The translations under genes and the position numbers were made by a program. A DNA stretch of 64,000 bases from assembly GCF_040518285.1 (NCBI RefSeq), contig NZ_CP155449.1, positions 2,790,001 through 2,854,000 on the forward strand, given 5' to 3'. This document shows positions 1-64,000 of the stretch, one piece after another (within the stretch, counting starts at the first letter, position 1; the number at the start of each line of letters is the position of its first letter). Under the pieces are notes generated by a model. That model was not told where the DNA came from, did not search any database, and saw only the letters and a program-made list of their open reading frames with translations. The DNA is from Knoellia sp. S7-12. Lineage in GTDB: Bacteria > Actinomycetota > Actinomycetes > Actinomycetales > Dermatophilaceae.

Positions 1-10
1 CGTCGATCAT
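1..10 (-). CDS. frr: Ribosome recycling factor, 5' end only (partial)
   Basis: Only the first codons are inside the window. The minus strand shows GAAGGAG at 21-27 followed by ATG at 10 and a start reading Met-Ile-Asp, the usual beginning of actinobacterial ribosome recycling factor. The position directly downstream of pyrH is the conserved frr position. The rest lies beyond the left edge, so identity rests on the start and synteny rather than on a domain. Confidence 0.7.
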
Positions 11-138
11 GCGGTCAAGTCTCCTTCGGTATGCCGCGACGCTGAAGTCGTGCGGCAGGGTCCAGTCTGTCAAACAATGCCTGTCAAACAATGCGGCGCG
101 GCCGCGAACGGCTCGGGCAGGGACTGCTTCGAGGTCGG

Positions 139-891
139 TCAGGCGGTGACGAGGGTGCCGATGCGCTCGCCCTGGATGGCCCGGGTGATATTGCCCTCGC
201 CCTCCATACCGAAGACCATCATCGGCAGGTCGTTCTCCATGCAGAGGCTGAACGCGGCCGCGTCGACGACCTTGAGGCCCTTCTGGAGCGCCTCGGCATA
301 GGTGAGCGTGTCGAGCTTGCGCGCGTCGGGGTTGGTGCGCGGGTCCGAGTCGTAGACGCCGTCGACGCCGCTCTTGGACATGAGCACCATGTCGCAGTGG
401 CACTCCAGGGCGCGCTGGGCGCTGACCGTGTCGGTGGAGAAGTACGGCATACCGGCTCCTGCTCCGAAGATCACCGCACGCCCCTTCTCAAGGTGACGGA
501 TCGCGCGACGCGGGATGTAGGGCTCGGCGACCTGGCCCATCGTGATGGCCGTCTGCACGCGCGTGTCGATGCCTTCCTTCTCAAGGAAGTCCTGCAGAGC
601 GAGGCAGTTCATCACGGTGCCGAGCATGCCGATGTAGTCGGCTCGCGAGCGATCCATGCCCTTCTGCTGGAGCTCGGCTCCGCGAAAGAAGTTGCCGCCA
701 CCGACGACGATGGCGACCTGTGTGCCTTCTCGGATGGCGGCGGCGATCTGGGCTGCGATACCGCGCACGACCTCGGGGTCGACGCCCACACTTCCTCCGC
801 CGAAAACCTCTCCGCTGAGCTTGAGAAGGACCCGTCGAGCGCGCTCACCAGTGGTGGTGGGAGCGATCTGGGTCTGGACGTCAGTGGTCAC
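139..891 (-). CDS. pyrH: UMP kinase PyrH
   Basis: A 250-residue amino-acid-kinase-fold protein that phosphorylates UMP to UDP with ATP in cytoplasmic pyrimidine synthesis. Visible landmarks are the N-terminal [13 protein letters not shown] nucleotide-binding segment, the glycine-rich [11 protein letters not shown] loop, and the [13 protein letters not shown] region typical of bacterial hexameric UMP kinases. The GTG start at 891 is preceded by GAGGAGG at 5-nt spacing. frr follows downstream. Unlike in most actinobacteria, the preceding gene is not tsf: about 3.5 kb of plus-strand genes separate the two, so pyrH must use its own promoter in 892-1011. Confidence 0.97.
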
Positions 892-1011
892 CGTGCCTCC
901 TCGGCAGTGTCTTCTGGCGGTGTCCCGAATCCTCGCACACCCAGCGAGTCATCACGCGTGGGCCACGACGTGTGAGACTCGCATGTCAGCCGAGACCGGG
1001 AGGCGATTTCA

Positions 1012-3321
1012 TTGTTTCGAAGAGTCATGTGCACTGCTCCATGGCTGATGTGCGTCCTCGTTCTGGGGAACTTCCTGCACGCCAACGACACCTCGGTGGG
1101 CGACCTGTTGCGCTATGCCGGGTATGCCGTGTTCGGCATCGCCCTTCCCGGCACGGTGCTGCTGCGATGCCTCCTGCCCGACCCTCGACCACTTGTCGAC
1201 GATCTCGCCCTCGGCTCGGCCCTGGGCATGGCCCTCCAGCTTCTCGTCTTCATCCCAGCTGTGGTCAGTGACCACGGCACTTGGCTGCGGTGGTGGCCCC
1301 TAGTGCTCGTCTTCGTGGCGACGAGCCTGCCTGCTCTGCGCCGGCGGTGGTGGCGGCCGCTTCGGCCGTCGAGTCGCAGCGACACTCAGCCGTCCCGCGA
1401 GACCGCCCCCGTGTGGTGGCACTGGGGCGTCGCCTCCGGTGCGACCGTGGGTGGCGCTGCGGCCGCACCAGGGTTGCTGGCGCTGCCCCTCCCACCGGGA
1501 GAGGGCGGCTACTACGTCGACATGCTGTGGCACCTCGGTCTGGTCCATGCCCTGACCCGGGCCGTGCCACCGGAGGTCCCCCAGGTCGCCGGGACCACGG
1601 TTGAGTACCACTGGTTCGCCGATGCGGACATGGCTGCGGCGACCCTCGTGTCGGGGGTTCCGGAGGCGGTCGTGCTGCTGCGTCTGTGGCCCGTGGCCGT
1701 CGTGCTCCTCGGTGTCGTGCTCACGGCAGTCCTGGCCCGCAGCCTGTCCGGGGTCTGGTGGGCAGGGGTCATTGCCGCGTGGATCTTCGCAACGCTGCGC
1801 GGACTCCTCATCCTCCCCATCAACCTTCCCGAGTCCCCCATAATCCCCTACAGCCCGAGTCATGGCTACGTCGTGGTGATGACGCTGGCCGCGGTGCTGC
1901 TCATCGTGTGGGCACTGCGAGGCGGCCGGCTGGGTGTGGGCTGGGTCGCGGTCGTGCTGTGCCTGGCCGCTGCCGGCGGTGGCAAACCAGCAGCCCTACC
2001 GACCATCGCCTGTGGGGCGGTCGTGGCCCTGGGTGCCGCCCTCTTGATCCATCGACGCTCACGTGCCTTCCGCGCTGCCCTCGCAGTACTCGCCGCGTGT
2101 GCGGTGCTGCTGCCGTTCACGAGCACCTACCTGTCGGGCAGCGACAGCACCAGTTCCCTGCGCCTGTTCTCCTTCATGGAGTGGATGCCGTTCTATCGAG
2201 AGGTGACCGGCGCAACCCGCCCCCCTGTCGCCGGACCCCTTCTCCCCGAGGGGATCAACGACCTCTCGTCCCGGTCGCTGCAGGTGCTCGTCCTCGCCCT
2301 GCTCGCCCTGGCTCTCACTCACGCGGGCCTGCTCCTTGGGGTTGCCACCGTGGCAAGGCGAACCGTTCGTCGCGACCTCGTGGCGTGGTTCTTCGCCGGG
2401 ACCCTGGGGGCGTCGTTCGGCGCCTACCTCGTGGTCTCCCACCCCGCCTACAGTCAGGTCTACTTCGTCCGACTGGCTCTGGCGTACGCCGCCGCGGTGT
2501 CGGCGTGGATCCTCGTCGGTGCCATCCACCGGATCAACGGCACAGCTCGGACGCGCGCGCTCACGCTCGGGTTTGGGTTCGTCATCGGACTGGGACTGGC
2601 GTGGGTCACCTCTCACCTCTCCGACGTCCCAGTAGATCGCGTGAGCCTCGACACGTGGCGATCCGCCTTCCTGCTGTCAGCTGGTGTGTTCTTCGGCGGT
2701 CTCGCCGTCGTGGGTCTCGCGCTCATGATCGCGTCCCGCACATCACCTCGATGGCAGGGTGCGGCCACAGCGGTCGTGGCCAGCGCACTCATCCTCGGCG
2801 CACCGGCATACGCCGTCCTCAGCACGGAGTTGACACCGGTCACGCCGGTCTTGCAAGCCATCAAGGGCACACAGATCGCGCTGAGGCCCGACACCGCCGG
2901 TGGCCAGCTGCCCATGCCGCAAGGTGGCGGCGCTGCGATGGACTGGATCAACCGACATCTCCCGGACGATGCCGTCGTCGCGACAAATCGGCACTGCAGC
3001 CGCGGGACCACCGCCAAGGGCTGCACCTCGAACCTGGCCATGGTCAGCGGGCTGGGCGGTCGCCAGACCGTCATCGAATCAACGCATTATGTCCCTGTCA
3101 CGGGCGGCCCCCCTGGCGCAAACCCCTATCCGGTCCTGCTCCGCGCCAACGACGCCTTGTTCACTGATCCGAGTGCCGACGGATTCGCCCGGATGAAGCG
3201 GGACGTCAGGTTGACTTGGCTCGTTGCCGACAGCACCGCCACGACCGTCTCCGCGCGGATCACCGATTTCGCGACCCCGCGGTTCACCGCCGGAACGATC
3301 ACCGTCTACGAAGTTCGCTGA
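1012..3321 (+). CDS. Large polytopic membrane protein, possibly GT-C glycosyltransferase-like
   Basis: A 769-residue integral membrane protein. I see more than ten hydrophobic helices from about residue 8 to 590, then an extracytoplasmic-looking C-terminal domain (about 610-769) with a MDWINRHLPDDAVV segment of the kind that follows the membrane part of GT-C sugar transferases. I recognise no defined family signature, so the glycosyltransferase idea is inference from topology. The TTG start at 1012 has GGGAGG at 998-1003; an in-frame ATG at 1027 is the alternative. It heads a three-gene plus-strand cluster inserted between pyrH and tsf. Confidence 0.75.
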   Translation: MFRRVMCTAPWLMCVLVLGNFLHANDTSVGDLLRYAGYAVFGIALPGTVLLRCLLPDPRPLVDDLALGSALGMALQLLVFIPAVVSDHGTWLRWWPLVLVFVATSLPALRRRWWRPLRPSSRSDTQPSRETAPVWWHWGVASGATVGGAAAAPGLLALPLPPGEGGYYVDMLWHLGLVHALTRAVPPEVPQVAGTTVEYHWFADADMAAATLVSGVPEAVVLLRLWPVAVVLLGVVLTAVLARSLSGVWWAGVIAAWIFATLRGLLILPINLPESPIIPYSPSHGYVVVMTLAAVLLIVWALRGGRLGVGWVAVVLCLAAAGGGKPAALPTIACGAVVALGAALLIHRRSRAFRAALAVLAACAVLLPFTSTYLSGSDSTSSLRLFSFMEWMPFYREVTGATRPPVAGPLLPEGINDLSSRSLQVLVLALLALALTHAGLLLGVATVARRTVRRDLVAWFFAGTLGASFGAYLVVSHPAYSQVYFVRLALAYAAAVSAWILVGAIHRINGTARTRALTLGFGFVIGLGLAWVTSHLSDVPVDRVSLDTWRSAFLLSAGVFFGGLAVVGLALMIASRTSPRWQGAATAVVASALILGAPAYAVLSTELTPVTPVLQAIKGTQIALRPDTAGGQLPMPQGGGAAMDWINRHLPDDAVVATNRHCSRGTTAKGCTSNLAMVSGLGGRQTVIESTHYVPVTGGPPGANPYPVLLRANDALFTDPSADGFARMKRDVRLTWLVADSTATTVSARITDFATPRFTAGTITVYEVR

Positions 3322-3343
3322 AGTACTTGGCACACTGTGGCCC

Positions 3344-3952
3344 GTGAGTCCCACCCCTGCACCGACCCCCAGCACCTCCGGCCCCGTCACCGTGGCCATC
3401 ACTCGCAGGGTGAGTCCGGAGGACGAGCTGCTCATGCGGGCGTGGGCCGATGCGGGCACCCAGATGGCCAACCACTTCCCCGGCTTCCTGGGCTCCGGGT
3501 GGGTCCGCCCGTCGACCGGGTCGCACGAATGGCACATGCTCTATCGCTTCGACAGTCGCGAGTCCCTCAAGGTCTGGGAGGAGTCGACCGAGCGCACTCG
3601 CTGGCTCAGCGCTGGCGTGAACCTCGTCCAGGACACTCGCATCGAGCACCGCACGGGCATCGAGGGCTGGTTCGACGAGCCCGAGGAGCGCGCCGTCGAC
3701 GACATGTTGTCGCGCGGAGCGGAGGCGCCTGCACCTCCCCCGGCCCCGCCTCGGTGGAAGCAGATGTGTGTCATCTGGCTGGCGTTCTTCCCCACCAGCC
3801 TGGCGCTCAGCTATCTCTTCGCGCCGTTCACCGGCGACTGGCCCGGGTGGGCGCGGGTACTGCTGTCGACCGTCGTCGCGACGCCGCTCATGACGTATCT
3901 GATCCTGCCGAGGGTGACCAAACTCTTCCACCCCTGGCTGATGAGGACCTGA
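3344..3952 (+). CDS. Antibiotic-biosynthesis-monooxygenase-fold (ABM) membrane-anchored protein
   Basis: A 202-residue protein. Residues about 15-100 resemble the ABM ferredoxin-like fold: a VTVAITRRV first strand, then FPGFLGSGWVRP, then HEWHMLYRFDSRESLKVWEES. A proline-rich linker follows, then two C-terminal membrane helices (about 145-165 and 175-195). This ABM-plus-two-helix layout recurs in actinobacterial proteins of unknown substrate. The GTG start at 3344 was chosen because the ORF upstream of it overlaps the preceding gene and is low-complexity. It sits 22 nt after the large membrane protein and 1 nt before the Nudix gene, so the three are probably co-transcribed. Confidence 0.75.
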   Translation: MSPTPAPTPSTSGPVTVAITRRVSPEDELLMRAWADAGTQMANHFPGFLGSGWVRPSTGSHEWHMLYRFDSRESLKVWEESTERTRWLSAGVNLVQDTRIEHRTGIEGWFDEPEERAVDDMLSRGAEAPAPPPAPPRWKQMCVIWLAFFPTSLALSYLFAPFTGDWPGWARVLLSTVVATPLMTYLILPRVTKLFHPWLMRT

Positions 3953-3953
3953 C

Positions 3954-4493
3954 GTGGCTTGGCGCACCCACACGTCCCGTGTCGTCTATGAGAACCCGTG
4001 GATCGTCGTGCGTGAGGACGGCGTCACCCGACCCGACGGCACTCAGGGCATCTATGGCTACCTCGAGGTGCGTCGACCTTCGGTCGTGATCGTCCCGATC
4101 ACTGACGAGGACGAGGTCGTGCTGATCCGCACCGACCGCTACACCCTCGGGCGGACCAACCTGGAGCTGCCTGCTGGAGGCACCGACGGGGAGGACGTCC
4201 TCGTTGCTGCCGCTCGCGAGCTTCGCGAAGAGACCGGGTATGCCGCCCGCGAGTTGATCGACCTGGCGCTCACGACCCAGCTCAAGGGCGTGACGCGCGC
4301 GGCCCAGCACGTCGTCCTCGCCACCGGCCTCCATCACGTCGGCGGTGAGGAACAGCTCGAGGAGGGCATCGAGAGCGTCGAGCACCACCCGTGGTCGGAC
4401 GTTCTCGAACTGCTGCGTCGGGCAGAACTCACCGACGGTGAGAGCGCCGCCGCCCTCATGTACGCCGCCGTCCACCTCGGCCGCGTCCACTAA
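3954..4493 (+). CDS. Nudix hydrolase, ADP-ribose pyrophosphatase type
   Basis: A 179-residue Nudix protein. The Nudix box is complete, GGTDGEDV then AARELREETGY, carrying the REXXEE Mg-binding glutamates at about residues 80-105. An ELPAG segment just before the box is typical of the ADP-ribose/NDP-sugar pyrophosphatase group, so a nucleoside-diphosphate sugar substrate is likely but unproven. The GTG start is 1 nt after the stop of the ABM gene. It is the last gene of the plus-strand cluster and converges on tsf. Confidence 0.85.
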   Translation: MAWRTHTSRVVYENPWIVVREDGVTRPDGTQGIYGYLEVRRPSVVIVPITDEDEVVLIRTDRYTLGRTNLELPAGGTDGEDVLVAAARELREETGYAARELIDLALTTQLKGVTRAAQHVVLATGLHHVGGEEQLEEGIESVEHHPWSDVLELLRRAELTDGESAAALMYAAVHLGRVH

Positions 4494-4500
4494 CCCTCCC

Positions 4501-4546
4501 TGCGTCTGCGGTTGTGGCTGTTCTAGCCGCCGTATCCGCAGACGCA
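4501..4546. repeat. Intergenic inverted repeat, TCTGCGG family copy 1
   Basis: Perfect 11-bp arms, TGCGTCTGCGG (4501-4511) and CCGCAGACGCA (4536-4546), enclose a 24-nt middle with a smaller GGCT/AGCC pairing. Related copies occur at 31169-31212 and 61636-61676, and all lie behind genes. It may terminate the Nudix transcript, but there is no T-run. Confidence 0.7.
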
Positions 4547-4570
4547 ACGCCTGAAAGTCCCACAGACGCA

Positions 4571-4606
4571 CGTATGCCGCCCGCTCTGGTGAGCGGGCGG
4601 CATACG
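4571..4606. terminator. 16-bp perfect hairpin between convergent Nudix gene and tsf
   Basis: Arms 4571-4586 and 4591-4606 pair perfectly around a TGGT loop. The arms begin and end with the GTATGCCG/CGGCATAC octamer that is dispersed through the window. Placement between two convergent genes suggests a bidirectional terminator, without a U-tract as is common in high-GC actinobacteria. Confidence 0.8.
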
Positions 4607-4632
4607 GGATGCGTCGGTGTCAGACCGTCAGG

Positions 4633-5463
4633 TCAGCCACCGACGCGGAAACGCGCGAAGGACGTCGCCGAGGCGCCGGCCTCCTCGAGAACCTTGGCAA
4701 CGGTCTTCTTCGGCTCCTTGGCGAACGGCTGCTCGAGCAGGACGTTCTCCTTGAAGTAGCCGTTGACGCGACCCTCGACGATCTTGGTGAGAGCAGCCTC
4801 GGGCTTGCCCTCCTCCTTGGCCGTGGCCTCGGCGACGCGACGCTCGTTCTCGACCGTGTCGGCGTCGACCTCGTCACGCGTGAGGACGGTCGGGCTGAAC
4901 GCGGCGACGTGCATCGCGACGTCGCGAGCAACCTGCTCGTCGCCACCATCGGTCGCCACGAGGACGCCGATCTGCGCGGGCAGGTCGGGGCTCGTCTTGT
5001 GGAGGTAGGCCGCCACAACCGGAGCCTCGATGCGGGCAACACGCTTGACCTCGATCTTCTCGCCGATCGTCGCGTTCGCGCCGTCGAGGAGATCCTTGAC
5101 GGACGTGCCGTCAGTGAGGGTGCTCGCGAGGAGCTCGTCGGCCGAAGCCGATTTGGTGTCGACGGCCTGCTGGAAGACCTGCTCGGCCAGGGCGATGAAG
5201 TTCTCTCCCTTGGCGACGAAGTCGGTCTCGCAGAGGACCTCGACGAGCGTGCCGACGCCACCCTCGGCCTTGGCGATGACGAGACCGTTGGAGGTGGAAC
5301 GACCCTCGCGCTTGGTCACGCCCTTCTGGCCCTTGACCCGCAGGATCTCGGTGGCCTTGGCCTGGTCGCCGTCGGCCTCATCGAGAGCCTTCTTGACGTC
5401 GAGCATGCCGGCACCCGTGGATGCACGGAGCGCCTTGATGTCAGCGGCGGTGTAGTTCGCCAT
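4633..5463 (-). CDS. tsf: Translation elongation factor Ts
   Basis: A 276-residue EF-Ts, which exchanges GDP for GTP on EF-Tu. The N-terminal UBA-like segment MANYTAADIKALRASTGAGM and the following DVKKALDEADGD are diagnostic, as is the LCETDFVAKGENF core motif. The length is normal for the actinobacterial form. It lies 60 nt downstream of rpsB on the same strand and is probably co-transcribed with it. The usual next gene, pyrH, is 3.7 kb away, beyond an insertion of opposite-strand genes. Confidence 0.98.
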   Translation of the reverse strand: MANYTAADIKALRASTGAGMLDVKKALDEADGDQAKATEILRVKGQKGVTKREGRSTSNGLVIAKAEGGVGTLVEVLCETDFVAKGENFIALAEQVFQQAVDTKSASADELLASTLTDGTSVKDLLDGANATIGEKIEVKRVARIEAPVVAAYLHKTSPDLPAQIGVLVATDGGDEQVARDVAMHVAAFSPTVLTRDEVDADTVENERRVAEATAKEEGKPEAALTKIVEGRVNGYFKENVLLEQPFAKEPKKTVAKVLEEAGASATSFARFRVGG

Positions 5464-5523
5464 GTGTGTATGCGCTTCTTTCTGGTGAAAGACGGACAGA
5501 GAGGAAGGTGGAACGGAGGTGGT

Positions 5524-6537
5524 TCAGGCCTTCTCGGCCGGGACGGGCTCGGCCTCAACCGGGGCAGCCTCGACAGGAGCCTCGGTCTCGGTGACCTCGG
5601 CAGCAGCCTCGGCCGGAGCGGCCTCGACGGGCGCCTCGACCTCGGCGGTCTCGGCAGCAGCCTCGACGGGAGCCTCGGCCGGAGCGGCCTCGGAAGCGTC
5701 GGCCGCAGCGGTGGCGCCGGCCTCCGGGGCAACAGCCTCGGCGGTCTCGGCAGCAGCGTCGGCGTCGCCACCGAGGAGCTCGCGCTCCCACTCGGGCAAC
5801 GGCTCGTCGCCAGCGCCCTCGGCGTCAGCAGCAGCGTTGTTGCCACCAGAACGGGAGATCAGGCCCTCGGCAACAGCGTCGGCGATGACTCGCGTCAGCA
5901 GGGTGACGGAGCGGATTGCGTCGTCGTTGCCGGGGATCTTGTAGTCGACCTCGTCGGGGTCACAGTTGGTGTCGAGGATCGCAATGACGGGGAGCCCGAG
6001 CTTGCGCGCCTCGTCAACGGCGAGGTGCTCCTTCTTGGTGTCGACGATCCACACGGCGGAGGGAACCTTGGCCATGCCACGGATGCCACCGAGGGTCTTG
6101 TCGAGCTTGTCGCGCTCACGCTTGAGGAGCAGGAGCTCCTTCTTGGTGCGGCCGGAGCCGGCAACGTCATCGAAGTCGATCTCGTCGAGCTCGACGAGAC
6201 GGGTGAGGCGCTTGGAGATCGTCTGGAAGTTGGTGAGCATGCCACCGAGCCAACGGTGGTTGACGTAGGGCATGCCGACGCGCGTCGCCTGCTCGGCGAT
6301 GGGCTCCTGGGCCTGCTTCTTGGTACCGACGAAGAGGATGCTCCCGCCGTGGGCAACGGTCTCGCGGACGAACTCGTACGCGTTGTTGATGTAGGTCACC
6401 GACTGCTGCAGGTCGATGATGTAGATCCCGTTGCGCTCGGTCATGATGAAGCGCTTCATCTTCGGGTTCCAACGTCGGGTCTGGTGCCCGAAGTGGACGC
6501 CGCTCTCGAGGAGCTGGCGCATGGTGACAACGGCCAT
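5524..6537 (-). CDS. rpsB: 30S ribosomal protein S2 with long acidic Ala/Glu/Val/Pro tail
   Basis: A 337-residue S2. Residues 1-250 are the ordinary S2 fold ([19 protein letters not shown] start, [27 protein letters not shown]). Residues about 250-337 are a low-complexity tail made of repeated [13 protein letters not shown] units, an expanded version of the tail seen in other actinobacterial S2 proteins. The ATG at 6537 was chosen over the upstream in-frame ORF because AAGGAGAA precedes it and it matches the family N-terminus. It is first in an rpsB-tsf unit. Confidence 0.97.
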
Positions 6538-6915
6538 GCCGTGTTCTCCTTGTGCTGGTGTTTCAGTTACGTCGGCTGCGCACGGGTCGTGCACTGCCTG
6601 CCTGGCGCCTGAAACGAACCACGCCGTATGCCGTGTGCTCCAGTGGAGCAGGCACATGGACTGTCGTGGTGCGCCCCGCTTCGTGGTGATCCAGTCAGCG
6701 GCGAGAGACGCGCGAATTAGGTCACCGTGAGCACGCACGCATGCAGGCGCACGAAGACCGTAGGCAATCCTACGCGTGAACTGGCCCGCCGAGAAATCCG
6801 CGGCGACCCGGGCCCACGGACTTGCACAACTGCCGCGGCGCGGCCCATCCCGCGCGTGGTCGTCCCGTTGAAACCCGGTATTGCATGTCCGCTGGCCCGC
6901 GTAGCGTCACCTCTC
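6538..6915. other. Divergent rpsB / MFS intergenic region
   Basis: No gene is supported in these 378 bp. The region holds the rpsB leader and promoter on the minus strand, one GTATGCCG octamer (6626-6633), and a 16-bp interrupted palindrome CGTAGG-CAAT-CCTACG (6759-6774) that could be an operator. On the plus strand TAGCGT (6902-6907) lies 8 nt before the GTG chosen for the MFS gene. An ORF continuing upstream from both genes is open here but has no family similarity. Confidence 0.6.
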
Positions 6916-8160
6916 GTGTCACGCCTCGGGGAAGCCATCGCACCGTCACGTCTCGGCACCCCGTTCCGGTGGCTCATGTCGGCGTCGTGGACGAGCAACA
7001 TCGGAGACGGGATAGCCCTCGCTGCAGGCCCACTGCTCGTGGCGTCGCAGACCCGCAGCCCCACGCTCGTGGCCATGGCGGCGCTGCTCCAGCGCCTGCC
7101 CTGGCTGCTCCTCGGTCTGTGGGCAGGAGCGATTGCGGACCGACTCGACCGCAAACGCATCATCATCACGGCCAACCTCCTGCGCGTGCTCGTGGTCGTC
7201 GGCCTGTGCACGTTCATCGCCACGGACCACATCTCGGTCGGCGCGGTGCTCGTGACGATGTTCGTCTACGGGGTGTGCGAGGTCTTCGCCGACTCGACCG
7301 CCAGCACGCTGCTGCCCATGGTCGTCAAACGTGAGGACCTCAGGACCGGCCAGGTTCGGCTCCAGGCAGGGTTCCTCACGGCAAATGAACTCGTCGGCCC
7401 TCCCGTCGGGGCCTTCCTCTTCGCCGCCGGGATGGTATGGCCGTTCGTCACCCAGATCCTGCTCGTCCTGCTCGCCATCGGCCTCATCAGTCGCATGGAA
7501 CTCCCCCGTGGTGGGGTCCGCGGCTCCGTCGACACCCACGTCCGGGCCGACATCCTCGATGGGTTGCGGTGGGTGCGCCACCACGCGCCGATGCGCACGC
7601 TGGTCCTCGTCATCCTCACCTTCAACATAACGTGGGGAGCGGCCTGGTCGATCCTCGTGCTCTATGCGCTCGACCACCTGCACATGGGCGAGATCGGATT
7701 CGGCCTTCTCTCGACCGCGAGCGCGGTCGGCGGGGTGTTGGCCACGACGAACTTCGACCGACTCTCGCGCCGCTTTTCCCTTGCCACGCTCATGAAGGTG
7801 TGCCTGGTGACTGAGGTGTTCACCCACCTCGCGCTGGCGCTCACCACGGTGGGATGGGTCGCGATCCTCGTCATGACGGTCTTCGGTGCCTATGCCTTCA
7901 CCTGGGGGACGGTCAGCAACACCATCCGACAGCGGTCGGTGCCCACGGCATACCAAGGGCGGGTGGGCAGCGTCTACATGACAGGGCTCTTCCTCGGCAT
8001 CATCATCGGTCAGGCCATCGGCGGTCCGATCGCGGAGCAGTGGGGCCTCACCGCGCCGTTCTGGTTTGCCTTCGTCGGCACCGCCGTGATCCTCGCCCTG
8101 GTGTGGCGCCAGCTCGACTCCATTGCCCACGCCGGCGACGACGACCCAGACGCCATCTGA
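6916..8160 (+). CDS. MFS transporter, MFS_3/EntS-like exporter
   Basis: A 414-residue, roughly 12-helix major facilitator. The loop after helix 2 reads GAIADRLDRKR, the conserved MFS cytoplasmic motif. The overall layout (LMSASWTSNIGDGIALAAGP start, GFGLLSTASAVGGV in the second half) resembles the MFS_3 group that contains enterobactin and macrolide exporters. Substrate is unknown. The open frame extends back to 6727 in low-quality sequence; I chose GTG 6916 because the first helix follows it closely and TAGCGT sits 8 nt upstream, a leaderless-style start. Confidence 0.8.
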   Translation: MSRLGEAIAPSRLGTPFRWLMSASWTSNIGDGIALAAGPLLVASQTRSPTLVAMAALLQRLPWLLLGLWAGAIADRLDRKRIIITANLLRVLVVVGLCTFIATDHISVGAVLVTMFVYGVCEVFADSTASTLLPMVVKREDLRTGQVRLQAGFLTANELVGPPVGAFLFAAGMVWPFVTQILLVLLAIGLISRMELPRGGVRGSVDTHVRADILDGLRWVRHHAPMRTLVLVILTFNITWGAAWSILVLYALDHLHMGEIGFGLLSTASAVGGVLATTNFDRLSRRFSLATLMKVCLVTEVFTHLALALTTVGWVAILVMTVFGAYAFTWGTVSNTIRQRSVPTAYQGRVGSVYMTGLFLGIIIGQAIGGPIAEQWGLTAPFWFAFVGTAVILALVWRQLDSIAHAGDDDPDAI

Positions 8161-8185
8161 GCGCAGGACACGGGACACTCAGGTC

Positions 8186-8488
8186 ATGGACGACGTCATC
8201 CGGGTGGTTCTGATCGCCATCGCCGTGCTTCTCGGCGTGTTCGTGCTCGTGGTCGGACTCCTGATGTGGCGCTACCAGATTCCGCCGCGCGGGCTGGTGG
8301 CCCTGGCCACGGCTGGCTTCTATCTGGTCGTCCCCGTCGACGTCATCCCCGAAGCCGTGCTCGGCCCGTTGGGCCTGCTCGACGATGCCGGTGTCGTCGG
8401 CGTGGCAGTGCTCTTCGCGTTGCGGATCGTACGAGCACGCAAGTCGCTGCATGACTCCGGCGTGGACTACAGCCGAAGGCGCGGCTGA
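8186..8488 (+). CDS. DUF1232 (YkvA-like) small membrane protein
   Basis: A 100-residue protein with an N-terminal membrane helix (about residues 5-27). It is followed by the DUF1232 signature, in which ALATAGFYLVVPVDVIPE leads to LGLLDDAGVVGVAV. The biochemical role of DUF1232 is not established. It lies 25 nt behind the MFS gene on the same strand and may be co-transcribed with it. The ATG was chosen because upstream sequence is not family-like. Confidence 0.8.
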   Translation: MDDVIRVVLIAIAVLLGVFVLVVGLLMWRYQIPPRGLVALATAGFYLVVPVDVIPEAVLGPLGLLDDAGVVGVAVLFALRIVRARKSLHDSGVDYSRRRG

Positions 8489-8508
8489 AGTCCACGATCG
8501 CACGGCTG

Positions 8509-9201
8509 TCAAAGGTGCTTGAGCGCCTCGCGTCGACTGAGACCCGAGAGCCGCGGTCCATGGGCGTCGACGAAGGCCCGAACCCACGCCGGGTCGGTGC
8601 GGGAATACTGGCGCAACGCCCAACCGATGGCCTTGCGGACAAAGAACTCCGTGTCGTCGAGGTTCGGCTCGATGACCGCCTCGAGGAGTTCGGTGTCGGT
8701 GCGGTCCTTGTGGCGCAACTGGCTGATGATCGCCGAGCGTCTCAACCACATGTTCTCGTGCTCGGCCCAGCCACGCATCCGTAGCCCTTCCCCCTCGGGG
8801 TCCAGCAACAGCACTTCGCCCACGACATTGCCGACCTCATCGACGTAGTCCCACCACGCGCCCGTCGTGATCATGTGCTCGACAAGGGGCATGACGTCCG
8901 GGTCCCGCCACGAGCGGTAGCTGCGGTGGCGGAGAAGGGCGAGGGCGGCATACCTATCCTCACGGAACTGCGCCCCGTCCCAGAGGTCACCGACCGCACG
9001 CTCCCAACCCGTGCGGCTCTCGATCCGCAGCGCAGGATCGGCAAGCAGGGGGCGCAGCAGTGCGTGGCGCTGTGGCGAGGTGAGGCCGAGGAACGGCATC
9101 TCGCTCTTCATGTAGCGCTGCTGACCGACTGCACGCTCGACGTTGGCGCCCGAACGCAGCGCGACCCGCATCGCATCGAGGAGCTCGGAACCGTCAGACA
9201 T
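8509..9201 (-). CDS. AlkD-like DNA alkylation repair protein
   Basis: A 230-residue HEAT-like helical-repeat protein of the DNA alkylation repair family. Family features include QQRYMKSEMPFLGLTSPQ near the N-terminus, TTGAWWDYVDEV in the middle, and DDTEFFVRKAIGWALRQYS toward the end. Characterised members excise N3- and N7-alkylated purines without base flipping. The ATG at 9201 follows TAGGCT with 7 nt between, and no Shine-Dalgarno is visible, so a leaderless transcript is likely. It is divergent from the aminotransferase, 43 nt away. Confidence 0.88.
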   Translation of the reverse strand: MSDGSELLDAMRVALRSGANVERAVGQQRYMKSEMPFLGLTSPQRHALLRPLLADPALRIESRTGWERAVGDLWDGAQFREDRYAALALLRHRSYRSWRDPDVMPLVEHMITTGAWWDYVDEVGNVVGEVLLLDPEGEGLRMRGWAEHENMWLRRSAIISQLRHKDRTDTELLEAVIEPNLDDTEFFVRKAIGWALRQYSRTDPAWVRAFVDAHGPRLSGLSRREALKHL

Positions 9202-9244
9202 GACGTCGAGCCTAGGGCCGGGCACTGACGCGTAGCCTGCAGAC

Positions 9245-10405
9245 ATGGATTCGCCTCTCGTGCAACGAATGCAGGGCTTCGGGTCGACGATCTTCGCGGA
9301 GATGACCGGGTTGGCCATCGAGCACGACGCCCTCAACCTCGGTCAGGGCTTCCCCGACACGGACGGCCCGCAGGAGATCCTCGATGCCGCAAAGGCCGCG
9401 ATCGATGCCGGGCACAACCAGTACCCACCCGGTGCCGGCGTGCCCGAGCTGCTCGACGCGATCGCTGCGCACCAGAAGCGTTTCTACGGTCTCGAGATCG
9501 ACCCACGCCGCGAGGTCCTCGTCACCGTCGGTGCGACCGAGGCGATCGCCGCGACGATCCTCGCGCTCTGCGAACCAGGCGACGAGGTCGTGACGTTCGA
9601 GCCCTACTACGACTCGTATGCCGCTTCCATCGCGTTGGCCGGTGCGGTGCGGCGGACGTCGGTGCTCCGCTTCCCTGACTTCGCCGTCGACGAGGACTCG
9701 CTGAGGGCGGCGTTCTCGTCGCGGACCCGGCTCGTGCTCCTCAACACGCCGCACAACCCGACGGGCAAGGTCTTCAGCCGCGCCGAGCTCGAGCTCATCG
9801 GTCGGCTCGCGCAGGAGCATGACGCATGGATCGTCACCGACGAGGTCTACGAGCACCTCGTCTTCGATGGGTTGGAGCACGTGCCGATCGCGACCCTGCC
9901 GGGGATGGCCGAGCGGACCCTCACCATCTCCTCGGCGGGCAAGACCTTCTCGACGACCGGTTGGAAGGTCGGTTGGGTGAGCGGTCCGGCTCAGGCCGTC
10001 GCAGCCGTGCGGACTGTGAAGCAGTTCCTGACCTACGTCGCGTCCGGACCGTTCCAACCTGCGGTTGCGGTGGGCCTGGGGCTTGGAGACGACGTGTATG
10101 CCGGTCTCACCCGTTCGATGGAGGGCAAGCGTGACGTGTTGCTCGAGGCGCTGCGTGGGATCGGCCTCAACGTTGCCGTCCCGGGAGGGACGTACTTCGT
10201 CGTCGCGGATGTGGCGCCGCTGGGAGCGACCGACGCGCTGACGTTCTGCCGCGAACTGCCGGCCCGCGCGGGCGTCGCTGGTGTCCCGGTGTCGGTGTTC
10301 CACGACGACGTCGATGCCGCGCGCACGCTCGTGAGGTTCGCGTTCTGCAAGCAGGACGGTGTGTTGCGCGAAGCCGCGCAGAGGTTGTCGTCTCTGCGCC
10401 CCTGA
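9245..10405 (+). CDS. PLP-dependent class I/II aminotransferase, DapC/KAT-like
   Basis: A 386-residue fold-type I aminotransferase. The N-terminus reads LNLGQGFPDTDGP, the middle has NTPHNPTGKV, and the pyridoxal lysine lies in SSAGKTFSTTGWKVGW (about residues 225-240). The closest functional groups I recognise are actinobacterial N-succinyldiaminopimelate aminotransferases (lysine pathway) and kynurenine/methionine aminotransferases. The sequence alone does not separate them, so no symbol is given. TAGCCT at 9233-9238 is 6 nt before the ATG, suggesting leaderless transcription. Confidence 0.88.
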   Translation: MDSPLVQRMQGFGSTIFAEMTGLAIEHDALNLGQGFPDTDGPQEILDAAKAAIDAGHNQYPPGAGVPELLDAIAAHQKRFYGLEIDPRREVLVTVGATEAIAATILALCEPGDEVVTFEPYYDSYAASIALAGAVRRTSVLRFPDFAVDEDSLRAAFSSRTRLVLLNTPHNPTGKVFSRAELELIGRLAQEHDAWIVTDEVYEHLVFDGLEHVPIATLPGMAERTLTISSAGKTFSTTGWKVGWVSGPAQAVAAVRTVKQFLTYVASGPFQPAVAVGLGLGDDVYAGLTRSMEGKRDVLLEALRGIGLNVAVPGGTYFVVADVAPLGATDALTFCRELPARAGVAGVPVSVFHDDVDAARTLVRFAFCKQDGVLREAAQRLSSLRP

Positions 10406-10443
10406 TTGTCCACAGGCGACGGATCCGGGATGCTCTGTCCACA
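10406..10443 (+). promoter_or_regulatory. Two DnaA-box-like 9-mers
   Basis: TTGTCCACA (10406-10414) and CTGTCCACA (10435-10443) lie in the same orientation, 29 bp apart, between the aminotransferase stop and the M23 peptidase. The first equals the actinobacterial DnaA-box consensus and the second differs at one base. They could titrate DnaA or regulate the peptidase; this is inference. Confidence 0.4.
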
Positions 10444-10494
10444 GATGGGCGGTTGGGGATGGCGTGACGCCAGGCCGCGTCGCAGGGTCGTGCC

Positions 10495-11100
10495 ATGTCG
10501 ATGCCCTCAGCCCTACGCCGCCTACTCGTTGCCCTCACCGCCGCCGGCAGTCTGGTCCCCGGCGCAGGCATTGAGCCTTCTGGCAGTCCTGCGCCTGCAG
10601 CAGCTGGGTCAGCGGCGGTGCGAGACACCACGGTGCAGGGCAAGGCCGAGGCACCGCCGCCTCTTGTGGACCCGGCCTCACTGCGCCGCACTTGGTCATG
10701 GCCGCTGACACCCCGCCCCGCGGTGGTGGCACCCTTCGTGGCGCCCCGGTCGACATACGGGGCCGGGCACCGTGGCATCGACCTGAGCGCGACGCAGGGA
10801 CAGGCTGTGGGCGCCGTCGATGTCGGAGTGGTGACGCACGTGGGTGTCGTCGCCGGCCGGGGCACGGTGAGCGTCACCCATGCCTCGGGGCTGCGCAGCA
10901 CCTACGAACCTGTGCGGGGTGTCGTGAGCACGGGCACCCGGGTGACGAACGGCCAGGTCATTGGTTCCGTCGTGGGTCGATCGCACTGCGGTGGGTCGTG
11001 CCTGCACCTCGGTGCCCTGACCGGTTCGACCTATCTCGATCCACGCCCGCTGCTCGGAGGCGGACCAGTGATCCTGCTGCCTCTTGGGGCTGGGCCTTGA
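10495..11100 (+). CDS. Secreted M23-family metallopeptidase (LytM-like)
   Basis: A 201-residue exported protein. Residues 1-25 form a signal peptide (RRLLVALTAAGSLVPGAG). The peptidase core has GHRGIDLSA (HxxxD, first zinc ligands) and a second zinc segment ending LHLGALTGSTYLDP. M23 enzymes cleave peptidoglycan peptide cross-bridges, or act as scaffolds when degenerate. In many actinobacteria an M23 gene adjoins rpsB; here it is about 4 kb away. It converges on the DUF3152 gene with 20 nt between. Confidence 0.85.
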   Translation: MSMPSALRRLLVALTAAGSLVPGAGIEPSGSPAPAAAGSAAVRDTTVQGKAEAPPPLVDPASLRRTWSWPLTPRPAVVAPFVAPRSTYGAGHRGIDLSATQGQAVGAVDVGVVTHVGVVAGRGTVSVTHASGLRSTYEPVRGVVSTGTRVTNGQVIGSVVGRSHCGGSCLHLGALTGSTYLDPRPLLGGGPVILLPLGAGP

Positions 11101-11120
11101 GGCACCGATGCGTTGCGGCG

Positions 11121-12356
11121 TCAGCCGACCGTGGGCCAGGGATTCTGGAGACAGCCATCCAGGCCCTTGCTCTGCTGCAGCATGATCGGGGCCGGAGCGC
11201 CCTTCCTCGGGCATTCGACGTGACCGTGGTAGAGCCCGTGCCCAATCTCGTGGTTCACCATGTACTCCCGATAGGCCGCGAGGTTCGTGCCGTAGCCCGG
11301 GACACCTTCGGTCCACCGTCGAACGTTGAGCACCACCTTGCGCAGGTTGAAGCACGAAACCTGGCCACGAGTCCTGAGTGGCGCGCAGAGCTTGTCCGTG
11401 AGGTCAGGGCTGGCGAGCACGATCGTGATGTCGACATCCCCTGCCGCGACGGCGGCTGGTGAGACGGCGCGGAAGCGAACCTGGTCGCGGGTCTGCCAGC
11501 CACGCTTGTCGCCAAGGGTCGAGGAGACGATGGCCGCGGCCTGGGCCGCGTTGACGCCGGCGCCACTCTCCACCTCGAGGCCGACCCGCACCGTGCGGTT
11601 GGGGTTGAGCTGCGGAGCAGCGATCGTCGGGAGGGCCACGGAGAGAACCTTGCCCGTGCCCGACTGCGGCGCAGGCGTGGCGCCGCCGTCGGGAGTCGCA
11701 GCGCGAGCCGTTGGAAGATCTTCCGCTGCAGGTGCCGGGTCGGATTTCTGACTCAGGGCTGCGGCCGCGAGATCCGCGTTGGCGCGCTCAGAGGGGCTGC
11801 GGTCCTGACTGGGCCAGAAGGACCAGAGCAGGAGTGCGAGCGTGGTTGTCAGAGCGAGCGCCGCAACAGCTCGACGCCGCGCAAAAGTGATGCGAGAAGG
11901 TCGCGGACCCGGGCTCGACGGGCGCCGGAGGGACCTGGTCTCGGGGGCACTCTGCTGCGTCGGCGGGACCATCTCGACCGGTCTGACGCCGCGGCTCGCG
12001 GACTGGTTCGGCACGATCTCGCGCTCCGCACGTCGCCGGCGCTCTGAACGGGTGAGCCAGGCGGATTCCCCGACGACAAGAGGCGACGTGGCCTCACCCA
12101 CGGAGTCCGTGCGCCGGTCGCCACGGGACCGTGAAGGCTCAGCAGAGCGCAGCTCACGCCGTTCCCTGCGCCACTGCTCCTGGGACTCTTCGCGTCGCTG
12201 CGCCTGCTGGTGGCCACCGCGCTGTTCCCGCTCGCCGCGTCGACGGTCGGACCGGCGCACCACAGGGGCATCGTCCCCTTGTGCGAGGGAGGCGCCTGGC
12301 TCACTCACCCAGTCCGGGAGTCCGAGGTCGTCAGGCACGCGGGTGGGCCTGGGCAT
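11121..12356 (-). CDS. DUF3152 protein with metzincin-type zinc motif
   Basis: About 411 residues. There is a long charged Arg/Glu/Ser-rich cytoplasmic part (1-165), one membrane helix (about 170-190, AVAALALTTTLALLLWSF), an Ala/Pro linker, and the C-terminal DUF3152 domain. The domain contains NHEIGHGLYHGH, matching HExxHxxxxxH of zinc metalloproteases. Function is not established. The start is uncertain: ATG 12356 or ATG 12386, both inside the end of xerC (26 or 56 nt overlap), which suggests translational coupling. Neither has a good Shine-Dalgarno. Confidence 0.8.
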   Translation of the reverse strand: MPRPTRVPDDLGLPDWVSEPGASLAQGDDAPVVRRSDRRRGEREQRGGHQQAQRREESQEQWRRERRELRSAEPSRSRGDRRTDSVGEATSPLVVGESAWLTRSERRRRAEREIVPNQSASRGVRPVEMVPPTQQSAPETRSLRRPSSPGPRPSRITFARRRAVAALALTTTLALLLWSFWPSQDRSPSERANADLAAAALSQKSDPAPAAEDLPTARAATPDGGATPAPQSGTGKVLSVALPTIAAPQLNPNRTVRVGLEVESGAGVNAAQAAAIVSSTLGDKRGWQTRDQVRFRAVSPAAVAAGDVDITIVLASPDLTDKLCAPLRTRGQVSCFNLRKVVLNVRRWTEGVPGYGTNLAAYREYMVNHEIGHGLYHGHVECPRKGAPAPIMLQQSKGLDGCLQNPWPTVG

Positions 12357-13281
12357 AGGAAGCGGCAAGTCGCTCAATGGAGACATGGGTGTAGATCTGG
12401 GTCGTCGCAAGCGATGCGTGCCCGAGCAGCTCTTGGACCATGCGCAGATCGGCGCCACCTTCGAGGAGGTGGGTTGCTGCGCTGTGGCGGAGTCCGTGTG
12501 GGCCAAGATCTGGGGCGTCGGGCACGTGGGTCAGCATGTCGTGGACGAGGGTACGCACCTGCCTTGGGTCGATGCGCTTGCCCCGCCTGCCGAGAAAGAG
12601 ACCCGGACCACTGCCGCCGACGATGAGCCGAGGACGCCCTCGCTCAAGCCAATCGTTGAGCGCCAACCGAGCCGGACCGCCAAAGGGCACACGACGCTCC
12701 TTGTCGCCCTTGCCGATGACCCGAATGACGTTGGACTCGAAGTCCACGTCATCGATGTCGAGGCCGGTCAGTTCACCGACTCGAACCCCCGTCGCATAGA
12801 GGAGTTCGAGAACCGCCCGGTTGCGCAGGTGCACGGGGTCGTCGTCATCGGCTGCCACCGCCGCAACGTCGAGCAGGCCTGCCGCGTCGTCTTTGGCCAG
12901 AACGGGTGGAAGCGTCCGGTGTCGCTTGGGGGCCACGAGTCGCAGTGACGGGTCGGCGTCCACGTGACCCTGACGCGTCGCCCAGCCAAAGAACGTTCGC
13001 AGGGAGGCCGACCTGCGTGCGACGCTCGAGCGGGCTGCGCCGGTCCCCGCAAGGACCCCCAGCCACGCCCGGAGGTCGGCGAGTCGGACCTCTGTCAGCG
13101 GCGTGGCGCCGTCGGCACCCGCCTCCGTGCCGGTGGCCGGCGGTTGGTGCTCGGCGTCGACGTGCGCGAGGAAGTCACGCAGATCCGCGAGGTAGGCCCG
13201 AACCGTGTGAGGGGACCGGCCGCGCTCCAGCAGCAGATGACGCTCGAAGGCGTCGATCACGACCTGCCGACTGGCACTCAC
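12331..13281 (-). CDS. xerC: Tyrosine recombinase XerC
   Basis: About 316 residues with an N-terminal SAM-like core-binding domain (RGRSPHTVRAYLADLRDFL) and a C-terminal catalytic domain. Catalytic residues are visible: Arg in ATGVRVGELTG, Lys in GKGDKERRVPF, HGLRH, and the LGHASLATTQIYTH box with the nucleophilic Tyr. XerC resolves chromosome dimers at dif with XerD. The start is GTG 13281, or an upstream TTG at 13320. It follows dprA and the AraC remnant on the same strand, and DUF3152 overlaps its end. Confidence 0.93.
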   Translation of the reverse strand: MSASRQVVIDAFERHLLLERGRSPHTVRAYLADLRDFLAHVDAEHQPPATGTEAGADGATPLTEVRLADLRAWLGVLAGTGAARSSVARRSASLRTFFGWATRQGHVDADPSLRLVAPKRHRTLPPVLAKDDAAGLLDVAAVAADDDDPVHLRNRAVLELLYATGVRVGELTGLDIDDVDFESNVIRVIGKGDKERRVPFGGPARLALNDWLERGRPRLIVGGSGPGLFLGRRGKRIDPRQVRTLVHDMLTHVPDAPDLGPHGLRHSAATHLLEGGADLRMVQELLGHASLATTQIYTHVSIERLAASYAQAHPRA

Positions 13282-13353
13282 ACGGTGAACCGTCTCATCA
13301 GGTTGCTTCGCGATCAACAACCTCGGCGGCGGGTCCTCGTCTGCTTGCGTGCC

Positions 13354-13464
13354 TCAGCGCTGCTGCTCCCGGAAGTTCGAGGGTGCTGTGCCGGTGCGTC
13401 GGCTGAAGACCCGGCTGAAGTACCCGGGGTCGTCGTATCCCATTTCTCCGGCGATGGACGCCAC
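13354..13464 (-). pseudogene. C-terminal remnant of an AraC-family transcriptional regulator
   Basis: On the minus strand, 6 nt after the dprA stop, a 36-codon frame ends in TGA. It reads as the second helix-turn-helix of an AraC protein: VASIAGEMGYDDPGYFSR, then VFSRRTGTAPSNFREQQR. The IAxxxGYxDxxYFSRxFxRxxGxxPxxFR pattern is the AraC signature. No N-terminal domain or start region is present, so this is the stump of a mostly deleted gene, or a fragment joined to dprA by recombination. It is too short to bind DNA on its own as a normal regulator. Confidence 0.85.
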
Positions 13465-13470
13465 CGTCCC

Positions 13471-14607
13471 TCACTGTCGCGACGCCGGCACCTTGCGCCA
13501 CCTCTCCCCCACGCGCACGACGAGCCCGAGGCTCGTGAGCCTGCCCAGGACGCTGAGCAACGTCGTCGAGTCGAGCGCCGTGAGCAGTTGCAGCTTGGCC
13601 AGGTCGGCGGGGGTGCGGACCGGCACGGCCGACCACACGCCTCGGGCCACGGGATCGAGGTCCGACTCCGGCGTCACCGGTGCCCGGGCGAGGCCAACGG
13701 CATCGAGACTGAGGCGCCCCATCACGTCGAGAACCTCGGCAGCATCGGTCACGAGCGTGGCGTCCGTCTCGCGCAGGAGCTTGTGGCACCCCGCGGACTG
13801 GACCGAAGTCACGGGTCCGGGAACCGCGGCGACGTGTCGCACGAGTTTGCGGGCTTCCTTCGCCGTGTTGAGAGAACCCGACCTCAGCCCGGCCTCCACA
13901 ACGACAGTGCCCACGCTCATGGCAGCGATGAGCCGGTTCCGGGCGATGAACCGCTGCCGATAGGGCGCCCAACCCAAAGGGAGCTCGCTCACGACCGCCC
14001 CGTCGTCGGCGATCTCACGCAACAGCCCCTCGTGGGCCTGGGGGTAGGCCCGGTCCAAACCTCGCGCCAAGACGGCGATCGTCGGCCCGCCCCCGGCAAG
14101 TGCACCGCGGTGAGCGGCCGCGTCGATGCCGAAGGCCGCACCCGACACGACAGTCACCCCGCGATGGGCGAGGCCCTCACCGAGGTCGGCGGCGACGTTG
14201 AGTCCGTAGTGCGTCGCCGCGCGCGAACCGACAATGGCCACGCTGCCCTCGGTGACCGACAGCTCGCACATCCCACGCGCATAGACGCAAATGGGTGGAA
14301 CGTCGAGCTGGTCGAAACCGAGGGGCCACTCGTCATCACCGGGGACGACAACCCGCACCTGCAAGCGGTCGAGCGCCCGCCGGGCCTGATCGATGTCGAG
14401 GACTGTGATGCGCTGGTCGTAGCGGCCGTCGGGCGCCAGCGATCCGCCGAGCAGCCGCTGCATCGACTCGACGGCACCGTGGTCCCTGATCGCGTCGCGC
14501 ACCAACACCGTCTCGGGCTCCACGATGCGACTCCAAGCCATCCGGGCCCACCGATCGACTGCCAGCGCGCCCGCGCCGGGGATGCTGCCCGCACCGAACC
14601 CACTCAT
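13471..14607 (-). CDS. dprA: DNA-processing protein DprA (Smf)
   Basis: A 378-residue protein. The Rossmann-like DprA core has VAIVGSRAATHYG, VSGAAFGIDAAAH, FIARNRLIAAMS and EAGLRSGSLNTAKEA, all family landmarks. A C-terminal winged-helix segment (about 320-370) reads LLTALDSTTLLSVLGRL. DprA loads RecA on incoming single-stranded DNA in transformation. The ATG overlaps the comM stop as ATGA, so the two are translationally coupled. The stop is followed almost at once by the AraC remnant. Confidence 0.95.
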   Translation of the reverse strand: MSGFGAGSIPGAGALAVDRWARMAWSRIVEPETVLVRDAIRDHGAVESMQRLLGGSLAPDGRYDQRITVLDIDQARRALDRLQVRVVVPGDDEWPLGFDQLDVPPICVYARGMCELSVTEGSVAIVGSRAATHYGLNVAADLGEGLAHRGVTVVSGAAFGIDAAAHRGALAGGGPTIAVLARGLDRAYPQAHEGLLREIADDGAVVSELPLGWAPYRQRFIARNRLIAAMSVGTVVVEAGLRSGSLNTAKEARKLVRHVAAVPGPVTSVQSAGCHKLLRETDATLVTDAAEVLDVMGRLSLDAVGLARAPVTPESDLDPVARGVWSAVPVRTPADLAKLQLLTALDSTTLLSVLGRLTSLGLVVRVGERWRKVPASRQ

Positions 14608-16148
14608 GCGGCCGCCCTCCCCTGACTACGCATCGTGAAGGCCAGGCCGACGTCCTCTGCGGTCGGCGACGTCCGTCCGCACAGATCTGCCGCCGACCAG
14701 GCGAGCCGCACCGTGCGGTCATAGCCGCGCAGGGTGAGCTTGCCTCGGTCTAGGGCATGGTCGATCGACGCTGTCGCCTGACCGGGGAGCCGCCACGGCT
14801 GCCGCCGCAGGGCGTGCCCGGGCACGCGGGCGTTGGTCGCCCAACCGTGTCGTGCCCAGCGCTCCTGCTGGGCGCCCCGAGCCTGGAGGACCCGCCCGAG
14901 CACCACAGCGCTGGACTCGCCCTCGGCGTCGCCGAAAGCAGCCCGCGAGACCGGTGGCACGATCACCTGGATGTCGACGCGGTCGATGAGCGGTCCTGAG
15001 AGCTTGGTCTGGTAGCTCCGCAGCTCCAGCGCGCTGCAGACACAGTCGATGCCCTTGCCCCACGCCCGTCCACACGGGCAGGGGTTCGTTGCGAGAACGA
15101 GCTGGAACCGAGCCGGATAGCGCACGAGCTGTTTGGCCCGGGCAATCGTCACCTCCCCCGATTCGAGGGGTTGCCGCAACTGCTGGAGCACCGAGGTCTT
15201 GAACTCCCCCGCCTCATCCAGGAAGAGCACACCGCAGTGCGCCCGGGAGATCGCCCCCGGCAGCACGACACCCGAACCGCCACCCGTGATCGACGCCATG
15301 GATGCGCTGTGGTGCGGGGCGACGAACGGTGGGGTGAGGTCGAGCTCACTCGCACGGATCTCGTCGCCGGTGAGGGAGCGGATGGCGTGGGTCTGCAGGG
15401 CCTGCTCTCGCGACAGCGGAGGCAGGATCGTCACGAGCCGCTCGGCGAGCATGGTCTTGCCGACGCCCGGCGGACCGTTCATCAGGAGATGGTGATCGCC
15501 GACTGCTGCGAGCTCAACGGCCAGTCGGGCCTCGGGTTGACCGAGGACGTCGGCGAGATCGCCGTGATGGTGCACCTCGTCGACGGCCTCGTCGACCGGC
15601 CCGGCCACTGGCAGCGGATCGATGCCTCCACGAGCGGCATACCAATGCACCAGCGTGCCCAGGGTGGGCGCGCAGTGCACGGTGACGCCGTCGACGAGTT
15701 GCGCCTCCGCAACGTTCTCGGGAGGCACGACGACGTGCGTGACGCCAGCCCGAGCGGCGGCGAGGACGGCTGGCAGGATCCCGCGCACGCCTCGCACCCG
15801 CCCGTCGAGGCCGAGCTCACCGAGATGCAGCACGCGGGAGATGCGGCGCGCGTCCACGACTCCAGCAGCAGCAAGCACAGCGAGGGCGATGGCGACGTCG
15901 AACCCGGTGCCCTGCTTCGGGATCGAGGCGGGCGAGAGGTTGACGGTGATGCGTTGCGGAGGCAGGGGGAACCCGCTTGTGGCAGCCGCCGAGCGGACCC
16001 GGTCTGGGGCCTGACCGCAGGCCTTGTCCGGCAGCCCGGTGACGCTGAAGTTCGGCAGCTGTGAAGAGATGTGTGCCTCGACGTCGACGAGGCGCCCGTC
16101 GAGTCCGCTGAGGGCCACGCAGAGCGTCCGTCCCAGCTTGGCGCTCAC
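14604..16148 (-). CDS. YifB/ComM-family AAA+ Mg-chelatase-like ATPase
   Basis: A 514-residue protein. The N-terminal ChlI-like domain reads SGLDGRLVDVEAHIS and LPNFSVTGLPDKA. The central AAA+ domain has Walker A GPPGVGKT, the ITGGGSG loop, and Walker B VLFLDEAGEF, followed by NPCPCG. ComM in naturally competent bacteria is a branch-migration helicase for integrating heterologous DNA. The GTG start overlaps the yraN stop as GTGA, and the end overlaps dprA, so yraN, this gene and dprA form one tightly coupled unit. Confidence 0.95.
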   Translation of the reverse strand: MSAKLGRTLCVALSGLDGRLVDVEAHISSQLPNFSVTGLPDKACGQAPDRVRSAAATSGFPLPPQRITVNLSPASIPKQGTGFDVAIALAVLAAAGVVDARRISRVLHLGELGLDGRVRGVRGILPAVLAAARAGVTHVVVPPENVAEAQLVDGVTVHCAPTLGTLVHWYAARGGIDPLPVAGPVDEAVDEVHHHGDLADVLGQPEARLAVELAAVGDHHLLMNGPPGVGKTMLAERLVTILPPLSREQALQTHAIRSLTGDEIRASELDLTPPFVAPHHSASMASITGGGSGVVLPGAISRAHCGVLFLDEAGEFKTSVLQQLRQPLESGEVTIARAKQLVRYPARFQLVLATNPCPCGRAWGKGIDCVCSALELRSYQTKLSGPLIDRVDIQVIVPPVSRAAFGDAEGESSAVVLGRVLQARGAQQERWARHGWATNARVPGHALRRQPWRLPGQATASIDHALDRGKLTLRGYDRTVRLAWSAADLCGRTSPTAEDVGLAFTMRSQGRAAA

Positions 16149-16504
16149 GAACCCACCGCCACGACGTGGCGGACGACCGGTCGTCGACCGCGCTCGGCGA
16201 GGATGCCGATGACGTCGATGCGCACCTGTGGCACCGCTTCGGGCCTCGAGCGCAGGTATGCCGCAGCGAGACGCCGCAGTCGGCGTGCCTTCTCCCACGT
16301 CACCGCTTCGAGCGGGTCACCGGCTCCCGTGCCGCGCCGCGTCTTCACCTCGCAGACGACGAGGCAGTCACCGTCGAGGGCCACCACGTCGATCTCGCCC
16401 TCGGCACAACGCCAGTTGCGCTCGAGGATCTGCATGCCGCGCTCGCGCAGATATCGCGCAGCGAGGTCCTCGCCGTACTTGCCCAGTGCCACGTGTTCGT
16501 CCAT
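16145..16504 (-). CDS. YraN family (UPF0102) nuclease-fold protein
   Basis: A 119-residue protein with the Holliday-junction-resolvase-like restriction-endonuclease core. GEIDVVALDG followed by CLVVCEVKTRRG supplies the D...ExK arrangement. The N-terminal GEDLAARYLRERGM is also typical. Biochemical function is unproven. It overlaps the downstream comM-type gene by 4 nt. The 109-nt gap to DUF2469 contains two CTGTGGA segments but no gene. Confidence 0.92.
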   Translation of the reverse strand: MDEHVALGKYGEDLAARYLRERGMQILERNWRCAEGEIDVVALDGDCLVVCEVKTRRGTGAGDPLEAVTWEKARRLRRLAAAYLRSRPEAVPQVRIDVIGILAERGRRPVVRHVVAVGS

Positions 16505-16613
16505 GACGAGCAGCGTCCGTGCGACGAGCCTGTCGACGCCACTGCCTCACGGAATCTGTGGACGACGATGCCGGGGCGCAGCGGCCTGTGGATGGCCGAG
16601 TGTGCTCAGCGAG

Positions 16614-16928
16614 TCAGAAATCGCCCTTGGGGAGTTCCAGCTCGGACTTGGCAAGCTCCTCGACATTGACGTCCTTGAACGTCACGACGCGAACCTGCTT
16701 CGCGAACCGGGCCGGCCGATAGATGTCCCAGACCCAGGCGTCCTGCATCGTCACGTCGAAGAAGACCTCGCCGCCGTCGCTGCGCACCTTGACGTCGACG
16801 GAGTTGCACAGATAGAAGCGCCGCTCGGTCTCGACAACGTGCGAGAAGAGCCCGACGACGTCGCGGTACTCGCGATAGAGCGAGAGCTCCATCTCACTCT
16901 CGTACTTCTCGAGATCCTCAGCGCTCAT
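16614..16928 (-). CDS. DUF2469 protein
   Basis: A 104-residue acidic, soluble protein beginning [20 protein letters not shown], the highly conserved start of the actinobacterial DUF2469 family (Rv2901c type). No function has been established, but the gene is almost always found between rnhB and yraN, as here. It overlaps the 3' end of rnhB by 11 nt, suggesting coupled translation. Confidence 0.93.
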
Positions 16929-17703
16929 GCGTTCCAGCTCCGTCTTCGTGTGGGCCGGCGGTCGCCGACACCAGAGGTGGTGTGATCACCGCGACGGCAT
17001 CCGGCTCGGCGAAGTCTCCATCATCGTCCATCGTTCCCGGCAGTCGCCACGAGCGTCGGTGCAGCTCGGTCGGGCCGTGCTCGCGAAGCGCCTCCATGTG
17101 CTCCGGCGCTGCGTATCCCTTGTTGAGGTCCCACCGGTATGCCGCGTGGTCCGGTGCGAGGTCGACCATCATCGCGTCGCGCTCGACCTTGGCGAGAACG
17201 CTGGCCGAGGCCACCGACGAGCATTTCATGTCGGCCTTGATCATCGTCGTGACGGGCGGGGTGTGGACGTCGTCGGACGTGTAAGCCAAGAGCCCCACCT
17301 CGCCCGGAGCCGTGAGCCAGTCGTGGTTGCCGTCGAGGATGACGAGATCGGGGACGACGTCGAGCGACGCCAGGGCACGCCGCCCGGCAAGTCGCAGCGC
17401 CGCGATGATCCCGACAGCGTCGATCTCGGCGGGTGACGCGTGTCCGACAGCGTGGGCGAACGCCCATCGCCGGATCCGCGGGACCATGACCTCACGTGCC
17501 CTCGGCTGAAGCAGCTTGGAGTCACGCACTCCTTGGGGTGCGGACCGGCAGGTCTCATCGATGACGACCACCCCCACCGACACCGGTCCAGCGAGCGCCC
17601 CCCGCCCCACCTCGTCCATCCCCGCGAGCAGCCGGTAGCCGTCGCGCTGGAGGGCGCGCTCGACGCGCAGACTCGGTTTGCGGGAACGGCTTGCAGGGGG
17701 CAT
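16918..17703 (-). CDS. rnhB: Ribonuclease HII
   Basis: A 261-residue enzyme that nicks the RNA strand of RNA-DNA hybrids and misincorporated ribonucleotides. The active site [12 protein letters not shown] is near residue 30, with further acidic positions in [10 protein letters not shown] and in the [18 protein letters not shown] helix region. The last 40 or so residues form a poorly conserved acidic tail that overlaps DUF2469. It lies 33 nt downstream of the signal peptidase gene on the same strand. Confidence 0.95.
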
Positions 17704-17736
17704 GGCAGGTGGTGCGGTCTCTCTCGCGGGGTCAGG

Positions 17737-18609
17737 TCAGGGACTGCTGGAAGGCGTCGACTCAGATGGCGTGACGGCCGGAGCCTCCGAAGCCGCCGGC
17801 ACCTTGCCGAACGTCGACTCGGGGCGCCCCAGCCAGCCACCGCGGTCGAAGGGCCAGACGATCGCGACGGCTCGACCGGTGATGTGGTCGATCGGGACCG
17901 ATCCCTCGGCGCCGGTGCCGTCGGGATCGTGGAAGCGGGAGTCCTCGGAGTCGCTGCGGTGGTCACCCATGACCCAGACCTTGCCCTCGGGGACCGTGAT
18001 GTCGAACGTGATCGAGCTCGGCACGTCGCCTGGCTTGATGTAGGGCTCGGTGATCGGGACGCCGTTGACGGTGAGGCGGCCCTGGGCGTCGCAGCAGACG
18101 ATCTTGTCGCCCGGCAGTCCGATGACCCGCTTGATGAGGTGGTTGTCGGAGGTGTTGGGCAGCAGCCCGACGAAGGACAGCACCCGCTCCACACCGTCAC
18201 GCACCGGGCCGTGGCTCACCTCGGGGATCGATGAGAGCCACTCACCCGGGTCCTCGAAGACGACGACGTCGCCGCGCTGCAGGTCAACGACACCGGGGAC
18301 GAGCTTGTTGACGACGACGCGGTCGTTGAGGATGAGCGTGTCCTCCATCGACCCAGAGGGGATGTAGAACGCCTGAATGAGCCATGTCTTGACGACGAAG
18401 GACAGCGCCAGGGCCATGGCCACGACGACGACGAACTCGCGGATCGCCGCACCGGCCGCACCGGCCGCGGACCGGGCCCTGCTGGGCCCGTCCCGACCTG
18501 ACTCGTTCCGTCCGCCAACCGAACCGGATGCGGTCTCGTCGGCCGAGGACTCCCGGGGCGCGTCAGGCTCGAACTGACCCGGCTCGAACCGGGCCTCGTT
18601 GCTCGTCAT
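17737..18609 (-). CDS. lepB: Signal peptidase I
   Basis: A 290-residue Sec signal peptidase. A roughly 60-residue acidic cytoplasmic extension precedes one membrane helix (about 60-80). The catalytic serine is in IPSGSMEDTL and the catalytic lysine in IKRVIGLPGDKIVCC. Box D/E residues lie in MGDHRSDSEDSR. It releases mature exported proteins on the outer face of the membrane. The start ATG overlaps the stop of the upstream paralogue (TGATG), so the two paralogues are translationally coupled. A third copy lies at 44.6 kb. Confidence 0.95.
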   Translation of the reverse strand: MTSNEARFEPGQFEPDAPRESSADETASGSVGGRNESGRDGPSRARSAAGAAGAAIREFVVVVAMALALSFVVKTWLIQAFYIPSGSMEDTLILNDRVVVNKLVPGVVDLQRGDVVVFEDPGEWLSSIPEVSHGPVRDGVERVLSFVGLLPNTSDNHLIKRVIGLPGDKIVCCDAQGRLTVNGVPITEPYIKPGDVPSSITFDITVPEGKVWVMGDHRSDSEDSRFHDPDGTGAEGSVPIDHITGRAVAIVWPFDRGGWLGRPESTFGKVPAASEAPAVTPSESTPSSSP

Positions 18610-19310
18610 CACTGGGGTCCGCGCTCTCGGGGCTGGGTGGTGGTCTGTGTGGATGGTGCACCCATCTCGCCCAGGGGCCAGATGTGCAGGACGACGGTAC
18701 CGATGACCGCGTCCGCTGAGACGGTCCCGTCCGTGGAGTCGGAGCCTGCGCCGATGTGGGTGCGCGAGTCCATGGCATCGGATGCTGTGTCACTGAGAAG
18801 GAAGTATCGGCCCTGCGGGACCGTGATCCGGAACGGTGCAGCGTTGTCGGCGAGCCGCGGGCCGACCGGGCGCCCGTCGACGGTGACCTGTCCGGCGCTG
18901 CAGCAGACCACCTCGTCTCCGCCTGCAGCGACGATCCGACCGAGGACGGAGCGCTCCCCGAGGTCGATGCCCAGTGCGCCGGACGCCGAGCCGAGGGCGC
19001 GACCGATGAAGCCGTCATCGGTGTGCGTCGAGCGGTCCGGCCCGGGCCACGCCTGCGTGACGTCGGCGACGACCACGTCACCGAGCGACGGCGTCCCGAC
19101 CTTCGTGACGAGAACGCGCTGACCCTCCTGGAGGGTCGGCGACATCGAGTCGCTCGCCACGGCATACGGCTGCATGAGGAACGCGCGCACGAGCATCACG
19201 GCGAGGACACCGGCAGCCAGGAGCACCGGCACCCGGTGGGCATGACTCGACCCGGCCCCCGCCGTGCTGGCGGGAACCGGGTCGGTGTCTGGGGTGGCCG
19301 GGGACGTCAT
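18609..19310 (-). CDS. Signal-peptidase-I-like paralogue lacking the catalytic lysine
   Basis: A 233-residue protein with one N-terminal membrane helix (about 28-45) and a conserved serine box (ASDSMSPTLQEGQRVLV). The lysine box is changed: where the neighbour has VKR/IKR before VIGLPGD, this protein reads VLGRIVAAGGDEVVCC, so Lys becomes Gly. Box E is also loose (LLSDTASDAMDSR). It is either inactive, uses another general base, or partners the intact copy. It lies between rplS and lepB and overlaps lepB by 1 nt. Confidence 0.85.
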   Translation of the reverse strand: MTSPATPDTDPVPASTAGAGSSHAHRVPVLLAAGVLAVMLVRAFLMQPYAVASDSMSPTLQEGQRVLVTKVGTPSLGDVVVADVTQAWPGPDRSTHTDDGFIGRALGSASGALGIDLGERSVLGRIVAAGGDEVVCCSAGQVTVDGRPVGPRLADNAAPFRITVPQGRYFLLSDTASDAMDSRTHIGAGSDSTDGTVSADAVIGTVVLHIWPLGEMGAPSTQTTTQPRERGPQ

Positions 19311-19368
19311 CGAGAGGATGCTATCCGCCGGACCTGAAAGACTCAGCGAGCGTGGTTCCGGGAGAGCG

Positions 19369-19725
19369 TCAGCTCGCCGGGGTCTCGCGCTTCTCCTTGA
19401 TCTTGGCAGCCTTGCCGCGCAGGTCGCGGAGGTAGTAGAGCTTCGCGCGACGGACGTCACCGCGGGTGACGAGCTCGATGTGGTCGATGACCGGCGTGTG
19501 GAGCGGGAAGGTGCGCTCGACACCGCAGCCGAAGGAGACCTTGCGGACCGTGAAGGTCTCGCCGAGGCCGCCACCGTGGCGACGGATGACGATGCCCTTG
19601 AAGACCTGGACACGCGAGCGCGTGCCTTCAATGACCTTGACGTGCACGTTGACGGTGTCGCCGGCGCGGAAGGCCGGGATGTCGTCGCGCAGGGACGCCT
19701 TGTCGATCTCGTCGAAAAGCTGCAT
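19369..19725 (-). CDS. rplS: 50S ribosomal protein L19
   Basis: A 118-residue L19, placed at the 30S-50S interface. Family features are [45 protein letters not shown] and [15 protein letters not shown]. The start MQLFDEIDK at 19725 gives the normal length; an in-frame GTG at 19755 would add ten unconserved residues. It is followed by the two signal peptidase paralogues on the same strand. Confidence 0.97.
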
Positions 19726-19939
19726 GGCTGGTTTCGCTTTCTCGTGCGGTGCCACAGGTCACCCACATGTGCTGGTGCTGCGATGAATGATGGTGCGGCG
19801 TCGTGCCTCGTGCTTCATGACCCAGTGATTGCGGTCAGGCACTCCCCCTGTGGCAGGGGCGTTGATCGACGGACGCAAGGAGCAAGTTTGCCAGAGCACA
19901 CGGCATACAGAGAAATCGGCGCGTTGGCGACAAGATCCG
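19726..19939. other. rplS leader and upstream region
   Basis: No gene is seen in these 214 bp. On the minus strand it would form the rplS 5' leader. It contains a short hairpin CCCCTG-tgg-CAGGGG (19845-19859) and a CGGCATAC octamer (19901-19908). An autoregulatory leader is possible for a ribosomal protein gene but I cannot demonstrate one. Confidence 0.4.
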
Positions 19940-20101
19940 CTAGGACGTCACGGGTTCGGTGTGGCTCGTCCGTGACCGGCGTTGGGCGTTCGCGATGAGG
20001 ACGATGTCCGGGTCGACCTTGTCCTCACCACCACGCAGCCGGATGAGCAACTTGGCGGACTCGATCTGGTCACGGGTGACCTTGACGATGCGCTCACTCA
20101 C
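19940..20101 (-). CDS. Small hypothetical protein (53 aa)
   Basis: A 53-residue basic, soluble protein starting at GTG 20101 (SERIVKVTRDQIESAKLLIR, then GGEDKVDPDIVLIANAQ). I do not recognise a family. Its start overlaps the stop of the upstream gene by 8 nt (GTGAGTGA), which supports coupled translation and a real gene. The helix-like DQIESAKLLIRLRG segment may be an interaction surface, but that is inference. Confidence 0.6.
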   Translation of the reverse strand: MSERIVKVTRDQIESAKLLIRLRGGEDKVDPDIVLIANAQRRSRTSHTEPVTS

Positions 20102-20525
20102 GTGTGGCTCCTCTCGCTGCTTCATCACCATCATCCTCCACAACCCGCACGCCGTCCACGAGCATTCCCTCGGCGCCGAGGCCGACCTCGTCACCCTCCT
20201 GGTCGAACCGTGCATGGGCGAGCATGATGTCCTCCAGGAGGCGGCGATCCTCGGGTGAGGTGAGGTCGCTGTTGACCATCGCTCCGAGCACGATGCGGCC
20301 GAAGTGACGGCGGCGGAACGAGTCATCCGAATTGAGGTCGGCGAGGGCGGCAGTGAAGCGACGCCCCCACTCCTCACGGGTGCTGGCCTGCTCGCGCTGG
20401 GTGAGATCCCTGGCCGCGGCCACGGACTCCGCCTGGGTGTCCCGTCGCGCGGCATAGAAGCTCGCACCCGAGCCGACTGCGGCGCCCACGAAGGCGAGGA
20501 TCGCCGGCCACCACTCCCCAGTCAT
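20094..20525 (-). CDS. Hypothetical protein with N-terminal membrane helix
   Basis: A 143-residue protein. Residues about 5-27 (WWPAILAFVGAAVGSGASFY) form a membrane helix, followed by a charged, probably coiled-coil region (about 28-60) and a helical C-terminal half (RIVLGAMVNSDLTSPEDRR). No family is recognised. ATG 20525 is preceded by GGAG. It is translated into the 53-residue gene with an 8-nt overlap and is divergent from the FetB-like permease. Confidence 0.65.
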   Translation of the reverse strand: MTGEWWPAILAFVGAAVGSGASFYAARRDTQAESVAAARDLTQREQASTREEWGRRFTAALADLNSDDSFRRRHFGRIVLGAMVNSDLTSPEDRRLLEDIMLAHARFDQEGDEVGLGAEGMLVDGVRVVEDDGDEAARGATRE

Positions 20526-20587
20526 GACTCCAGCATGCCAAGGCGCGCCGACAGCCGCGCGTCGGACGTGCGGCCTACCTTTGCGAC

Positions 20588-21346
20588 ATGAGCATTGACC
20601 CGGGCTGGCCCGTCGCCCTGGCGTGCGTCGCGCTCCTCGCGCTGACCCTCGTCATGTATGCCGTGGGGCAGCTTCCCAAGCCCGGCGCCACTCTCGTCGC
20701 GGCCGGGCGAGCGGTGGTCCAGCTCGGCGTGGCGGCGGTGGTCATCACGTCGGTTGCCCAGAACCTGCTGCTGTCGATCCTTCTGCTGTGCGCGATGTTC
20801 GCGGTCGCCGTGTTCACGACGACCCGACGCGTCGAGGCGGTGGCCGCCTGGCCGTGGACGACCGTGGCCATGCTCGCCGGACTGCTTCCGGTCGTGGCAA
20901 TCATCCTGCTGACGCGGACCGTGCCGCTCGAGGGCATCGCGCTCATCCCGGTCGTCGGGATCATCCTCGGCAACACGATGAACGGCCACACCCTCGTGGG
21001 CCGACGCTCGTTCGCGGCCCTGCGTGAGGAGACGGGGCAGTTTGACGCCGGTCTCTCGATCGGGTTGACCCGGGCCCAGTCCATAGACGAGATCGTCCAC
21101 CGCCGGCTGCCCGAGGCACTCATCCCCGGTCTGGATCAGGTGCGCACGGCCGGCGTGGTCACGTTGCCCGGAGCGTTTATCGGCGTGCTGTTGGGTGGCG
21201 GTTCCCCGGCACAGGCGGCAGCAGCCCAGGTCCTGGTCCTGCTCGGGATCATGGCGGCGCAGACGACGACCACGGTCGTGGCCGGCCACCTCATCAGCTC
21301 GGCGAGACTCCTGCCCCAGGACCTGCACGCCCGCCTCCGCCCCTGA
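20588..21346 (+). CDS. FetB-like (UPF0014) ABC transporter permease
   Basis: A 252-residue polytopic membrane protein with about seven helices. The GIILGNTMNGHTL segment and the ALIPGLDQVRTAGVVTLPGA coupling-like motif are hallmarks of the UPF0014 family, whose E. coli member FetB exports iron with the ATPase FetA. No ATPase gene is adjacent, so its partner must be elsewhere or the role differs. TACCTT lies 6 nt before the ATG with no Shine-Dalgarno, a leaderless-type start. Confidence 0.88.
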   Translation: MSIDPGWPVALACVALLALTLVMYAVGQLPKPGATLVAAGRAVVQLGVAAVVITSVAQNLLLSILLLCAMFAVAVFTTTRRVEAVAAWPWTTVAMLAGLLPVVAIILLTRTVPLEGIALIPVVGIILGNTMNGHTLVGRRSFAALREETGQFDAGLSIGLTRAQSIDEIVHRRLPEALIPGLDQVRTAGVVTLPGAFIGVLLGGGSPAQAAAAQVLVLLGIMAAQTTTTVVAGHLISSARLLPQDLHARLRP

Positions 21347-21372
21347 GCCGTCTGAGTCTGCAAGCATGAAGA

Positions 21373-21416
21373 AAGTCCCACATCCCGCGACGCAGAGGCC
21401 GCGTTCCGTGGGACCT
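21373..21416. terminator. Hairpin between convergent genes
   Basis: GTCCCAC (21375-21381) pairs with GTGGGAC (21408-21414) around a GC-rich 26-nt middle. It lies between the plus-strand permease and the minus-strand membrane protein. The GAAAGTCCCACA string also appears at 4551-4565 next to a terminator. Confidence 0.6.
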
Positions 21417-21421
21417 TGTGG

Positions 21422-22027
21422 TCAGCCGACCGGCGTGGCGCCGGGGATGGCGCCGAGGACCCGGTTGGCATCCTTTCGAGAGAGTCCGCCGTCATAGACG
21501 CGTCCCGCGAGCGAGATGTCGGGGTGACCCCACACCGTGACGAGGGCTCCGTGTGGACCAGCCGCCTCCACCCGCACCGTCACGAAGCGACGGCCACGCA
21601 ACAAGGGGTTGATCCTGACCTCCACCGTGTTGCTGTCGAGAAACCTCGTGCCCGAGAAGCCCAGTGCCGCAAGAGCGGCATGGATGGCAACCCAGAGATC
21701 ATGGCCAGCCACGTGGCTGGTCACCTGGCCCAGGCTCGACGGGCCAGGAGCGGCCGGTCCGCCAGCTCGGCGATCGCGCCAGGCATCTATGGCCAGACCC
21801 AGGAGCCACAACAGGACGAAGGACGTGAAGGCGGCCGTGCCCCACATCAGTCCCTTGGTCCCGGCGCCGCCGAGCATGAACCACGTGAATCCTTGGAGCG
21901 CCGCCACCCCCAGTGCTCCGAGTTGCGACCAACGCTGATGGCGCTCGACTGTGAGTGCCACCTCGGCCCGCGCACGATGAAGATCGACGCGTGGGGCATC
22001 CACGTGCCGAACCGCGTGGATGGTCAT
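21422..22027 (-). CDS. Hypothetical two-helix membrane protein, paralogue A
   Basis: A 201-residue protein. A short charged N-terminus is followed by two membrane helices (about 35-55 and 62-85), then [12 protein letters not shown] and a soluble C-terminal domain (about 105-201) ending in [14 protein letters not shown]. The adjacent gene has the same layout and near-identical C-terminal signature, so they arose by tandem duplication. I do not recognise the family. TAGATT sits 6 nt before the ATG, so it may be separately transcribed. Confidence 0.75.
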   Translation of the reverse strand: MTIHAVRHVDAPRVDLHRARAEVALTVERHQRWSQLGALGVAALQGFTWFMLGGAGTKGLMWGTAAFTSFVLLWLLGLAIDAWRDRRAGGPAAPGPSSLGQVTSHVAGHDLWVAIHAALAALGFSGTRFLDSNTVEVRINPLLRGRRFVTVRVEAAGPHGALVTVWGHPDISLAGRVYDGGLSRKDANRVLGAIPGATPVG

Positions 22028-22077
22028 GTGGCGAATCTAGCCAGCGAAGTGAGGCGCTGAGTCGTGATCGACAAAGA

Positions 22078-22677
22078 TCAGGCGACCGGCGTGGCGCCCG
22101 GGATGGCGCCCAGGACGGCATTGGCGTAGCGACGGTTGCGACCGTAGTCGAGCCACTGCAGCGGGACGGCCGGACGCGACCAGACGGTCACGAGGCCACG
22201 ACCGTCTGCCGTCCCCACGATCCGGATCGTGAGGATCTCGCCCCAGCTGGCCATGGAGATCGAACGGGTGGACACCACGGTCTGCGGGTCGATGGGTCGT
22301 CCCGTGGCGAACTTCAGGTCGCGCAGAGCTGAGTTCACCGCCTCCCACACCTGCGGACCCGGGGCGCTCGTCACGACCTGGCCAAGGCTCGACGGCCCGT
22401 TGCCGGCAGGGCCGGGGTGACGTCGCTCCAACAACCCGGACACGACCATGAGGACGACGAAGACCATGACGAAACCGAAGAAGAAGAGCAGCCCGTAGGC
22501 CACCCGCGCCACACCCTGGTTGACCGCGAAGGCCACCAGCCCCATGAACAGTCCGAACACGACGACGACCGAGAGCACGACGAGTCTGGCGGTGCGGAAC
22601 CGCTTCTGCGTCCGCTCGTGCTCGCGACGGAGATCGACGAGGTGCGGCTGGATCGCGGGCGGCGGCTGAGAGGTCAC
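22078..22677 (-). CDS. Hypothetical two-helix membrane protein, paralogue B
   Basis: A 199-residue protein with two membrane helices (about 30-55 and 60-85), [14 protein letters not shown], then a soluble domain with [11 protein letters not shown] and [13 protein letters not shown], ending [14 protein letters not shown]. It matches paralogue A in order and motifs. The GTG start overlaps the trmD stop as GTGA, which ties this copy to the ribosome/tRNA operon. Function is unknown. Confidence 0.75.
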
Positions 22678-23885
22678 TCGGGCAGGCTAGTGGGGACGTG
22701 ACGCTTGGTGAGGTCGAGGGTGCCGGGGAACTCGCCCTCGCCGGGACGCACTTTGTAGCCAGCCTTCTTGTACATCCGAAGGTTCTCGGTGCTCTTGGCA
22801 CCGGTGTTGAGCCAGAAGGTGCGGACATCCTTCGAAGCCAGCGACTCGGCATACTCCAGAAGCTCTCGTCCCAGACCACGACCCTGAAGGTAGGGCGCGA
22901 CCATGAGCCGACCGATCTGCCAGGTCGCGTCGTGGACCGGATGCGGTCGGACCCGGAGCGAGGCGAGCAGCTGCCCGTCTTTGCGCCAGACCCGGGTGTC
23001 CCAGTCCTGTATGCCGTCCCGCACCGTTTCGAGGTCCTCTTCGCCTGCGCTGAACATGCCGTAGCGAGCGAACTCCGGCGCCCAGCAGGCGCGGGTGAGG
23101 ACCTGGAGGTCGGGGGCGTCGGCGGGGGTGGCGATGCGCTCCTCGAGCCCGCTCAGTGTGGAGGTCGCAGCGGTCGGCGGGAGGAGATCCGGGCGGCGCT
23201 CGGCGGTGCGCTGGACCCGCTGCTCGTGACGCCACTTCGCGATGGCCTTGTGGTTCCCGCCGAGCAACACGTCGGGCACAGCACGCCCGTCCCACTCGGC
23301 GGGCTTGGTGTAGACGGGGTACTCCAGGAGGCCGTCCTCGTGGGACTCCTCGACGAGGGATTCGGCGTTCCCGATGACACCGGGCAGGAGGCGAGCGACT
23401 GCCTCGACCATGGCGAGGACTGCGACCTCTCCCCCGTTGAGGACGTAGTCACCCAGGGAGAGGACACGAACGGGCATGCGCTCGCCCGCCCATTCGTAGA
23501 CGCGCTCGTCGATGCCTTCGTAGCGACCGCACGCGAAGGCAAGCCACGGCTCGTCGGCGAGCTCTTGCGCGATCTGCTGCGTGAACGGCTCACCGCCGGG
23601 GCCCGGGATGATGAGGATGGGAACTCTCGGCTGCGGGCCATCGTTTGGCGAATCCCCCTGTGCCACAACGTGTTCGAGCGCCTCACTCCACGGGCCGGGC
23701 TTCATGACCATGCCGGCCCCGCCGCCGTAGGGCGAGTCGTCGACGGTGCGGTGCCGGTCGTGGGCGAAGTCCCGCAGGTCGTGCACCCGGAGGTCGATCA
23801 GCCCGTCGCGCCGGGCCTTGCCAATGAGCGAGAGGTCGAGCGGCGCGAGGTACTCGGGGAAGATCGAGACGACGTCCAGGCGCAT
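22674..23885 (-). CDS. trmD: TrmD tRNA (guanine-37-N1) methyltransferase fused to a GNAT acetyltransferase
   Basis: A 403-residue two-domain protein. Residues 1 to about 235 are Trm[39 protein letters not shown], and the [17 protein letters not shown]-binding knot. Residues about 250-403 are a GNAT domain with [16 protein letters not shown], the acetyl-CoA pyrophosphate loop and helix. TrmD methylates G37 to prevent frameshifting. The GNAT substrate is unknown. ATG 23885 matches the family start; a GTG 12 nt upstream is the alternative. It sits between rimM (15 nt) and paralogue B. Confidence 0.93.
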
Positions 23886-23900
23886 GGCAGTGCCCACCCG

Positions 23901-24452
23901 TCAGCTCTCGTCGAGGTCGAAGAGCCCGGCTGGCGCATCGACGATGACGTGCCCCGCCTCGATGTCGACCTCGGTCACGATCGCCCCGACGAACGGGACC
24001 AGCACCTCACGGCTGTCGACCAGACGCACCTCGAGGAGGTCCTGCACGGCGCCGAGGATGAGGCCGGTGACCTCGCCGAGGACGGCACCTGCCGGGTCAT
24101 GGACGGCCAGGCCCACCAGATCGTGCTCGTACCAGCTGTTGTCCTCATCTGCCTCGGGTTCCTCGACCGTGTCGACGTCGAGGAAGAGCTGGGTCCCCCG
24201 CAGGGACTCAGCCCCGGTGCGGTCAGGGATCTCGGCGAAACCGAGCAACCAGATCTGGCGATGCAACCGGGCCGTGGTCACGGTCAGGGCGCGAGGCACA
24301 CCGGTGCCGGGCTGCGCCTGCGTCTCGAACACGGTGCCGGGCACGTAGCGGGTCTCCGGGTCATCGGTGTGCGTCTGGACGGTCACCTCACCCCGGAGCC
24401 CGTGGGGCTTGCCGATGCGGGCGACGAGGAGGGAGTCGGTGCTGCTGGCCAT
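23901..24452 (-). CDS. rimM: 16S rRNA processing protein RimM
   Basis: A 183-residue protein. The N-terminal beta-barrel RimM domain starts with VARIGKPHGLRGEVTVQ; the C-terminal PRC-barrel domain has WYEHDLVGLAVHD and VPFVGAIVTEVDIEAG. RimM helps assemble the 30S head with S19. GAGAGGA precedes the ATG. It is separated from khpA by 97 nt containing an 11-bp stem-loop, and from trmD by 15 nt. Confidence 0.95.
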   Translation of the reverse strand: MASSTDSLLVARIGKPHGLRGEVTVQTHTDDPETRYVPGTVFETQAQPGTGVPRALTVTTARLHRQIWLLGFAEIPDRTGAESLRGTQLFLDVDTVEEPEADEDNSWYEHDLVGLAVHDPAGAVLGEVTGLILGAVQDLLEVRLVDSREVLVPFVGAIVTEVDIEAGHVIVDAPAGLFDLDES

Positions 24453-24481
24453 GGTCAGATCCTCTCAGGCTGCGGGACAGA

Positions 24482-24519
24482 CGAACGCGCCGCGCCCCTT
24501 GCGGGACACGGCGCGTTCG
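24482..24519 (-). terminator. 11-bp stem-loop between khpA and rimM
   Basis: CGAACGCGCCG (24482-24492) and CGGCGCGTTCG (24509-24519) pair perfectly around a 16-nt loop. It lies inside the rpsP-khpA-rimM-trmD unit, so it may attenuate or punctuate the transcript rather than end it. Confidence 0.55.
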
Positions 24520-24549
24520 AAAGCAGACGTGCTGTTGACGCTGTTCTGC

Positions 24550-24792
24550 TCAACGCACCCGGTCGGTGTCGACGATGTCGATCCGGACGGGGCGGCCGCC
24601 GGCGAGCGCGGTCAGCACCGTGCGCAGCGCGCTGGCCGTGCGGCCGGAGCGACCGATGACGCGACCAAGGTCATCCGGGTGAACCCGGACCTCGATGATC
24701 TCGCCGCGACGGAGCTCCTTGCGCTGCACCGCGACGTCGTCCTTGTGGTCGACGATCCCGGTGACGAGGTGCTCCAGCGCCTCCTCGAGCAC
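24550..24792 (-). CDS. khpA: KH-domain RNA-binding protein KhpA
   Basis: An 80-residue single KH domain with the GRVIGRSGRTASALRTVL helix-turn-helix, including the GxxG loop (GRSG). KhpA forms a complex with KhpB and binds many RNAs in Gram-positive bacteria. It starts at a GTG 2 nt after rpsP, its conserved neighbour, so translation is coupled. Confidence 0.93.
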   Translation of the reverse strand: MLEEALEHLVTGIVDHKDDVAVQRKELRRGEIIEVRVHPDDLGRVIGRSGRTASALRTVLTALAGGRPVRIDIVDTDRVR

Positions 24793-24794
24793 GG

Positions 24795-25379
24795 TCAGGA
24801 CCCAGCCTTGGGCGAGTCAGCAGCCTCGGCAGCCGTCTCGTCAGCCTTGGGGGCCTCTTCTGCCTTTTCCTCAGCCTTGGGGGCCTCTTCTGCCTTGTCC
24901 TCAGCCTTGGGGGCCTCGTCAGCCTTCTCAGCCTTGGGGGCCTCGTCAGCCTTCTCAGCCTTGGGGGCGTCGGCCTTCTTGGCTGCAGCCTTCTTCTTGG
25001 CAGTGGTGGCACCCGAGGCGTCGTCGCCCTCGGACTTGCCTGCGGCAGCAAGAGCGGCCTCGTAGAGGTCCTTCTTGTTCGCCTTGGGCTCCTTGACCTT
25101 GAGCGTGCCCTCGCCACCGGGCTCGCCCTTGAACTGCTGCCAGTCACCGGTGATCTTGAGGAGTGCGGCGACGGCCTCGGTGGGCTGTGCGCCCTGCTTC
25201 AGCCAGTACTGCGCGCGCTCGCCATCGATGTCGATGAACGAGGGCTCCTCGGTGGGGTGGTACTTGCCGATCTCCTCGATGGCCCGGCCATCGCGCTTGG
25301 TGCGCGAGTCCATGACGACAACGCGGTAGAACGGTGCATGGATCTTGCCCATGCGCTTGAGACGAATCTTGACGGCCAC
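24795..25379 (-). CDS. rpsP: 30S ribosomal protein S16 with repeat-bearing tail
   Basis: A 194-residue protein, about twice the usual S16 length. Residues 1-80 are standard S16 ([45 protein letters not shown]). Residues about 105-194 are a Lys/Glu/Ala extension with a run of APKAEKADE / [10 protein letters not shown] units encoded by near-identical DNA repeats. It is first in rpsP-khpA-rimM-trmD. The 244-bp region upstream holds its promoter and two GTATGCCG-type octamers 20 bp apart (25551-25558 and 25571-25578). Confidence 0.96.
24841..24968 (-). repeat. 27/30-bp tandem repeat inside rpsP
   Basis: The string TCAGCCTTGGGGGC starts at 24841, 24871, 24901, 24928 and 24955, giving periods of 30, 30, 27 and 27 bp. 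Periods are multiples of three, so copy-number changes would keep the rpsP frame. This is a likely variable-number repeat. Confidence 0.85.
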
Positions 25380-25623
25380 GTGTGTGGTCTCGCTTTCCTG
25401 TTGTGGGCACGGCCAGACCGCGGAGAATTCACGCGGGGTACCGAACGGCCCGGGGTAGGCATCCGACCGACATCAGCGCCAGCCAGAAGGTGTACAGCGG
25501 ATCATTCTGCCAGACCACGGGACGTGCGCCGAATGCGCAGGGTGAGCACGCGGCATACCCACTTTTCCAGGTATGCCGTCCGCCCCTGTCCGTGCGCGGC
25601 GTTCCGGTCCTATCGTGGTTGGC

Positions 25624-26013
25624 ATGACCGTCACGGCGCGTCAATCTGTGAGGTCCACGGCCCTGCTCGCCCTGTGGACGCTCACGGGTGTGGTCGTTCT
25701 GTCCGTCGTCCTCACCTCGCGCAGGCCCGGCGGTTGGCCAGCGGTGACCGGCCTGGGTTTCGCGCTTGCCGTCGGGTTGGTGTGGCTGGGTTGGGTCCTC
25801 GCCACGAGCGGCCCGTCGCAGATGACGTGTTGGGGGTCCTCGGATGGACCCTCGCAGTGCACCTCGAACGGCGTACCGATCGACCCGGATGCCATTGCAT
25901 GGGCCACGGCAGCACCGTGGTTCGTCGGTGCGTTGGTCATTGCCGTGGCGACAGGCGCGATCTATGTGCTGAGCGCCAGAACGCGCTCGAGCGCCGACGG
26001 TGCGGGCAGGTAG
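25624..26013 (+). CDS. Small hypothetical membrane protein
   Basis: A 129-residue protein with three likely membrane helices (about 12-30, 36-58 and 98-120). A loop between helices 2 and 3 carries two cysteines (TCWGSSDGPSQCTS), perhaps disulfide-bonded outside. No family is recognised. TATCGT lies 7 nt before the ATG, consistent with a leaderless start. Its last 52 bp overlap the end of the convergent kinase gene. Confidence 0.65.
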   Translation: MTVTARQSVRSTALLALWTLTGVVVLSVVLTSRRPGGWPAVTGLGFALAVGLVWLGWVLATSGPSQMTCWGSSDGPSQCTSNGVPIDPDAIAWATAAPWFVGALVIAVATGAIYVLSARTRSSADGAGR

Positions 26014-26945
26014 CGGAGGGACTCCTCGATCTCTGCCACCGCGTGCTGTCGTGGCTCGTCCGGGACCGCGGCGTCGAGCGCGACCCAGATCTGCTTTGCC
26101 AGGAAGTTCGGATCGGTGCTGAGGACCATGGCAAAGGCCTCGGGACTGGCGACGACACCCGAACCTCCAGCCTCCCGGTAGGCGACCACGGTCCTTCGCA
26201 CCGCCTCGGCATCGACCGACTCGCCTTCGACGTGCCACTGCACGAGCACCTTCGCCAGCTCACGGCTCGGGTCCACCGGGCCGGCGTCCTCCCAGCCGAG
26301 GGCTCGTAGGGCGCCCTCGGGCGAGCGCAGGACATTCTCGGGGTGCAGGTCTCGGTGTCCGATGATGAGAGGACCCAGGGGCGGACCGGCTGCCCGGGCC
26401 AGGGCGCCATGGTGCCGCAGGTCGCCGAGGCGCCCGGCGAGGGCCGCATCCCAGGGCGCCCCGGCGCTGCGCCGCACGAGGTCCTCCCACACCGCGTCGT
26501 CAGGTGTGGTCGTGTACCACCGGCTGGGGTCCGTGGCAGCTGGTGGCGCGGCAGCATGCAAGGTGCCGAGCAGGGTGCCGAGGGATGCGGCGAGGTCCCC
26601 CGTGGCAGTGCCCACGGGCTCACCTTCGATCCAGTGGGTGACTCGGACCACTCCTCCGCCGAGGCGGTCGGGGACCGGCACGACGTAGCGGCCAGACCAG
26701 TCGCGGTGGTGGACGGGAACATCGACGCCGCACCGTGCGAAGTGGTCGAGGTACTCCGCCTCGCGCGCGACGTCATCCTCGTTGATCGCGCCGTACGGCG
26801 CCTTGACGGCGTAGCGGGTGCCGCCGATGTCCAGGAGCTGGATGCTCGCCTGCGCGCCCCGACCGGCGGGCCGCACGGACACCGGGCCGTCACCCAGTCC
26901 GAAGGTCTCCCGGACCCACTCCCCCAGGTCCTCGGCGCGTGACAC
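25962..26945 (-). CDS. APH-fold phosphotransferase family protein
   Basis: A 327-residue protein of the aminoglycoside-phosphotransferase/choline-kinase fold. The catalytic loop HRDLHPENVL is intact. The following metal-binding motif, usually ID[FW]xxA, reads ALGWEDAGPVDPSREL, so the expected Asp is Gly. The protein may therefore be weakly active, inactive, or use the nearby Asp. Substrate is unknown and resistance should not be assumed. It starts 6 nt after the SDR stop and overlaps the convergent membrane protein by 52 nt. Confidence 0.8.
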   Translation of the reverse strand: MSRAEDLGEWVRETFGLGDGPVSVRPAGRGAQASIQLLDIGGTRYAVKAPYGAINEDDVAREAEYLDHFARCGVDVPVHHRDWSGRYVVPVPDRLGGGVVRVTHWIEGEPVGTATGDLAASLGTLLGTLHAAAPPAATDPSRWYTTTPDDAVWEDLVRRSAGAPWDAALAGRLGDLRHHGALARAAGPPLGPLIIGHRDLHPENVLRSPEGALRALGWEDAGPVDPSRELAKVLVQWHVEGESVDAEAVRRTVVAYREAGGSGVVASPEAFAMVLSTDPNFLAKQIWVALDAAVPDEPRQHAVAEIEESLRYLPAPSALERVLALST

Positions 26946-26951
26946 TGCGAC

Positions 26952-28505
26952 CTACCAGGGACTGGGTTCGTAGTCCTTGACGAAGCAGCCATAGACGTCC
27001 TCGCCGTTCTCTCCGCGCACGATCGGGTCATAGACACGGGCGGCGCCGTCGACCAGGTCGAGTGGTGCGTGCCAGCCCTCGGCCGCGATCCGCAGCTTCT
27101 CGTGGTGCGGACGCTCGTCGGTGATCCAGCCGGTGTCGACGGCGGTCATGAGGATCTTGTCGGTCTGGAACATCTCGCCCGAGCTGGTGCGGGTCAGCAT
27201 GTTGAGCGCGGCCTTGGCCATGTTGGTGTGCGGGTGGCCAGGCCCCTTGTACTTGCGGGAGAACTGCCCCTCCATCGCCGAGACGTTGACGACATAGGCG
27301 CGACGGGCGCCTGCGGCGACGGCGGCCCGCATCGACGGCCGGAGCCGGGAGATGAGGATGAAGGGCGCCGTGGAGTTGCAGAGCTGGACCTCGAGGAGTT
27401 CGAGCGGGTCGACCTCGTCGACGACCTGGGTCCAGCTGTTGTTGCGTTGGGTGTCCGGGAGCAGGCCGCCCGCATCGACGGCGGTCCCGGCCAGGTGCGC
27501 CTCGAGGCTGGCGTTGCCTGCGGTGAGGGCCATCTCGGTCATCGAGGCGGCAGTGCGCTGCGCGAGGGCGCGCGCGGCGTCCTCCTCGGACTCGCCCTCG
27601 TGGTGGGCGACCTTGTTTGCGGTCAGGGTGCCGAGGAGGTTGGCCGGGTGCGCGTCGCTGATCCGGTCGAACGTCACGAGCTCCGGATAGTTGACGTCCC
27701 TCGAGAGCGGCACCTGCTCACCGTCGACAAGGTGCGAGTAGGAGCCCGGCGAGCGGCGCACCGTCTGGGCAGCGTTGTTGATGAGGATGTCGAGCGGACC
27801 GGTGGCCGCGACCTCGTCGGCGAGCGCGACGACCTGCGTGGGGTCGCGCAGGTCGATGCCAATGACCTTGAGCCGGTCAATCCACTGGTGCGAATCCTTC
27901 TGTGCCGCAAACCTTCTCGCGGCATCGTGGGGGAAGCGCGTGGTGATCGTGAGGTGGGCGCCGTCGCGCAGGAGCATGAGCGCGATGTACATGCCGATCT
28001 TGGCGCGACCACCCGTGAGCAGGGCGCGTTTGCCGGTGAGGTCGGCGCGCTGGTCCCGCTTGACGTGGCTCTTGGCGGCACACGGCGGGCACAGCCAGTG
28101 ATAGAACGCGTCGACCAGGGTGTAGTCGTCCTTGCAGATGTAGCAGCCGCGGGGCTCGATTAGCTCCCCCACCGTGGTGCCTGCCACGGGGACCTCGAGC
28201 AGGATGCCCTTGGTCTCGTCGTCGATGCGCATCGGTGAGCCCGTCGCGGTCTGGGCGATGATCGCCTCGTCGTGGTCGATCTGCGGCTGCTTGGCCTCGC
28301 GGCGACGCGCCTTGCGGACCTGCTTGTACATCCGACCGGTCGCACGCTTGACCGTCTGGATGTCGGGGTGGTCGCCGTCGAGGCGCGGCAGCTCCTCCAT
28401 GACGCGAAGCAGGGTCGCGAGGTCGTCGGGGTCGACGCCGGGACCGAGGTCGTGAACCCGCAGGCTCGGATCGGTCGGGTCGTTCTTGCGGGGCCGTTCA
28501 GTCAT
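26952..28505 (-). CDS. Atypical SDR-family oxidoreductase with N-terminal zinc-knuckle-like motif
   Basis: A 517-residue protein. Residues about 115-140 carry two CxxC-type pairs (CYICKDDYTLVDAF then CPPC). The Rossmann segment from about 155 reads ALLTGGRAKIGMYIAL, where the usual TGxxxGxG second Gly is Lys. The catalytic region NVSAMEGQF...HPHTNMAKAALNML has Thr in place of the Tyr of YxxxK. These deviations look like features of a distinct long-SDR family rather than decay. Substrate is unknown. It overlaps the Rrf2 regulator gene by 4 nt (ATGA). Confidence 0.85.
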   Translation of the reverse strand: MTERPRKNDPTDPSLRVHDLGPGVDPDDLATLLRVMEELPRLDGDHPDIQTVKRATGRMYKQVRKARRREAKQPQIDHDEAIIAQTATGSPMRIDDETKGILLEVPVAGTTVGELIEPRGCYICKDDYTLVDAFYHWLCPPCAAKSHVKRDQRADLTGKRALLTGGRAKIGMYIALMLLRDGAHLTITTRFPHDAARRFAAQKDSHQWIDRLKVIGIDLRDPTQVVALADEVAATGPLDILINNAAQTVRRSPGSYSHLVDGEQVPLSRDVNYPELVTFDRISDAHPANLLGTLTANKVAHHEGESEEDAARALAQRTAASMTEMALTAGNASLEAHLAGTAVDAGGLLPDTQRNNSWTQVVDEVDPLELLEVQLCNSTAPFILISRLRPSMRAAVAAGARRAYVVNVSAMEGQFSRKYKGPGHPHTNMAKAALNMLTRTSSGEMFQTDKILMTAVDTGWITDERPHHEKLRIAAEGWHAPLDLVDGAARVYDPIVRGENGEDVYGCFVKDYEPSPW

Positions 28506-28969
28506 GTGCGGTTCGTCCAGGCGTCGGGGTCCGCGGTGAGTTCGCGAACAGTGTCGGGCAGCTCGCCGGTGAGGACGGCAGCGAGCGAGGTGGTGTCGAG
28601 GACGGACCGCAGGCTGGCACGCACCGCGACCCAGACCGTGGGCAGGTGGGTGGCAACACCCTCGTATGCCGTCTCGTGCGGTCGCAGTCCGCGCACCTCC
28701 GCGAGGGGTCCGTCGACAGCACGGAAGACGTCCCCGAGCGAGATGGCCTCCGGGCTGCGAGTCAGGGCGTAGCCTCCGCGGGCACCGCGAGTACTCGTGA
28801 CGAGCCCGGCCGTGCGCAAATCGGCCACGATGGCCTCGAGGAACTTGCGCGGCAACGATTGCGCCGTGGCCAACGACTCGACGCTCACCGGACGCGCCTC
28901 AGCGGTCGAAGCCTCAGCAAGAAGGAGCATGGCGCGGACTGCGTACTCCGTGCGCGCCGAGATGTCCAC
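28502..28969 (-). CDS. Rrf2-family transcriptional regulator
   Basis: A 155-residue winged-helix regulator. The N-terminus DISARTEYAVRAMLLLAE and the GGYALTRSPEAISLGDV wing are Rrf2 signatures. The three cysteines that hold an Fe-S cluster in IscR/NsrR are absent, so it probably senses something else or acts like CymR. The GTG start at 28969 follows GGGAG. It overlaps the SDR gene downstream and is divergent from the TauE/SafE gene, making both likely targets. Confidence 0.88.
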   Translation of the reverse strand: MDISARTEYAVRAMLLLAEASTAEARPVSVESLATAQSLPRKFLEAIVADLRTAGLVTSTRGARGGYALTRSPEAISLGDVFRAVDGPLAEVRGLRPHETAYEGVATHLPTVWVAVRASLRSVLDTTSLAAVLTGELPDTVRELTADPDAWTNRT

Positions 28970-29131
28970 CGCCTCATTCTCCCGCACTTCTGGCGTACGC
29001 CGAACTCGCGCCTCCCGACCGTGTCGGCGACCATCATGTGAGACATAACCTCTTGTTACTTGCTCCATAAGGGGTCCAACACTGAAACTCCTACTCAACA
29101 GATCGGATTTCGTCGACTCGGAAGTCATCAC
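28970..29131. promoter_or_regulatory. Divergent Rrf2 / TauE promoter region
   Basis: The 162-bp gap is notably AT-richer than its surroundings around 29035-29110. It contains TAACCTCTTGTTA (29046-29058), a TAAC-N5-GTTA dyad that could be the Rrf2 operator. The operator assignment is inference. Confidence 0.4.
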
Positions 29132-30058
29132 ATGCGCAAGCTCACCCTGCTGGCCATCGTCGGCCTCCTTGCCCAGCTCGTCGACGGGAGCCTCGGCATG
29201 GCCTACGGAGTGACCACCACGAGCCTGCTCCTGGCCATCGGGACCAACCCCGTTGCAGCCTCGGCCACCGTGCACCTCGCCGAGATCGGCACGACGCTCG
29301 CGTCGGGCACCGCCCACTGGCGCTTCGGCAACGTCGACTGGGGCGTCGTGTTCCGGATCGGCATCCCCGGTGCAGTCGGCGCCTTCCTCGGCGCCACCGT
29401 CCTCGCCTCGCTCGACACGACGACGGCGAAGCCGCTCATGGCCCTGATCCTCGTGGCCCTCGGGGTCTACATCCTCGTGCGGTTCACGATCCGGGGCCTG
29501 CGCACCGACCGCCTCGGGCAGCCGCTCCGGTCGCGCTTCCTCGCACCCCTGGGCCTGTTCGCCGGCTTCGTGGACGCAACCGGAGGCGGGGGCTGGGGCC
29601 CGGTCGGCACGCCGGCCCTGCTGGCGTCCGGCCGTATCGAGCCGCGCAAGACCATCGGCTCCATCGATACCAGTGAGTTCCTCGTCTCCATCGCTGCGAG
29701 CATCGGCTTCCTTCTGGCCCTGGGTTCTCAGGGCATCAACTTCGGCTGGGTGCTCGCCCTCCTCGCCGGCGGCCTCATCGCCGCCCCGATCGCGGCCTGG
29801 CTCGTCCGCCACCTCCCCCCGCGCGTCCTCGGCTCGGCCGTAGGCGGGCTCATCATCCTCACCAACGTGCGCACCCTGCTCGGCTCGTCGTGGGTCGACG
29901 CCGGTGACCTGACCCGAGCGGCGACCTACATCGTGATTGCCCTGGCCTGGGTCAGCGCCATCGCGTGGTCGGTGAGCGAGCACCGCAAGGACAGCGCCGT
30001 CACTCCTTCGCACGTCGCGGAGCGGGACGAGCGCAGCCTCGAGGCCGACCCCGTCTGA
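29132..30058 (+). CDS. TauE/SafE-family sulfite/sulfonate exporter-like permease
   Basis: A 308-residue membrane protein with about eight helices. The first repeat has DGSLGMAYGVTTTSLLLA and the second GFVDATGGGGWGPVGTPALL, the paired glycine-rich motifs of TauE/SafE. A short cytoplasmic tail follows. Members move sulfite, organosulfonates or other small anions. The start ATG at 29132 was chosen because upstream residues are not hydrophobic or conserved. The divergent Rrf2 regulator suggests sulfur-related control. Confidence 0.85.
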   Translation: MRKLTLLAIVGLLAQLVDGSLGMAYGVTTTSLLLAIGTNPVAASATVHLAEIGTTLASGTAHWRFGNVDWGVVFRIGIPGAVGAFLGATVLASLDTTTAKPLMALILVALGVYILVRFTIRGLRTDRLGQPLRSRFLAPLGLFAGFVDATGGGGWGPVGTPALLASGRIEPRKTIGSIDTSEFLVSIAASIGFLLALGSQGINFGWVLALLAGGLIAAPIAAWLVRHLPPRVLGSAVGGLIILTNVRTLLGSSWVDAGDLTRAATYIVIALAWVSAIAWSVSEHRKDSAVTPSHVAERDERSLEADPV

Positions 30059-30059
30059 G

Positions 30060-31148
30060 TCAGTACGTCACACCCCGCAGGATGATCGCGCTCGGCTCCC
30101 CCAACGCAGTGATGTCCTCGCGAGGATCGCGGTCGAGGGCCAGCAGGTCGGCGTCCGCGCCCTCCTCGAGTCCCTGTCGCCCGAGCCACTCTCTCGCGCC
30201 CCACGTGGCCGCTCCGAGGACCTCGGCGTTGCTGAAGCCGATGTGCGTGAGCTCGACGGCTTCCTGCGCCGCGAGTCCGTGCGCGATCGAACCTCCTGCG
30301 TCGGTTCCGAGATAGATGGGTATGCCGGCCTCTCGCGCTGCGCCGAACGTCTCGTAGCGCCGTGCGTGGAGGTCGAGCATGCGCCGGTGATAGTTCGGAA
30401 ACTTCTCCTGGGCTGGCTCCACGATGGCCGGGAACGTCGCGATGTTGACCAATGTCGGAACGATCGCAATGCCCTGTGCCGCAAAGGAATTGATGGTGTC
30501 GGGCTCCAACCCGGTGGCGTGCTCGATGCAGTCCGTGCCGGCGGCCGCGAAGTCGCGCAGCGAGTCGGGGCCGAAGCAGTGGGCGGTCGTGCGGGCGCCC
30601 TCCTCGTGAGCCGCAGCAATGGCCTCGATGAGGACGTCACGGGGCCAGCACGGCTCCAGGTCCCCGGTCTCACGGTCGATCCAGTCGCCGACCAGCTTGA
30701 CCCAGCCGTCGCCGACGCGGGCCTCGATGCGGACCCGCTCGACGAGTTGCTCTGGCTCGACCTCGTGGGCGTAGTTGCGGATGTAGCGCTTGGTGCGCGC
30801 GATGTGGCGACCCGCGCGGATGACCTTGGGCAGGTCGTCGCGCTCGTCGATCCAGCGAGTGTCGACAGGTGACCCGGCATCACGGATGAGGAGCGTGCCG
30901 TTGTCGCGGTCGGCGATCGCCTGCTCCTCGGCGGTTGCCTCGTCGACACCGCCGTGCCGATCAAGACCGACGTGGCAGTGCGCGTCGACCATGCCGGGCA
31001 CGAACCAGCCCCTGAGGGTCTCGACGTCATGGCCGACCCCGGTCGGGCGCTCGAACGTCACCTTTCCCCCGAGGACCCACGCCTCCGGGCGGACCTCCTC
31101 GGGTCCGACGAGGACTTCTCCCAACAGGTGCAGCACCGGTGCCTTCAT
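30060..31148 (-). CDS. Amidohydrolase-family metal-dependent hydrolase
   Basis: A 362-residue TIM-barrel amidohydrolase. GMVDAHCHVGLD gives the first HxH metal ligands, TTAHCFGPDSLRDFAAAG and IEHATGL the middle histidines, and GTDAGGSIAHGL the final Asp. It resembles imidazolonepropionase-like and prolidase-like members, but the substrate cannot be read from sequence. TAGGGT lies 7 nt before the ATG. It converges on the TauE gene with 1 nt between. Confidence 0.88.
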   Translation of the reverse strand: MKAPVLHLLGEVLVGPEEVRPEAWVLGGKVTFERPTGVGHDVETLRGWFVPGMVDAHCHVGLDRHGGVDEATAEEQAIADRDNGTLLIRDAGSPVDTRWIDERDDLPKVIRAGRHIARTKRYIRNYAHEVEPEQLVERVRIEARVGDGWVKLVGDWIDRETGDLEPCWPRDVLIEAIAAAHEEGARTTAHCFGPDSLRDFAAAGTDCIEHATGLEPDTINSFAAQGIAIVPTLVNIATFPAIVEPAQEKFPNYHRRMLDLHARRYETFGAAREAGIPIYLGTDAGGSIAHGLAAQEAVELTHIGFSNAEVLGAATWGAREWLGRQGLEEGADADLLALDRDPREDITALGEPSAIILRGVTY

Positions 31149-31168
31149 GGCACCGACCCTAAACGCTG

Positions 31169-31212
31169 GCGTCTGCGCTCCAGGCGGTCCCAGCAACCGT
31201 TTCCGCAGACGC
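31169..31212. repeat. Intergenic inverted repeat, TCTGCGG family copy 2
   Basis: GCGTCTGCG (31169-31177) and CGCAGACGC (31204-31212) are perfect 9-bp arms. Over 44 bp this copy agrees with the copy at 4504-4547 at about 33 positions by eye. It lies just behind the methyltransferase gene. Confidence 0.6.
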
Positions 31213-31228
31213 AGCGGGGTGAGTGGTG

Positions 31229-32068
31229 TCAGACCCTGGCAGCGCGACCGAGGGTGTAGCGGATGTCCTGCCAGACCTCGATCTCGCCCTCGGCCGTGTG
31301 TGCCCCATCGAAGTGCGCTGCGGCCCGGGAGCGCACGCCTGTCACCTCAGCAGGCGGCACGTTCGCCCACATCGCCCGCTGGCCGGTGCCGCGAGAGAAG
31401 GCCTCCCACCTTGCGAGGGTGCCGAACCGCACCGGGAGCCGGAGCGTGGTCGTCTCCACGTCGGTCGCGCCAGCCTCTGTGAGGAGCTGCTCCATGCCTT
31501 CGTCCGAGCCGAAGGGGCTCTGCGGCCCCATGACCCGAGGGTCGCGCATTGCTGGAGGCAGCCACGGCCCGAACTCCCGATCGACGGAGGTCCACACGGG
31601 GTCCTGTTTCCCGAAGGTCGCCAGACCGATCCGGCCATCTGGAGCGAGCAGCCGCACCCAGCGCGCCAGCGCCGCAGCGGGATTCGGCAGGAAGAACAGG
31701 ACGAGCGAGGACGCCACGACGTTGAACTCGCCCTCAGGGAGTGCGGGTTCGGACGCGTCGGCGACTCGCAGGTCAGCGACGAGACCTTCTCGGTCCATCG
31801 CCTCCCGGGCGTGGGCGAGCATGCCATCGCTCAGATCCAGACCCACGACCGACCCGGTCGCTCCGATGGCCCGCGCGATCAGGATCGTTGCTGCACCCCG
31901 GCCACAGCCGAGGTCGACGGCTCGTTCCCCGGCAGCAGGATCGAGTTGGTCGACGAGCCCCGTGGCGATGGGAGCGAAGAAGTCCACCCCGCTCTGGTCA
32001 TAGTCGTCGGCGACCGCGTCGAACAGAGCGCCCACCCCGAGCGCTGCCCCCGAACCGGTGTCGGTCAT
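31229..32068 (-). CDS. SAM-dependent methyltransferase (class I)
   Basis: A 279-residue Rossmann-fold methyltransferase. The SAM-binding motif is VDLGCGRGAATILIA, with the following acidic motif GLDLSDGML and the LVLFFLPNPAAAL post-motif. The N-terminal FDAVADDYDQSG is typical of UbiE/COQ5-like enzymes. Substrate is unknown. ATG 32068 was chosen because upstream sequence overlaps the hydrolase gene in another frame. Confidence 0.85.
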   Translation of the reverse strand: MTDTGSGAALGVGALFDAVADDYDQSGVDFFAPIATGLVDQLDPAAGERAVDLGCGRGAATILIARAIGATGSVVGLDLSDGMLAHAREAMDREGLVADLRVADASEPALPEGEFNVVASSLVLFFLPNPAAALARWVRLLAPDGRIGLATFGKQDPVWTSVDREFGPWLPPAMRDPRVMGPQSPFGSDEGMEQLLTEAGATDVETTTLRLPVRFGTLARWEAFSRGTGQRAMWANVPPAEVTGVRSRAAAHFDGAHTAEGEIEVWQDIRYTLGRAARV

Positions 32069-32135
32069 CTCGCCAGTGTCCGCCTGCTCGGCGACGAACG
32101 AGGCGCGTTCGAGAAGGTTCGTGGATGGCTCGAGA

Positions 32136-32966
32136 TCAGGTGGAGGGGGCCACGACGCGGCGGAGCGCTTCAACCACGATCTGGGGAGCGTCGGTGTGCA
32201 CCCAGTGCGACGCACCCTTGACCGTCAACTGGCGCGCGAGCGGGAAGAACCCACGCATCGTCTCGACGTCGGCGTCCTGGACATAGCTCGACTCCGAGCC
32301 GGCGATCCAGAGGACAGGGCCGGCAAACGGCGCGACGGAGCCCACGGCCAAGGGCCAGTCGGCAATGACCGAGCCAGTCCCCCGTGCCGCGTCGGCAGCG
32401 AACAGGCCGACGTTGGCCTGCCACCTCCACGAGTCGCCATCGCGCCGGAGGTTCTGCAGGAGGAACGCCTTGATCCCCGGGTCTGGCTCCGCAAAACGCG
32501 CCTCGGCATCGGCGCGGTTGCCCAGCTCCGACAACGGCAGGGCCTGCATCTCGGTGATGTAACCAGCGAACCGCTCGAGATTCCCATAACCCTTGGGAGC
32601 GATGTCGACGACGACGAGCCGTGACACCAACGTCGCCTCGGTCAGGGCGAGCACCATCGCGGTCTTGCCACCGAGCGAGTGTCCGACGACGATCCACGGC
32701 CCCGGGTCGATGGCGCGCAATGTCGAGGCGACGGTCGCGGCATACCCCTCGAATGAGAACTCCTGGGTCCACGGGGAACGACCGTGGTCGGGAAGGTCGA
32801 CCAGCGTGCACCGCGCCAGGTCACCGTCAGGACCGGCGAGCGCCTTGGCGATCGTCGACCAGTTGCGGCCCTGCCCGAACAGCCCGTGAAGGAACGCGAC
32901 CCGCGGACCCGCGGTGCCGACCGACAGCGTGTGCAGCGGCCCGGGGTTCACGGCCGCAGCACTCAC
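32136..32966 (-). CDS. Alpha/beta-fold hydrolase, YbfF-like
   Basis: A 276-residue hydrolase. The oxyanion segment reads FLHGLFGQGRNW, the nucleophile elbow GHSLGGKTA, the acid is probably in the GSESSYVQDAD region, and the catalytic His in GASHWVHTDAP. This pattern fits YbfF-type acyl-CoA/ester hydrolases. The GTG start overlaps the ffh stop as GTGA, so it is translated from the ffh mRNA. Confidence 0.88.
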   Translation of the reverse strand: MSAAAVNPGPLHTLSVGTAGPRVAFLHGLFGQGRNWSTIAKALAGPDGDLARCTLVDLPDHGRSPWTQEFSFEGYAATVASTLRAIDPGPWIVVGHSLGGKTAMVLALTEATLVSRLVVVDIAPKGYGNLERFAGYITEMQALPLSELGNRADAEARFAEPDPGIKAFLLQNLRRDGDSWRWQANVGLFAADAARGTGSVIADWPLAVGSVAPFAGPVLWIAGSESSYVQDADVETMRGFFPLARQLTVKGASHWVHTDAPQIVVEALRRVVAPST

Positions 32967-34579
32967 TTGCCGAGGAACTTCTCGAAGCCCTTGGGCAGCT
33001 GCGACGGGTCGAGGTTCGCGGGATCGATGCCACCGGCATCTGCCCCTGCTCCGCCACCGAAGGCGCCTCCGGCAGGCTTGGCGGCAGCGCGCTGGGCATC
33101 CGCCTGGGCGTCGGCCGCCCGCTTCGCGGGGTTGCCGGACTTGGACTTCTTGCCACGCACCTGTTGCTGCTGCTGACGAGCCTTCTTGCCGCCGCCACCG
33201 CCACCCATCCCGGGCATGCCGGGGATGCCGCCACCGCGGGCGAGCTGCTTCATCATCTTCTGCGCCTCACCGAAGCGCTCGAGCAGCTGGTTGACCTCAG
33301 AAGTCGTCACACCCGAGCCGCCGGCGATGCGGGCGCGACGCGAGCCGTTGATCTGCTTGGGGTGGTTGCGTTCGAATGGCGTCATCGAGCGGACCATCGC
33401 CTCGACGCGGTCGAACTCGCGCTCGTCGAGGTTGTCGAGCTGGGCCGACATCTGGCCCATGCCCGGCATCATCTTGAGCATCGACTTGAGCGAGCCCATC
33501 TTCTTGATCGCCGACATCTGCTGGAGGAAGTCGTCGAAGGTGAAGTCCTCGGCCGCGAGGAACTTGCGCTCCATCTCGGCGGCCTCGCCCCGGTCGAACG
33601 CCTTTTCGGCCTGCTCGATGAGGGTGAGGACGTCACCCATGTCGAGGATGCGCGAGGCCATGCGGTCGGGATGGAAGACCTCGAAGTCCTTGACCTGCTC
33701 ACCCGTCGAGGCAAACATGATCGGCCGGCCCGTGACCTTGGCGACGGACAGCGCGGCACCACCGCGGGCGTCACCGTCGAGCTTGGACAGGACGACGCCG
33801 GTGAAGTCGACGCCCTCGAGGAAGGCCTCGGCGGTCTCGACCGCGGCTTGACCGATCATCGCGTCGATGACGAAGAGGACTTCGTTGGGGTTGATGGCGG
33901 CGCGGATGTCCCCGGCCTGCTTCATCAGGTCGGCGTCGACCGCGAGGCGTCCGGCGGTGTCGACGATGACGACGTCGTGGTGCTTGTTCTCGGCTTCGCG
34001 TATGCCGTCACGAGACACCGTGACCGGGTCACCAAAGCTACGGGTGCCTTCGCCTGTGCCACCGACGGCGTCGTGTCCGCCGACGTTGCCCTGCTCGGGA
34101 GCGAACACCGGCACACCGGCGCGCTCACCGACCACCTGGAGCTGGGTCACGGCGTTGGGTCGTTGGAGGTCCGCGGCGACGAGGATCGGGGTGTGGCCCT
34201 GATCCTTGAGCCAGCGGGCGAGCTTGCCGGCGAGCGTCGTCTTGCCTGCGCCCTGGAGGCCCGCGAGCATGATGACGGTGGGGCCGGTCTTGGCGAAGCG
34301 GATCGTGCGGGTCTGTCCGCCGAGGATCTCGACGAGCTCCTCGTTGACGATCTTGACGATCTGCTGCGCCGGGTTGAGCGACTGCGAGACCTCTGCGCCG
34401 AGGGCACGCTCACGGACGGCTGAGGTGAACTCCTTGACCACCGGCAGGGCGACGTCGGCATCGAGCAGCGCCATCCGGATGTCGCGGACGGTCTTGTTGA
34501 CGTCGGACTCGGACAGGCGCCCCTTGGTGCGGAGGTTCTTGAAGGTCGCTGTCAGGCGGTCGGAGAGGCTCGTGAACAC
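32963..34579 (-). CDS. ffh: Signal recognition particle protein Ffh
   Basis: A 538-residue SRP54. The N domain begins MFTSLSDRLTATFKNL; the GTPase has GLQGAGKTTLAGKLARWL, DTAGRLAVD and SKLDGDARGG; the Met-rich M domain has KMGSLKSMLKMMPGM and SRRARIAGGSG. The C-terminus has a Gly/Met and Gln/Lys-rich tail. It binds signal sequences and the SRP RNA and docks on FtsY. The GTG start is 6 nt after TAACCT with no Shine-Dalgarno. Confidence 0.97.
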   Translation of the reverse strand: MFTSLSDRLTATFKNLRTKGRLSESDVNKTVRDIRMALLDADVALPVVKEFTSAVRERALGAEVSQSLNPAQQIVKIVNEELVEILGGQTRTIRFAKTGPTVIMLAGLQGAGKTTLAGKLARWLKDQGHTPILVAADLQRPNAVTQLQVVGERAGVPVFAPEQGNVGGHDAVGGTGEGTRSFGDPVTVSRDGIREAENKHHDVVIVDTAGRLAVDADLMKQAGDIRAAINPNEVLFVIDAMIGQAAVETAEAFLEGVDFTGVVLSKLDGDARGGAALSVAKVTGRPIMFASTGEQVKDFEVFHPDRMASRILDMGDVLTLIEQAEKAFDRGEAAEMERKFLAAEDFTFDDFLQQMSAIKKMGSLKSMLKMMPGMGQMSAQLDNLDEREFDRVEAMVRSMTPFERNHPKQINGSRRARIAGGSGVTTSEVNQLLERFGEAQKMMKQLARGGGIPGMPGMGGGGGGKKARQQQQQVRGKKSKSGNPAKRAADAQADAQRAAAKPAGGAFGGGAGADAGGIDPANLDPSQLPKGFEKFLGK

Positions 34580-34602
34580 CGCCCAAGGTTAACCGGAGTC
34601 AG

Positions 34603-35485
34603 TCAGGCCAGCTGACGCACCGCATGCCGGGCGACATCATGGAGCTCGCCATCCGGTCCACCGACCGTGAGAAAGGCCAGCGCCAACGCGGCCGCCCACC
34701 CCTTGCCGCGCGCCCAGAGCGGATCATCGAGGTGGCCGGACACGGCATACGCCTCACGGAACCGCCTCCGTCCCTCCTCGTCGAAGGAGAGCCACGCCGT
34801 CGCGAGGTCGCTCGCCGGATCGCCTGCGCCGATGTCGCCGAAGTCAATGAGCCCGGTCAGCCGGTGCCCGTCGGTGAGCAAGTTGAGCGGGTGCGGGTCG
34901 CCGTGGACCCACAGGTCCGGCCCGTTCCATGGCGAAGCCACAAGCCCGGCATCGAGGGCGGCACCCAGCACGGCAGCAACCTCGGGTTCGCTCGTCGCCA
35001 AGAGGTCCAGCCGCGGACGATCCAGCGCTTCGCGCTGCGCAAGGGGTATGCCGCGGAAGTCGTTGGGCGGTGCGTCCGCCGGTGCGGGGCGGTGCAACTC
35101 CGCGAGAACGGCGCCGAGGTCTCGCGCGATGTCGACCCGCTCGGCCACCGGAATCGAGGCGACGGTCTCGCCGTCGAGCCACGGCACCACGCTCCAGGAC
35201 CACGGATAGCCCCTGTCCCGCAATGCCGTTGACCACGGGGATCGGCACCGGGACATCAAGGTGTGCCGCCACCAAGGGCAGCCACTGCTGCTCGTGGACC
35301 ACGAGCGGAGCCGCGGCAGACCGCACGGGCAGACGGACGGCATATGCATCGCCAAGTCTGAAGACGGCGTTGTCCCAGCCACTCACCACGGGAGTGACGG
35401 GGAGCGTCGCCAGAGCAGGCGCCTGGTCCGCGAGCAGGGCGCGGACCATGTCGAGCGTCACCTTGATCTCGACCTCGGGTGCCAT
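34603..35485 (-). pseudogene. APH-family phosphotransferase gene broken by a 1-nt frameshift
   Basis: The N-terminal part (from ATG 35485, MAPEVEIKVTLDMVRALLAD) and the C-terminal part (GYPWSWSVVPWLDGE onward) are in different frames. The switch lies at a CCCC run, 35210-35213; removing one C would join them as VVNGIAGQGYPWSWSV. The C-terminal part has an intact VHGDPHPLNLL catalytic loop and GLIDFGDIGAGDP metal site, and a proper stop. The break is therefore recent, a sequencing error, or bypassed by slippage. TAGGTT lies 6 nt before the ATG. Confidence 0.85.
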
Positions 35486-35506
35486 AGCGGCAACCTAGCC
35501 GCTGGG

Positions 35507-37876
35507 TCAGGCCGTGCCGTCGCAGGTGTCGATGACGACGGCGACGACCTGGGCCACCTTGGCCGGGTCGAGGGGGCGCCCGGAGAAGTCGGAGACATAG
35601 AAGGTGTCGAGGGTTTGACCGGCATACGTGGCGATGTGCGCCGAGCGGACCGACACCCCCGCCTTGGCAAAGGTGATGCCCAACTCGTGGAGCAGCCCGG
35701 GTCGATCGTGGGCCCGCACCTCGATGACGGTGGCGTCGGTGCTCGCACCGGGCACGACAAGGGCACGCGGTTGACCCGGGGTTCCGATCGTCGATGTCCC
35801 GCTGGGACGGGCCGCGAACTGGCGCCGTCGGTCAAGCAGGCTCAGCGGTCCACGATCACCGGTGGCCAGCCGCGTCAGCCCGCGCACCAGCCGAGCCTTC
35901 TCGGGCACGGTGTCGCTCGGACTCTCGACGTGCCACTCGTTGACGGCGATCCCGTCGACGGTCCGAAGCACCGCGGTCCGGACGACGAGACCTTCGGCGG
36001 CGAGCAGACCCGCCGTGTCGGCGAAGAGGCCCAGCCGGTCGCGGTCGGCGATGTCGATCCGGTAGGACCCGCCGTTGGACACGACGTCGACAAACGGCTC
36101 CCCCGTGGCGAGAGTGCTCACGAGGTCATCGGGGACGAGCGACGGCTCGGGGTGCCCCACGGCGGGTGTCGCAGGGCTGAGCCGCGCCCGCACGGCCGTG
36201 GCGAACTGGCCCAGGAGGGCAGCCCGCCAGTCGGTCCAGGCCTTGGGTCCGGCGGCGACCGCGTCGGCCTCGGTCAGGGCGAGAAGCAGCTCAAACCGGT
36301 CGGCGTTGCCGTCGACCGCGGCCAGGGCGGCGTCGATGGTGCGCGGGTCCGAGTGGTCCCGTCGGGTGGCGAGCTCGATGAGGGTGAGGTGCTCCCGCAC
36401 GAGGGAGGCAACGACGGCGACGTCCTCCTCGGAATGCCCGAGCCGCCGCATGACCTTCTCCGCGATGGGTGCGCCTGCGGCCGAGTGGTCACGAGCGCCG
36501 GGGATCTTGCCGATGTCGTGGAGCAGGGCGGCGAGCAGCAGCAGGTCGGCACGGCCGACACCCCGCAGCAGGCCGGTGGCGTGGACGACGGTCTCGATGA
36601 GGTGGCGGTCGACCGTGTGGCGGTGGACCGCGTTGCGTTGCGGACGCGAGCGGACCGACGCCCACTCGGGCATCCAGCGCTCGATGATGCCCTGTTGGTC
36701 CAGGCCCTCCCAGACGGTGACGAGTCCCGGCCCGGCAGAGAGCAGGTCGCTGAAGAGTCCCCGCGCCAGCGGTGACCACGGGGTCGGCAGGTCGGCGCAC
36801 TTGGTCGCGAGGTTCTCGAGGGTGGTCGGGGCGATCGGCAGGTTGGCGCGAGCAGCCAGCACCGCTGCCCGCAGCGGCAGGTGGGGGTCGCTGTCGATGA
36901 GCCGACCCGAGCCGAGGACGACCTCGCCGTCGCTCTCGAACAACCCGTAGCCAAGGGGTGTCATCTGCGGTCGGCGAGGTCCGACCCGCAGCACACGGGC
37001 TCGCTGTGACTGGCCTGCCCGCCGCACGGTTCCGTCGAGGGCGTAGGCAATGGCTCGGCCCGCGTCAGACACGTCCGCGAGCAGGTCGTCGGGGTCGTCG
37101 TAGCCCAGCAGGGCCGCGACGGCGTCGTGGTCCTCACGGCCGAGGCGGTCGCGCCCTCGCCCCGTGACGACGTGGACGGCGTCGCGCACGTCGAGCAGGC
37201 GCCCGTATGCCGTGTCGACGTCACCGCGCGGACGGTCCGCGAGCCAGGCCTCGGCCAGGGCACCCAGGACAGTCATGTCGCGCAAGCCGCCGTGAGCCTC
37301 CTTGAGCTCGGGCTCGATGGACTGGGCGAGGTCTCCGTGGCGCTGGTGGCGCACGCTCATGGCTTCGGTGAGCTGCGGGAGCCGCTTGCGGGCGTTGGCC
37401 CGCCAGTCGTGACTCACGGTGGCCCGCGCGGCGGCGACCACCTCTGCGTCCCCCGCGACGGCCGAGATGTCGAGCAGGCCCACTGCCGCAGTGAGGTCGT
37501 CGGCGGCCACGGAGCGGCACTGGCTGACCGTCCGCACGCTGTGGTCGAGCCGCACTCCGGCATCCCAGATCGGGTACCAGATGCGGTCGGCGAGCCTGGT
37601 GATCTCATCGGCAGACAGGGTCCGGCCGTAGTGCAGGAGCACCAGGTCGTAGTCCGACAGCGGTCCGGCATCCCCTCGTCCCACGCTGCCGACCGCGGCC
37701 AGGGCAACCCCCTCGACCCGCTGCCCCTTCGTGGCCTCCTGCCAGATGCCGTCCAACCACTCCCGGTTGAACTCGGCGAGTCGGAGTCGGCGCTGCACTC
37801 CCGAGCCGGCCGTCTCGAAGGCCCGCGTTCCCGCGAGGTCGAGACGACGGGCCGCCACGTCGGTGACGTCAGTCAT
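35507..37876 (-). CDS. glnD: PII uridylyl/adenylyltransferase GlnD
   Basis: A 789-residue sensor. The nucleotidyltransferase domain has GSVGRGDAGPLSDYDL (about residues 63-78). The HD domain has LLLAALLHDIGKI (about 465-480). Two C-terminal ACT domains bind glutamine (about 620-680 and 715-780). In actinobacteria GlnD adenylylates the PII protein on Tyr51. A GGGGAG site precedes the ATG. It follows glnB after a 134-nt gap with a strong hairpin, in the order amtB-glnB-glnD. Confidence 0.96.
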   Translation of the reverse strand: MTDVTDVAARRLDLAGTRAFETAGSGVQRRLRLAEFNREWLDGIWQEATKGQRVEGVALAAVGSVGRGDAGPLSDYDLVLLHYGRTLSADEITRLADRIWYPIWDAGVRLDHSVRTVSQCRSVAADDLTAAVGLLDISAVAGDAEVVAAARATVSHDWRANARKRLPQLTEAMSVRHQRHGDLAQSIEPELKEAHGGLRDMTVLGALAEAWLADRPRGDVDTAYGRLLDVRDAVHVVTGRGRDRLGREDHDAVAALLGYDDPDDLLADVSDAGRAIAYALDGTVRRAGQSQRARVLRVGPRRPQMTPLGYGLFESDGEVVLGSGRLIDSDPHLPLRAAVLAARANLPIAPTTLENLATKCADLPTPWSPLARGLFSDLLSAGPGLVTVWEGLDQQGIIERWMPEWASVRSRPQRNAVHRHTVDRHLIETVVHATGLLRGVGRADLLLLAALLHDIGKIPGARDHSAAGAPIAEKVMRRLGHSEEDVAVVASLVREHLTLIELATRRDHSDPRTIDAALAAVDGNADRFELLLALTEADAVAAGPKAWTDWRAALLGQFATAVRARLSPATPAVGHPEPSLVPDDLVSTLATGEPFVDVVSNGGSYRIDIADRDRLGLFADTAGLLAAEGLVVRTAVLRTVDGIAVNEWHVESPSDTVPEKARLVRGLTRLATGDRGPLSLLDRRRQFAARPSGTSTIGTPGQPRALVVPGASTDATVIEVRAHDRPGLLHELGITFAKAGVSVRSAHIATYAGQTLDTFYVSDFSGRPLDPAKVAQVVAVVIDTCDGTA

Positions 37877-37937
37877 GCGGTTACTCCCCTGGATCTGCAG
37901 TTCGGTCGATGCCTGTCCTGGCTCCTCCGGACCTACC

Positions 37938-37973
37938 GCACCGTAAGTGGGGTGATCGCCCCACTTACGGTGC
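37938..37973. terminator. 15-bp perfect hairpin between glnB and glnD
   Basis: GCACCGTAAGTGGGG (37938-37952) and CCCCACTTACGGTGC (37959-37973) pair without mismatch around TGATCG. There is no T-run. It could partly terminate after glnB so that glnD is made in smaller amounts, or be an operator. Confidence 0.65.
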
Positions 37974-38010
37974 AGCAGCTGCCGCAGAAGGCAGGGTGGT
38001 GCGTTCAGCC

Positions 38011-39782
<1,772 letters not shown>

Positions 39783-39806
39783 GGGGAAGGAGTCTGCGAT
39801 CGGCCC

Positions 39807-39844
39807 GTTTCACGTCGCGCAACCTTGTGTTACAGCCATGTTGC
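39807..39844 (-). promoter_or_regulatory. GlnR-type operator upstream of amtB
   Basis: On the minus strand four pentamers are spaced exactly 6 nt apart: GCAAC (39840-39844), GTAAC (39829-39833), TTGCG (39818-39822), GAAAC (39807-39811). The actinobacterial GlnR consensus is gTnAC-N6-GaAAC repeated with 11-bp periodicity. Two sites match well and two are partial. GlnR activates amtB-glnB-glnD in Streptomyces and mycobacteria, so the assignment fits the operon. Confidence 0.75.
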
Positions 39845-39922
39845 ACGTTCCCGGGGCGCGTAAGAAGTGTGTTTCGCCCGCCCCCGGGCTGTGAGGTCGC
39901 CGTCCAGTGTGAGACTGGGACC

Positions 39923-40315
39923 ATGACCCTCCCGGTGCTCGTCTACGACGGTGACTGCGCCATCTGCACCAAGTTGTCCCGCGTCGTGACCACACGCCTG
40001 CGTGCCCGTCCCGAGGACTTCGCCGTGACGGCATACCAGCACGCCGACCTGGCTCAGTTGGGACTCACGACCGAGCAGTGCGACCAAGCACTGCAGTGGG
40101 TGGGCGGAGATGGAGACGTCAGTTCGGGCGAGGACGCCGTGGCTCACGTGTTCTGTGCCTCCCGTATGCCCTTCCCACCTCTGGGTTGGATCCTGCAGGC
40201 CCCCGGCATCCACGCCGTCGCCGGGGTCGCCTATCGCTGGGTCGCCCGCAACCGGCACCGACTGCCCGGTGGCACCGCGGCCTGTTCACTGCCCGCCGCC
40301 GACCGCCCGAACTGA
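39923..40315 (+). CDS. DCC-family thiol-disulfide oxidoreductase-like protein (DUF393)
   Basis: A 130-residue protein with the DUF393 N-terminal motif VYDGDCAICTKL (DxDCxxC) and the C-terminal WILQAPGIHAVAGVAYRWVARNR segment. The family has a thioredoxin-like layout with a CxxC pair; its in vivo role is undefined. It is divergent from amtB, and the GlnR-type site lies between them. It converges on the mycothiol-type isomerase gene with 18 nt between. Confidence 0.85.
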   Translation: MTLPVLVYDGDCAICTKLSRVVTTRLRARPEDFAVTAYQHADLAQLGLTTEQCDQALQWVGGDGDVSSGEDAVAHVFCASRMPFPPLGWILQAPGIHAVAGVAYRWVARNRHRLPGGTAACSLPAADRPN

Positions 40316-40333
40316 TCAGGAGTCGCGCAAACC

Positions 40334-41011
40334 TCAGAACGCGCTGATGTTCCCGCTCGACCGCTGGGGTCTGCTGAGGGCGCGCACAAGGGGGACCTGT
40401 CCGTGCCGGACCAGCGAGACGTCGGCGAGCAGGCCGAGGACCGCCGCAACAGCAGCAGGACCGTGCTCAGGTGTGGGGAGCCCGACACTCGAGGCCAGGT
40501 CGTCACCATGGACGACCAGCTCCATCATGCGCGTCGTGAGGAAGTCCGGTGTCGACAGTGACCAGCCCTGCCACGGGATGTGGATCACGTCCGGATCCCG
40601 AGGCAACGCGAACAGCGCTGGGAGTTCGGCGAGAGCGGCCTCGGCGGCGCCGAGCACCGCTGCCCTGCCCGCGGCTGCCGCGGTGTTGTTCGTGTCGTTC
40701 TGCTCCGGGTCGATCTCACCCTCGCGCGAGGATGCGACCCACGGTGCCTGGGTGTAGTGGTCGAGCAGCCCGATGACAGGTGCGTCCATCGGGGCCGTCA
40801 CAGTCAGTCCCCGTCCAACATGCACGATCTGTTGGAGCAGGTGATCGGTCAGCCCGCCCACGGTCATCCCGTCGCAGGAGCTGTCCTGCGACCACGCCGC
40901 ACCCACTTCGTCACGCGACGCGAGCTCCACCGAGACCTGCGCGCACGCGAGGAAGGCAGCGGCAGCCGCATCGCGGCCAAGCGCCGGTCCGAGCCGGACG
41001 GGAGTGCCCAT
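40334..41011 (-). CDS. Maleylpyruvate isomerase-like (MDMPI/DinB fold) mycothiol-dependent protein
   Basis: A 225-residue protein of the DinB-like metal-binding fold used by mycothiol-dependent enzymes. SCDGMTVGGLTDHLLQQIVH supplies the first metal-site histidine, and MMELVVHGDDLASSVG the conserved E...HxxD. Family members include maleylpyruvate isomerase and mycothiol S-transferases; the substrate here is unknown. The ATG overlaps the ftsY stop (TGATG), so it is translated as part of the ftsY transcript. Confidence 0.85.
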   Translation of the reverse strand: MGTPVRLGPALGRDAAAAAFLACAQVSVELASRDEVGAAWSQDSSCDGMTVGGLTDHLLQQIVHVGRGLTVTAPMDAPVIGLLDHYTQAPWVASSREGEIDPEQNDTNNTAAAAGRAAVLGAAEAALAELPALFALPRDPDVIHIPWQGWSLSTPDFLTTRMMELVVHGDDLASSVGLPTPEHGPAAVAAVLGLLADVSLVRHGQVPLVRALSRPQRSSGNISAF

Positions 41012-42237
41012 CAGTCGATGATGGCGTCGACGAAGCCCTCGGGATCGAACGGCGCGAGGTCATCGGGACCCTCACCCAGCCCGATGAGCTTCACGGGGAC
41101 ACCGAGCTTGCGCTGCACAGCGACCACGATGCCGCCCTTGGCCGTGCCATCGAGCTTGGTGAGGACGATGCCGGTGATGCCGACGACCTCGCTGAACACC
41201 TGCGCCTGACGCAGTCCGTTCTGACCGGTCGTCGCGTCGAGCACGAGAAGGACCTCGTCGATGGGGCTCTGTTTCTCGATGACGCGCCTGACCTTGCCGA
41301 GCTCGTCCATGAGCCCGACCTTGTTGTGGAGCCGGCCAGCGGTGTCGATGATGACGACGTCGGCCTCGAGCTCGGCGGCACCCTTGACCGCGTCGAACGC
41401 GACGGCCGCGGGGTCTGCGCCTTCACGATCGGATCGGATCGTCGGCACTCCCACCCGTTCACCCCATGTCTGGAGCTGGTCAGCCGCGGCGGCCCGGAAC
41501 GTGTCGGCGGCACCGAGGACCACGTCCTTGTCCTCGGCGACAAGGACGCGGGCGAGCTTGCCCACGGTGGTGGTCTTGCCGGTTCCGTTGACCCCGACGA
41601 CGACGATGACGGCCGGCCGGCCGTCGACGCGAGACGACGCGATCGAGCGGTCCATCGACGGGTCCACGAGGGAGATGAGCTCGTCACGCAGCCAGCCGCG
41701 CACGGTCGCCTCGTCGGCGTTGCCGTGAACCTTGACCTTGGTGCGGAGCGCGTCGACGAGCTCGGTGGTCGCCTCGACCCCGAGGTCTGCGGTGAGGAGC
41801 GTGTCCTCGACGTCCTCCCAGGCTTCCTCGTCGAGGTCACCTCGTGAGAGCAGCGCGAGCAGGCCCTTGCCCAGGGCGGTGTTGGAGCGGGAGAGGCGGG
41901 CGCGCAGTCGCTGAAGGCGGGTTCGCGGGGACTCCGGCTGCTCGACCTCAGGGATCGTGGTCGGCGGGAGCGTCTCGTCGACCGTGGTGTCGTCGACGGT
42001 GGTGGCATCGCCAGGAGCCGGCAGGGTGTCGACGGACGACCCACCCGAAGGCAGCGCGTCGACGTCCTCGCCATCGGGCGCTGGTCGAGTCGGCGGTGCG
42101 TCAGTCGGCCGCTCGCGCGGCAGCTCCTTGGTGCCCCCACCTCGCCCTCGCAGGAGGGTTGCAGCCAGCCCGCCGAGGACGACGAGCAGGCCGAAGCCGA
42201 CGGCAATGAATTCCCAGAGAGTGTCGATAGCGCTCAC
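41011..42237 (-). CDS. ftsY: Signal recognition particle receptor FtsY
   Basis: A 408-residue SRP receptor GTPase. An N-terminal membrane helix (about 5-28) and a long acidic Pro/Asp/Thr linker precede the NG domain: VVGVNGTGKTTTVGKLA, ADTFRAAAADQL, IIDTAGRLHNK, TKLDGTAKGG. It docks SRP-bound ribosomes at the membrane. The GTG start at 42237 is preceded by GAGGAT. It lies downstream of smc in the family gene order, but separated from it by the M13 peptidase block. Confidence 0.97.
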   Translation of the reverse strand: MSAIDTLWEFIAVGFGLLVVLGGLAATLLRGRGGGTKELPRERPTDAPPTRPAPDGEDVDALPSGGSSVDTLPAPGDATTVDDTTVDETLPPTTIPEVEQPESPRTRLQRLRARLSRSNTALGKGLLALLSRGDLDEEAWEDVEDTLLTADLGVEATTELVDALRTKVKVHGNADEATVRGWLRDELISLVDPSMDRSIASSRVDGRPAVIVVVGVNGTGKTTTVGKLARVLVAEDKDVVLGAADTFRAAAADQLQTWGERVGVPTIRSDREGADPAAVAFDAVKGAAELEADVVIIDTAGRLHNKVGLMDELGKVRRVIEKQSPIDEVLLVLDATTGQNGLRQAQVFSEVVGITGIVLTKLDGTAKGGIVVAVQRKLGVPVKLIGLGEGPDDLAPFDPEGFVDAIID

Positions 42238-42255
42238 GCGGCCATCCTCGCATCA

Positions 42256-42298
42256 CGCCCAGAGGCGACTGACAGCGATCATTCGAAGCGTCTGGGTG
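42256..42298 (-). terminator. Possible terminator behind the M13 peptidase
   Basis: CCCAGA (42258-42263) and TCTGGG (42291-42296) with adjoining CG pairs could form a stem around a 27-nt loop, in the gap between the peptidase stop and ftsY. The stem is short, so this is tentative. Confidence 0.3.
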
Positions 42299-42331
42299 TT
42301 GCCCGATCCAGAGGAGCCAGAGATCAGACCT

Positions 42332-44293
42332 TCAGAAGATCCGGACGCGGTCCTTCTCGGGCACCCACATGGCATCGCCCTCGGCGACGTCGAACGCCTC
42401 GTGGAACTCGGAGAGGTTGCGCACCGCATTGGCGCGCAGGTCCATCGGCGCGTGCGGGTCGATCGCGAGGAGCCGGACGGCCTCGGCCTCGCGGGCCACG
42501 CCGCACCACACACGGGCCCAGCCGATGAAGAACCGCTGGTCCCCGGTGAGCTCGTCGATCACCGGCGCGTCGGCGCCCTCCGTCGAGATCCGGTATGCCG
42601 CGTGCCCGATCGTGAGCCCGCCGAGGTCACCGATGTTCTCGCCGACCGTGAGCGCACCATTGACCTTGTGGCCGGGTGCGTCACGCGATTCCAGCTCGTT
42701 GAACTGGGCGATGAGCCGCTGGGCGCGCCCGTCGAAGTTCTCGCGGTCGCCCTCGGTCCACCAGTTGCGCAGGTTGCCGTCGCCGTCGAACTGCGAGCCC
42801 TGGTCGTCGAAGCCGTGGCCGACCTCGTGCCCGATGACGGCTCCGATGCCGCCATAGTTGACGGCATCGTCGGCGTCCACGTCAAAGAACGGCGGCTGGA
42901 GGATCGCAGCCGGGAAGACGATCTCGTTGAGGCCCGGGTTGTAGTAGGCATTGACCGTCTGCGGCGTCATGAACCATTCGGCACGGTCGACCGGAGCACC
43001 GAGCTTGGCCAGGTTGCGGTCGACCTCGAACGCTGAGGCTCGCGCGACGTTGCCGACGAGATCGTCGACCTCGACCTCGAGTGCCGAGTAGTCGCGCCAG
43101 GTGTCGGGGTAGCCGATCTTGGGCGTGAACGCCTCAAGCTTGGCGAGGGCCTCGCGACGCGTGTCGGTGCCCATCCACTCGAGGTCATCGAAGTTGCGCC
43201 GGAACGCCTCGACGAGGTTGGCGACGAGCTCGACCATCCGCTCCTTGGCCCGTGGTGGGAAGTGCTGCTCGACATAGAGCTGGCCGACGGCCTCGCCGAG
43301 GGCGTCCTCGACGAGCCCGACACCGCGCTTCCACCGCTCGCGGATCTGCGGGACACCGGAGAGCGTGCGGCCGAAGAAGTCGAAGTTCTCGGCGACGATC
43401 GCTTCACCGAGATAAGGAGCGAGCGCGTGGACGACGCGCCAGCGCAGCCAGTCCTGCCACGTTGCGAGGTCCACGTCGGCAAGCGCCGCACTCATCGAGC
43501 GCAGGTGGTCGGGCTGGCGGGCGATGACCTGGTCGAAGGCACCCGGCGGCGCCTGCGCGCCGCCGAGGTAGGCGTCCCAATCGACGTCGGGGGTGAGCTC
43601 TGCGAGCCCGGCCCGGTCGACCAAGGTGTAGGTCTTGACCGCGTCACGGTTGGCGACGGTGTCCCAGTGCGAGGCCGCGATGCGGGTCTCGAGCACCATG
43701 ACACGGTCCGCAGCAGCGGTCGCCGCGTCACCGGCATACACGCCCGCAAGGGTGAGCATGCGCGCGACGTGAGGCGGGTATGCCGTGCGGATCGCCTCGT
43801 GCTGCGGCTCGCGGTAGTAGGCCTCGTCGGGCAGGCCTGTGCCGGCCTGCTCGAGGTAGACGACGTAGCGGGTCGAGTCGCGGTCGTCGGTGTTGACGAT
43901 GGGGTGAACAAGACCGTCGACGCCCGCCCGCAGGAGGCTGCCGAGCAGTCCCATGACCTCGCTGGGGCTCGTGACCGCGTCGATGGCGGTCAGCAGAGGC
44001 GCGATGGGCTCGACCCCCTGCGTCTCAATGCGTGCTTCATCCATGAACGAGCTGTAGAGGTCGCCGACCTTGCGCGCGACCGTGCCGGTCTCCGGGTTGC
44101 CCTCGGCGACAGCGGTGATGATGTCGCGGACCTGCTGCTCAGCGTTCTCGCGCAGGATGTCGAACGAGCCATATCGGCCACGGTCGGCCGGGATCTCGGT
44201 GCGCGCGACCCAACCCCCGTTCACGTGCCCGAAGAGGTCATCCTGCGGGCGGACCTGTGGGTCGCTGGCCGAGTGGTCGATCCCGGAGCGCAT
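42332..44293 (-). CDS. M13-family metallopeptidase (neprilysin/PepO-like)
   Basis: A 653-residue zinc peptidase. The zinc site is GAVIGHEVGHGFDDQG (HExxH) with the third ligand in GENIGDLGGLTIGHAAY (ExxxD). NAYYNPGLNEIVFPAAILQPP is the M13 substrate-binding NAYY motif. No signal peptide is visible, so it is probably a cytoplasmic oligopeptidase. The last 10 residues (VPEKDRVRIF) match the usual M13 end. Its start overlaps the upstream small membrane protein by 1 nt (TGATG). Confidence 0.95.
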   Translation of the reverse strand: MRSGIDHSASDPQVRPQDDLFGHVNGGWVARTEIPADRGRYGSFDILRENAEQQVRDIITAVAEGNPETGTVARKVGDLYSSFMDEARIETQGVEPIAPLLTAIDAVTSPSEVMGLLGSLLRAGVDGLVHPIVNTDDRDSTRYVVYLEQAGTGLPDEAYYREPQHEAIRTAYPPHVARMLTLAGVYAGDAATAAADRVMVLETRIAASHWDTVANRDAVKTYTLVDRAGLAELTPDVDWDAYLGGAQAPPGAFDQVIARQPDHLRSMSAALADVDLATWQDWLRWRVVHALAPYLGEAIVAENFDFFGRTLSGVPQIRERWKRGVGLVEDALGEAVGQLYVEQHFPPRAKERMVELVANLVEAFRRNFDDLEWMGTDTRREALAKLEAFTPKIGYPDTWRDYSALEVEVDDLVGNVARASAFEVDRNLAKLGAPVDRAEWFMTPQTVNAYYNPGLNEIVFPAAILQPPFFDVDADDAVNYGGIGAVIGHEVGHGFDDQGSQFDGDGNLRNWWTEGDRENFDGRAQRLIAQFNELESRDAPGHKVNGALTVGENIGDLGGLTIGHAAYRISTEGADAPVIDELTGDQRFFIGWARVWCGVAREAEAVRLLAIDPHAPMDLRANAVRNLSEFHEAFDVAEGDAMWVPEKDRVRIF

Positions 44294-44547
44294 CAGGTGC
44301 GGGCGGGGTCGACGGGAGCGACCGGGGACACCGCTGTGGTGTCCTTCGCCATCTCGCCGTCGTCGGTCTCGCCACGCTCGAGTCGCTGGCGCGTCGACTG
44401 CTGACGCTCCTTGAGCGCACTCACGACGTCGTCACCCTTGGGTGTGAGGAGGTCACGACCGTCGCGCCGAGCAGGCACGGCGACGAGCGCAACCACTGCC
44501 AGGGCGAGTCCGACGCAGACGAGCATGCCGATGATGAGGGCGACCAT
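44293..44547 (-). CDS. Small single-pass membrane protein
   Basis: An 84-residue protein: a hydrophobic N-terminus (residues 2-26) then a charged tail with KGDDVVSALKERQQSTRQRL, probably a cytoplasmic helix. No family is recognised. It is the first gene of a two-gene unit with the M13 peptidase and is divergent from the third signal peptidase, 96 nt away. Confidence 0.7.
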   Translation of the reverse strand: MVALIIGMLVCVGLALAVVALVAVPARRDGRDLLTPKGDDVVSALKERQQSTRQRLERGETDDGEMAKDTTAVSPVAPVDPART

Positions 44548-44643
44548 GGCTCAAGGGTCTCCCAGTGCGGCCCCAACGCCAAAACGACACCCCGTAGTGA
44601 GATGGGGCGCGGACAGGGCAAGCTGCCGCGTAGTCTCTGGCGG

Positions 44644-45351
44644 GTGACCGCGACGACCTCGGCAGTGGCCCCTCGACGGACCCGCCGAAGGCTCCCGGTG
44701 GGGTTCGAGATTCTCCTTGCCATCCTCGCCGTCGCGCTCGTCCAGACGTTCGTCGTCAAGCCGTTCGGTGTGCCGTCCCAGTCCATGGAGCAGACGCTCC
44801 TCATCGGCGACCGCATCATCGTCAACCGCACGAACTCCGACGTGGAACGCGGCGACGTCGTCGTGTTCTCCCACGGTGCTACGTGGCAGGAAGCGCAGCT
44901 CCCCGAGTCCGACAACCCGCTCGTCAAGGTGGCGCGCAAGGTCGGTGACCTGACCGGGATCGGCCCATCCAACACGGCATACACGGTCAAGCGCGTGATC
45001 GGACTCCCCGGCGACCGGGTGTTGTGCTGCGACGCCGAAGGCAGTGTCCTCGTCGATGACGAGCCGCTCGCGGAGCCCTACATCCATCAGGACCACGCGT
45101 TCCAGGCTCCTGACCTCACGTGCGACACGACCCCGCGGTCGTCGCGGTGCTTCCCCGAGATCCGCGTGCCGAACGATCGGCTCCTCGTCCTCGGCGACCA
45201 CCGCTCGCAGTCGGCTGACTCGATCGTCGCCTGTCGCGGTGGGACCGTGTCCGACGGGTGCGCCCGCTTCGTGCCCATGAACCGCGTCGTGGGCCCGGTC
45301 GTCTTCCGGATCTGGCCGCTCGACACGTTCGGCCGCGTCAACGTTCGCTGA
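44644..45351 (+). CDS. Signal peptidase I, third paralogue
   Basis: A 235-residue Sec signal peptidase with an intact catalytic pair: VPSQSMEQTLLIGDRIIVNR (Ser) and YTVKRVIGLPGDRVLCC (Lys), plus LGDHRSQSADS. One N-terminal membrane helix (about 18-38). A long loop has a Cys pair around CDTTPRSSRC. GTG 44644 lies 7 nt after TAGTCT, a leaderless-type start; ATG 44602 is the in-frame alternative. It stands outside the lepB cluster and converges on smc with 15 nt between. Confidence 0.93.
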   Translation: MTATTSAVAPRRTRRRLPVGFEILLAILAVALVQTFVVKPFGVPSQSMEQTLLIGDRIIVNRTNSDVERGDVVVFSHGATWQEAQLPESDNPLVKVARKVGDLTGIGPSNTAYTVKRVIGLPGDRVLCCDAEGSVLVDDEPLAEPYIHQDHAFQAPDLTCDTTPRSSRCFPEIRVPNDRLLVLGDHRSQSADSIVACRGGTVSDGCARFVPMNRVVGPVVFRIWPLDTFGRVNVR

Positions 45352-45366
45352 CGCGCTGCCCGACTC

Positions 45367-48300
45367 TCAGGCGGTGGCGGCGATGTCGCGGATGCGTTGC
45401 GACACCACCGTGGTGATGCCGTCGCCACGCATGCTCACGCCATAGAGCGCGTCAGCGATCTCCATCGTCTTCTTCTGGTGGGTGATGACGATGAGCTGGC
45501 TGCTGTCACGCAGCTCCTCGAAGAGCGTGATGAGTCGGCCGAGGTTGGTGTCATCGAGCGCCGCCTCGACCTCGTCCATGATGTAGAACGGGCTGGGCCG
45601 CGCCTTGAAGATCGACACGAGGATGGCCACGGCGACGAGTGAACGCTCACCACCCGAAAGCAGCGAGAGTCGCTTGACCTTCTTGCCGGGAGGACGAGCC
45701 TCGACCTCGATACCGGTCGTGAGCATGTTGCTGGGGTCGGTGAGGATGAGCTGACCGGCGCCACCGGGGAACAACCGCTGGAAGACCTGCTCGAACTGTG
45801 CGGCGGTGTCGTGGAAGGCCTCGGTGAAGACCTGCTCAACCCGCTCGTCGACGGACTTGACGATGTCGAGGAGGTCGCGCTTTGAGTTCTTGAGGTCCTC
45901 GAGCTGCTCGGTGAGGAACTTGTGCCGCTCCTCGAGCGCCGCGAACTCCTCGAGGGCGAGCGGGTTGACCCGGCCCAGGGCCGACAGGCCTCGCTCGGCC
46001 TTGCGCAGCCGCTTCTCCTGCTCGTCTCGCACGAACGCCGAGGGCATGGGCAGGTCGCCCTCGTGGTCGGGACCGGCGATGAAGGGGATGAGCTGGTGCG
46101 GACCGAAGTCCTCCATGAGGACGTCGGGGTCGACGCCGAGCTCCTCGACGGCCTTGGCCTGCAGCTGCTCGATGCGGGCGAGCTGTCGGGCGCGCGCGAC
46201 CTCGTCACGGTGGGCCGAGTCGGTGAGCTCGCGCAGCTCGTCCTGGTGGGTGCCCATCTCGGCCCGCAGTGCCTGCACGGCGGTATCGCGCTCGGAGCGC
46301 TGCCGCTCGGCATCCTGGCGCAGCCTGGCGGCGCGTTCCAGCGCGCTCGCCATGCGATCGGTGGCGTATGCCGCCGCGCGGCTCACTGCGTCGGCGATCG
46401 TCACCTCGCGACGTCGTCGCTCCTGGCGCTGGCGCAGCTTCTCGCGGGCCTGGATCTCGTTGCGGGCGGCACCTTCGAGCGAGTCCGCCCGACCCTTGAG
46501 GGAGCGGGCTCGCTCCTCGCGGGTGCGCAGGGTGAGGCGAAGCTCGGTCTCGGCGGTGCGGGCCCGGCTGGCAGCGAGCTCGAGGTCGTCGCGCTCATCA
46601 GTCGAAGGTTCCTGCGACTCGGTCGGCTCGGCGCTCGCCTGCTCGAGTCGACCAGCCAGGGCTGCGAGCTCCATACGATCGCTCTCGAGAGCAGCCTCCG
46701 CGTCGACGACGGTGCGCTCGGTGCGCTCGACCTCGGCGCGGCTCGTGCGGATGGTGGACTGCAGCCCGCCGAGCTGTTCGGCGACGGCGGCCATCCGGGC
46801 ATCGCTCTCGTGGAGGGCCTCGAGGGCGGCTTCGACGCGCTCGTTGACCGCCGCCGCCTTCTCGCGTTCGGCCACGAGGCCAAAGCGGGCCTGCTCGTTC
46901 CTGGTCGTGGCTGCGGAGACCGCGGCCTGCGCCTCCTCGAGGGCCGACTGGATCTCGAGCAGTGACTCACCGCTGCTCGATCCGCCGCGGACCCAGCCTG
47001 GAGCGAAGACGTCACCATCCTGCGTGACGGCCGTGATGCCCTCACCTCGGGCGACGAGCGCGAGGGCGTGCTCCGCACCGCCGACGAGCGCGACACGGTC
47101 AAGGAGCTGCTCGACTGCCGGGAGCACGTCAGCGGGCGCGGAGACCACGTCTCGCGCCCACACGCCGGAGCCCTCGAGGTCGGGCCACGTGCCCGGGTCT
47201 GACGACTGTGCCGTGTCGCCGACGAGCAGGGTGGCCTGGCCCTGGTCCTCCCGACGCAGACGATCGACGGCGCTGGCGGCCTGATGGGCGGAGCCGACCG
47301 CGAGCGCTTCCGACGCCCAGCCGAGTGCGGCTGCGACCGCACCCTCGTGCCCTCCGGTGACCTGCAGCAATGAGGCGACCGTGCCGACGATGCCGTGCTT
47401 CTCATCGGACGCGGCCAGCAGTGCGGCGGCGCCATCCTTGCGACGCAGGCTCAGTCCCAGGGCCTCGACGCGGGCCGCGGCGGACGAACGGTCGCGCTCG
47501 GCCTCACGCTCGGCGTTCTCGAGCGCCGTGATGCGGCCTTCGATCTCGGCGAGCTCCTCGGCGGCGGTCTCGTAGGCACTGTCGAGACCCTCTTCGCCTT
47601 CTTCGTCGTTGGCGACCGTGCCTTCGAGTCGCGCGAACGACTGCTCGGCCTCGTTGGCACGAGCCGTCGATGACGCAATCACTCCCTGCAGGCGACCGAT
47701 CTCGGCCTCCCCCGCCTCGATGCGGCTGCGGCGGGCGCCGACCTGGCCGGCGAGCTTGGCCAGGCCCTCGCGACGGTCGGCCGCGGCGCGGGCCAGCCGT
47801 GACAGGCGGTCCTGCTCCGCGGCATACGCCTTCTCTGCGTCTTCACGGGCCGTGACGGACGCCGCGAGCTGCTCTGCCGCCGTGGCGACCTCGGCAAGGA
47901 GTTTTTGCTCTGCCTCGCGGGCTTGCGCGGCCTGGGCGCGCAACTCGTCGGGATCGCGCCCGGTCGTGGTCTCGTCGACGTCGTCCTGACTCAGCAGACG
48001 CACCCGCTCGCGGGCGACGGAGGCGGTCGACTCGAGGCGATCACGCAACGACTGGAGGGTGACAAAACGGTCCTGCGAACGCCCGAGCTCAGGTGCGGCG
48101 TCAGCGGCCTGGCGCTCGATCTCGGTGATGCGAGAGCGGAACGACTCGAGGGCGTTCTCGACGGAGGTGCGGCGCTCGATGAGTGCCGTCTCGTCGGCGA
48201 CCTCCTGCTCGAGAGTCGACGTCAGCTGGACGAGGTCGTCGGCGAGCAGGCGCTGACGCGCGTCACGGGCCTCGGCCTGGATGACGGCGGCCTTGCGAGC

Positions 48301-48933
48301 GGCCTCGGCCTGACGACCGAGGGGTCCCAGCTGGCGGCGGATCTCACCGGTGAGGTCGTGGACGCGGGTGAGGTTGGCCTCCATCGCGTCGAGCTTGCGG
48401 AGGGCGCGCTCCTTGCGCTTGCGGTGCTTGAGGACACCGGCGGCCTCCTCGATGAAGCCACGGCGCTCCTCGGGGGTCGCGCGCAGGACGGCGTCGAGCT
48501 GGCCCTGACCGACGATGACGTGCATCTCGCGGCCAATACCGCTGTCGGACAACAGTTCCTGGATGTCAAGCAATCGGGAGGCGGTCCCATTGATGGCGTA
48601 CTCGGAGCCGCCGTTGCGGAACATCGTCCGGGTGATCGTCACCTCGGCGTAGTCGATCGGGAGCGCGCCGTCGGTGTTGTCGATCGTCAGGCTGACCTCG
48701 GCGCGACCCAGCGGCGGGCGGCCGGCGGTGCCGGCGAAGATGACGTCCTCCATCTTGCCGCCGCGCAGGGTCTTGGCGCCCTGCTCACCCATGACCCAGG
48801 CGAGGGCGTCAACGACGTTGGACTTGCCGGAACCGTTGGGGCCGACGATGCAGGTGATGCCGGGCTCGAGGCGCATGGTCGTGGCCGAGGCGAAGGACTT
48901 GAACCCCTTGAGGGTCAGGCTCTTGACGTACAC
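45367..48933 (-). CDS. smc: Chromosome segregation protein SMC
   Basis: A 1188-residue condensin ATPase. The N-terminal head has FKSFASATTMRLEPGITCIV and Walker A GPNGSGKSN; two long coiled coils flank a hinge (about 500-660); the C-terminal head has LSLLSGGERSL and the DEVEAALDD Walker B. GTG 48933 was chosen because YVKSLTLKGFKSF matches the family start. ScpA and ScpB are not in this window. smc lies between mutM and ftsY in the conserved order, with inserts on both sides. Confidence 0.97.
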   Translation of the reverse strand: MYVKSLTLKGFKSFASATTMRLEPGITCIVGPNGSGKSNVVDALAWVMGEQGAKTLRGGKMEDVIFAGTAGRPPLGRAEVSLTIDNTDGALPIDYAEVTITRTMFRNGGSEYAINGTASRLLDIQELLSDSGIGREMHVIVGQGQLDAVLRATPEERRGFIEEAAGVLKHRKRKERALRKLDAMEANLTRVHDLTGEIRRQLGPLGRQAEAARKAAVIQAEARDARQRLLADDLVQLTSTLEQEVADETALIERRTSVENALESFRSRITEIERQAADAAPELGRSQDRFVTLQSLRDRLESTASVARERVRLLSQDDVDETTTGRDPDELRAQAAQAREAEQKLLAEVATAAEQLAASVTAREDAEKAYAAEQDRLSRLARAAADRREGLAKLAGQVGARRSRIEAGEAEIGRLQGVIASSTARANEAEQSFARLEGTVANDEEGEEGLDSAYETAAEELAEIEGRITALENAEREAERDRSSAAARVEALGLSLRRKDGAAALLAASDEKHGIVGTVASLLQVTGGHEGAVAAALGWASEALAVGSAHQAASAVDRLRREDQGQATLLVGDTAQSSDPGTWPDLEGSGVWARDVVSAPADVLPAVEQLLDRVALVGGAEHALALVARGEGITAVTQDGDVFAPGWVRGGSSSGESLLEIQSALEEAQAAVSAATTRNEQARFGLVAEREKAAAVNERVEAALEALHESDARMAAVAEQLGGLQSTIRTSRAEVERTERTVVDAEAALESDRMELAALAGRLEQASAEPTESQEPSTDERDDLELAASRARTAETELRLTLRTREERARSLKGRADSLEGAARNEIQAREKLRQRQERRRREVTIADAVSRAAAYATDRMASALERAARLRQDAERQRSERDTAVQALRAEMGTHQDELRELTDSAHRDEVARARQLARIEQLQAKAVEELGVDPDVLMEDFGPHQLIPFIAGPDHEGDLPMPSAFVRDEQEKRLRKAERGLSALGRVNPLALEEFAALEERHKFLTEQLEDLKNSKRDLLDIVKSVDERVEQVFTEAFHDTAAQFEQVFQRLFPGGAGQLILTDPSNMLTTGIEVEARPPGKKVKRLSLLSGGERSLVAVAILVSIFKARPSPFYIMDEVEAALDDTNLGRLITLFEELRDSSQLIVITHQKKTMEIADALYGVSMRGDGITTVVSQRIRDIAATA

Positions 48934-49072
48934 GCGATGACTCTCGGTTCCTCGGGGGCAGCTGATTGACCGCTCACTGTACCGGCGGGTCCGGGAGCCA
49001 CTGGGGAAGCAGGATGACGCCTGCGTTGCCTGTGACGTGTGTGACTGGTGGGGCCAAGTGCCGATCGGTGGG

Positions 49073-49360
49073 TCAGCCCTTGGCGATCGACTCGTGGTGG
49101 TGGATGACCTCGGCGATGACGAAGTTGATGAACTTCTCGGCGAACTCCGGGTCGAGGCCACTCTCGTTCGCCAAGCCGCGCAACCGCGTGATCTGGCGCT
49201 CTTCACGCGCAGGGTCCGCGGGCGGCATACCCTGCGTCGCCTTGAGCTCGCCGACCTGCTGGGTGCACTTGAAGCGTTCGGCGAGCAGGTGCACGAGGGC
49301 CGCGTCGATGTTGTCGATGCTCGAACGCAGGCGGGCCAACTCCGGAGGGACATCGCTCAT
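49073..49360 (-). CDS. Chorismate mutase (AroQ class, monofunctional)
   Basis: A 95-residue all-helical AroQ domain. LARLRSSIDNIDAALVHLLAERF gives the N-terminal catalytic-helix pattern, followed by QVGELKA (Lys) and REERQITRLRG. It converts chorismate to prephenate for Phe/Tyr synthesis. Small actinobacterial AroQ-delta enzymes often need DAHP synthase for full activity. TACGAT lies 6 nt before the ATG. Confidence 0.88.
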   Translation of the reverse strand: MSDVPPELARLRSSIDNIDAALVHLLAERFKCTQQVGELKATQGMPPADPAREERQITRLRGLANESGLDPEFAEKFINFVIAEVIHHHESIAKG

Positions 49361-49430
49361 CACCCCATCGTAGGAACGCTTGCCTTCCGTGGTCCGTGCG
49401 TCCCACGACCCGGTATGCCGTCCACTCCCC

Positions 49431-50072
49431 TCACCGGTAGAGCTCCTCATCGATCGACGCGAGCCTCGACGGTTGAATCTCGTCGCCCAGACCAAAGAAC
49501 TTCTGAAAGCTCATGATGAGCGGCCGCCACCGCGCCGGGTCGATCCGGTCGGCATATCCGTCGAGTCGAAGGCCGGGGTGGACGAACGTCCGCTCCACCT
49601 CCACCTGCACGAGATGGAAATCCGTGGTGTGGATCGCCAGAAGCCTGCCTTCGAGGACGACCGGACACTCCACAACGCCGGGAGGTGACACCGTCTCACT
49701 CGGGCGGGGCGTGAGGCCGCCGTGGGCGAACTTGTCCTTCACGTGGACGTAGCCGCGCTCGCCCTTGGCCTGGCTCACGACCGGCGCCCCAGTGGTGAGG
49801 GCCAACCGGTCGACCGCGCCCGCGAGGGATGCGGTGGGGAGGTTGAGCACGCACTCGCGGCCGCGCCGGAGGTTCGTCACGGTGTGGGAGGCAAGCCCGA
49901 AGCCGAGGACTGCCGTGCTCCCAAGCCAGAACACCGAGGAGATCGGGGCGAGGTTGTGGGTGCCGTCGTCGTTGGTGGTGCTGACCAGAACGACAGGAGT
50001 GCCGAAGTAGAGGATCGCGGGGTCAATCTGGTGGTGGCGGGCTAGGGCGGTGGGTAGCTGGGTGAGAGTCAC
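49431..50072 (-). CDS. Flavin reductase family (FMN-binding split-barrel) protein
   Basis: A 213-residue protein with the flavin-reductase-like split barrel: LYFGTPVVLVSTTNDDGTHN, LAPISSVFWLGSTAVLGFGL, RRGRECVLNLPTASLAGAV, and a VHTTDFHLVQVEVE-like later strand. It may be the reductase of a two-component monooxygenase or a stand-alone FMN enzyme. GTG 50072 begins the conserved part; the very long upstream frame is antisense to the acyltransferase and not coding. Confidence 0.8.
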   Translation of the reverse strand: MTLTQLPTALARHHQIDPAILYFGTPVVLVSTTNDDGTHNLAPISSVFWLGSTAVLGFGLASHTVTNLRRGRECVLNLPTASLAGAVDRLALTTGAPVVSQAKGERGYVHVKDKFAHGGLTPRPSETVSPPGVVECPVVLEGRLLAIHTTDFHLVQVEVERTFVHPGLRLDGYADRIDPARWRPLIMSFQKFFGLGDEIQPSRLASIDEELYR

Positions 50073-50128
50073 ACCATGACAACGGCGCCACCGCTGAGGT
50101 TGTGAGTGCTCCCGTTGACGGGGCAGGC

Positions 50129-50452
50129 TCAGCGCTCGACGAAGCCCGTCACGTCCTGGCGGGGTGCGGACTCCAGCGGCGTCGAGACGGAGGCGACCTG
50201 CCCGGGGCGATGGGTCGTCGAGGGCTGCTCGCCAAGGAGATCGAGGAGCCGGCTGACAGCACCACGGGAGCCTTGGGCGACGACCTCGACCCGCCCATCC
50301 GAGGTGTTGCGGGCGTGACCGGCGAGACCGAGCTCGAGCGCTCTGGCCCGTGTCCACCACCGGAAACCCACGCCCTGAACGCGCCCTCGCACGTGGACGG
50401 TCACGCGCGTCGGTCGTAGTCCGTCGCCCGCCGGGTCGAGGCTCGTCTCCAT
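50129..50452 (-). CDS. acyP: Acylphosphatase
   Basis: A 107-residue enzyme. VHVRGRVQGVGFRWWTRARA contains the phosphate-binding loop and catalytic Arg, and GHARNTSDGRVEVVAQG the catalytic Asn. It hydrolyses acyl phosphates. TACCAT lies 6 nt before the ATG and no Shine-Dalgarno is visible. It is divergent from the acyltransferase, 73 nt away, and is not in its usual place beside smc. Confidence 0.93.
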   Translation of the reverse strand: METSLDPAGDGLRPTRVTVHVRGRVQGVGFRWWTRARALELGLAGHARNTSDGRVEVVAQGSRGAVSRLLDLLGEQPSTTHRPGQVASVSTPLESAPRQDVTGFVER

Positions 50453-50525
50453 GGCGAGATGGTAGGTCGGTCCCACGCCAGCGCGCCTCCCTGACCCTGT
50501 CGGTGCCCCTCCATAGCCTGTAGCC

Positions 50526-52496
50526 ATGAGCGTGGAGAGCCCTTCCGCTCGGCCCGGGGCCGCGAGCGCGTCCGCCCCGTCCCGCAGCAGATCGACGCGC
50601 CCGGCAGGTCGCCTGCCCGGGCTCGATGGTCTGCGCGCGATCGCGATCCTTGCCGTCCTCGCGTTCCACCTCGACCCTCGCTGGCTGCCCGGTGGGTTCC
50701 TCGGTGTCGACGTCTTCTTCGTCATCTCCGGATTCCTCATCACGACGCTGCTCGTGCGCGAGCACGACCGAGACGGACGCATCGACCTGCGCGGGTTCTG
50801 GACCCGGCGGGTTCGGCGCCTCCTGCCCGCCCTGCTCGTCCTCGTCCCGAGCGTCATCCTCATCGCCCGGCTCGTCGAGACCGACCTGCTCGTCGGCATC
50901 CGTCGGCAGGCCGCAGGCGCCCTGACCTTCACGAGCAACTGGCTCGAGATCGGCGCGGGCTCCGACTACTTCCACAGCACCGCACCCCAGCTGCTCATGA
51001 ACCTGTGGTCGCTCGCGGTCGAGGAGCAGTTCTACCTCGTGTGGCCGCTCGTCGCCCTCGCTCTGCTGAAGTTCGCCCCGTCCTCTCGGGTCCGGGCTGG
51101 CGTTGCCGTCGCTCTCGCGCTCGGTTCCGCGGCCCTCATGGCGAGCCGCTACGACCCGGCGCTCGGTGCCACCCGCGTCTACTACGGCACCGACACCCAC
51201 CTCATGGGCCTCATGCTCGGCTCCGCGCTCGCCTTCGCCTGGGCTGCACCGCACCGCGCGTGGACCTCGACGGACCTCTGGCAACGGGTGCGTGTCCCGG
51301 CGGTCGCCGGCGCCGGGCTGGTTCTCGTGGCGCTCGTCGCGCTGCTCGACGAGTCGACACCGCTCACGTTCCGGGGGGGCATCCTCGCGGCTTCCCTGGC
51401 CACCACCGTCCTCGTCCTCGGGGTCATCGAGCGCCCGACTCGCCTGCGTTCGGTCCTCGACCTGTCGGTGCTGCGCTGGATCGGTGAGCGTTCCTACGGG
51501 CTCTACCTCTGGCACTGGCCGGTGATCCTCATCATCGAGGCTGACCTCTCCTGGGCCTCTCGGGGCGCCGACGACTACCTCTGGTCCCGACTGTGGTGCG
51601 TCGTCGTCACCGCGGCCATCGCCGACCTGTCCTATCGCTTCATCGAGACACCCGTTCGTCGACGTGGTTTCCGCGGCTCCGCACGCCACCTCCTCCACAC
51701 GATCCGCTACTCCGGGACCCGCACGGCGCGCGCGGTGTGGGCGGGTGTCGCCGTCCTCGCAATCATCCTGACCACCGTCCTCGTCACCGCCCCCAATCGG
51801 ACCCGGGTCGAGCAACTCCTCGACGCCAACGCTTCTGCCGCAACGGTGTCGGCACCGAAGTCGACCTCCAAACCCGCCCCGTCGGGTTCGCCGTCGGACG
51901 CCTCGAACCCGTCGGCGAAGCCGTCCGCGGCATCGCCGGCCAGGCCGGCCGCACCGATCACGCAGTCCTGGACCATGCCGAGCGGTGCCGAGATCGACGG
52001 CTACGGCGACTCGATGATGGTCGGCAGCGTTCACGCACTGCGCTACTACTTCCCCGGCATCCGCATGGACGCCCGCTCCAACCGTCAGTGGGCCGAAGGC
52101 CTCAAGGTCGTCAGCGCCCGCGGCAACAGCAACCGTCGCGCCGTCGTCCTCGCGCTCGGCACCAACGCTGGCACCGACCTCGATCGAGCCCGCCAGACCC
52201 TCGACGCACTCGGCCCCGACCGCATGGTCGTCATCGTCACCCTGCACGGACGCATCAACCGGATCGCAACCGACAACACTGCCCTCAAGGAGCTCGTCGC
52301 AGGGCGCGACAACGTCGTCCTCGCCGACTGGGATGCCGCCCTCAAGGGCACGAGCGACCAACTCCAGTCCGACGGCATGCACCCCTCGCTGCAAGGCGCG
52401 CACCTCTATGCCAAGACGATCCGGCAGGCGTTCGCGGACCTGAGCACGCGGCATACCGGCAAGGCCGTGACGCTCAAAGAGCTCCCGCCCCCATGA
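50526..52496 (+). CDS. OafA/OatA-type acyltransferase with C-terminal SGNH domain
   Basis: A 656-residue protein. Residues about 35-420 form an acyltransferase-3 domain with roughly ten helices: LPGLDGLRAIAILAVLAFHL, GVDVFFVISGFLITTLL and NLWSLAVEEQFYLVWPL. A Ser/Pro/Lys linker leads to an extracellular SGNH domain with nucleophile GYGDSMMVGS and the final DGMHPSLQG (Asp-x-x-His). It probably O-acetylates a cell-surface polymer. TAGCCT lies 6 nt before the ATG. The stop overlaps the DUF1801 start. Confidence 0.92.
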   Translation: MSVESPSARPGAASASAPSRSRSTRPAGRLPGLDGLRAIAILAVLAFHLDPRWLPGGFLGVDVFFVISGFLITTLLVREHDRDGRIDLRGFWTRRVRRLLPALLVLVPSVILIARLVETDLLVGIRRQAAGALTFTSNWLEIGAGSDYFHSTAPQLLMNLWSLAVEEQFYLVWPLVALALLKFAPSSRVRAGVAVALALGSAALMASRYDPALGATRVYYGTDTHLMGLMLGSALAFAWAAPHRAWTSTDLWQRVRVPAVAGAGLVLVALVALLDESTPLTFRGGILAASLATTVLVLGVIERPTRLRSVLDLSVLRWIGERSYGLYLWHWPVILIIEADLSWASRGADDYLWSRLWCVVVTAAIADLSYRFIETPVRRRGFRGSARHLLHTIRYSGTRTARAVWAGVAVLAIILTTVLVTAPNRTRVEQLLDANASAATVSAPKSTSKPAPSGSPSDASNPSAKPSAASPARPAAPITQSWTMPSGAEIDGYGDSMMVGSVHALRYYFPGIRMDARSNRQWAEGLKVVSARGNSNRRAVVLALGTNAGTDLDRARQTLDALGPDRMVVIVTLHGRINRIATDNTALKELVAGRDNVVLADWDAALKGTSDQLQSDGMHPSLQGAHLYAKTIRQAFADLSTRHTGKAVTLKELPPP

Positions 52497-52930
52497 CGCT
52501 GCCCACCCCACCCGACCACGGTGACCGCACGACCAAGCCGGTCTCGGCCGATGTCGACACCTACCTCGCGGCCGTGGAACCGGCCGCCCGACGTGAGGAC
52601 GCCCAGGCGGTCCTTGCGGTGATGCGCGAGGTCACCGGCGTCGAGCCCGTGCTGTGGGGTGGCTCGATGGTCGGCTTCGGCCGACAGCCCTACACGACCG
52701 CCGACGGCAAGGAACGTGAGTGGTTCGCGCTCGGGCTGGCACCGCGCAAGGCCGCGCTGACGCTCTACGGGCTGACCTACTACGGCTCCAACACTCCCCT
52801 GCTCGAACGCCTCGGCACACACTCCACCGGCAAGGGCTGCCTCTATGTCAAGCGGCTCACCGATGTCGATGCCGGGGTGCTGCGCGAGCTCATCGTCAAG
52901 GCCTGGGCCGACAACCACACGCCGGCCTGA
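52493..52930 (+). CDS. DUF1801 protein
   Basis: A 145-residue soluble protein with the DUF1801 pattern: VDTYLAAVEPAARREDAQAV then VLWGGSMVGFGRQPY, and the C-terminal GKGCLYVKRLTDVD. The fold is YdhG-like and no function is established. Its ATG overlaps the acyltransferase stop by 4 nt, so the two are co-translated. It converges on mutM with 3 nt between. Confidence 0.85.
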   Translation: MTLPTPPDHGDRTTKPVSADVDTYLAAVEPAARREDAQAVLAVMREVTGVEPVLWGGSMVGFGRQPYTTADGKEREWFALGLAPRKAALTLYGLTYYGSNTPLLERLGTHSTGKGCLYVKRLTDVDAGVLRELIVKAWADNHTPA

Positions 52931-52933
52931 GGC

Positions 52934-53806
52934 TCAGGCGCTGCGACGCAGCCGGGGTCGGGGCTGACACGTCGGGCACGAGAACGATGACCGGTTCATG
53001 AACTGCTCCCGAAGGATCGCGGTGCCGCAGCGCGCACAAGGCTCACCCTCCTGGCCGTAGGCGTGCAACGAACGGTCGAAGTAGCCCGAGCCCCCGTTGA
53101 CGTTGACATAGAGCGCGTCGAAGCTCGTCCCACCCTGGATGAGTGCTGCCGCCATCACCTCGCGGGCGTGCTCGAGGACCCGTGAGATCACCGGCTTCGT
53201 GAGGCTGCTGGACGGGCGCTCACCGTGGACCTGGGCACGCCACAAGGCCTCATCGGCATAGATGTTGCCGATGCCCGAGACCACTCCCTGGTGCAGGATC
53301 ATCCGCTTGATGGCGCTGTCGCTGGCCTTGATCCGACGCACGACCGCCGACTGGTCATAGACCGTCTCGAACGGATCCGGCGCGATGTGCCGGATCTGGT
53401 GCGGCACCCCGTCGTCGGCGAGATCGTCGAGGGCGAAACCACCAAAGGTCCGCTGGTCGACGAAGCGCAGTTCAGGATCGCCGTCCGCAAAGGTGAAGCG
53501 CGCGTGGAGATGTTTCTCGTCCGGAGCATTCGCAGCCTCGACGAGCAGCTGCCCGCTCATCCCGAGATGCGCGATGAGTCCGTGGACCGGGTGTCCGTCA
53601 TCACTGAGGACGAGCCAGAGGTACTTGCCGCGGCGTCGGGCCGCAGTGACATCCAGTCCAGTGATCCGTTCGGCCAGGTCGATCGGCCCCGGGATGTGGC
53701 GGCGAGCCACTCTCGCCCCGGTGAACGAGGCCGAAGCAATGCGCCTGCCGACGACGTGGTCGGCGAGGCCGCGTCGGACGACCTCGACCTCAGGCAGCTC
53801 GGGCAC
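52934..53806 (-). CDS. mutM: Formamidopyrimidine-DNA glycosylase (MutM/Fpg)
   Basis: A 290-residue bifunctional glycosylase/AP lyase for oxidised purines. The N-terminal [13 protein letters not shown] carries the catalytic Pro1 (after Met removal) and Glu2. The H2TH region has [12 protein letters not shown], and the zinc finger [13 protein letters not shown]...CPTC is complete. It lies 3 nt downstream of rnc in the conserved rnc-mutM pair. Confidence 0.97.
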
Positions 53807-53809
53807 GGG

Positions 53810-54592
53810 TCAGGTCGAGCGAGTGAGATCGGGCAGGGGTGCTGTCGAGAGTCCGTCACCGTGGCGCTCACGCAGGGTCTGCCACGCCTGGGCGGCGGCC
53901 TGCTGCTCGGCGTCCTTCTTGGTGCGGCCGACGCCGGAGCCGTGCTCCACGCCCCCCACGAGAACCCGGGCGCTGAAGGTCTTGGCGTGCTCGGGGCCGT
54001 CCTCCTCGAGGACGTACTCGACCGGACCGGCGGCGTGCAGGGCGCAGATCTCCTGCAGGCTCGTCTTCCAGTCCAGACCAGCGCCGAGGGTGGCCGAGCT
54101 CGCCATCAACGGGTCGAGCAGGTGGTGCACCAGAGCGCCTGCAGCCTCGATGCCGGCGCTGCAGTAGGTCGCACCGATGACTGCCTCGACGGTGTCGGCA
54201 AGGATCGAGTCCTTGTCGCGCCCACCGGTGGACTCCTCACCGCGGCCGAGGTGGAGGTAGTCCCCCAGACCCAGCGTGCGGCCGACGGCCGCGAGGGCAC
54301 GCATGTTGACCACCGCGGCGCGCAGCTTGGCGAGCTGCCCCTCGGTGAGGTCGGGGTGCGTCGTGTAGAGCGAGTCGGTCACGACCAGCCCCAGCACGGA
54401 GTCGCCGAGGAACTCCAGGCGCTCGTTGTGCGGGACTCCCCCGGCCTCGTAGGCGAACGACCGGTGCGTCAGGGCACGCCCGAGCAGCGCCTCGTCGATG
54501 TCTTCGCCCGTCACCTCAAGGAGGTGCTGGTGAAGCTCAGCGACGGGGCGCTGTGGCGTTGTGGCCACCGGCCCGTTCGAGCCCCTCCCCAT
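53810..54592 (-). CDS. rnc: Ribonuclease III
   Basis: A 260-residue double-strand RNA endonuclease. The catalytic signature is [16 protein letters not shown], with a second acidic site in [11 protein letters not shown]. The C-terminal dsRNA-binding domain has [13 protein letters not shown] and [18 protein letters not shown]. It processes rRNA precursors. The start is uncertain: ATG 54592 is used, and GTG 54568 is possible. It lies 11 nt after rpmF and 3 nt before mutM. Confidence 0.95.
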
Positions 54593-54603
54593 GAGGAGCG
54601 GGC

Positions 54604-54798
54604 TCAGCCCTGGTGCTCGGTGCGCTCGGCAACGCCGTAGTGGCGGCCGTTGTAGGTCCCGCATGACGGGCACGCAACGTGCGGCTGCGTCGGGGCCTTG
54701 CACTGGGGGCACGAGGTCAGGGTGACCGGCGTGGCCTTCCAGTTGGCACGGCGATGGCGGGTGTTGGAACGCGACACTTTCCGCTTCGGAACAGCCAT
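54604..54798 (-). CDS. rpmF: 50S ribosomal protein L32
   Basis: A 64-residue zinc-ribbon ribosomal protein. [20 protein letters not shown] is the family start, and [20 protein letters not shown] carries the two CxxC zinc pairs. It directly follows the DUF177 gene (1 nt gap), the universal neighbour of rpmF. It is the zinc-binding form of L32. Confidence 0.98.
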
Positions 54799-54799
54799 G

Positions 54800-55381
54800 T
54801 CAGGTCCTGTCTGTTGTCTGCGTCGTGGACGGCTCGGACGCGAGGTCCGTGAGAGCCGCCCACCTGGGGTCGATCACGTCATGTGTGTGGTCCGGGGCGT
54901 CCCGGAGGTGGATTCCGCACTCGGAACACAACCCCGGGCAATCCGGGCGACACACGGGCTGGAACGGCAGTGCAGGCACCACCGAGTCCCGGAGCACCGC
55001 TTCGAGGTCGATCAGACCGTCCTCGACGAGGTACTCCTCGGCTGCTTCTTCGTCGCCCACCTCTTGGTGGTGAGCGTTGCGATCGGCGTAGGCGAACAAT
55101 TCCTGGAAGTTCCCAGCCACATTGTGGCTGATGGGATCCAGGCACCGCACGCAGGCGCCGGTCGCCGTGCCTTGCACCGAACCAGTGACCAGCACGCCTT
55201 CGACAACGGACTCGAGCCGCACGTTGACCGCCAAGGGTTCCCCCTCAACAACGCGCAGCACCTCCGTGCCGAACTCAGCTGGTGCCCCGACCTCGCGAGA
55301 AAGCTCCGCCATCGAGCCGGGTCGCCGGCCGACCTCCTTGGTGTCGAGCACCAGAGGAGACCGAGGATCGAGACGAGTCAT
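54800..55381 (-). CDS. DUF177 (YceD) protein
   Basis: A 193-residue protein. TGACVRCLDPI and CRPDCPGLCSECG are conserved cysteine motifs of the bacterial YceD/DUF177 family, linked to 23S rRNA maturation. LDLEAVL-type acidic segments lie between them. ATG 55381 begins the family region. It precedes rpmF as in most bacteria. The gap to coaD (118 nt) holds no gene; the DivIVA-like gene often found there in actinobacteria is absent. Confidence 0.92.
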   Translation of the reverse strand: MTRLDPRSPLVLDTKEVGRRPGSMAELSREVGAPAEFGTEVLRVVEGEPLAVNVRLESVVEGVLVTGSVQGTATGACVRCLDPISHNVAGNFQELFAYADRNAHHQEVGDEEAAEEYLVEDGLIDLEAVLRDSVVPALPFQPVCRPDCPGLCSECGIHLRDAPDHTHDVIDPRWAALTDLASEPSTTQTTDRT

Positions 55382-55499
55382 TGCCTTATGCCTTGGTCGA
55401 GTGATTCGGTCCGTCGTCACGGCTGACGCAGACCGAAGGACAAAGGTACCGGAGGGTGGTGCACCAGCCCAAATGCGCCGCGTATGCCGCGTGCGAACG

Positions 55500-56009
55500 T
55501 CAGCCGTTCGGCTGCGCCAAACGCTCGGTGAGGGCCGCCAGGACCTCGTCCGGAACGAGCCCGGAGACGTCGCCACCGAACTTCGCGACCTCCTTGACGA
55601 GCGAGCTCGACACGTGCTCGAACTGCGGTGCGCCCGGGAGGAAGACCGTCTCGACGCCGGTGAGGTGGCGGTTCATCAGGGCCATGGGCAGCTCGTAGGC
55701 GAAGTCGGTGCCCCCACGCAGGCCCTTGACGATGACATCGGCACCGACATCACGGCATACGTCGACAAGAAGGCGACCCGCGAAGGCTTCGACCCGCACG
55801 CGGGAGGCCGCCTCGTCGGGAAGGGCGCGCTCGATGAAGCCGATCCGCTCGTCCACGGTGAAGGTGCCGCTCTTGGCCGGGTTGTGCAGCACGGCGACGA
55901 CGACCTCGTCATAGAGGGCGGCGGCGCGCATGAGCACGTCGACGTGCCCAAGCGTGATCGGGTCATAGGACCCGGGACAGACTGCTCGCCTGATCTGCTG
56001 CTCGCTCAC
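55500..56009 (-). CDS. coaD: Phosphopantetheine adenylyltransferase CoaD
   Basis: A 169-residue nucleotidyltransferase in coenzyme A synthesis. The active-site motif is CPGSYDPITLGHVDVL (T/HxGH), with VIVKGLRGGTDFAYELPM and HVSSSLVKEVA completing the family pattern. GTG 56009 was chosen because TAGGGT lies 7 nt upstream; GTG 56018 is in frame too. A hemerythrin-type gene separates it from its usual neighbour rsmD. Confidence 0.96.
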   Translation of the reverse strand: MSEQQIRRAVCPGSYDPITLGHVDVLMRAAALYDEVVVAVLHNPAKSGTFTVDERIGFIERALPDEAASRVRVEAFAGRLLVDVCRDVGADVIVKGLRGGTDFAYELPMALMNRHLTGVETVFLPGAPQFEHVSSSLVKEVAKFGGDVSGLVPDEVLAALTERLAQPNG

Positions 56010-56042
56010 GCGCGCCACCCTACGTTCTGTCCGGGATCGAAC

Positions 56043-56678
56043 TCAGTCGTCCTTCGCCTTCTCCATGGAGGCCTCTTCGATCTTCTTGGCCTCCGCCTTG
56101 GCCTTCTCCTCGATCTCCTCCGCCTTGTCACGGGCGGCGGGCGCGGCAATCGCGCCTTCCTTCTCGGCCCGGTGGAGCAGCGCCTTGACCTGCTCCAGGC
56201 TGGCGCACCCCTGCTCGAGCAGCTCGTTACGCCGGGTCACCCACGCGACGCCGAGCTTCTCGCGCTCCTCCACGGAGACGTCGTCGCGGGAGGGGTTGAT
56301 GATCGTCTGCTCCTCTTCGTTGGTGTGGTGGTTGACCACCGTCGCCAGCTCTTCGAGGGCAGTGTCGTACTTCTCGGTGTCGGTGCCCTTGGCCTCGAGG
56401 AAGCCGACGATCGCCTCGGTGATCTCGGCGTGCTCCTCCTCGCCGTGCTCCTCCTCGTGCACCCCGATCGCCCGCTTCTTGCGCAGGGTCGGATAGACCT
56501 TCTCCTCCTCGGCCTCAGCGTGCGCTACGAGCAGCTCGGTCAGCGCCGTGCGCGCCGCGTCGCGGTCCACGTCGTTGCGTCGGGCCAGACGCAGGAAGTC
56601 TTCGAAAAGTCGGTGGTCGTCCAGGATGAGTTCGAGGACATCTCCACTGGTGGGACGGGGAATCTCATAGTCGCTCAT
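56043..56678 (-). CDS. Hemerythrin HHE-domain protein
   Basis: A 211-residue protein. The four-helix HHE domain (about 15-165) has LILDDHRLFEDFLRLA, LVAHAEAEEEKVYPTLR, HEEEHGEEEHAEI and VNHHTNEEEQTI, supplying His/Glu ligands for a di-iron site. A Lys/Glu/Ala tail (about 170-211) follows. Roles in oxygen or NO sensing and iron handling are known for the family. AAGGATG precedes the ATG. It is an insert between rsmD and coaD. Confidence 0.88.
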   Translation of the reverse strand: MSDYEIPRPTSGDVLELILDDHRLFEDFLRLARRNDVDRDAARTALTELLVAHAEAEEEKVYPTLRKKRAIGVHEEEHGEEEHAEITEAIVGFLEAKGTDTEKYDTALEELATVVNHHTNEEEQTIINPSRDDVSVEEREKLGVAWVTRRNELLEQGCASLEQVKALLHRAEKEGAIAAPAARDKAEEIEEKAKAEAKKIEEASMEKAKDD

Positions 56679-56726
56679 GAGCCCATCCTTGCTGATCAGG
56701 CCCCCTTTGGCAGCCTTGGCAAGAGG

Positions 56727-57275
56727 TCAGTGAGTCGCGTACCAGATGACGGTCTCGCCGTACTTCTTGAGCCGCTCCGGCTCGAGCCCCTCGGGCCACG
56801 TCGGCTCGGCGGAACGTTTTGAGCGCTCGATGACGACAAGGGCGTCCTCAGCCAGCCAGCCGCGTGTGACGAGCGCAGCGAGGTCGACGGCGAGCGCCTC
56901 CTCGGTGAGGTCGTAGGGCGGGTCGAGGAAGACGAGGTCGCGCTCCTGGGGTGCGCCGGCCAGGGCCGAGGTCACCGTCACCGGGACCACCGTCACGCGC
57001 AGTCCGAGCCGTCCTGCGTTGTCCCGGATCACCGCCGCCGCAGTCCGGTCGGACTCGACCAGGATCACGTCCGCCGCCCCCCGACTGGCGGCCTCCAGAC
57101 CCAGGGCTCCCGACCCGGCATACAGGTCCATGACGCGCGCACCGGTCAGCGCGTCGCGCGCCTCGAGCGCGGAGAAGAGCGCTTCGCGCACACGATCGCT
57201 CGTGGGTCGCGTGCCGCGGCCGGGAGGAGTCTTCAGCTCGCGGCCGCCAGCCGTGCCGGCGATGATTCGGGTCAT
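56727..57275 (-). CDS. rsmD: 16S rRNA (guanine-966-N2) methyltransferase RsmD
   Basis: A 182-residue methyltransferase. TRIIAGTAGGRELKTPPG and RPTSDRVREALFSAL form the conserved N-terminus, VMDLYAGSGALGLEA the SAM site, and DLVFLDPPY the catalytic DPPY motif. It modifies 16S rRNA near the P site. It lies 7 nt downstream of recG on the same strand. Confidence 0.96.
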   Translation of the reverse strand: MTRIIAGTAGGRELKTPPGRGTRPTSDRVREALFSALEARDALTGARVMDLYAGSGALGLEAASRGAADVILVESDRTAAAVIRDNAGRLGLRVTVVPVTVTSALAGAPQERDLVFLDPPYDLTEEALAVDLAALVTRGWLAEDALVVIERSKRSAEPTWPEGLEPERLKKYGETVIWYATH

Positions 57276-57282
57276 CTGAGCC

Positions 57283-59496
57283 TCAGCCTCGTTCCAGGTA
57301 TGCCGCTTGGTCGGCGTCGACGCGTGCGTGGACGAGCTCGGCAAGATGCGGATGCGCCGAGAGGTCAGGGTCATCGGCCACGACACCGAAGGCATCCTCT
57401 CGCGCCGCCTCGATGAGGTCCTCGTCCTCGAGAACATGCAGGAACTGCAGCTGGCTGCGGACGCCGTGCTGGGAGGACCCGAGGATGTCGCCCTCGCGCC
57501 GTTGACGCAGGTCGATGCGGGCCAGCTCGAAGCCATCGGTCGTGCCCGCGACGGCGTCGAGCCGCTCATGCGGCGCGTCGCCCTCACCCGAGTGGACGAG
57601 CAGGCAGAGCCCCGGCAGACCGCCACGGCCGACCCGGCCCCGGAGCTGGTGCAGCTGGGAGACACCAAAACGGTCCGCGTCCATGACGACCATGACGCTG
57701 GCGTTGGGGACGTCGACACCGACCTCGATGACGGTCGTGGAGACGAGCACGTCGATGTCGCCCGACGCGAAGTCACGCATGATCGCGTCCTTCTCGTCGG
57801 CGTGCAGCCTGCCGTGCAGGATCTCGATGCGCAGACCGTCGAGCGCCGGGTTGGCGACGAGATCCGCGTGGACGCGGTGGACCGACGCGAGAGGTCGGGG
57901 TGGCGGAGCGCCTTCCTCGTCACCGTCTCCGTCCTCAGCACCGTCTCCGTCGGAATCGGAGGCGCCGCCGGCATCGGGCGCAAAGATCTCGGCGTCCTCG
58001 TCGGGCTCGTCGTCATCACCGATGCGGGGGCACACGACGTAGGCCTGGCGCCCCAGGGCCACTTCCTCGCCGATGCGTACCCACGTGCGCTGCAGCCAAC
58101 CCGGTTTGCCCTCGGGGACGACGTGGGTCGTGATGGGAGCGCGACCGGCGGGGAGCTCGCTCAGGGTTGACGTCTCCATGTCGCCGAAGACCGTCATCGC
58201 AACCGTGCGCGGGATGGGGGTGGCGGTCATGACGAGGACGTGGGGAGGCTGAGCAGCCTTGCCCCGCAGCGCATCTCGCTGCTCGACCCCGAAGCGGTGC
58301 TGCTCGTCGACGACGACGAGGGCGAGGTCCTGGAAGCTCACGTGCTCCTGGATGAGGGCGTGAGTGCCGATGACGATCCCCGCGTCACCACTGGCGATGT
58401 CGAGCATCGCCTTGCGCCGGACCTGGGTCGACATGCTCCCGGTGAGGAGGGTGACGCGGGTGCCGATCTCGCTGCCGCCAAGCATGCCGCCCTCGGCGAG
58501 ATCACCGAGCATCGTCGTGATCGAGCGGTGGTGCTGTGAGGCGAGCACCTCAGTCGGGGCGAGGAGTGCAGCCTGCCCTCCGGCGTCGACGGCCGCCAAC
58601 ATCGCCCGCACGGCGATGACGGTCTTGCCGGAGCCGACCTCGCCCTGGAGGAGGCGGTGCATGGGAACGTCGCGGGCCATCTCGCTCGCGAGCGTTTCGC
58701 CGACCTCGACCTGACCGGCGGTGAGGGTGAACGGCAGCCTCTCGTCGAAGGCGTCGAGCAGACCACCGGGGCGAGGCACGCGAGCCAGCGTCGACTCCTT
58801 CGCCTGACGCGCCCGGCGCTGCGCGAGAGCGACCTGCAGGATCAGGGCCTCCTCGTAGGACATGCGCTTGCGCGCCGCGTCGACCTCGGCCTGCGAGTCC
58901 GGCGTGTGGATTCCCCGCAGGGCGGCCATCCGGTCCACGAGGTCTCGTCGATCAAGAACTGCCTCGGGGATCGCCTCGGGCGTCTCGTCGAGCAGGTCGA
59001 GGACCATCCGGACGCACTCGGTCACCGTCCAGGTGTGGAGGTTGCCGACGGCCTTGTAGATCGGGATGAGGTTGCGTCGCTCGCCCCGGTCGAAATCACT
59101 GAGCAGTGAATATCCAGGGTGGGCCAGCTGGAGCCGGTTGTTGAACGAGGACACCTTGCCCGCGAACAGCGCCCGCGCGCCCGGCATGAGCTTCCCCTCG
59201 TGCCCGTGGGCCGAGAAGAAGGTGATCTCGAGGTCCTTGGAGCCGTCGGTGATGACGGCCTGGAGCATGCGTCCTCGACGGGCCTTCATCGAACGTGTGG
59301 TTGCCGTCTTCACCTCTGCGACGGCGACGATGTAGGAGCCGATGCGGGCGGCCGCGAGGTTGCTCGCGGGCGACTGGTAGCGGCGCGGCCAGTAGGCCAG
59401 GAGGTCTCCCACGGTCTCGATGCCCCGTGAGTCCTTGAACTTCTTCGCCTCGCGCTTGTCCAACACCTTCGTGAGCGGAGTCGACTCGTCGTACAC
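57283..59496 (-). CDS. recG: ATP-dependent DNA helicase RecG
   Basis: A 737-residue branch-migrating helicase. The N-terminal wedge/OB region is followed by motif I LQGEVGSGKTVIA, motif II VVDEQHRFG, MTATPIPRT, and C-terminal VSTTVIEVGVDVPNA and QLRGRVGRGG. An acidic Glu/Asp insertion lies between the helicase lobes at about 530-560 (DDDEPDEDAEIF, DGDGAEDGDGDEEG). GTG 59496 has GGTGGAG 10 nt upstream and lies 4 nt after the DhaL/FakA-like gene. Confidence 0.96.
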   Translation of the reverse strand: MYDESTPLTKVLDKREAKKFKDSRGIETVGDLLAYWPRRYQSPASNLAAARIGSYIVAVAEVKTATTRSMKARRGRMLQAVITDGSKDLEITFFSAHGHEGKLMPGARALFAGKVSSFNNRLQLAHPGYSLLSDFDRGERRNLIPIYKAVGNLHTWTVTECVRMVLDLLDETPEAIPEAVLDRRDLVDRMAALRGIHTPDSQAEVDAARKRMSYEEALILQVALAQRRARQAKESTLARVPRPGGLLDAFDERLPFTLTAGQVEVGETLASEMARDVPMHRLLQGEVGSGKTVIAVRAMLAAVDAGGQAALLAPTEVLASQHHRSITTMLGDLAEGGMLGGSEIGTRVTLLTGSMSTQVRRKAMLDIASGDAGIVIGTHALIQEHVSFQDLALVVVDEQHRFGVEQRDALRGKAAQPPHVLVMTATPIPRTVAMTVFGDMETSTLSELPAGRAPITTHVVPEGKPGWLQRTWVRIGEEVALGRQAYVVCPRIGDDDEPDEDAEIFAPDAGGASDSDGDGAEDGDGDEEGAPPPRPLASVHRVHADLVANPALDGLRIEILHGRLHADEKDAIMRDFASGDIDVLVSTTVIEVGVDVPNASVMVVMDADRFGVSQLHQLRGRVGRGGLPGLCLLVHSGEGDAPHERLDAVAGTTDGFELARIDLRQRREGDILGSSQHGVRSQLQFLHVLEDEDLIEAAREDAFGVVADDPDLSAHPHLAELVHARVDADQAAYLERG

Positions 59497-59500
59497 CGGG

Positions 59501-61213
59501 CTACTCCACCCCCACGAGCAGCGGGTAGACCTGTTGCCCGCCAGCGATGCGGACCACCTCGACCTCGGCGTGGCGCTTGGCGAGGCCGTCTTCGACCGCG
59601 TCGATGAAGGCCTCGTCAGCGTCGGCTCCTGACACGAGAGTGACGAGCTCACCTCCACCGGAGAGCAGGCGGTCCAGGACCTCGAGCGCGGTCTGGGTGA
59701 GGTCGTCACCGATGAGCGCCACGTCACCGCTCACGATGCCGAGAATGTCGCCGACCGAGACGGAGCCAGCCCACGTGAGCACCTCGCGGGAAGCGATCGA
59801 GACGGCCCCATGACGGGTGGCGACGGCCGCGCTGGTCATGGAGATCGCGTTCTCGCGCAGCCCCTTGTCGAAGTCGACGACCGCGAGTGCGGCAAGGCCC
59901 TGGACTGCCGTGCGTGCCGGGACGATCGCCGTGACGACGCCGTCGTCCGTGGCGGCTCGGCAGGCGACTTCGGCCGCCATGAGGGTGTCCTTGTCGTTGG
60001 GCAGCACGACGACCGAGGCGGCGCCAGAACGTCGGATGGCCTCGAGCAGCTGCCCCGCCGATGCCCTGGCTCCCGGTGCGCTGGGCACGACCACTGCACC
60101 GGCCTCGGCAAGGATCGTGGCCATGCCCGGTCCGGCGGCGCACGCGATGACGGCGAACTTCTGCGGCTCCCGGGTCGCAATCTGGGTGGCGAAGTGGGTG
60201 ACCTTGATGCGGTGCGGTCGACCGGCCAGGATTCCGGCCTCGACGGCGGCACCGACGTCGTCCACGTGCACGTGGACGTTCCAGAGGTCAGGCCCCCCGA
60301 CGACGAGCAGGGAGTCACCGAGACCGTCGAGGGCGGTGCGCATCATCGCCACCCGGCCGACGTCGCTGCCGTCGAGAAGGAACATCACCTCGAAGGCCGG
60401 TCCGTCGAGCCCGGCCGCGGGGGCGTCGAGTGGGTCGTGCGCGTCGGCAGGACGGGGCACGCCCCCGGAGGCCGCAGGCAGAATGCCATCGGCCGATGCC
60501 TCCGCGTGCCAGGACGCCCGCGGCACGAGGTCTTCGGACGCCCGGGGCAAGGTGCCCGATTCGCTCGCCCAGTCGCCGGTGAGTGCGCGGTGGAGCGCTT
60601 CGATCATCAGCAGGCAACCCGCGCCGCCCGCATCGACGACCCCTGCCTGGGCGAGTGCTGGCAGCTGTTGCGGGGTGCGGGCCAGGGCGATCTCGGCCGC
60701 GGCGACGGCTGCGGCAGCAACCTCGGCAGCATCGCCACCGACCTCGGCGCTGCCGCGAGCAGCTTCGGCGATCGCATCCGCAATGCTGAGAATCGTGCCC
60801 TCCTGCGGGTGGGCGACGCTGTCGCGGGCCAGCTCGGCCCCGCGCGTGAGTGCCTGAGCAAGAGCCGCGCCGTCGACCTCGGTGAGCTTCTCCTCGACGA
60901 TGACGTGGCTGATGCCGGCCACGAGCTGGCTGACGATGACCCCGGAGTTGCCTCGCGCGGACATGAGCATGGCGCGCGCGAGGTCGCGGGCCTCGTCAAC
61001 GAGGGTCGCCGTCCCGAGGGTGCCCTGTGACCCGTGGAGTCGGTTGAGCTCGTTGATGGCGGTATCCATCGTGAGATAGAGGTTGGTGCCGGTGTCCCCA
61101 TCCGGCACAGGAAAGACGTTGAGCGCATCGATCTCGGTGCGACGCAGTGCGAAGGCGGCGCGAGTCAGCGCGGCCCAGAGGCGGGCTCCATCGGCATCGA
61201 GAACGGGAGGCAC
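59501..61213 (-). CDS. DhaL/FakA-like kinase-fold protein with DegV-like C-terminus
   Basis: A 570-residue protein. Residues about 8-205 form a DhaL (Dak phosphatase) domain with FPVPDGDTGTNLYLTMD, SARGNSGVIVSQL and QAGVVDAGGAGCLLMIEAL. Residues about 275-570 match the FakA C-terminal region. FakA phosphorylates fatty acids bound to FakB, but no fakB is adjacent and the actinobacterial role is unproven. TAGCCT lies 6 nt before GTG 61213. It is divergent from rpmB and precedes recG, the usual order. Confidence 0.9.
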   Translation of the reverse strand: MPPVLDADGARLWAALTRAAFALRRTEIDALNVFPVPDGDTGTNLYLTMDTAINELNRLHGSQGTLGTATLVDEARDLARAMLMSARGNSGVIVSQLVAGISHVIVEEKLTEVDGAALAQALTRGAELARDSVAHPQEGTILSIADAIAEAARGSAEVGGDAAEVAAAAVAAAEIALARTPQQLPALAQAGVVDAGGAGCLLMIEALHRALTGDWASESGTLPRASEDLVPRASWHAEASADGILPAASGGVPRPADAHDPLDAPAAGLDGPAFEVMFLLDGSDVGRVAMMRTALDGLGDSLLVVGGPDLWNVHVHVDDVGAAVEAGILAGRPHRIKVTHFATQIATREPQKFAVIACAAGPGMATILAEAGAVVVPSAPGARASAGQLLEAIRRSGAASVVVLPNDKDTLMAAEVACRAATDDGVVTAIVPARTAVQGLAALAVVDFDKGLRENAISMTSAAVATRHGAVSIASREVLTWAGSVSVGDILGIVSGDVALIGDDLTQTALEVLDRLLSGGGELVTLVSGADADEAFIDAVEDGLAKRHAEVEVVRIAGGQQVYPLLVGVE

Positions 61214-61245
61214 GATGGCAGGCTATCGGGCGTGCCAGACTCGTT

Positions 61246-61274
61246 TTGGAGCCACACCCGAACTCGGCTACGCT
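61246..61274 (+). promoter_or_regulatory. Probable rpmB promoter
   Basis: TTGGAG (61246-61251) and TACGCT (61269-61274) are separated by 17 bp, close to housekeeping sigma-factor consensus, about 100 nt upstream of the rpmB ribosome-binding site. It is the best-matched promoter I see in the window. Confidence 0.55.
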
Positions 61275-61381
61275 TTGACGGTTCCGCGTGAGCCCCACTA
61301 GGGGCGGGCACCGGAATCCACTGACCTGAGACGTCTGGCAATCAGCCGTCTCGTTTGACACCTGACTCAAGGAGACCACCC

Positions 61382-61576
61382 GTGGCTGCCAACTGCGATG
61401 TCTGCGGCAAGGGACCCGGCTTCGGCCACAGCATTTCGCACTCGCACCGCCGCACCAAGCGTCGCTGGAACCCCAACATCCAGCGCGTGAAGGCACTTGT
61501 CGGTGACAAGGGTGTGACCCCGAAGCGTCTCAACGTCTGCACCTCCTGCCTCAAGGCTGGCAAGGTCAAGCGCTGA
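61382..61576 (+). CDS. rpmB: 50S ribosomal protein L28
   Basis: A 64-residue L28. AANCDVCGKGPGFGHSISHS is the family start with the first CxxC, and NVCTSCLKAGKVKR supplies the second CxxC, so this is the zinc-binding form. HRRTKRRWNPNIQRV is the rRNA-binding core. AAGGAG precedes the GTG by 8 nt. It is transcribed alone and followed by a strong hairpin. Confidence 0.97.
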   Translation: MAANCDVCGKGPGFGHSISHSHRRTKRRWNPNIQRVKALVGDKGVTPKRLNVCTSCLKAGKVKR

Positions 61577-61592
61577 TCCCTTAGCTGCAACC

Positions 61593-61632
61593 CGAAACGG
61601 GGCGACGTCCACACGGACGCCGCCCCGTTTCG
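61593..61632 (+). terminator. 18-bp hairpin terminator behind rpmB
   Basis: The arms 61593-61610 and 61615-61632 pair with one mismatch around an ACAC loop. It lies 16 nt after the rpmB stop. There is no T-run, so it belongs to the I-shaped terminators common in high-GC actinobacteria. Confidence 0.85.
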
Positions 61633-61635
61633 CAT

Positions 61636-61676
61636 GTCTGCGGTCGCGGTTCTCGCCGCCACATCCGCAGGAGCAA
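61636..61676. repeat. Intergenic inverted repeat, TCTGCGG family copy 3
   Basis: GTCTGCGG at the left and ATCCGCAG at the right flank a TTCTCGCCGCC middle that aligns with the copy at 4504-4547. It lies between rpmB and thiL, which converge. A GTATGCCG octamer follows at 61686. Confidence 0.5.
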
Positions 61677-61694
61677 ACAGTTGGGGTATGCCGG

Positions 61695-62735
61695 TCAGCC
61701 GGCGAAGTGGTCCCAGCCAGTCACGCTCGGCACGGCTCCACCGACGGTGAGCCGCGGCCCCTCGGGGCCGGCCGCGACGACCTGGCCGATGACCGTCCAG
61801 GGCGCGTGAGGGTCGTCGGGCACCGAGTCCGACGCAAAGGTTGCGAGCAACGAGTGCTCCTCTCCCCCGGACAGCACCTGACGCCAGCCCGCGTCGGCGC
61901 CGAGGGCCAGCTCGATGGGACCGGCAAGGAAGTGCTCGCGCATCAGATCCTCGTCGAGGGCCAGCTCGACACCGCTGGCGGTCGCGATCCGTCCCCCGTC
62001 GCGCACGAGCCCGTCGGAGAGGTCGATCATCGACGTCGCGCCCGAGTCGGCGGCCACCGGCCCGGACTCCCACGGGGGTCGCGGTGAGCGGTGGAACCAC
62101 ATGAGGAGCGAGGCCGCCTTGTCGAGCGCGCTGAGTTGTCCGGCATCTGCCCCGTGCCCGATCGGGTCCTGTGTGCCTGCCTCGTAGAGCACCAGTCCGG
62201 CACCGGACCAGCCGAGCGAACCCGCGACCGCCACGACGTCTCCCGGGCGCGCGCCAGAGCGCAGGACCGGCGAACGACCCTGGAGGTCACCGAAGGCCGT
62301 GACGGCCACCAGGACGACCCCAGCCGGCGCCGAGGACAGGTCGCCGCCCACGACGGGGCAGCCGGCATCCTCGGCAGCGTCGGCGATGCCACGGGTGAGG
62401 TCGATGAGCCATGCGAGTTCGGTCTCGGGGTCCGCAGCCACGGAGACCAGCAGGCCAGTGGCCACGGCGCCCATCGCGGCGACGTCGGCGACGTTCTGAG
62501 CCACGACCTTGAGCCCGACGTCGTGCCCGGTGGACCAGTCGTCACGCCAGTCGCGTCCCCGGACCATCGAGTCGGTCGTGACAACGACGGACTCTCGCGC
62601 GGTGATCACCGCAGCGTCGTCGCCAGGCGGCACGAGCACTCCGGTCCCGGCGAACGGGCTCTCCCCGAACATCGGGATGATCCGCCCGAGGAGATCGGAC
62701 TCGCTCACCGAACCGATCGTCGTGTGCGCGACCAC
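61695..62735 (-). CDS. thiL: Thiamine-monophosphate kinase ThiL
   Basis: A 346-residue PurM-fold kinase that makes thiamine pyrophosphate from the monophosphate. VLVPPGDDAAVI and VVTTDSMVRGRDW form the N-terminal metal/ATP sites; MIDLSDGLVRDG is the conserved later motif. AGGAGG precedes GTG 62735 by 7 nt, the strongest Shine-Dalgarno in this region. It is divergent from the AsnC-type gene across a 137-bp gap with a 14-bp palindrome. Confidence 0.95.
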   Translation of the reverse strand: MVAHTTIGSVSESDLLGRIIPMFGESPFAGTGVLVPPGDDAAVITARESVVVTTDSMVRGRDWRDDWSTGHDVGLKVVAQNVADVAAMGAVATGLLVSVAADPETELAWLIDLTRGIADAAEDAGCPVVGGDLSSAPAGVVLVAVTAFGDLQGRSPVLRSGARPGDVVAVAGSLGWSGAGLVLYEAGTQDPIGHGADAGQLSALDKAASLLMWFHRSPRPPWESGPVAADSGATSMIDLSDGLVRDGGRIATASGVELALDEDLMREHFLAGPIELALGADAGWRQVLSGGEEHSLLATFASDSVPDDPHAPWTVIGQVVAAGPEGPRLTVGGAVPSVTGWDHFAG

Positions 62736-62775
62736 ACACCCACCTCCTGAACCACCCGAGACTTGCGGACCATCG

Positions 62776-62789
62776 GCACGGTACCGTGC
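62776..62789. promoter_or_regulatory. 14-bp perfect palindrome between thiL and AsnC-type gene
   Basis: GCACGGTACCGTGC is exactly self-complementary and lies midway between two divergent start codons (40 nt from thiL, 83 nt from the AsnC-type gene). It is a plausible operator for a dimeric regulator. The regulator is unknown. Confidence 0.45.
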
Positions 62790-62872
62790 AGACGACCGTC
62801 GCCTCGGTGACGGTCGATCAAGACTCAGCGGAGCGGCATACGTGCCCTCTCTCGACAGTGAGGTGACACCCA

Positions 62873-63106
62873 GTGGTCCAGGCCTACATCCTGATTCAGA
62901 CCGAAGTCGGTCGCGCAGCCGCCGTGGCTACCGCGATCGCAGCGATCCCGGGAGTGGCCCTCGCCGAGGACGTCACCGGTCCCTACGACTGCATTGCGCG
63001 CGTCGAGGCCGAGACGGTCGACGAACTCGGCAAGCTCGTCATCGCCAAGATCCAAGAGGTCGAGGGCATCACCCGCACCCTCACCTGCACGGTGGTTCAC
63101 GTCTGA
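62873..63106 (+). CDS. Stand-alone AsnC/Lrp-type ligand-binding (RAM) domain protein
   Basis: A 77-residue protein that is only the RAM domain: VQAYILIQTEVGRAAAVATA, IPGVALAEDVTGPYDCIARV and the C-terminal VEGITRTLTCTVVHV. There is no helix-turn-helix. Such proteins form decamers that bind amino acids and may modulate full-length Lrp regulators. It precedes the DUF3515 lipoprotein gene by 2 nt. Confidence 0.9.
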   Translation: MVQAYILIQTEVGRAAAVATAIAAIPGVALAEDVTGPYDCIARVEAETVDELGKLVIAKIQEVEGITRTLTCTVVHV

Positions 63107-63108
63107 CC

Positions 63109-63564
63109 GTGACAACACGGATGCGTTCGATGACGGCGGTGGCGCTCGGCGCCACCGCCGTCATCATGCTGTCCGGGTGTTCGTCGGCCGTCGAGATTGC
63201 GCCCACTTCCGTGGCCAACGGCGAGGTATGCCGTGAGGTCACCTCTGCGTGGCCGGTTGACGTCGGCGACCATGCGCGACGGGAGGTGTCGGACGCGAGC
63301 GCCGGTGCGGCATACGGGGATCCGGCCATCATCGCCAGGTGCGGCGTCCCCGCTCTGGGACCCACGACGGACGACTGCATCGAGGTCGACGGCATGGGCT
63401 GGGTCGCGCAGAAGCTGAGCGACGGGACCCGCTTCACGACGTTCGGGCGGGACCCCGCAATCGAGGTCCTCATCCCCAGCGACTACGCGCCCGAACCTCT
63501 GCTGCTGCCCGCCTTCAGTGCTGCGGCGCAGAAGCTCCCGAAGAACTCCCTCGCCTGCCGCTGA
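63109..63564 (+). CDS. DUF3515 lipoprotein
   Basis: A 151-residue exported lipoprotein. MTAVALGATAVIMLSGCSS is a signal peptide with lipobox LSGC, the Cys at about residue 24. The mature domain matches DUF3515 (VCREVTSAWP, AAYGDPAIIARCGVPALGP). No function is established. GTG 63109 lies 2 nt after the AsnC-type stop; ATG 63121 is an alternative. It converges on ddl with 3 nt between, the conserved neighbourhood. Confidence 0.85.
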   Translation: MTTRMRSMTAVALGATAVIMLSGCSSAVEIAPTSVANGEVCREVTSAWPVDVGDHARREVSDASAGAAYGDPAIIARCGVPALGPTTDDCIEVDGMGWVAQKLSDGTRFTTFGRDPAIEVLIPSDYAPEPLLLPAFSAAAQKLPKNSLACR

Positions 63565-63567
63565 GGT

Positions 63568-64000
63568 TCAGCGCAGGCCGACGCGACGTTCCATCGCGAG
63601 CGCGATGAGTTCGTCGATGAGCTCCGGGTAGGCCAGGCCCGCCGCTGCCCACATCCGCGGATACATCGAGCTCGGCGTGAAGCCGGGCATCGTGTTGATC
63701 TCGTTGATGAGCAGGTCACCGGTCTCGGTGAGGAAGAAGTCGCAGCGGGCGAGCCCTTCGCAACCCGCGGCAGTGAAGGCCGTGATCGACATCTGCGAGA
63801 TCTGGTCGGCGATGTGCGCCGGGACGTCGGCCGGGGCCTCGAGCCGGATGTCGTCGGCAGCGAGATACTTGGCCTCGAAGTCATAGAAGGCGTGGTTCTG
63901 GACGACGATGCACTCCCCCAGTGGGCTCGTGCGCGGCGCGTCGGTGCCGTGACCGTCGAGGACGCCGCACTCGATCTCGCGACCGACCACACCCTGCTCG
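63568..64000 (-). CDS. ddl: D-alanine-D-alanine ligase, C-terminal part (runs off the window)
   Basis: The last 144 or so residues of an ATP-grasp ligase that joins two D-Ala for peptidoglycan. REIECGVLDG, FYDFEAKYLAAD, GLARCDFFLTETGDLLINEINTMPGFT, with the metal-binding Glu-x-Asn, and SMYPRMW are diagnostic. The frame is open at the right edge, so the N-terminal half is outside the window; it is truncated by the window and not by mutation. Confidence 0.93.
   Translation of the reverse strand, partial: EQGVVGREIECGVLDGHGTDAPRTSPLGECIVVQNHAFYDFEAKYLAADDIRLEAPADVPAHIADQISQMSITAFTAAGCEGLARCDFFLTETGDLLINEINTMPGFTPSSMYPRMWAAAGLAYPELIDELIALAMERRVGLR

Follow-up and report, generated by a model that had tools for sequence, protein, structure and literature searches.

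The octamer GTATGCCG is repeated throughout the chromosome of Knoellia sp. S7-12, and the interpretation that we favor, with modest confidence, is that it represents a polar tag for the exchange of self-DNA, most likely working as a DNA uptake sequence. The tag probably acts in Tad/ComEA/ComEC uptake. In the present study, the word was enriched, conserved, replaced by dialects in relatives, scarce in the mobile elements checked, arranged in inverted pairs, and spaced by repulsion on the same strand, and divergence on its 5' side was lower in one species pair. A sequence-only reading of this DNA had proposed three roles. The exchange or uptake tag fits best, considering the dialects, inverted pairs, lack of chromosomal strand bias, and scarcity in mobile elements, whereas neither a nucleoid-protein site nor a methylation target predicts repulsion limited to the same strand or one-sided divergence.

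The window, i.e., the whole stretch of DNA that was analyzed, comprises 64,000 nt (NZ_CP155449.1 of GCF_040518285.1, positions 2,790,001 to 2,854,000). An exact count yielded 48 copies of GTATGCCG (25 plus and 23 minus), as originally reported. However, the accompanying estimate of roughly 2-3 expected copies and about 20-fold enrichment only agreed with a zero-order Markov model (2.35 expected); orders 1 to 3 (0.71, 1.23, and 1.97) and dinucleotide shuffles (mean 0.58; none of 100 as high as 48) gave 24- to 83-fold. The expectation at order 4 was 7.9. These models were fitted with the copies left in, and GTATGCCG was the highest-ranked 8-mer of the window at each order from 0 to 4. The 4.16-Mb chromosome carries 2805 copies (1406 and 1399 by strand), approximately one per 1.5 kb, while the control word (GTATGCCG reversed) occurs 79 times genome-wide. 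A sample of 464 kb (the window and 20 evenly spaced 20-kb stretches) contained 299 copies versus 4.5 expected under a third-order Markov model with the motif masked. Genome counts near the third-order expectation, the outcome that the sequence-only reading had regarded as fatal to its claim, were not observed. Enrichment was 36- to 66-fold.

Codon usage is not the cause. Coding copies numbered 244, versus a mean of 24.9 and a maximum of 42 in 60 synonymous-codon shuffles. Enrichment was also independent of the reading frame rather than confined to one: all six frames exceeded the shuffle mean (observed/mean: 3/0.12, 16/3.8, 105/13.9, 6/0.6, 82/4.8, and 32/1.6). The density per 100 kb was 86.5 in intergenic DNA and 60.2 in coding DNA, based on a home-made codon-usage gene caller that misses some genes. 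The suggestion that the word forces rare codons applies chiefly to ATA and TAT, of which 32/82 and 105/661, respectively, lie inside copies in the gene calls; the shares of GTA (3/110) and GCA (82/1843) are small. The extended form, GTATGCCG-YSYGC, was more frequent among copies called intergenic (20/51) than among the others (31/248).

All copies in the window are exact matches, and "intergenic" refers to the same gene caller. Intergenic plus-strand copies are located at 29-36 (the first in the window), 6626-6633 (extended form, followed by TGTGCTC), 28664-28671, 49413-49420, 55482-55489, 61686-61693, and 63226-63233; those on the minus strand are at 19901-19908 (extended form, followed by TGTGCTC), 62834-62841, and 63308-63315 (the last). 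The minus-strand copy at 57116-57123 was called intergenic, yet lies within an ORF with a Pfam match (Cons_hypoth95). Copies within glnD are at 35620-35627 (minus) and 37205-37212 (plus), and those within smc at 46366-46373 (plus), 47820-47827 (minus), and 49223-49230 (minus, in the smc ORF close to its listed start). Further plus-strand copies are at 1122-1129, 4238-4245, 9616-9623, 10096-10103, 16256-16263, 17137-17144, 20656-20663, 23009-23016, 30320-30327, 34000-34007, 35046-35053, 42593-42600, and 57298-57305. Further minus-strand copies are at 445-452, 2804-2811, 7946-7953, 8946-8953, 15635-15642, 19160-19167, 22847-22854, 32738-32745, 34743-34750, 40029-40036, 44975-44982, 52449-52456, and 55753-55760. 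The remaining copies form inverted pairs at 4572-4605 (4572-4579 plus, 4598-4605 minus; matching 3' extensions), 25551-25578 (25551-25558 minus, 25571-25578 plus; intergenic), and 43732-43785 (43732-43739 minus, 43778-43785 plus). The hairpin with GTATGCCG ends that had been noted was confirmed by folding at 4572-4605, the only inverted pair folded (15-bp arms; MFE -37.1 kcal/mol for 4566-4612, z -7.4).

GTATGCCG is not palindromic, and its two strands behave independently in spacing. With ter placed near 2.1 Mb from the skew and dnaA at C1:496, the leading strand holds 356/737 copies (p 0.38). No ori-ter gradient was evident in the sample, and the right arm was somewhat poorer. Up to 800 bp, the frequency of same-strand pairs was 0.16-0.63 times that expected, whereas that of opposite-strand pairs beyond 60 bp was 0.89-1.35 times. 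Copies on the same strand repel each other over 1-2 kb, while those on opposite strands do not. Pairs no more than 60 bp apart were inverted in 35 cases and tandem in 2, versus 404 and 214 at more than 200 bp. In seven smaller sets, strand alternation of copies did not reach significance.

In a relative with 85% identity, 136 of 154 aligned copies were identical, compared with 7141/17771 permuted words (40%); one-mismatch neighbors of GTATGCCG were identical in 50/151 cases. The window alone gave 38/42 versus 1805/4475. This conservation and the frame-independent enrichment support selection acting directly on the DNA (or its biased transmission), as had been argued from the sequence. Divergence 50-1000 bp from the word was lower on the 5' side than on the 3' side by 0.0175 (z 4.3-4.6), with a difference of 0.031 at third codon positions. 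Of 101 8-mers compared, GTATGCCG showed the strongest asymmetry (t 4.29 versus at most 2.65). When the window was pooled with a 400-kb region, t was 4.29 over 197 copies, and both strands were positive (t 2.5 and 3.6). The strands were uneven: in the 400-kb region, asymmetry was 0.0289 (t 5.0) for minus copies and 0.0083 (t 1.8) for plus copies (difference p 0.009), and in the window, 0.000 (se 0.017) for minus and 0.0255 (se 0.015) for plus. The 44 copies of the window alone did not reach significance (z 1.1), and 13 own sites at the glnD locus of nine species gave a mean asymmetry of 0.009 (se 0.021). In this one species pair, the 5' flank of GTATGCCG has diverged less than the 3' flank over approximately 1-2 kb, unevenly between strands.

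Among 296 genomes of the class, GTATGCCG was enriched in family members only. The word takes other forms in sister genera. The dialect GGATGCCG was present in 3816 copies in G024 and 3949 in G033, and also occurs in Humibacillus; GTATGACG and GTATGGCG were found in G034 and G011. No dialect switching was observed at orthologous sites, with none of five aligned own sites being GGATGCCG in Humibacillus. An 85.6-kb conjugative-type, TraG-bearing island of a congener contained six copies (approximately 7 per 100 kb) at a similar GC content, versus 70 per 100 kb in its aligned DNA. In the own genome, two GTATGCCG-free pockets of 10.5 and 11.9 kb contain a phage integrase and a serine recombinase. 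However, strain-specific DNA is not uniformly poor in the word: own unaligned runs of at least 3 kb in the syntenic span held 16 copies in 28.5 kb, and other unaligned runs of HTCC2649 held 17 in 50.3 kb. Whether an uptake tag or chi-like, GTATGCCG may mark recently acquired DNA in these genomes.

The own genome encodes comEA-comEC and two Tad clusters with TadE-like pilins. ComEC and HHH_3 (ComEA-type) matches were detected in 36/36 family genomes and T2SSE ATPases over the cut-off in 35/36. The searched uptake parts do not track the motif because they are present in motif-rich and motif-poor genomes alike. The Neisseria receptor class is a type IVa prepilin, and the cognate receptor in Neisseriaceae is a type IV minor pilin; a type IVa prepilin search gave no match in 34/36 family genomes, including that of Knoellia sp. 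S7-12. We know of no uptake experiments for the family.

Uptake as the step involved, a receptor, 3'-first import, and a transmission advantage are what we infer for this tag. DNA of lysed relatives would be captured on the cell surface by an octamer-preferring receptor, probably a Tad/Flp pilus component or one acting at the ComEA step, whose preference would also cover a weak 3' extension, YSYGCTC. The caught DNA would be cut and then threaded through ComEC 3'-end-first from the tag. Chiefly DNA 5' of each tag would enter and recombine, and tagged alleles would therefore be transmitted more often than untagged alleles. Tags would accumulate on each strand independently until a same-strand neighbor within 1-2 kb made another redundant, and would be few in mobile elements, which spread by other routes. 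We tentatively extend this proposal, with rather less confidence, to a monoderm actinobacterial family that possesses its own independently evolved, dialect-bearing uptake-sequence system, polar unlike Gram-negative systems, in which each tag sponsors approximately 1.5 kb of exchange on its 5' side and the spacing of two interleaved strand-specific tag sets records tract length. Polarity would then follow from a coupling between tag recognition and the import of single strands 3' end first, and polar tags would result in the two interleaved, strand-specific sets on the chromosome.

The main rival, a chi-like recombination octamer, appears doubtful. A helicase-nuclease, the AdnAB-type pair in Knoellia, would load recombinase at GTATGCCG, reaching it from the 3' side while processing double-strand breaks, so that exchange and repair would be stimulated 5' of the word; enrichment would shield own DNA from degradation. 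The asymmetry of the 8-mer, its strand-specific spacing, and, insofar as divergence reflects recombination, the lower divergence on its 5' side, where E. coli chi acts, are consistent with this. The effect in the 400-kb region was bigger for minus copies, which represent the leading strand there, while the window showed the reverse. Adjacent PDDEXK_1 frames of approximately 1000-1100 aa or more, which we read as AdnAB, were detected in 35/36 genomes (on two contigs in G001), but the pair also occurs in motif-poor genera. Genomes with RecC were motif-rich in 3/10 cases versus 18/26 without RecC (20/26 with the GGATGCCG dialect), uncorrected for phylogeny. However, a RecC match was absent from the nine Knoellia genomes, and GTATGCCG lacks a leading-strand bias. 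For E. coli chi, by contrast, 600 kb within a single replichore gave a strand split of 100:38, and same-strand copies clustered (19 pairs <400 bp versus 7.5 expected, g 2.4-3.0), the opposite of the GTATGCCG spacing. To our knowledge, chi shows neither hairpin pairs nor an extended flank, nor enrichment as high as 36- to 66-fold.

A site for a nucleoid or chromosome-organizing protein that loads or translocates directionally is improbable. Genome-wide occurrence, conservation, and orientation-specific spacing suit such a site; however, replichore strand bias and an evident ori-ter gradient are lacking apart from the somewhat poorer right arm, scarcity in the large island at similar GC and word changes among genera are unexpected for a housekeeping site, and one-sided divergence is left unexplained. 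We attach very little weight to an asymmetric site for DNA methylation or modification by a type III, type ISP, or BREX-like system. Although the word is asymmetric and contains adenine, and enzyme turnover could underlie dialects among genera, such a target does not need this level of enrichment or per-copy conservation and predicts neither same-strand repulsion nor polarity. Codon usage, composition, or mutation bias may be practically dismissed: apart from a frame preference, nothing favors it, the Markov and synonymous-shuffle controls contradict it, intergenic DNA is also enriched, and the 85.6-kb island is poor in the word despite its similar GC.

If the exchange tag is correct, Actinobacteria would provide an independent replicate of uptake-sequence evolution, with an unrelated tag that has dialects of its own, Knoellia and related lineages would be predicted to be naturally competent, and strand-specific spacing and one-sided divergence would allow the direction and length of exchange to be inferred from genomes alone. 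If chi-like, GTATGCCG would exceed in enrichment every other such site that we know of and would suggest that AdnAB reads sequence.

The only descriptions of DNA uptake sequences known to us come from two Gram-negative families, as DUS and USS. Why these exist has long been disputed, with mate recognition and a by-product of receptor bias as the alternatives. The enrichment, conservation, scarcity in mobile elements, inverted pairs, and dialects of GTATGCCG are hallmarks of these sequences. Chi sites, which are read by RecBCD or AddAB, are asymmetric octamers with a 5'-side polar effect and a species-specific word; GTATGCCG differs in having no replication-strand bias, in same-strand repulsion, in far higher enrichment, and in a host without a RecC match. 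HIP1 of cyanobacteria is a highly iterated octamer that is similarly repeated throughout the genome; however, it is palindromic, whereas GTATGCCG is asymmetric and strand-dependent. A USS comprises a core plus flanking positions, as does GTATGCCG.

Neisseriaceae DUS consist of thousands of copies of a short word, with clade dialects that share a common core and inverted pairs that may form stem-loops, while some genomes of the family are without any dialect (PMC3630211); their distribution in mobile elements is atypical (PMC7371117). GTATGCCG resembles them in its thousands of copies, clade dialects with a common core, inverted pairs, family genomes lacking any dialect, and low density in mobile elements (PMC3630211, PMC7371117), but is unrelated in sequence and shows same-strand repulsion and one-sided divergence, and its actinobacterial host gave no type IVa prepilin match. 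Pasteurellaceae USS occur approximately once per kb with a non-coding excess, unbiased chromosomal orientation, and overlapping inverted pairs at gene ends; GTATGCCG is similar in frequency, non-coding excess, lack of chromosomal orientation bias, and inverted pairs (PMC7811141, PMC1939737, PMC5217627). In contrast to the orientation-independent USS uptake reported in H. influenzae (PMC7811141, PMC1939737, PMC5217627), GTATGCCG appears to be orientation-dependent, judged indirectly from its strand-dependent spacing and divergence. The transformation of Micrococcus luteus depends on a Tad/Flp pilus, and the portions of its accounts that were available do not mention an uptake sequence (PMC4322843, PMC6370729). 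Its genome carries comEA-comEC and two tad clusters (PMC4322843, PMC6370729), and Knoellia sp. S7-12, likewise with no type IVa prepilin match, resembles it in both.

The octamer GTATGCCG is a real, strong and conserved self-DNA tag of one actinobacterial family, the Dermatophilaceae (GTDB), and this tag is apparently polar. In the window (C1:2790001-2854000 of the one-contig chromosome of Knoellia sp. S7-12, 4,163,720 bases), an exact recount reproduced the 48 copies, 25 plus and 23 minus, of the sequence-only reading. Dinucleotide shuffling predicts 0.58 copies and a third-order Markov model 1.97, and the octamer ranked first among the 8-mers of the window at Markov orders 0 to 4. The chromosome total was 1406 + 1399, and the reversed word occurred only 79 times. 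Genes were called with a simple codon model over 464 kb (the window and 20 evenly spaced 20-kb stretches), in which 244 copies were coding, 51 intergenic and 4 partial. Motif density per 100 kb was 86.5 in intergenic and 60.2 in coding DNA, the intergenic figures being somewhat inflated because the gene caller overlooks some genes (e.g. at copy 57116). The earlier claim that codon usage does not explain the excess held: synonymous-codon shuffling within genes retained a mean of 24.9 copies (maximum 42 in 60 shuffles), and all six reading frames exceeded the shuffled mean. The shuffle, Markov and island controls spoke against codon usage, mutation bias and Markov composition, and these explanations were rejected. 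Motif copies contained 32 of the 82 ATA codons.

The core was strict, with one-mismatch neighbours at 0 to 3.75 times expectation versus 66 times for the core itself (299 vs 4.5). Directly after the core, A was scarce (2%). Intergenic-called copies showed a weak extension (Y 9, Y 11, G 12, T 14, C 15, T 19) and were A-rich at positions -9 and -8. Scanning 4300-4800 for terminators gave none with a U tail; therefore, the hairpin in this interval is not a classical intrinsic terminator.

Copies were conserved between species. Identity of the Knoellia sp. S7-12 GlnD was 95% with the Janibacter sp. HTCC2649 protein and 78-91% with seven Knoellia records. We compared 400 kb of the own genome with 400 kb of HTCC2649, of which 233 kb aligned at 84.9% identity. 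Among aligned copies, 136 of 154 were identical in HTCC2649 (one extra was excluded for a gap), as were 7141 of 17771 composition-permuted control 8-mers and 50 of 151 one-mismatch neighbours. Conservation per position was 93-99% in the core and 72-95% in the flanks; within the window, 38 of 42 copies were identical versus 1805 of 4475 controls. Across nine species, the alignment of the glnD locus had 64 sites at which one species or more carried the motif; 5 of these were shared by all nine and 44 occurred in a single species, a number inflated by alignment gaps. These single-species sites indicate that copies are also gained and lost. Losses beside a same-strand neighbour showed a trend only (18 lost, 136 retained, p 0.08).

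The arrangement of copies on the two strands was examined in 1.117 Mb of the own genome (737 copies), with dnaA at C1:496 and ter placed by skew near 2.1 Mb. Neither a strand bias nor an ori/ter gradient was seen in the stretches sampled, and 356 of the 737 copies were on the leading strand. Neighbouring copies alternated, with the same orientation in only 232 of 715 cases (p 3.5e-21) and in 71 of 204 in HTCC2649. Pairs within 60 bp were convergent (18), divergent (17) or tandem (2), and neighbours more than 200 bp apart were inverted in 404 cases vs tandem in 214. Same-strand pairs were depleted to 0.16-0.63 of the expected number below 800 bp and to 0.66-0.88 between 800 bp and 2 kb, and were near 1 beyond that, whereas opposite-strand pairs reached 2.8 times expectation within 60 bp and 0.89-1.35 farther out. 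Eight further Knoellia loci alternated significantly as well (36/130), and so did the copies in the relative G023 (4/27), GGATGCCG in G033 (47/137), GGCGTACG in G031 (19/61) and three spellings pooled in G034 (70/184). Alternation was not significant for GTATGACG alone in G034, in locus L028 with G015, in Nostocoides-like loci, or in Humibacillus, G011, G029, G030 and G009. Four control words from the own genome showed no significant alternation. Since repulsion was confined to the same strand and neighbours alternated, the two strands in Knoellia are filled independently, which implies a directional function with a reach of 1-2 kb.

Divergence from HTCC2649 was also one-sided. On the 5' side of the copies, divergence at 50-1000 bp was 0.0175 lower than 3' of them in the 233-kb alignment (153 copies; z 4.3 with 300 orientation flips, 4.6 with 300 circular shifts; Wilcoxon p 4e-6). 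The asymmetry was 0.031 at third and 0.0096 at first and second codon positions, and faded by about 1.5 kb. Its t value of 4.29 exceeded that of every other 8-mer with 80 copies or more (101 in all; next, 2.65; sd of all, 1.0). Sense, antisense and intergenic copies all gave the same sign (t 4.7, 1.6 and 1.9, respectively), as did four subregions (t 1.4 to 3.8). The strands were uneven in the 400-kb region (minus 0.0289, t 5.0; plus 0.0083, t 1.8), a gap matched by 0.9% of shifts, and the window reversed this pattern (plus 0.0255, se 0.015; minus 0.000, se 0.017). When 197 copies were pooled, both strands were positive (t 2.5 and 3.6). This recheck weakened the polarity a little and left the odds of the readings unchanged. 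The asymmetry was not significant in the window by itself (0.0123, z 1.1), and the 22-kb glnD locus of nine species, an underpowered test, gave no clear polarity. Polar homologous exchange would be expected to leave such a 5'-side trace, observed here in one species pair.

Among 58 relatives searched, all 9 genomes of the own genus carried 1971-3277 copies. Of the 27 other family genera, 12 had at least 900 copies and 15 fewer than 300; G023 is among the 12, but its control count was 453. In this genome (L070, L146-L149), the octamer was embedded in a far longer repeat, about GCCGTATGCCGCTGRGCTCGCTC, with 32 copies in 100 kb, possibly another type of repeat that shares the core. The 22 genomes from other families of the order had at most 167 copies. 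In 296 genomes of the class, enrichment was found only in family members (own, G103, G136, G321), two other family members being without it; genomes outside the family had at most about 5 copies per 100 kb.

Some motif-poor genera spell the tag differently. GGATGCCG occurred 3816 times in G024 and 3949 times in G033 (range in the 34 remaining family genomes, 260-1336), and 18 times in 22 kb of Humibacillus. Counts of GTATGACG, GTATGGCG and GTATGCCG were 86, 53 and 54 in 144 kb of G034 and 29, 18 and 54 in 84 kb of G011. Weaker candidates, namely GTACGCCG (G030), GGCGTACG (G031), GGACGTCC (G018) and GGATGCCG (G009), may be compositional. The palindrome GGACGTCC was counted 44 times vs 6.1 expected in 104 kb of the motif-poor G018 (L061, L102, L134-L137). 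In the 20 kb of another locus, L064 (G030:C1:1-20000), words like AGTTCGACG, CCGTCGAAC and ACGGTCACG occurred about 27 times, which may reflect a CRISPR or tandem array. G055, from another family of the order, carried 1548 copies of GGATGCCG in 3.8 Mb, well above the remaining other-family genomes searched; a second family may have a word related to the tag. No dialect conversion was seen at orthologous sites. Mapped on a ComEC tree for 30 genomes, the motif-rich or motif-poor label required 7 changes, compared with 8.7 on average after shuffling; a number this low was reached in 67 of 500 shuffles, and clustering was not significant. Our reading, rather than a demonstration, is that the motif is old and was lost or respelt several times.

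Mobile DNA was often poor in the motif. An 85.6-kb insertion in HTCC2649 (G006:C1:148815-234432, L181-L185) had 6 copies, about 7 per 100 kb vs 70 in aligned DNA, at similar GC. Ten proteins of this conjugative-type element were scanned. Three were E1-E2 (P-type) ATPases, of which two had heavy-metal domains; a T2SSE ATPase and a coupling protein of the TraG/TraD type were also among the ten. Three own-genome blocks, chosen for a motif-poor sampled stretch, contained copy-free gaps of 10.5 kb with a phage integrase and 11.9 kb with a serine recombinase, and two more (10.7 and 11.4 kb) at 807-839 kb. The remaining unaligned runs of at least 3 kb were not uniformly poor: those of the own genome in the syntenic span carried 16 copies over 28.5 kb and those of HTCC2649 17 over 50.3 kb, which old acquisition or mere divergence may explain.

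None of the parts searched across the family (ComEC, HHH_3, T2SSE, N-methyl prepilin, RecC, PDDEXK_1) tracked the motif. The N-methyl prepilin search gave no match to a type IVa prepilin in the own genome. All six relatives examined (L209-L214) had the tadA-tadB-tadC of the cluster at 1.40 Mb, one of two Tad clusters in the own genome (L173, L194). Genes for flp and tadE followed tadC in G009, G031, G018 and G012, motif-rich and motif-poor alike; G033 had no recognisable flp or tadE there, and the G034 cluster ended at a contig end. No candidate receptor stood out in these six clusters. An AdnAB-type pair was found in all 36 family genomes, with a patchy RecC on top that was commoner in motif-poor ones.

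An uptake sequence is the likeliest reading, to which we give moderate confidence. In a monoderm without an outer-membrane step, recognition would occur at conversion to single-stranded, 3'-first import. Such import is directional, which may be one reason for the polarity. A recombination octamer that behaves like chi would account for the polarity equally well; we consider this second reading rather unlikely, and keep it as a rival. Measured against the E. coli K-12 yardstick and the occurrence of RecC in the family, the motif was unlike E. coli chi, and an E. coli-like chi was rejected. Chi in 600 kb of K-12 was strand-biased (100:38) and clustered on the same strand, whereas GTATGCCG has no bias and shows same-strand repulsion. 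RecC was found in 10 of 36 family genomes and in no Knoellia; 3 of 10 genomes with it and 18 of 26 without it were motif-rich, at most an inverse trend that may reflect phylogeny.

Titles and abstract openings among the matches listed contained no earlier report of an uptake sequence in Actinobacteria. The motif resembles the DUS/USS of Neisseriaceae and Pasteurellaceae in copy number, lack of strand bias, non-coding excess, inverted pairs and dialects, features that the consulted parts of the literature describe for those sequences (PMC3630211, PMC7811141, PMC1939737, PMC5217627), as they do the atypical distribution in mobile elements (PMC7371117) that it also shares. However, USS uptake is reported as orientation-independent in the part of the source consulted (PMC1939737), whereas the spacing of GTATGCCG and the divergence around it depend on orientation; because of this difference, we do not class the motif as a member of DUS/USS. 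Besides comEA-comEC, the own genome has two clusters for Tad pili, TadE-like pilins included, and in this respect is similar to the actinobacterium Micrococcus luteus, in which, according to the consulted parts of two papers, this set drives transformation (PMC4322843, PMC6370729).
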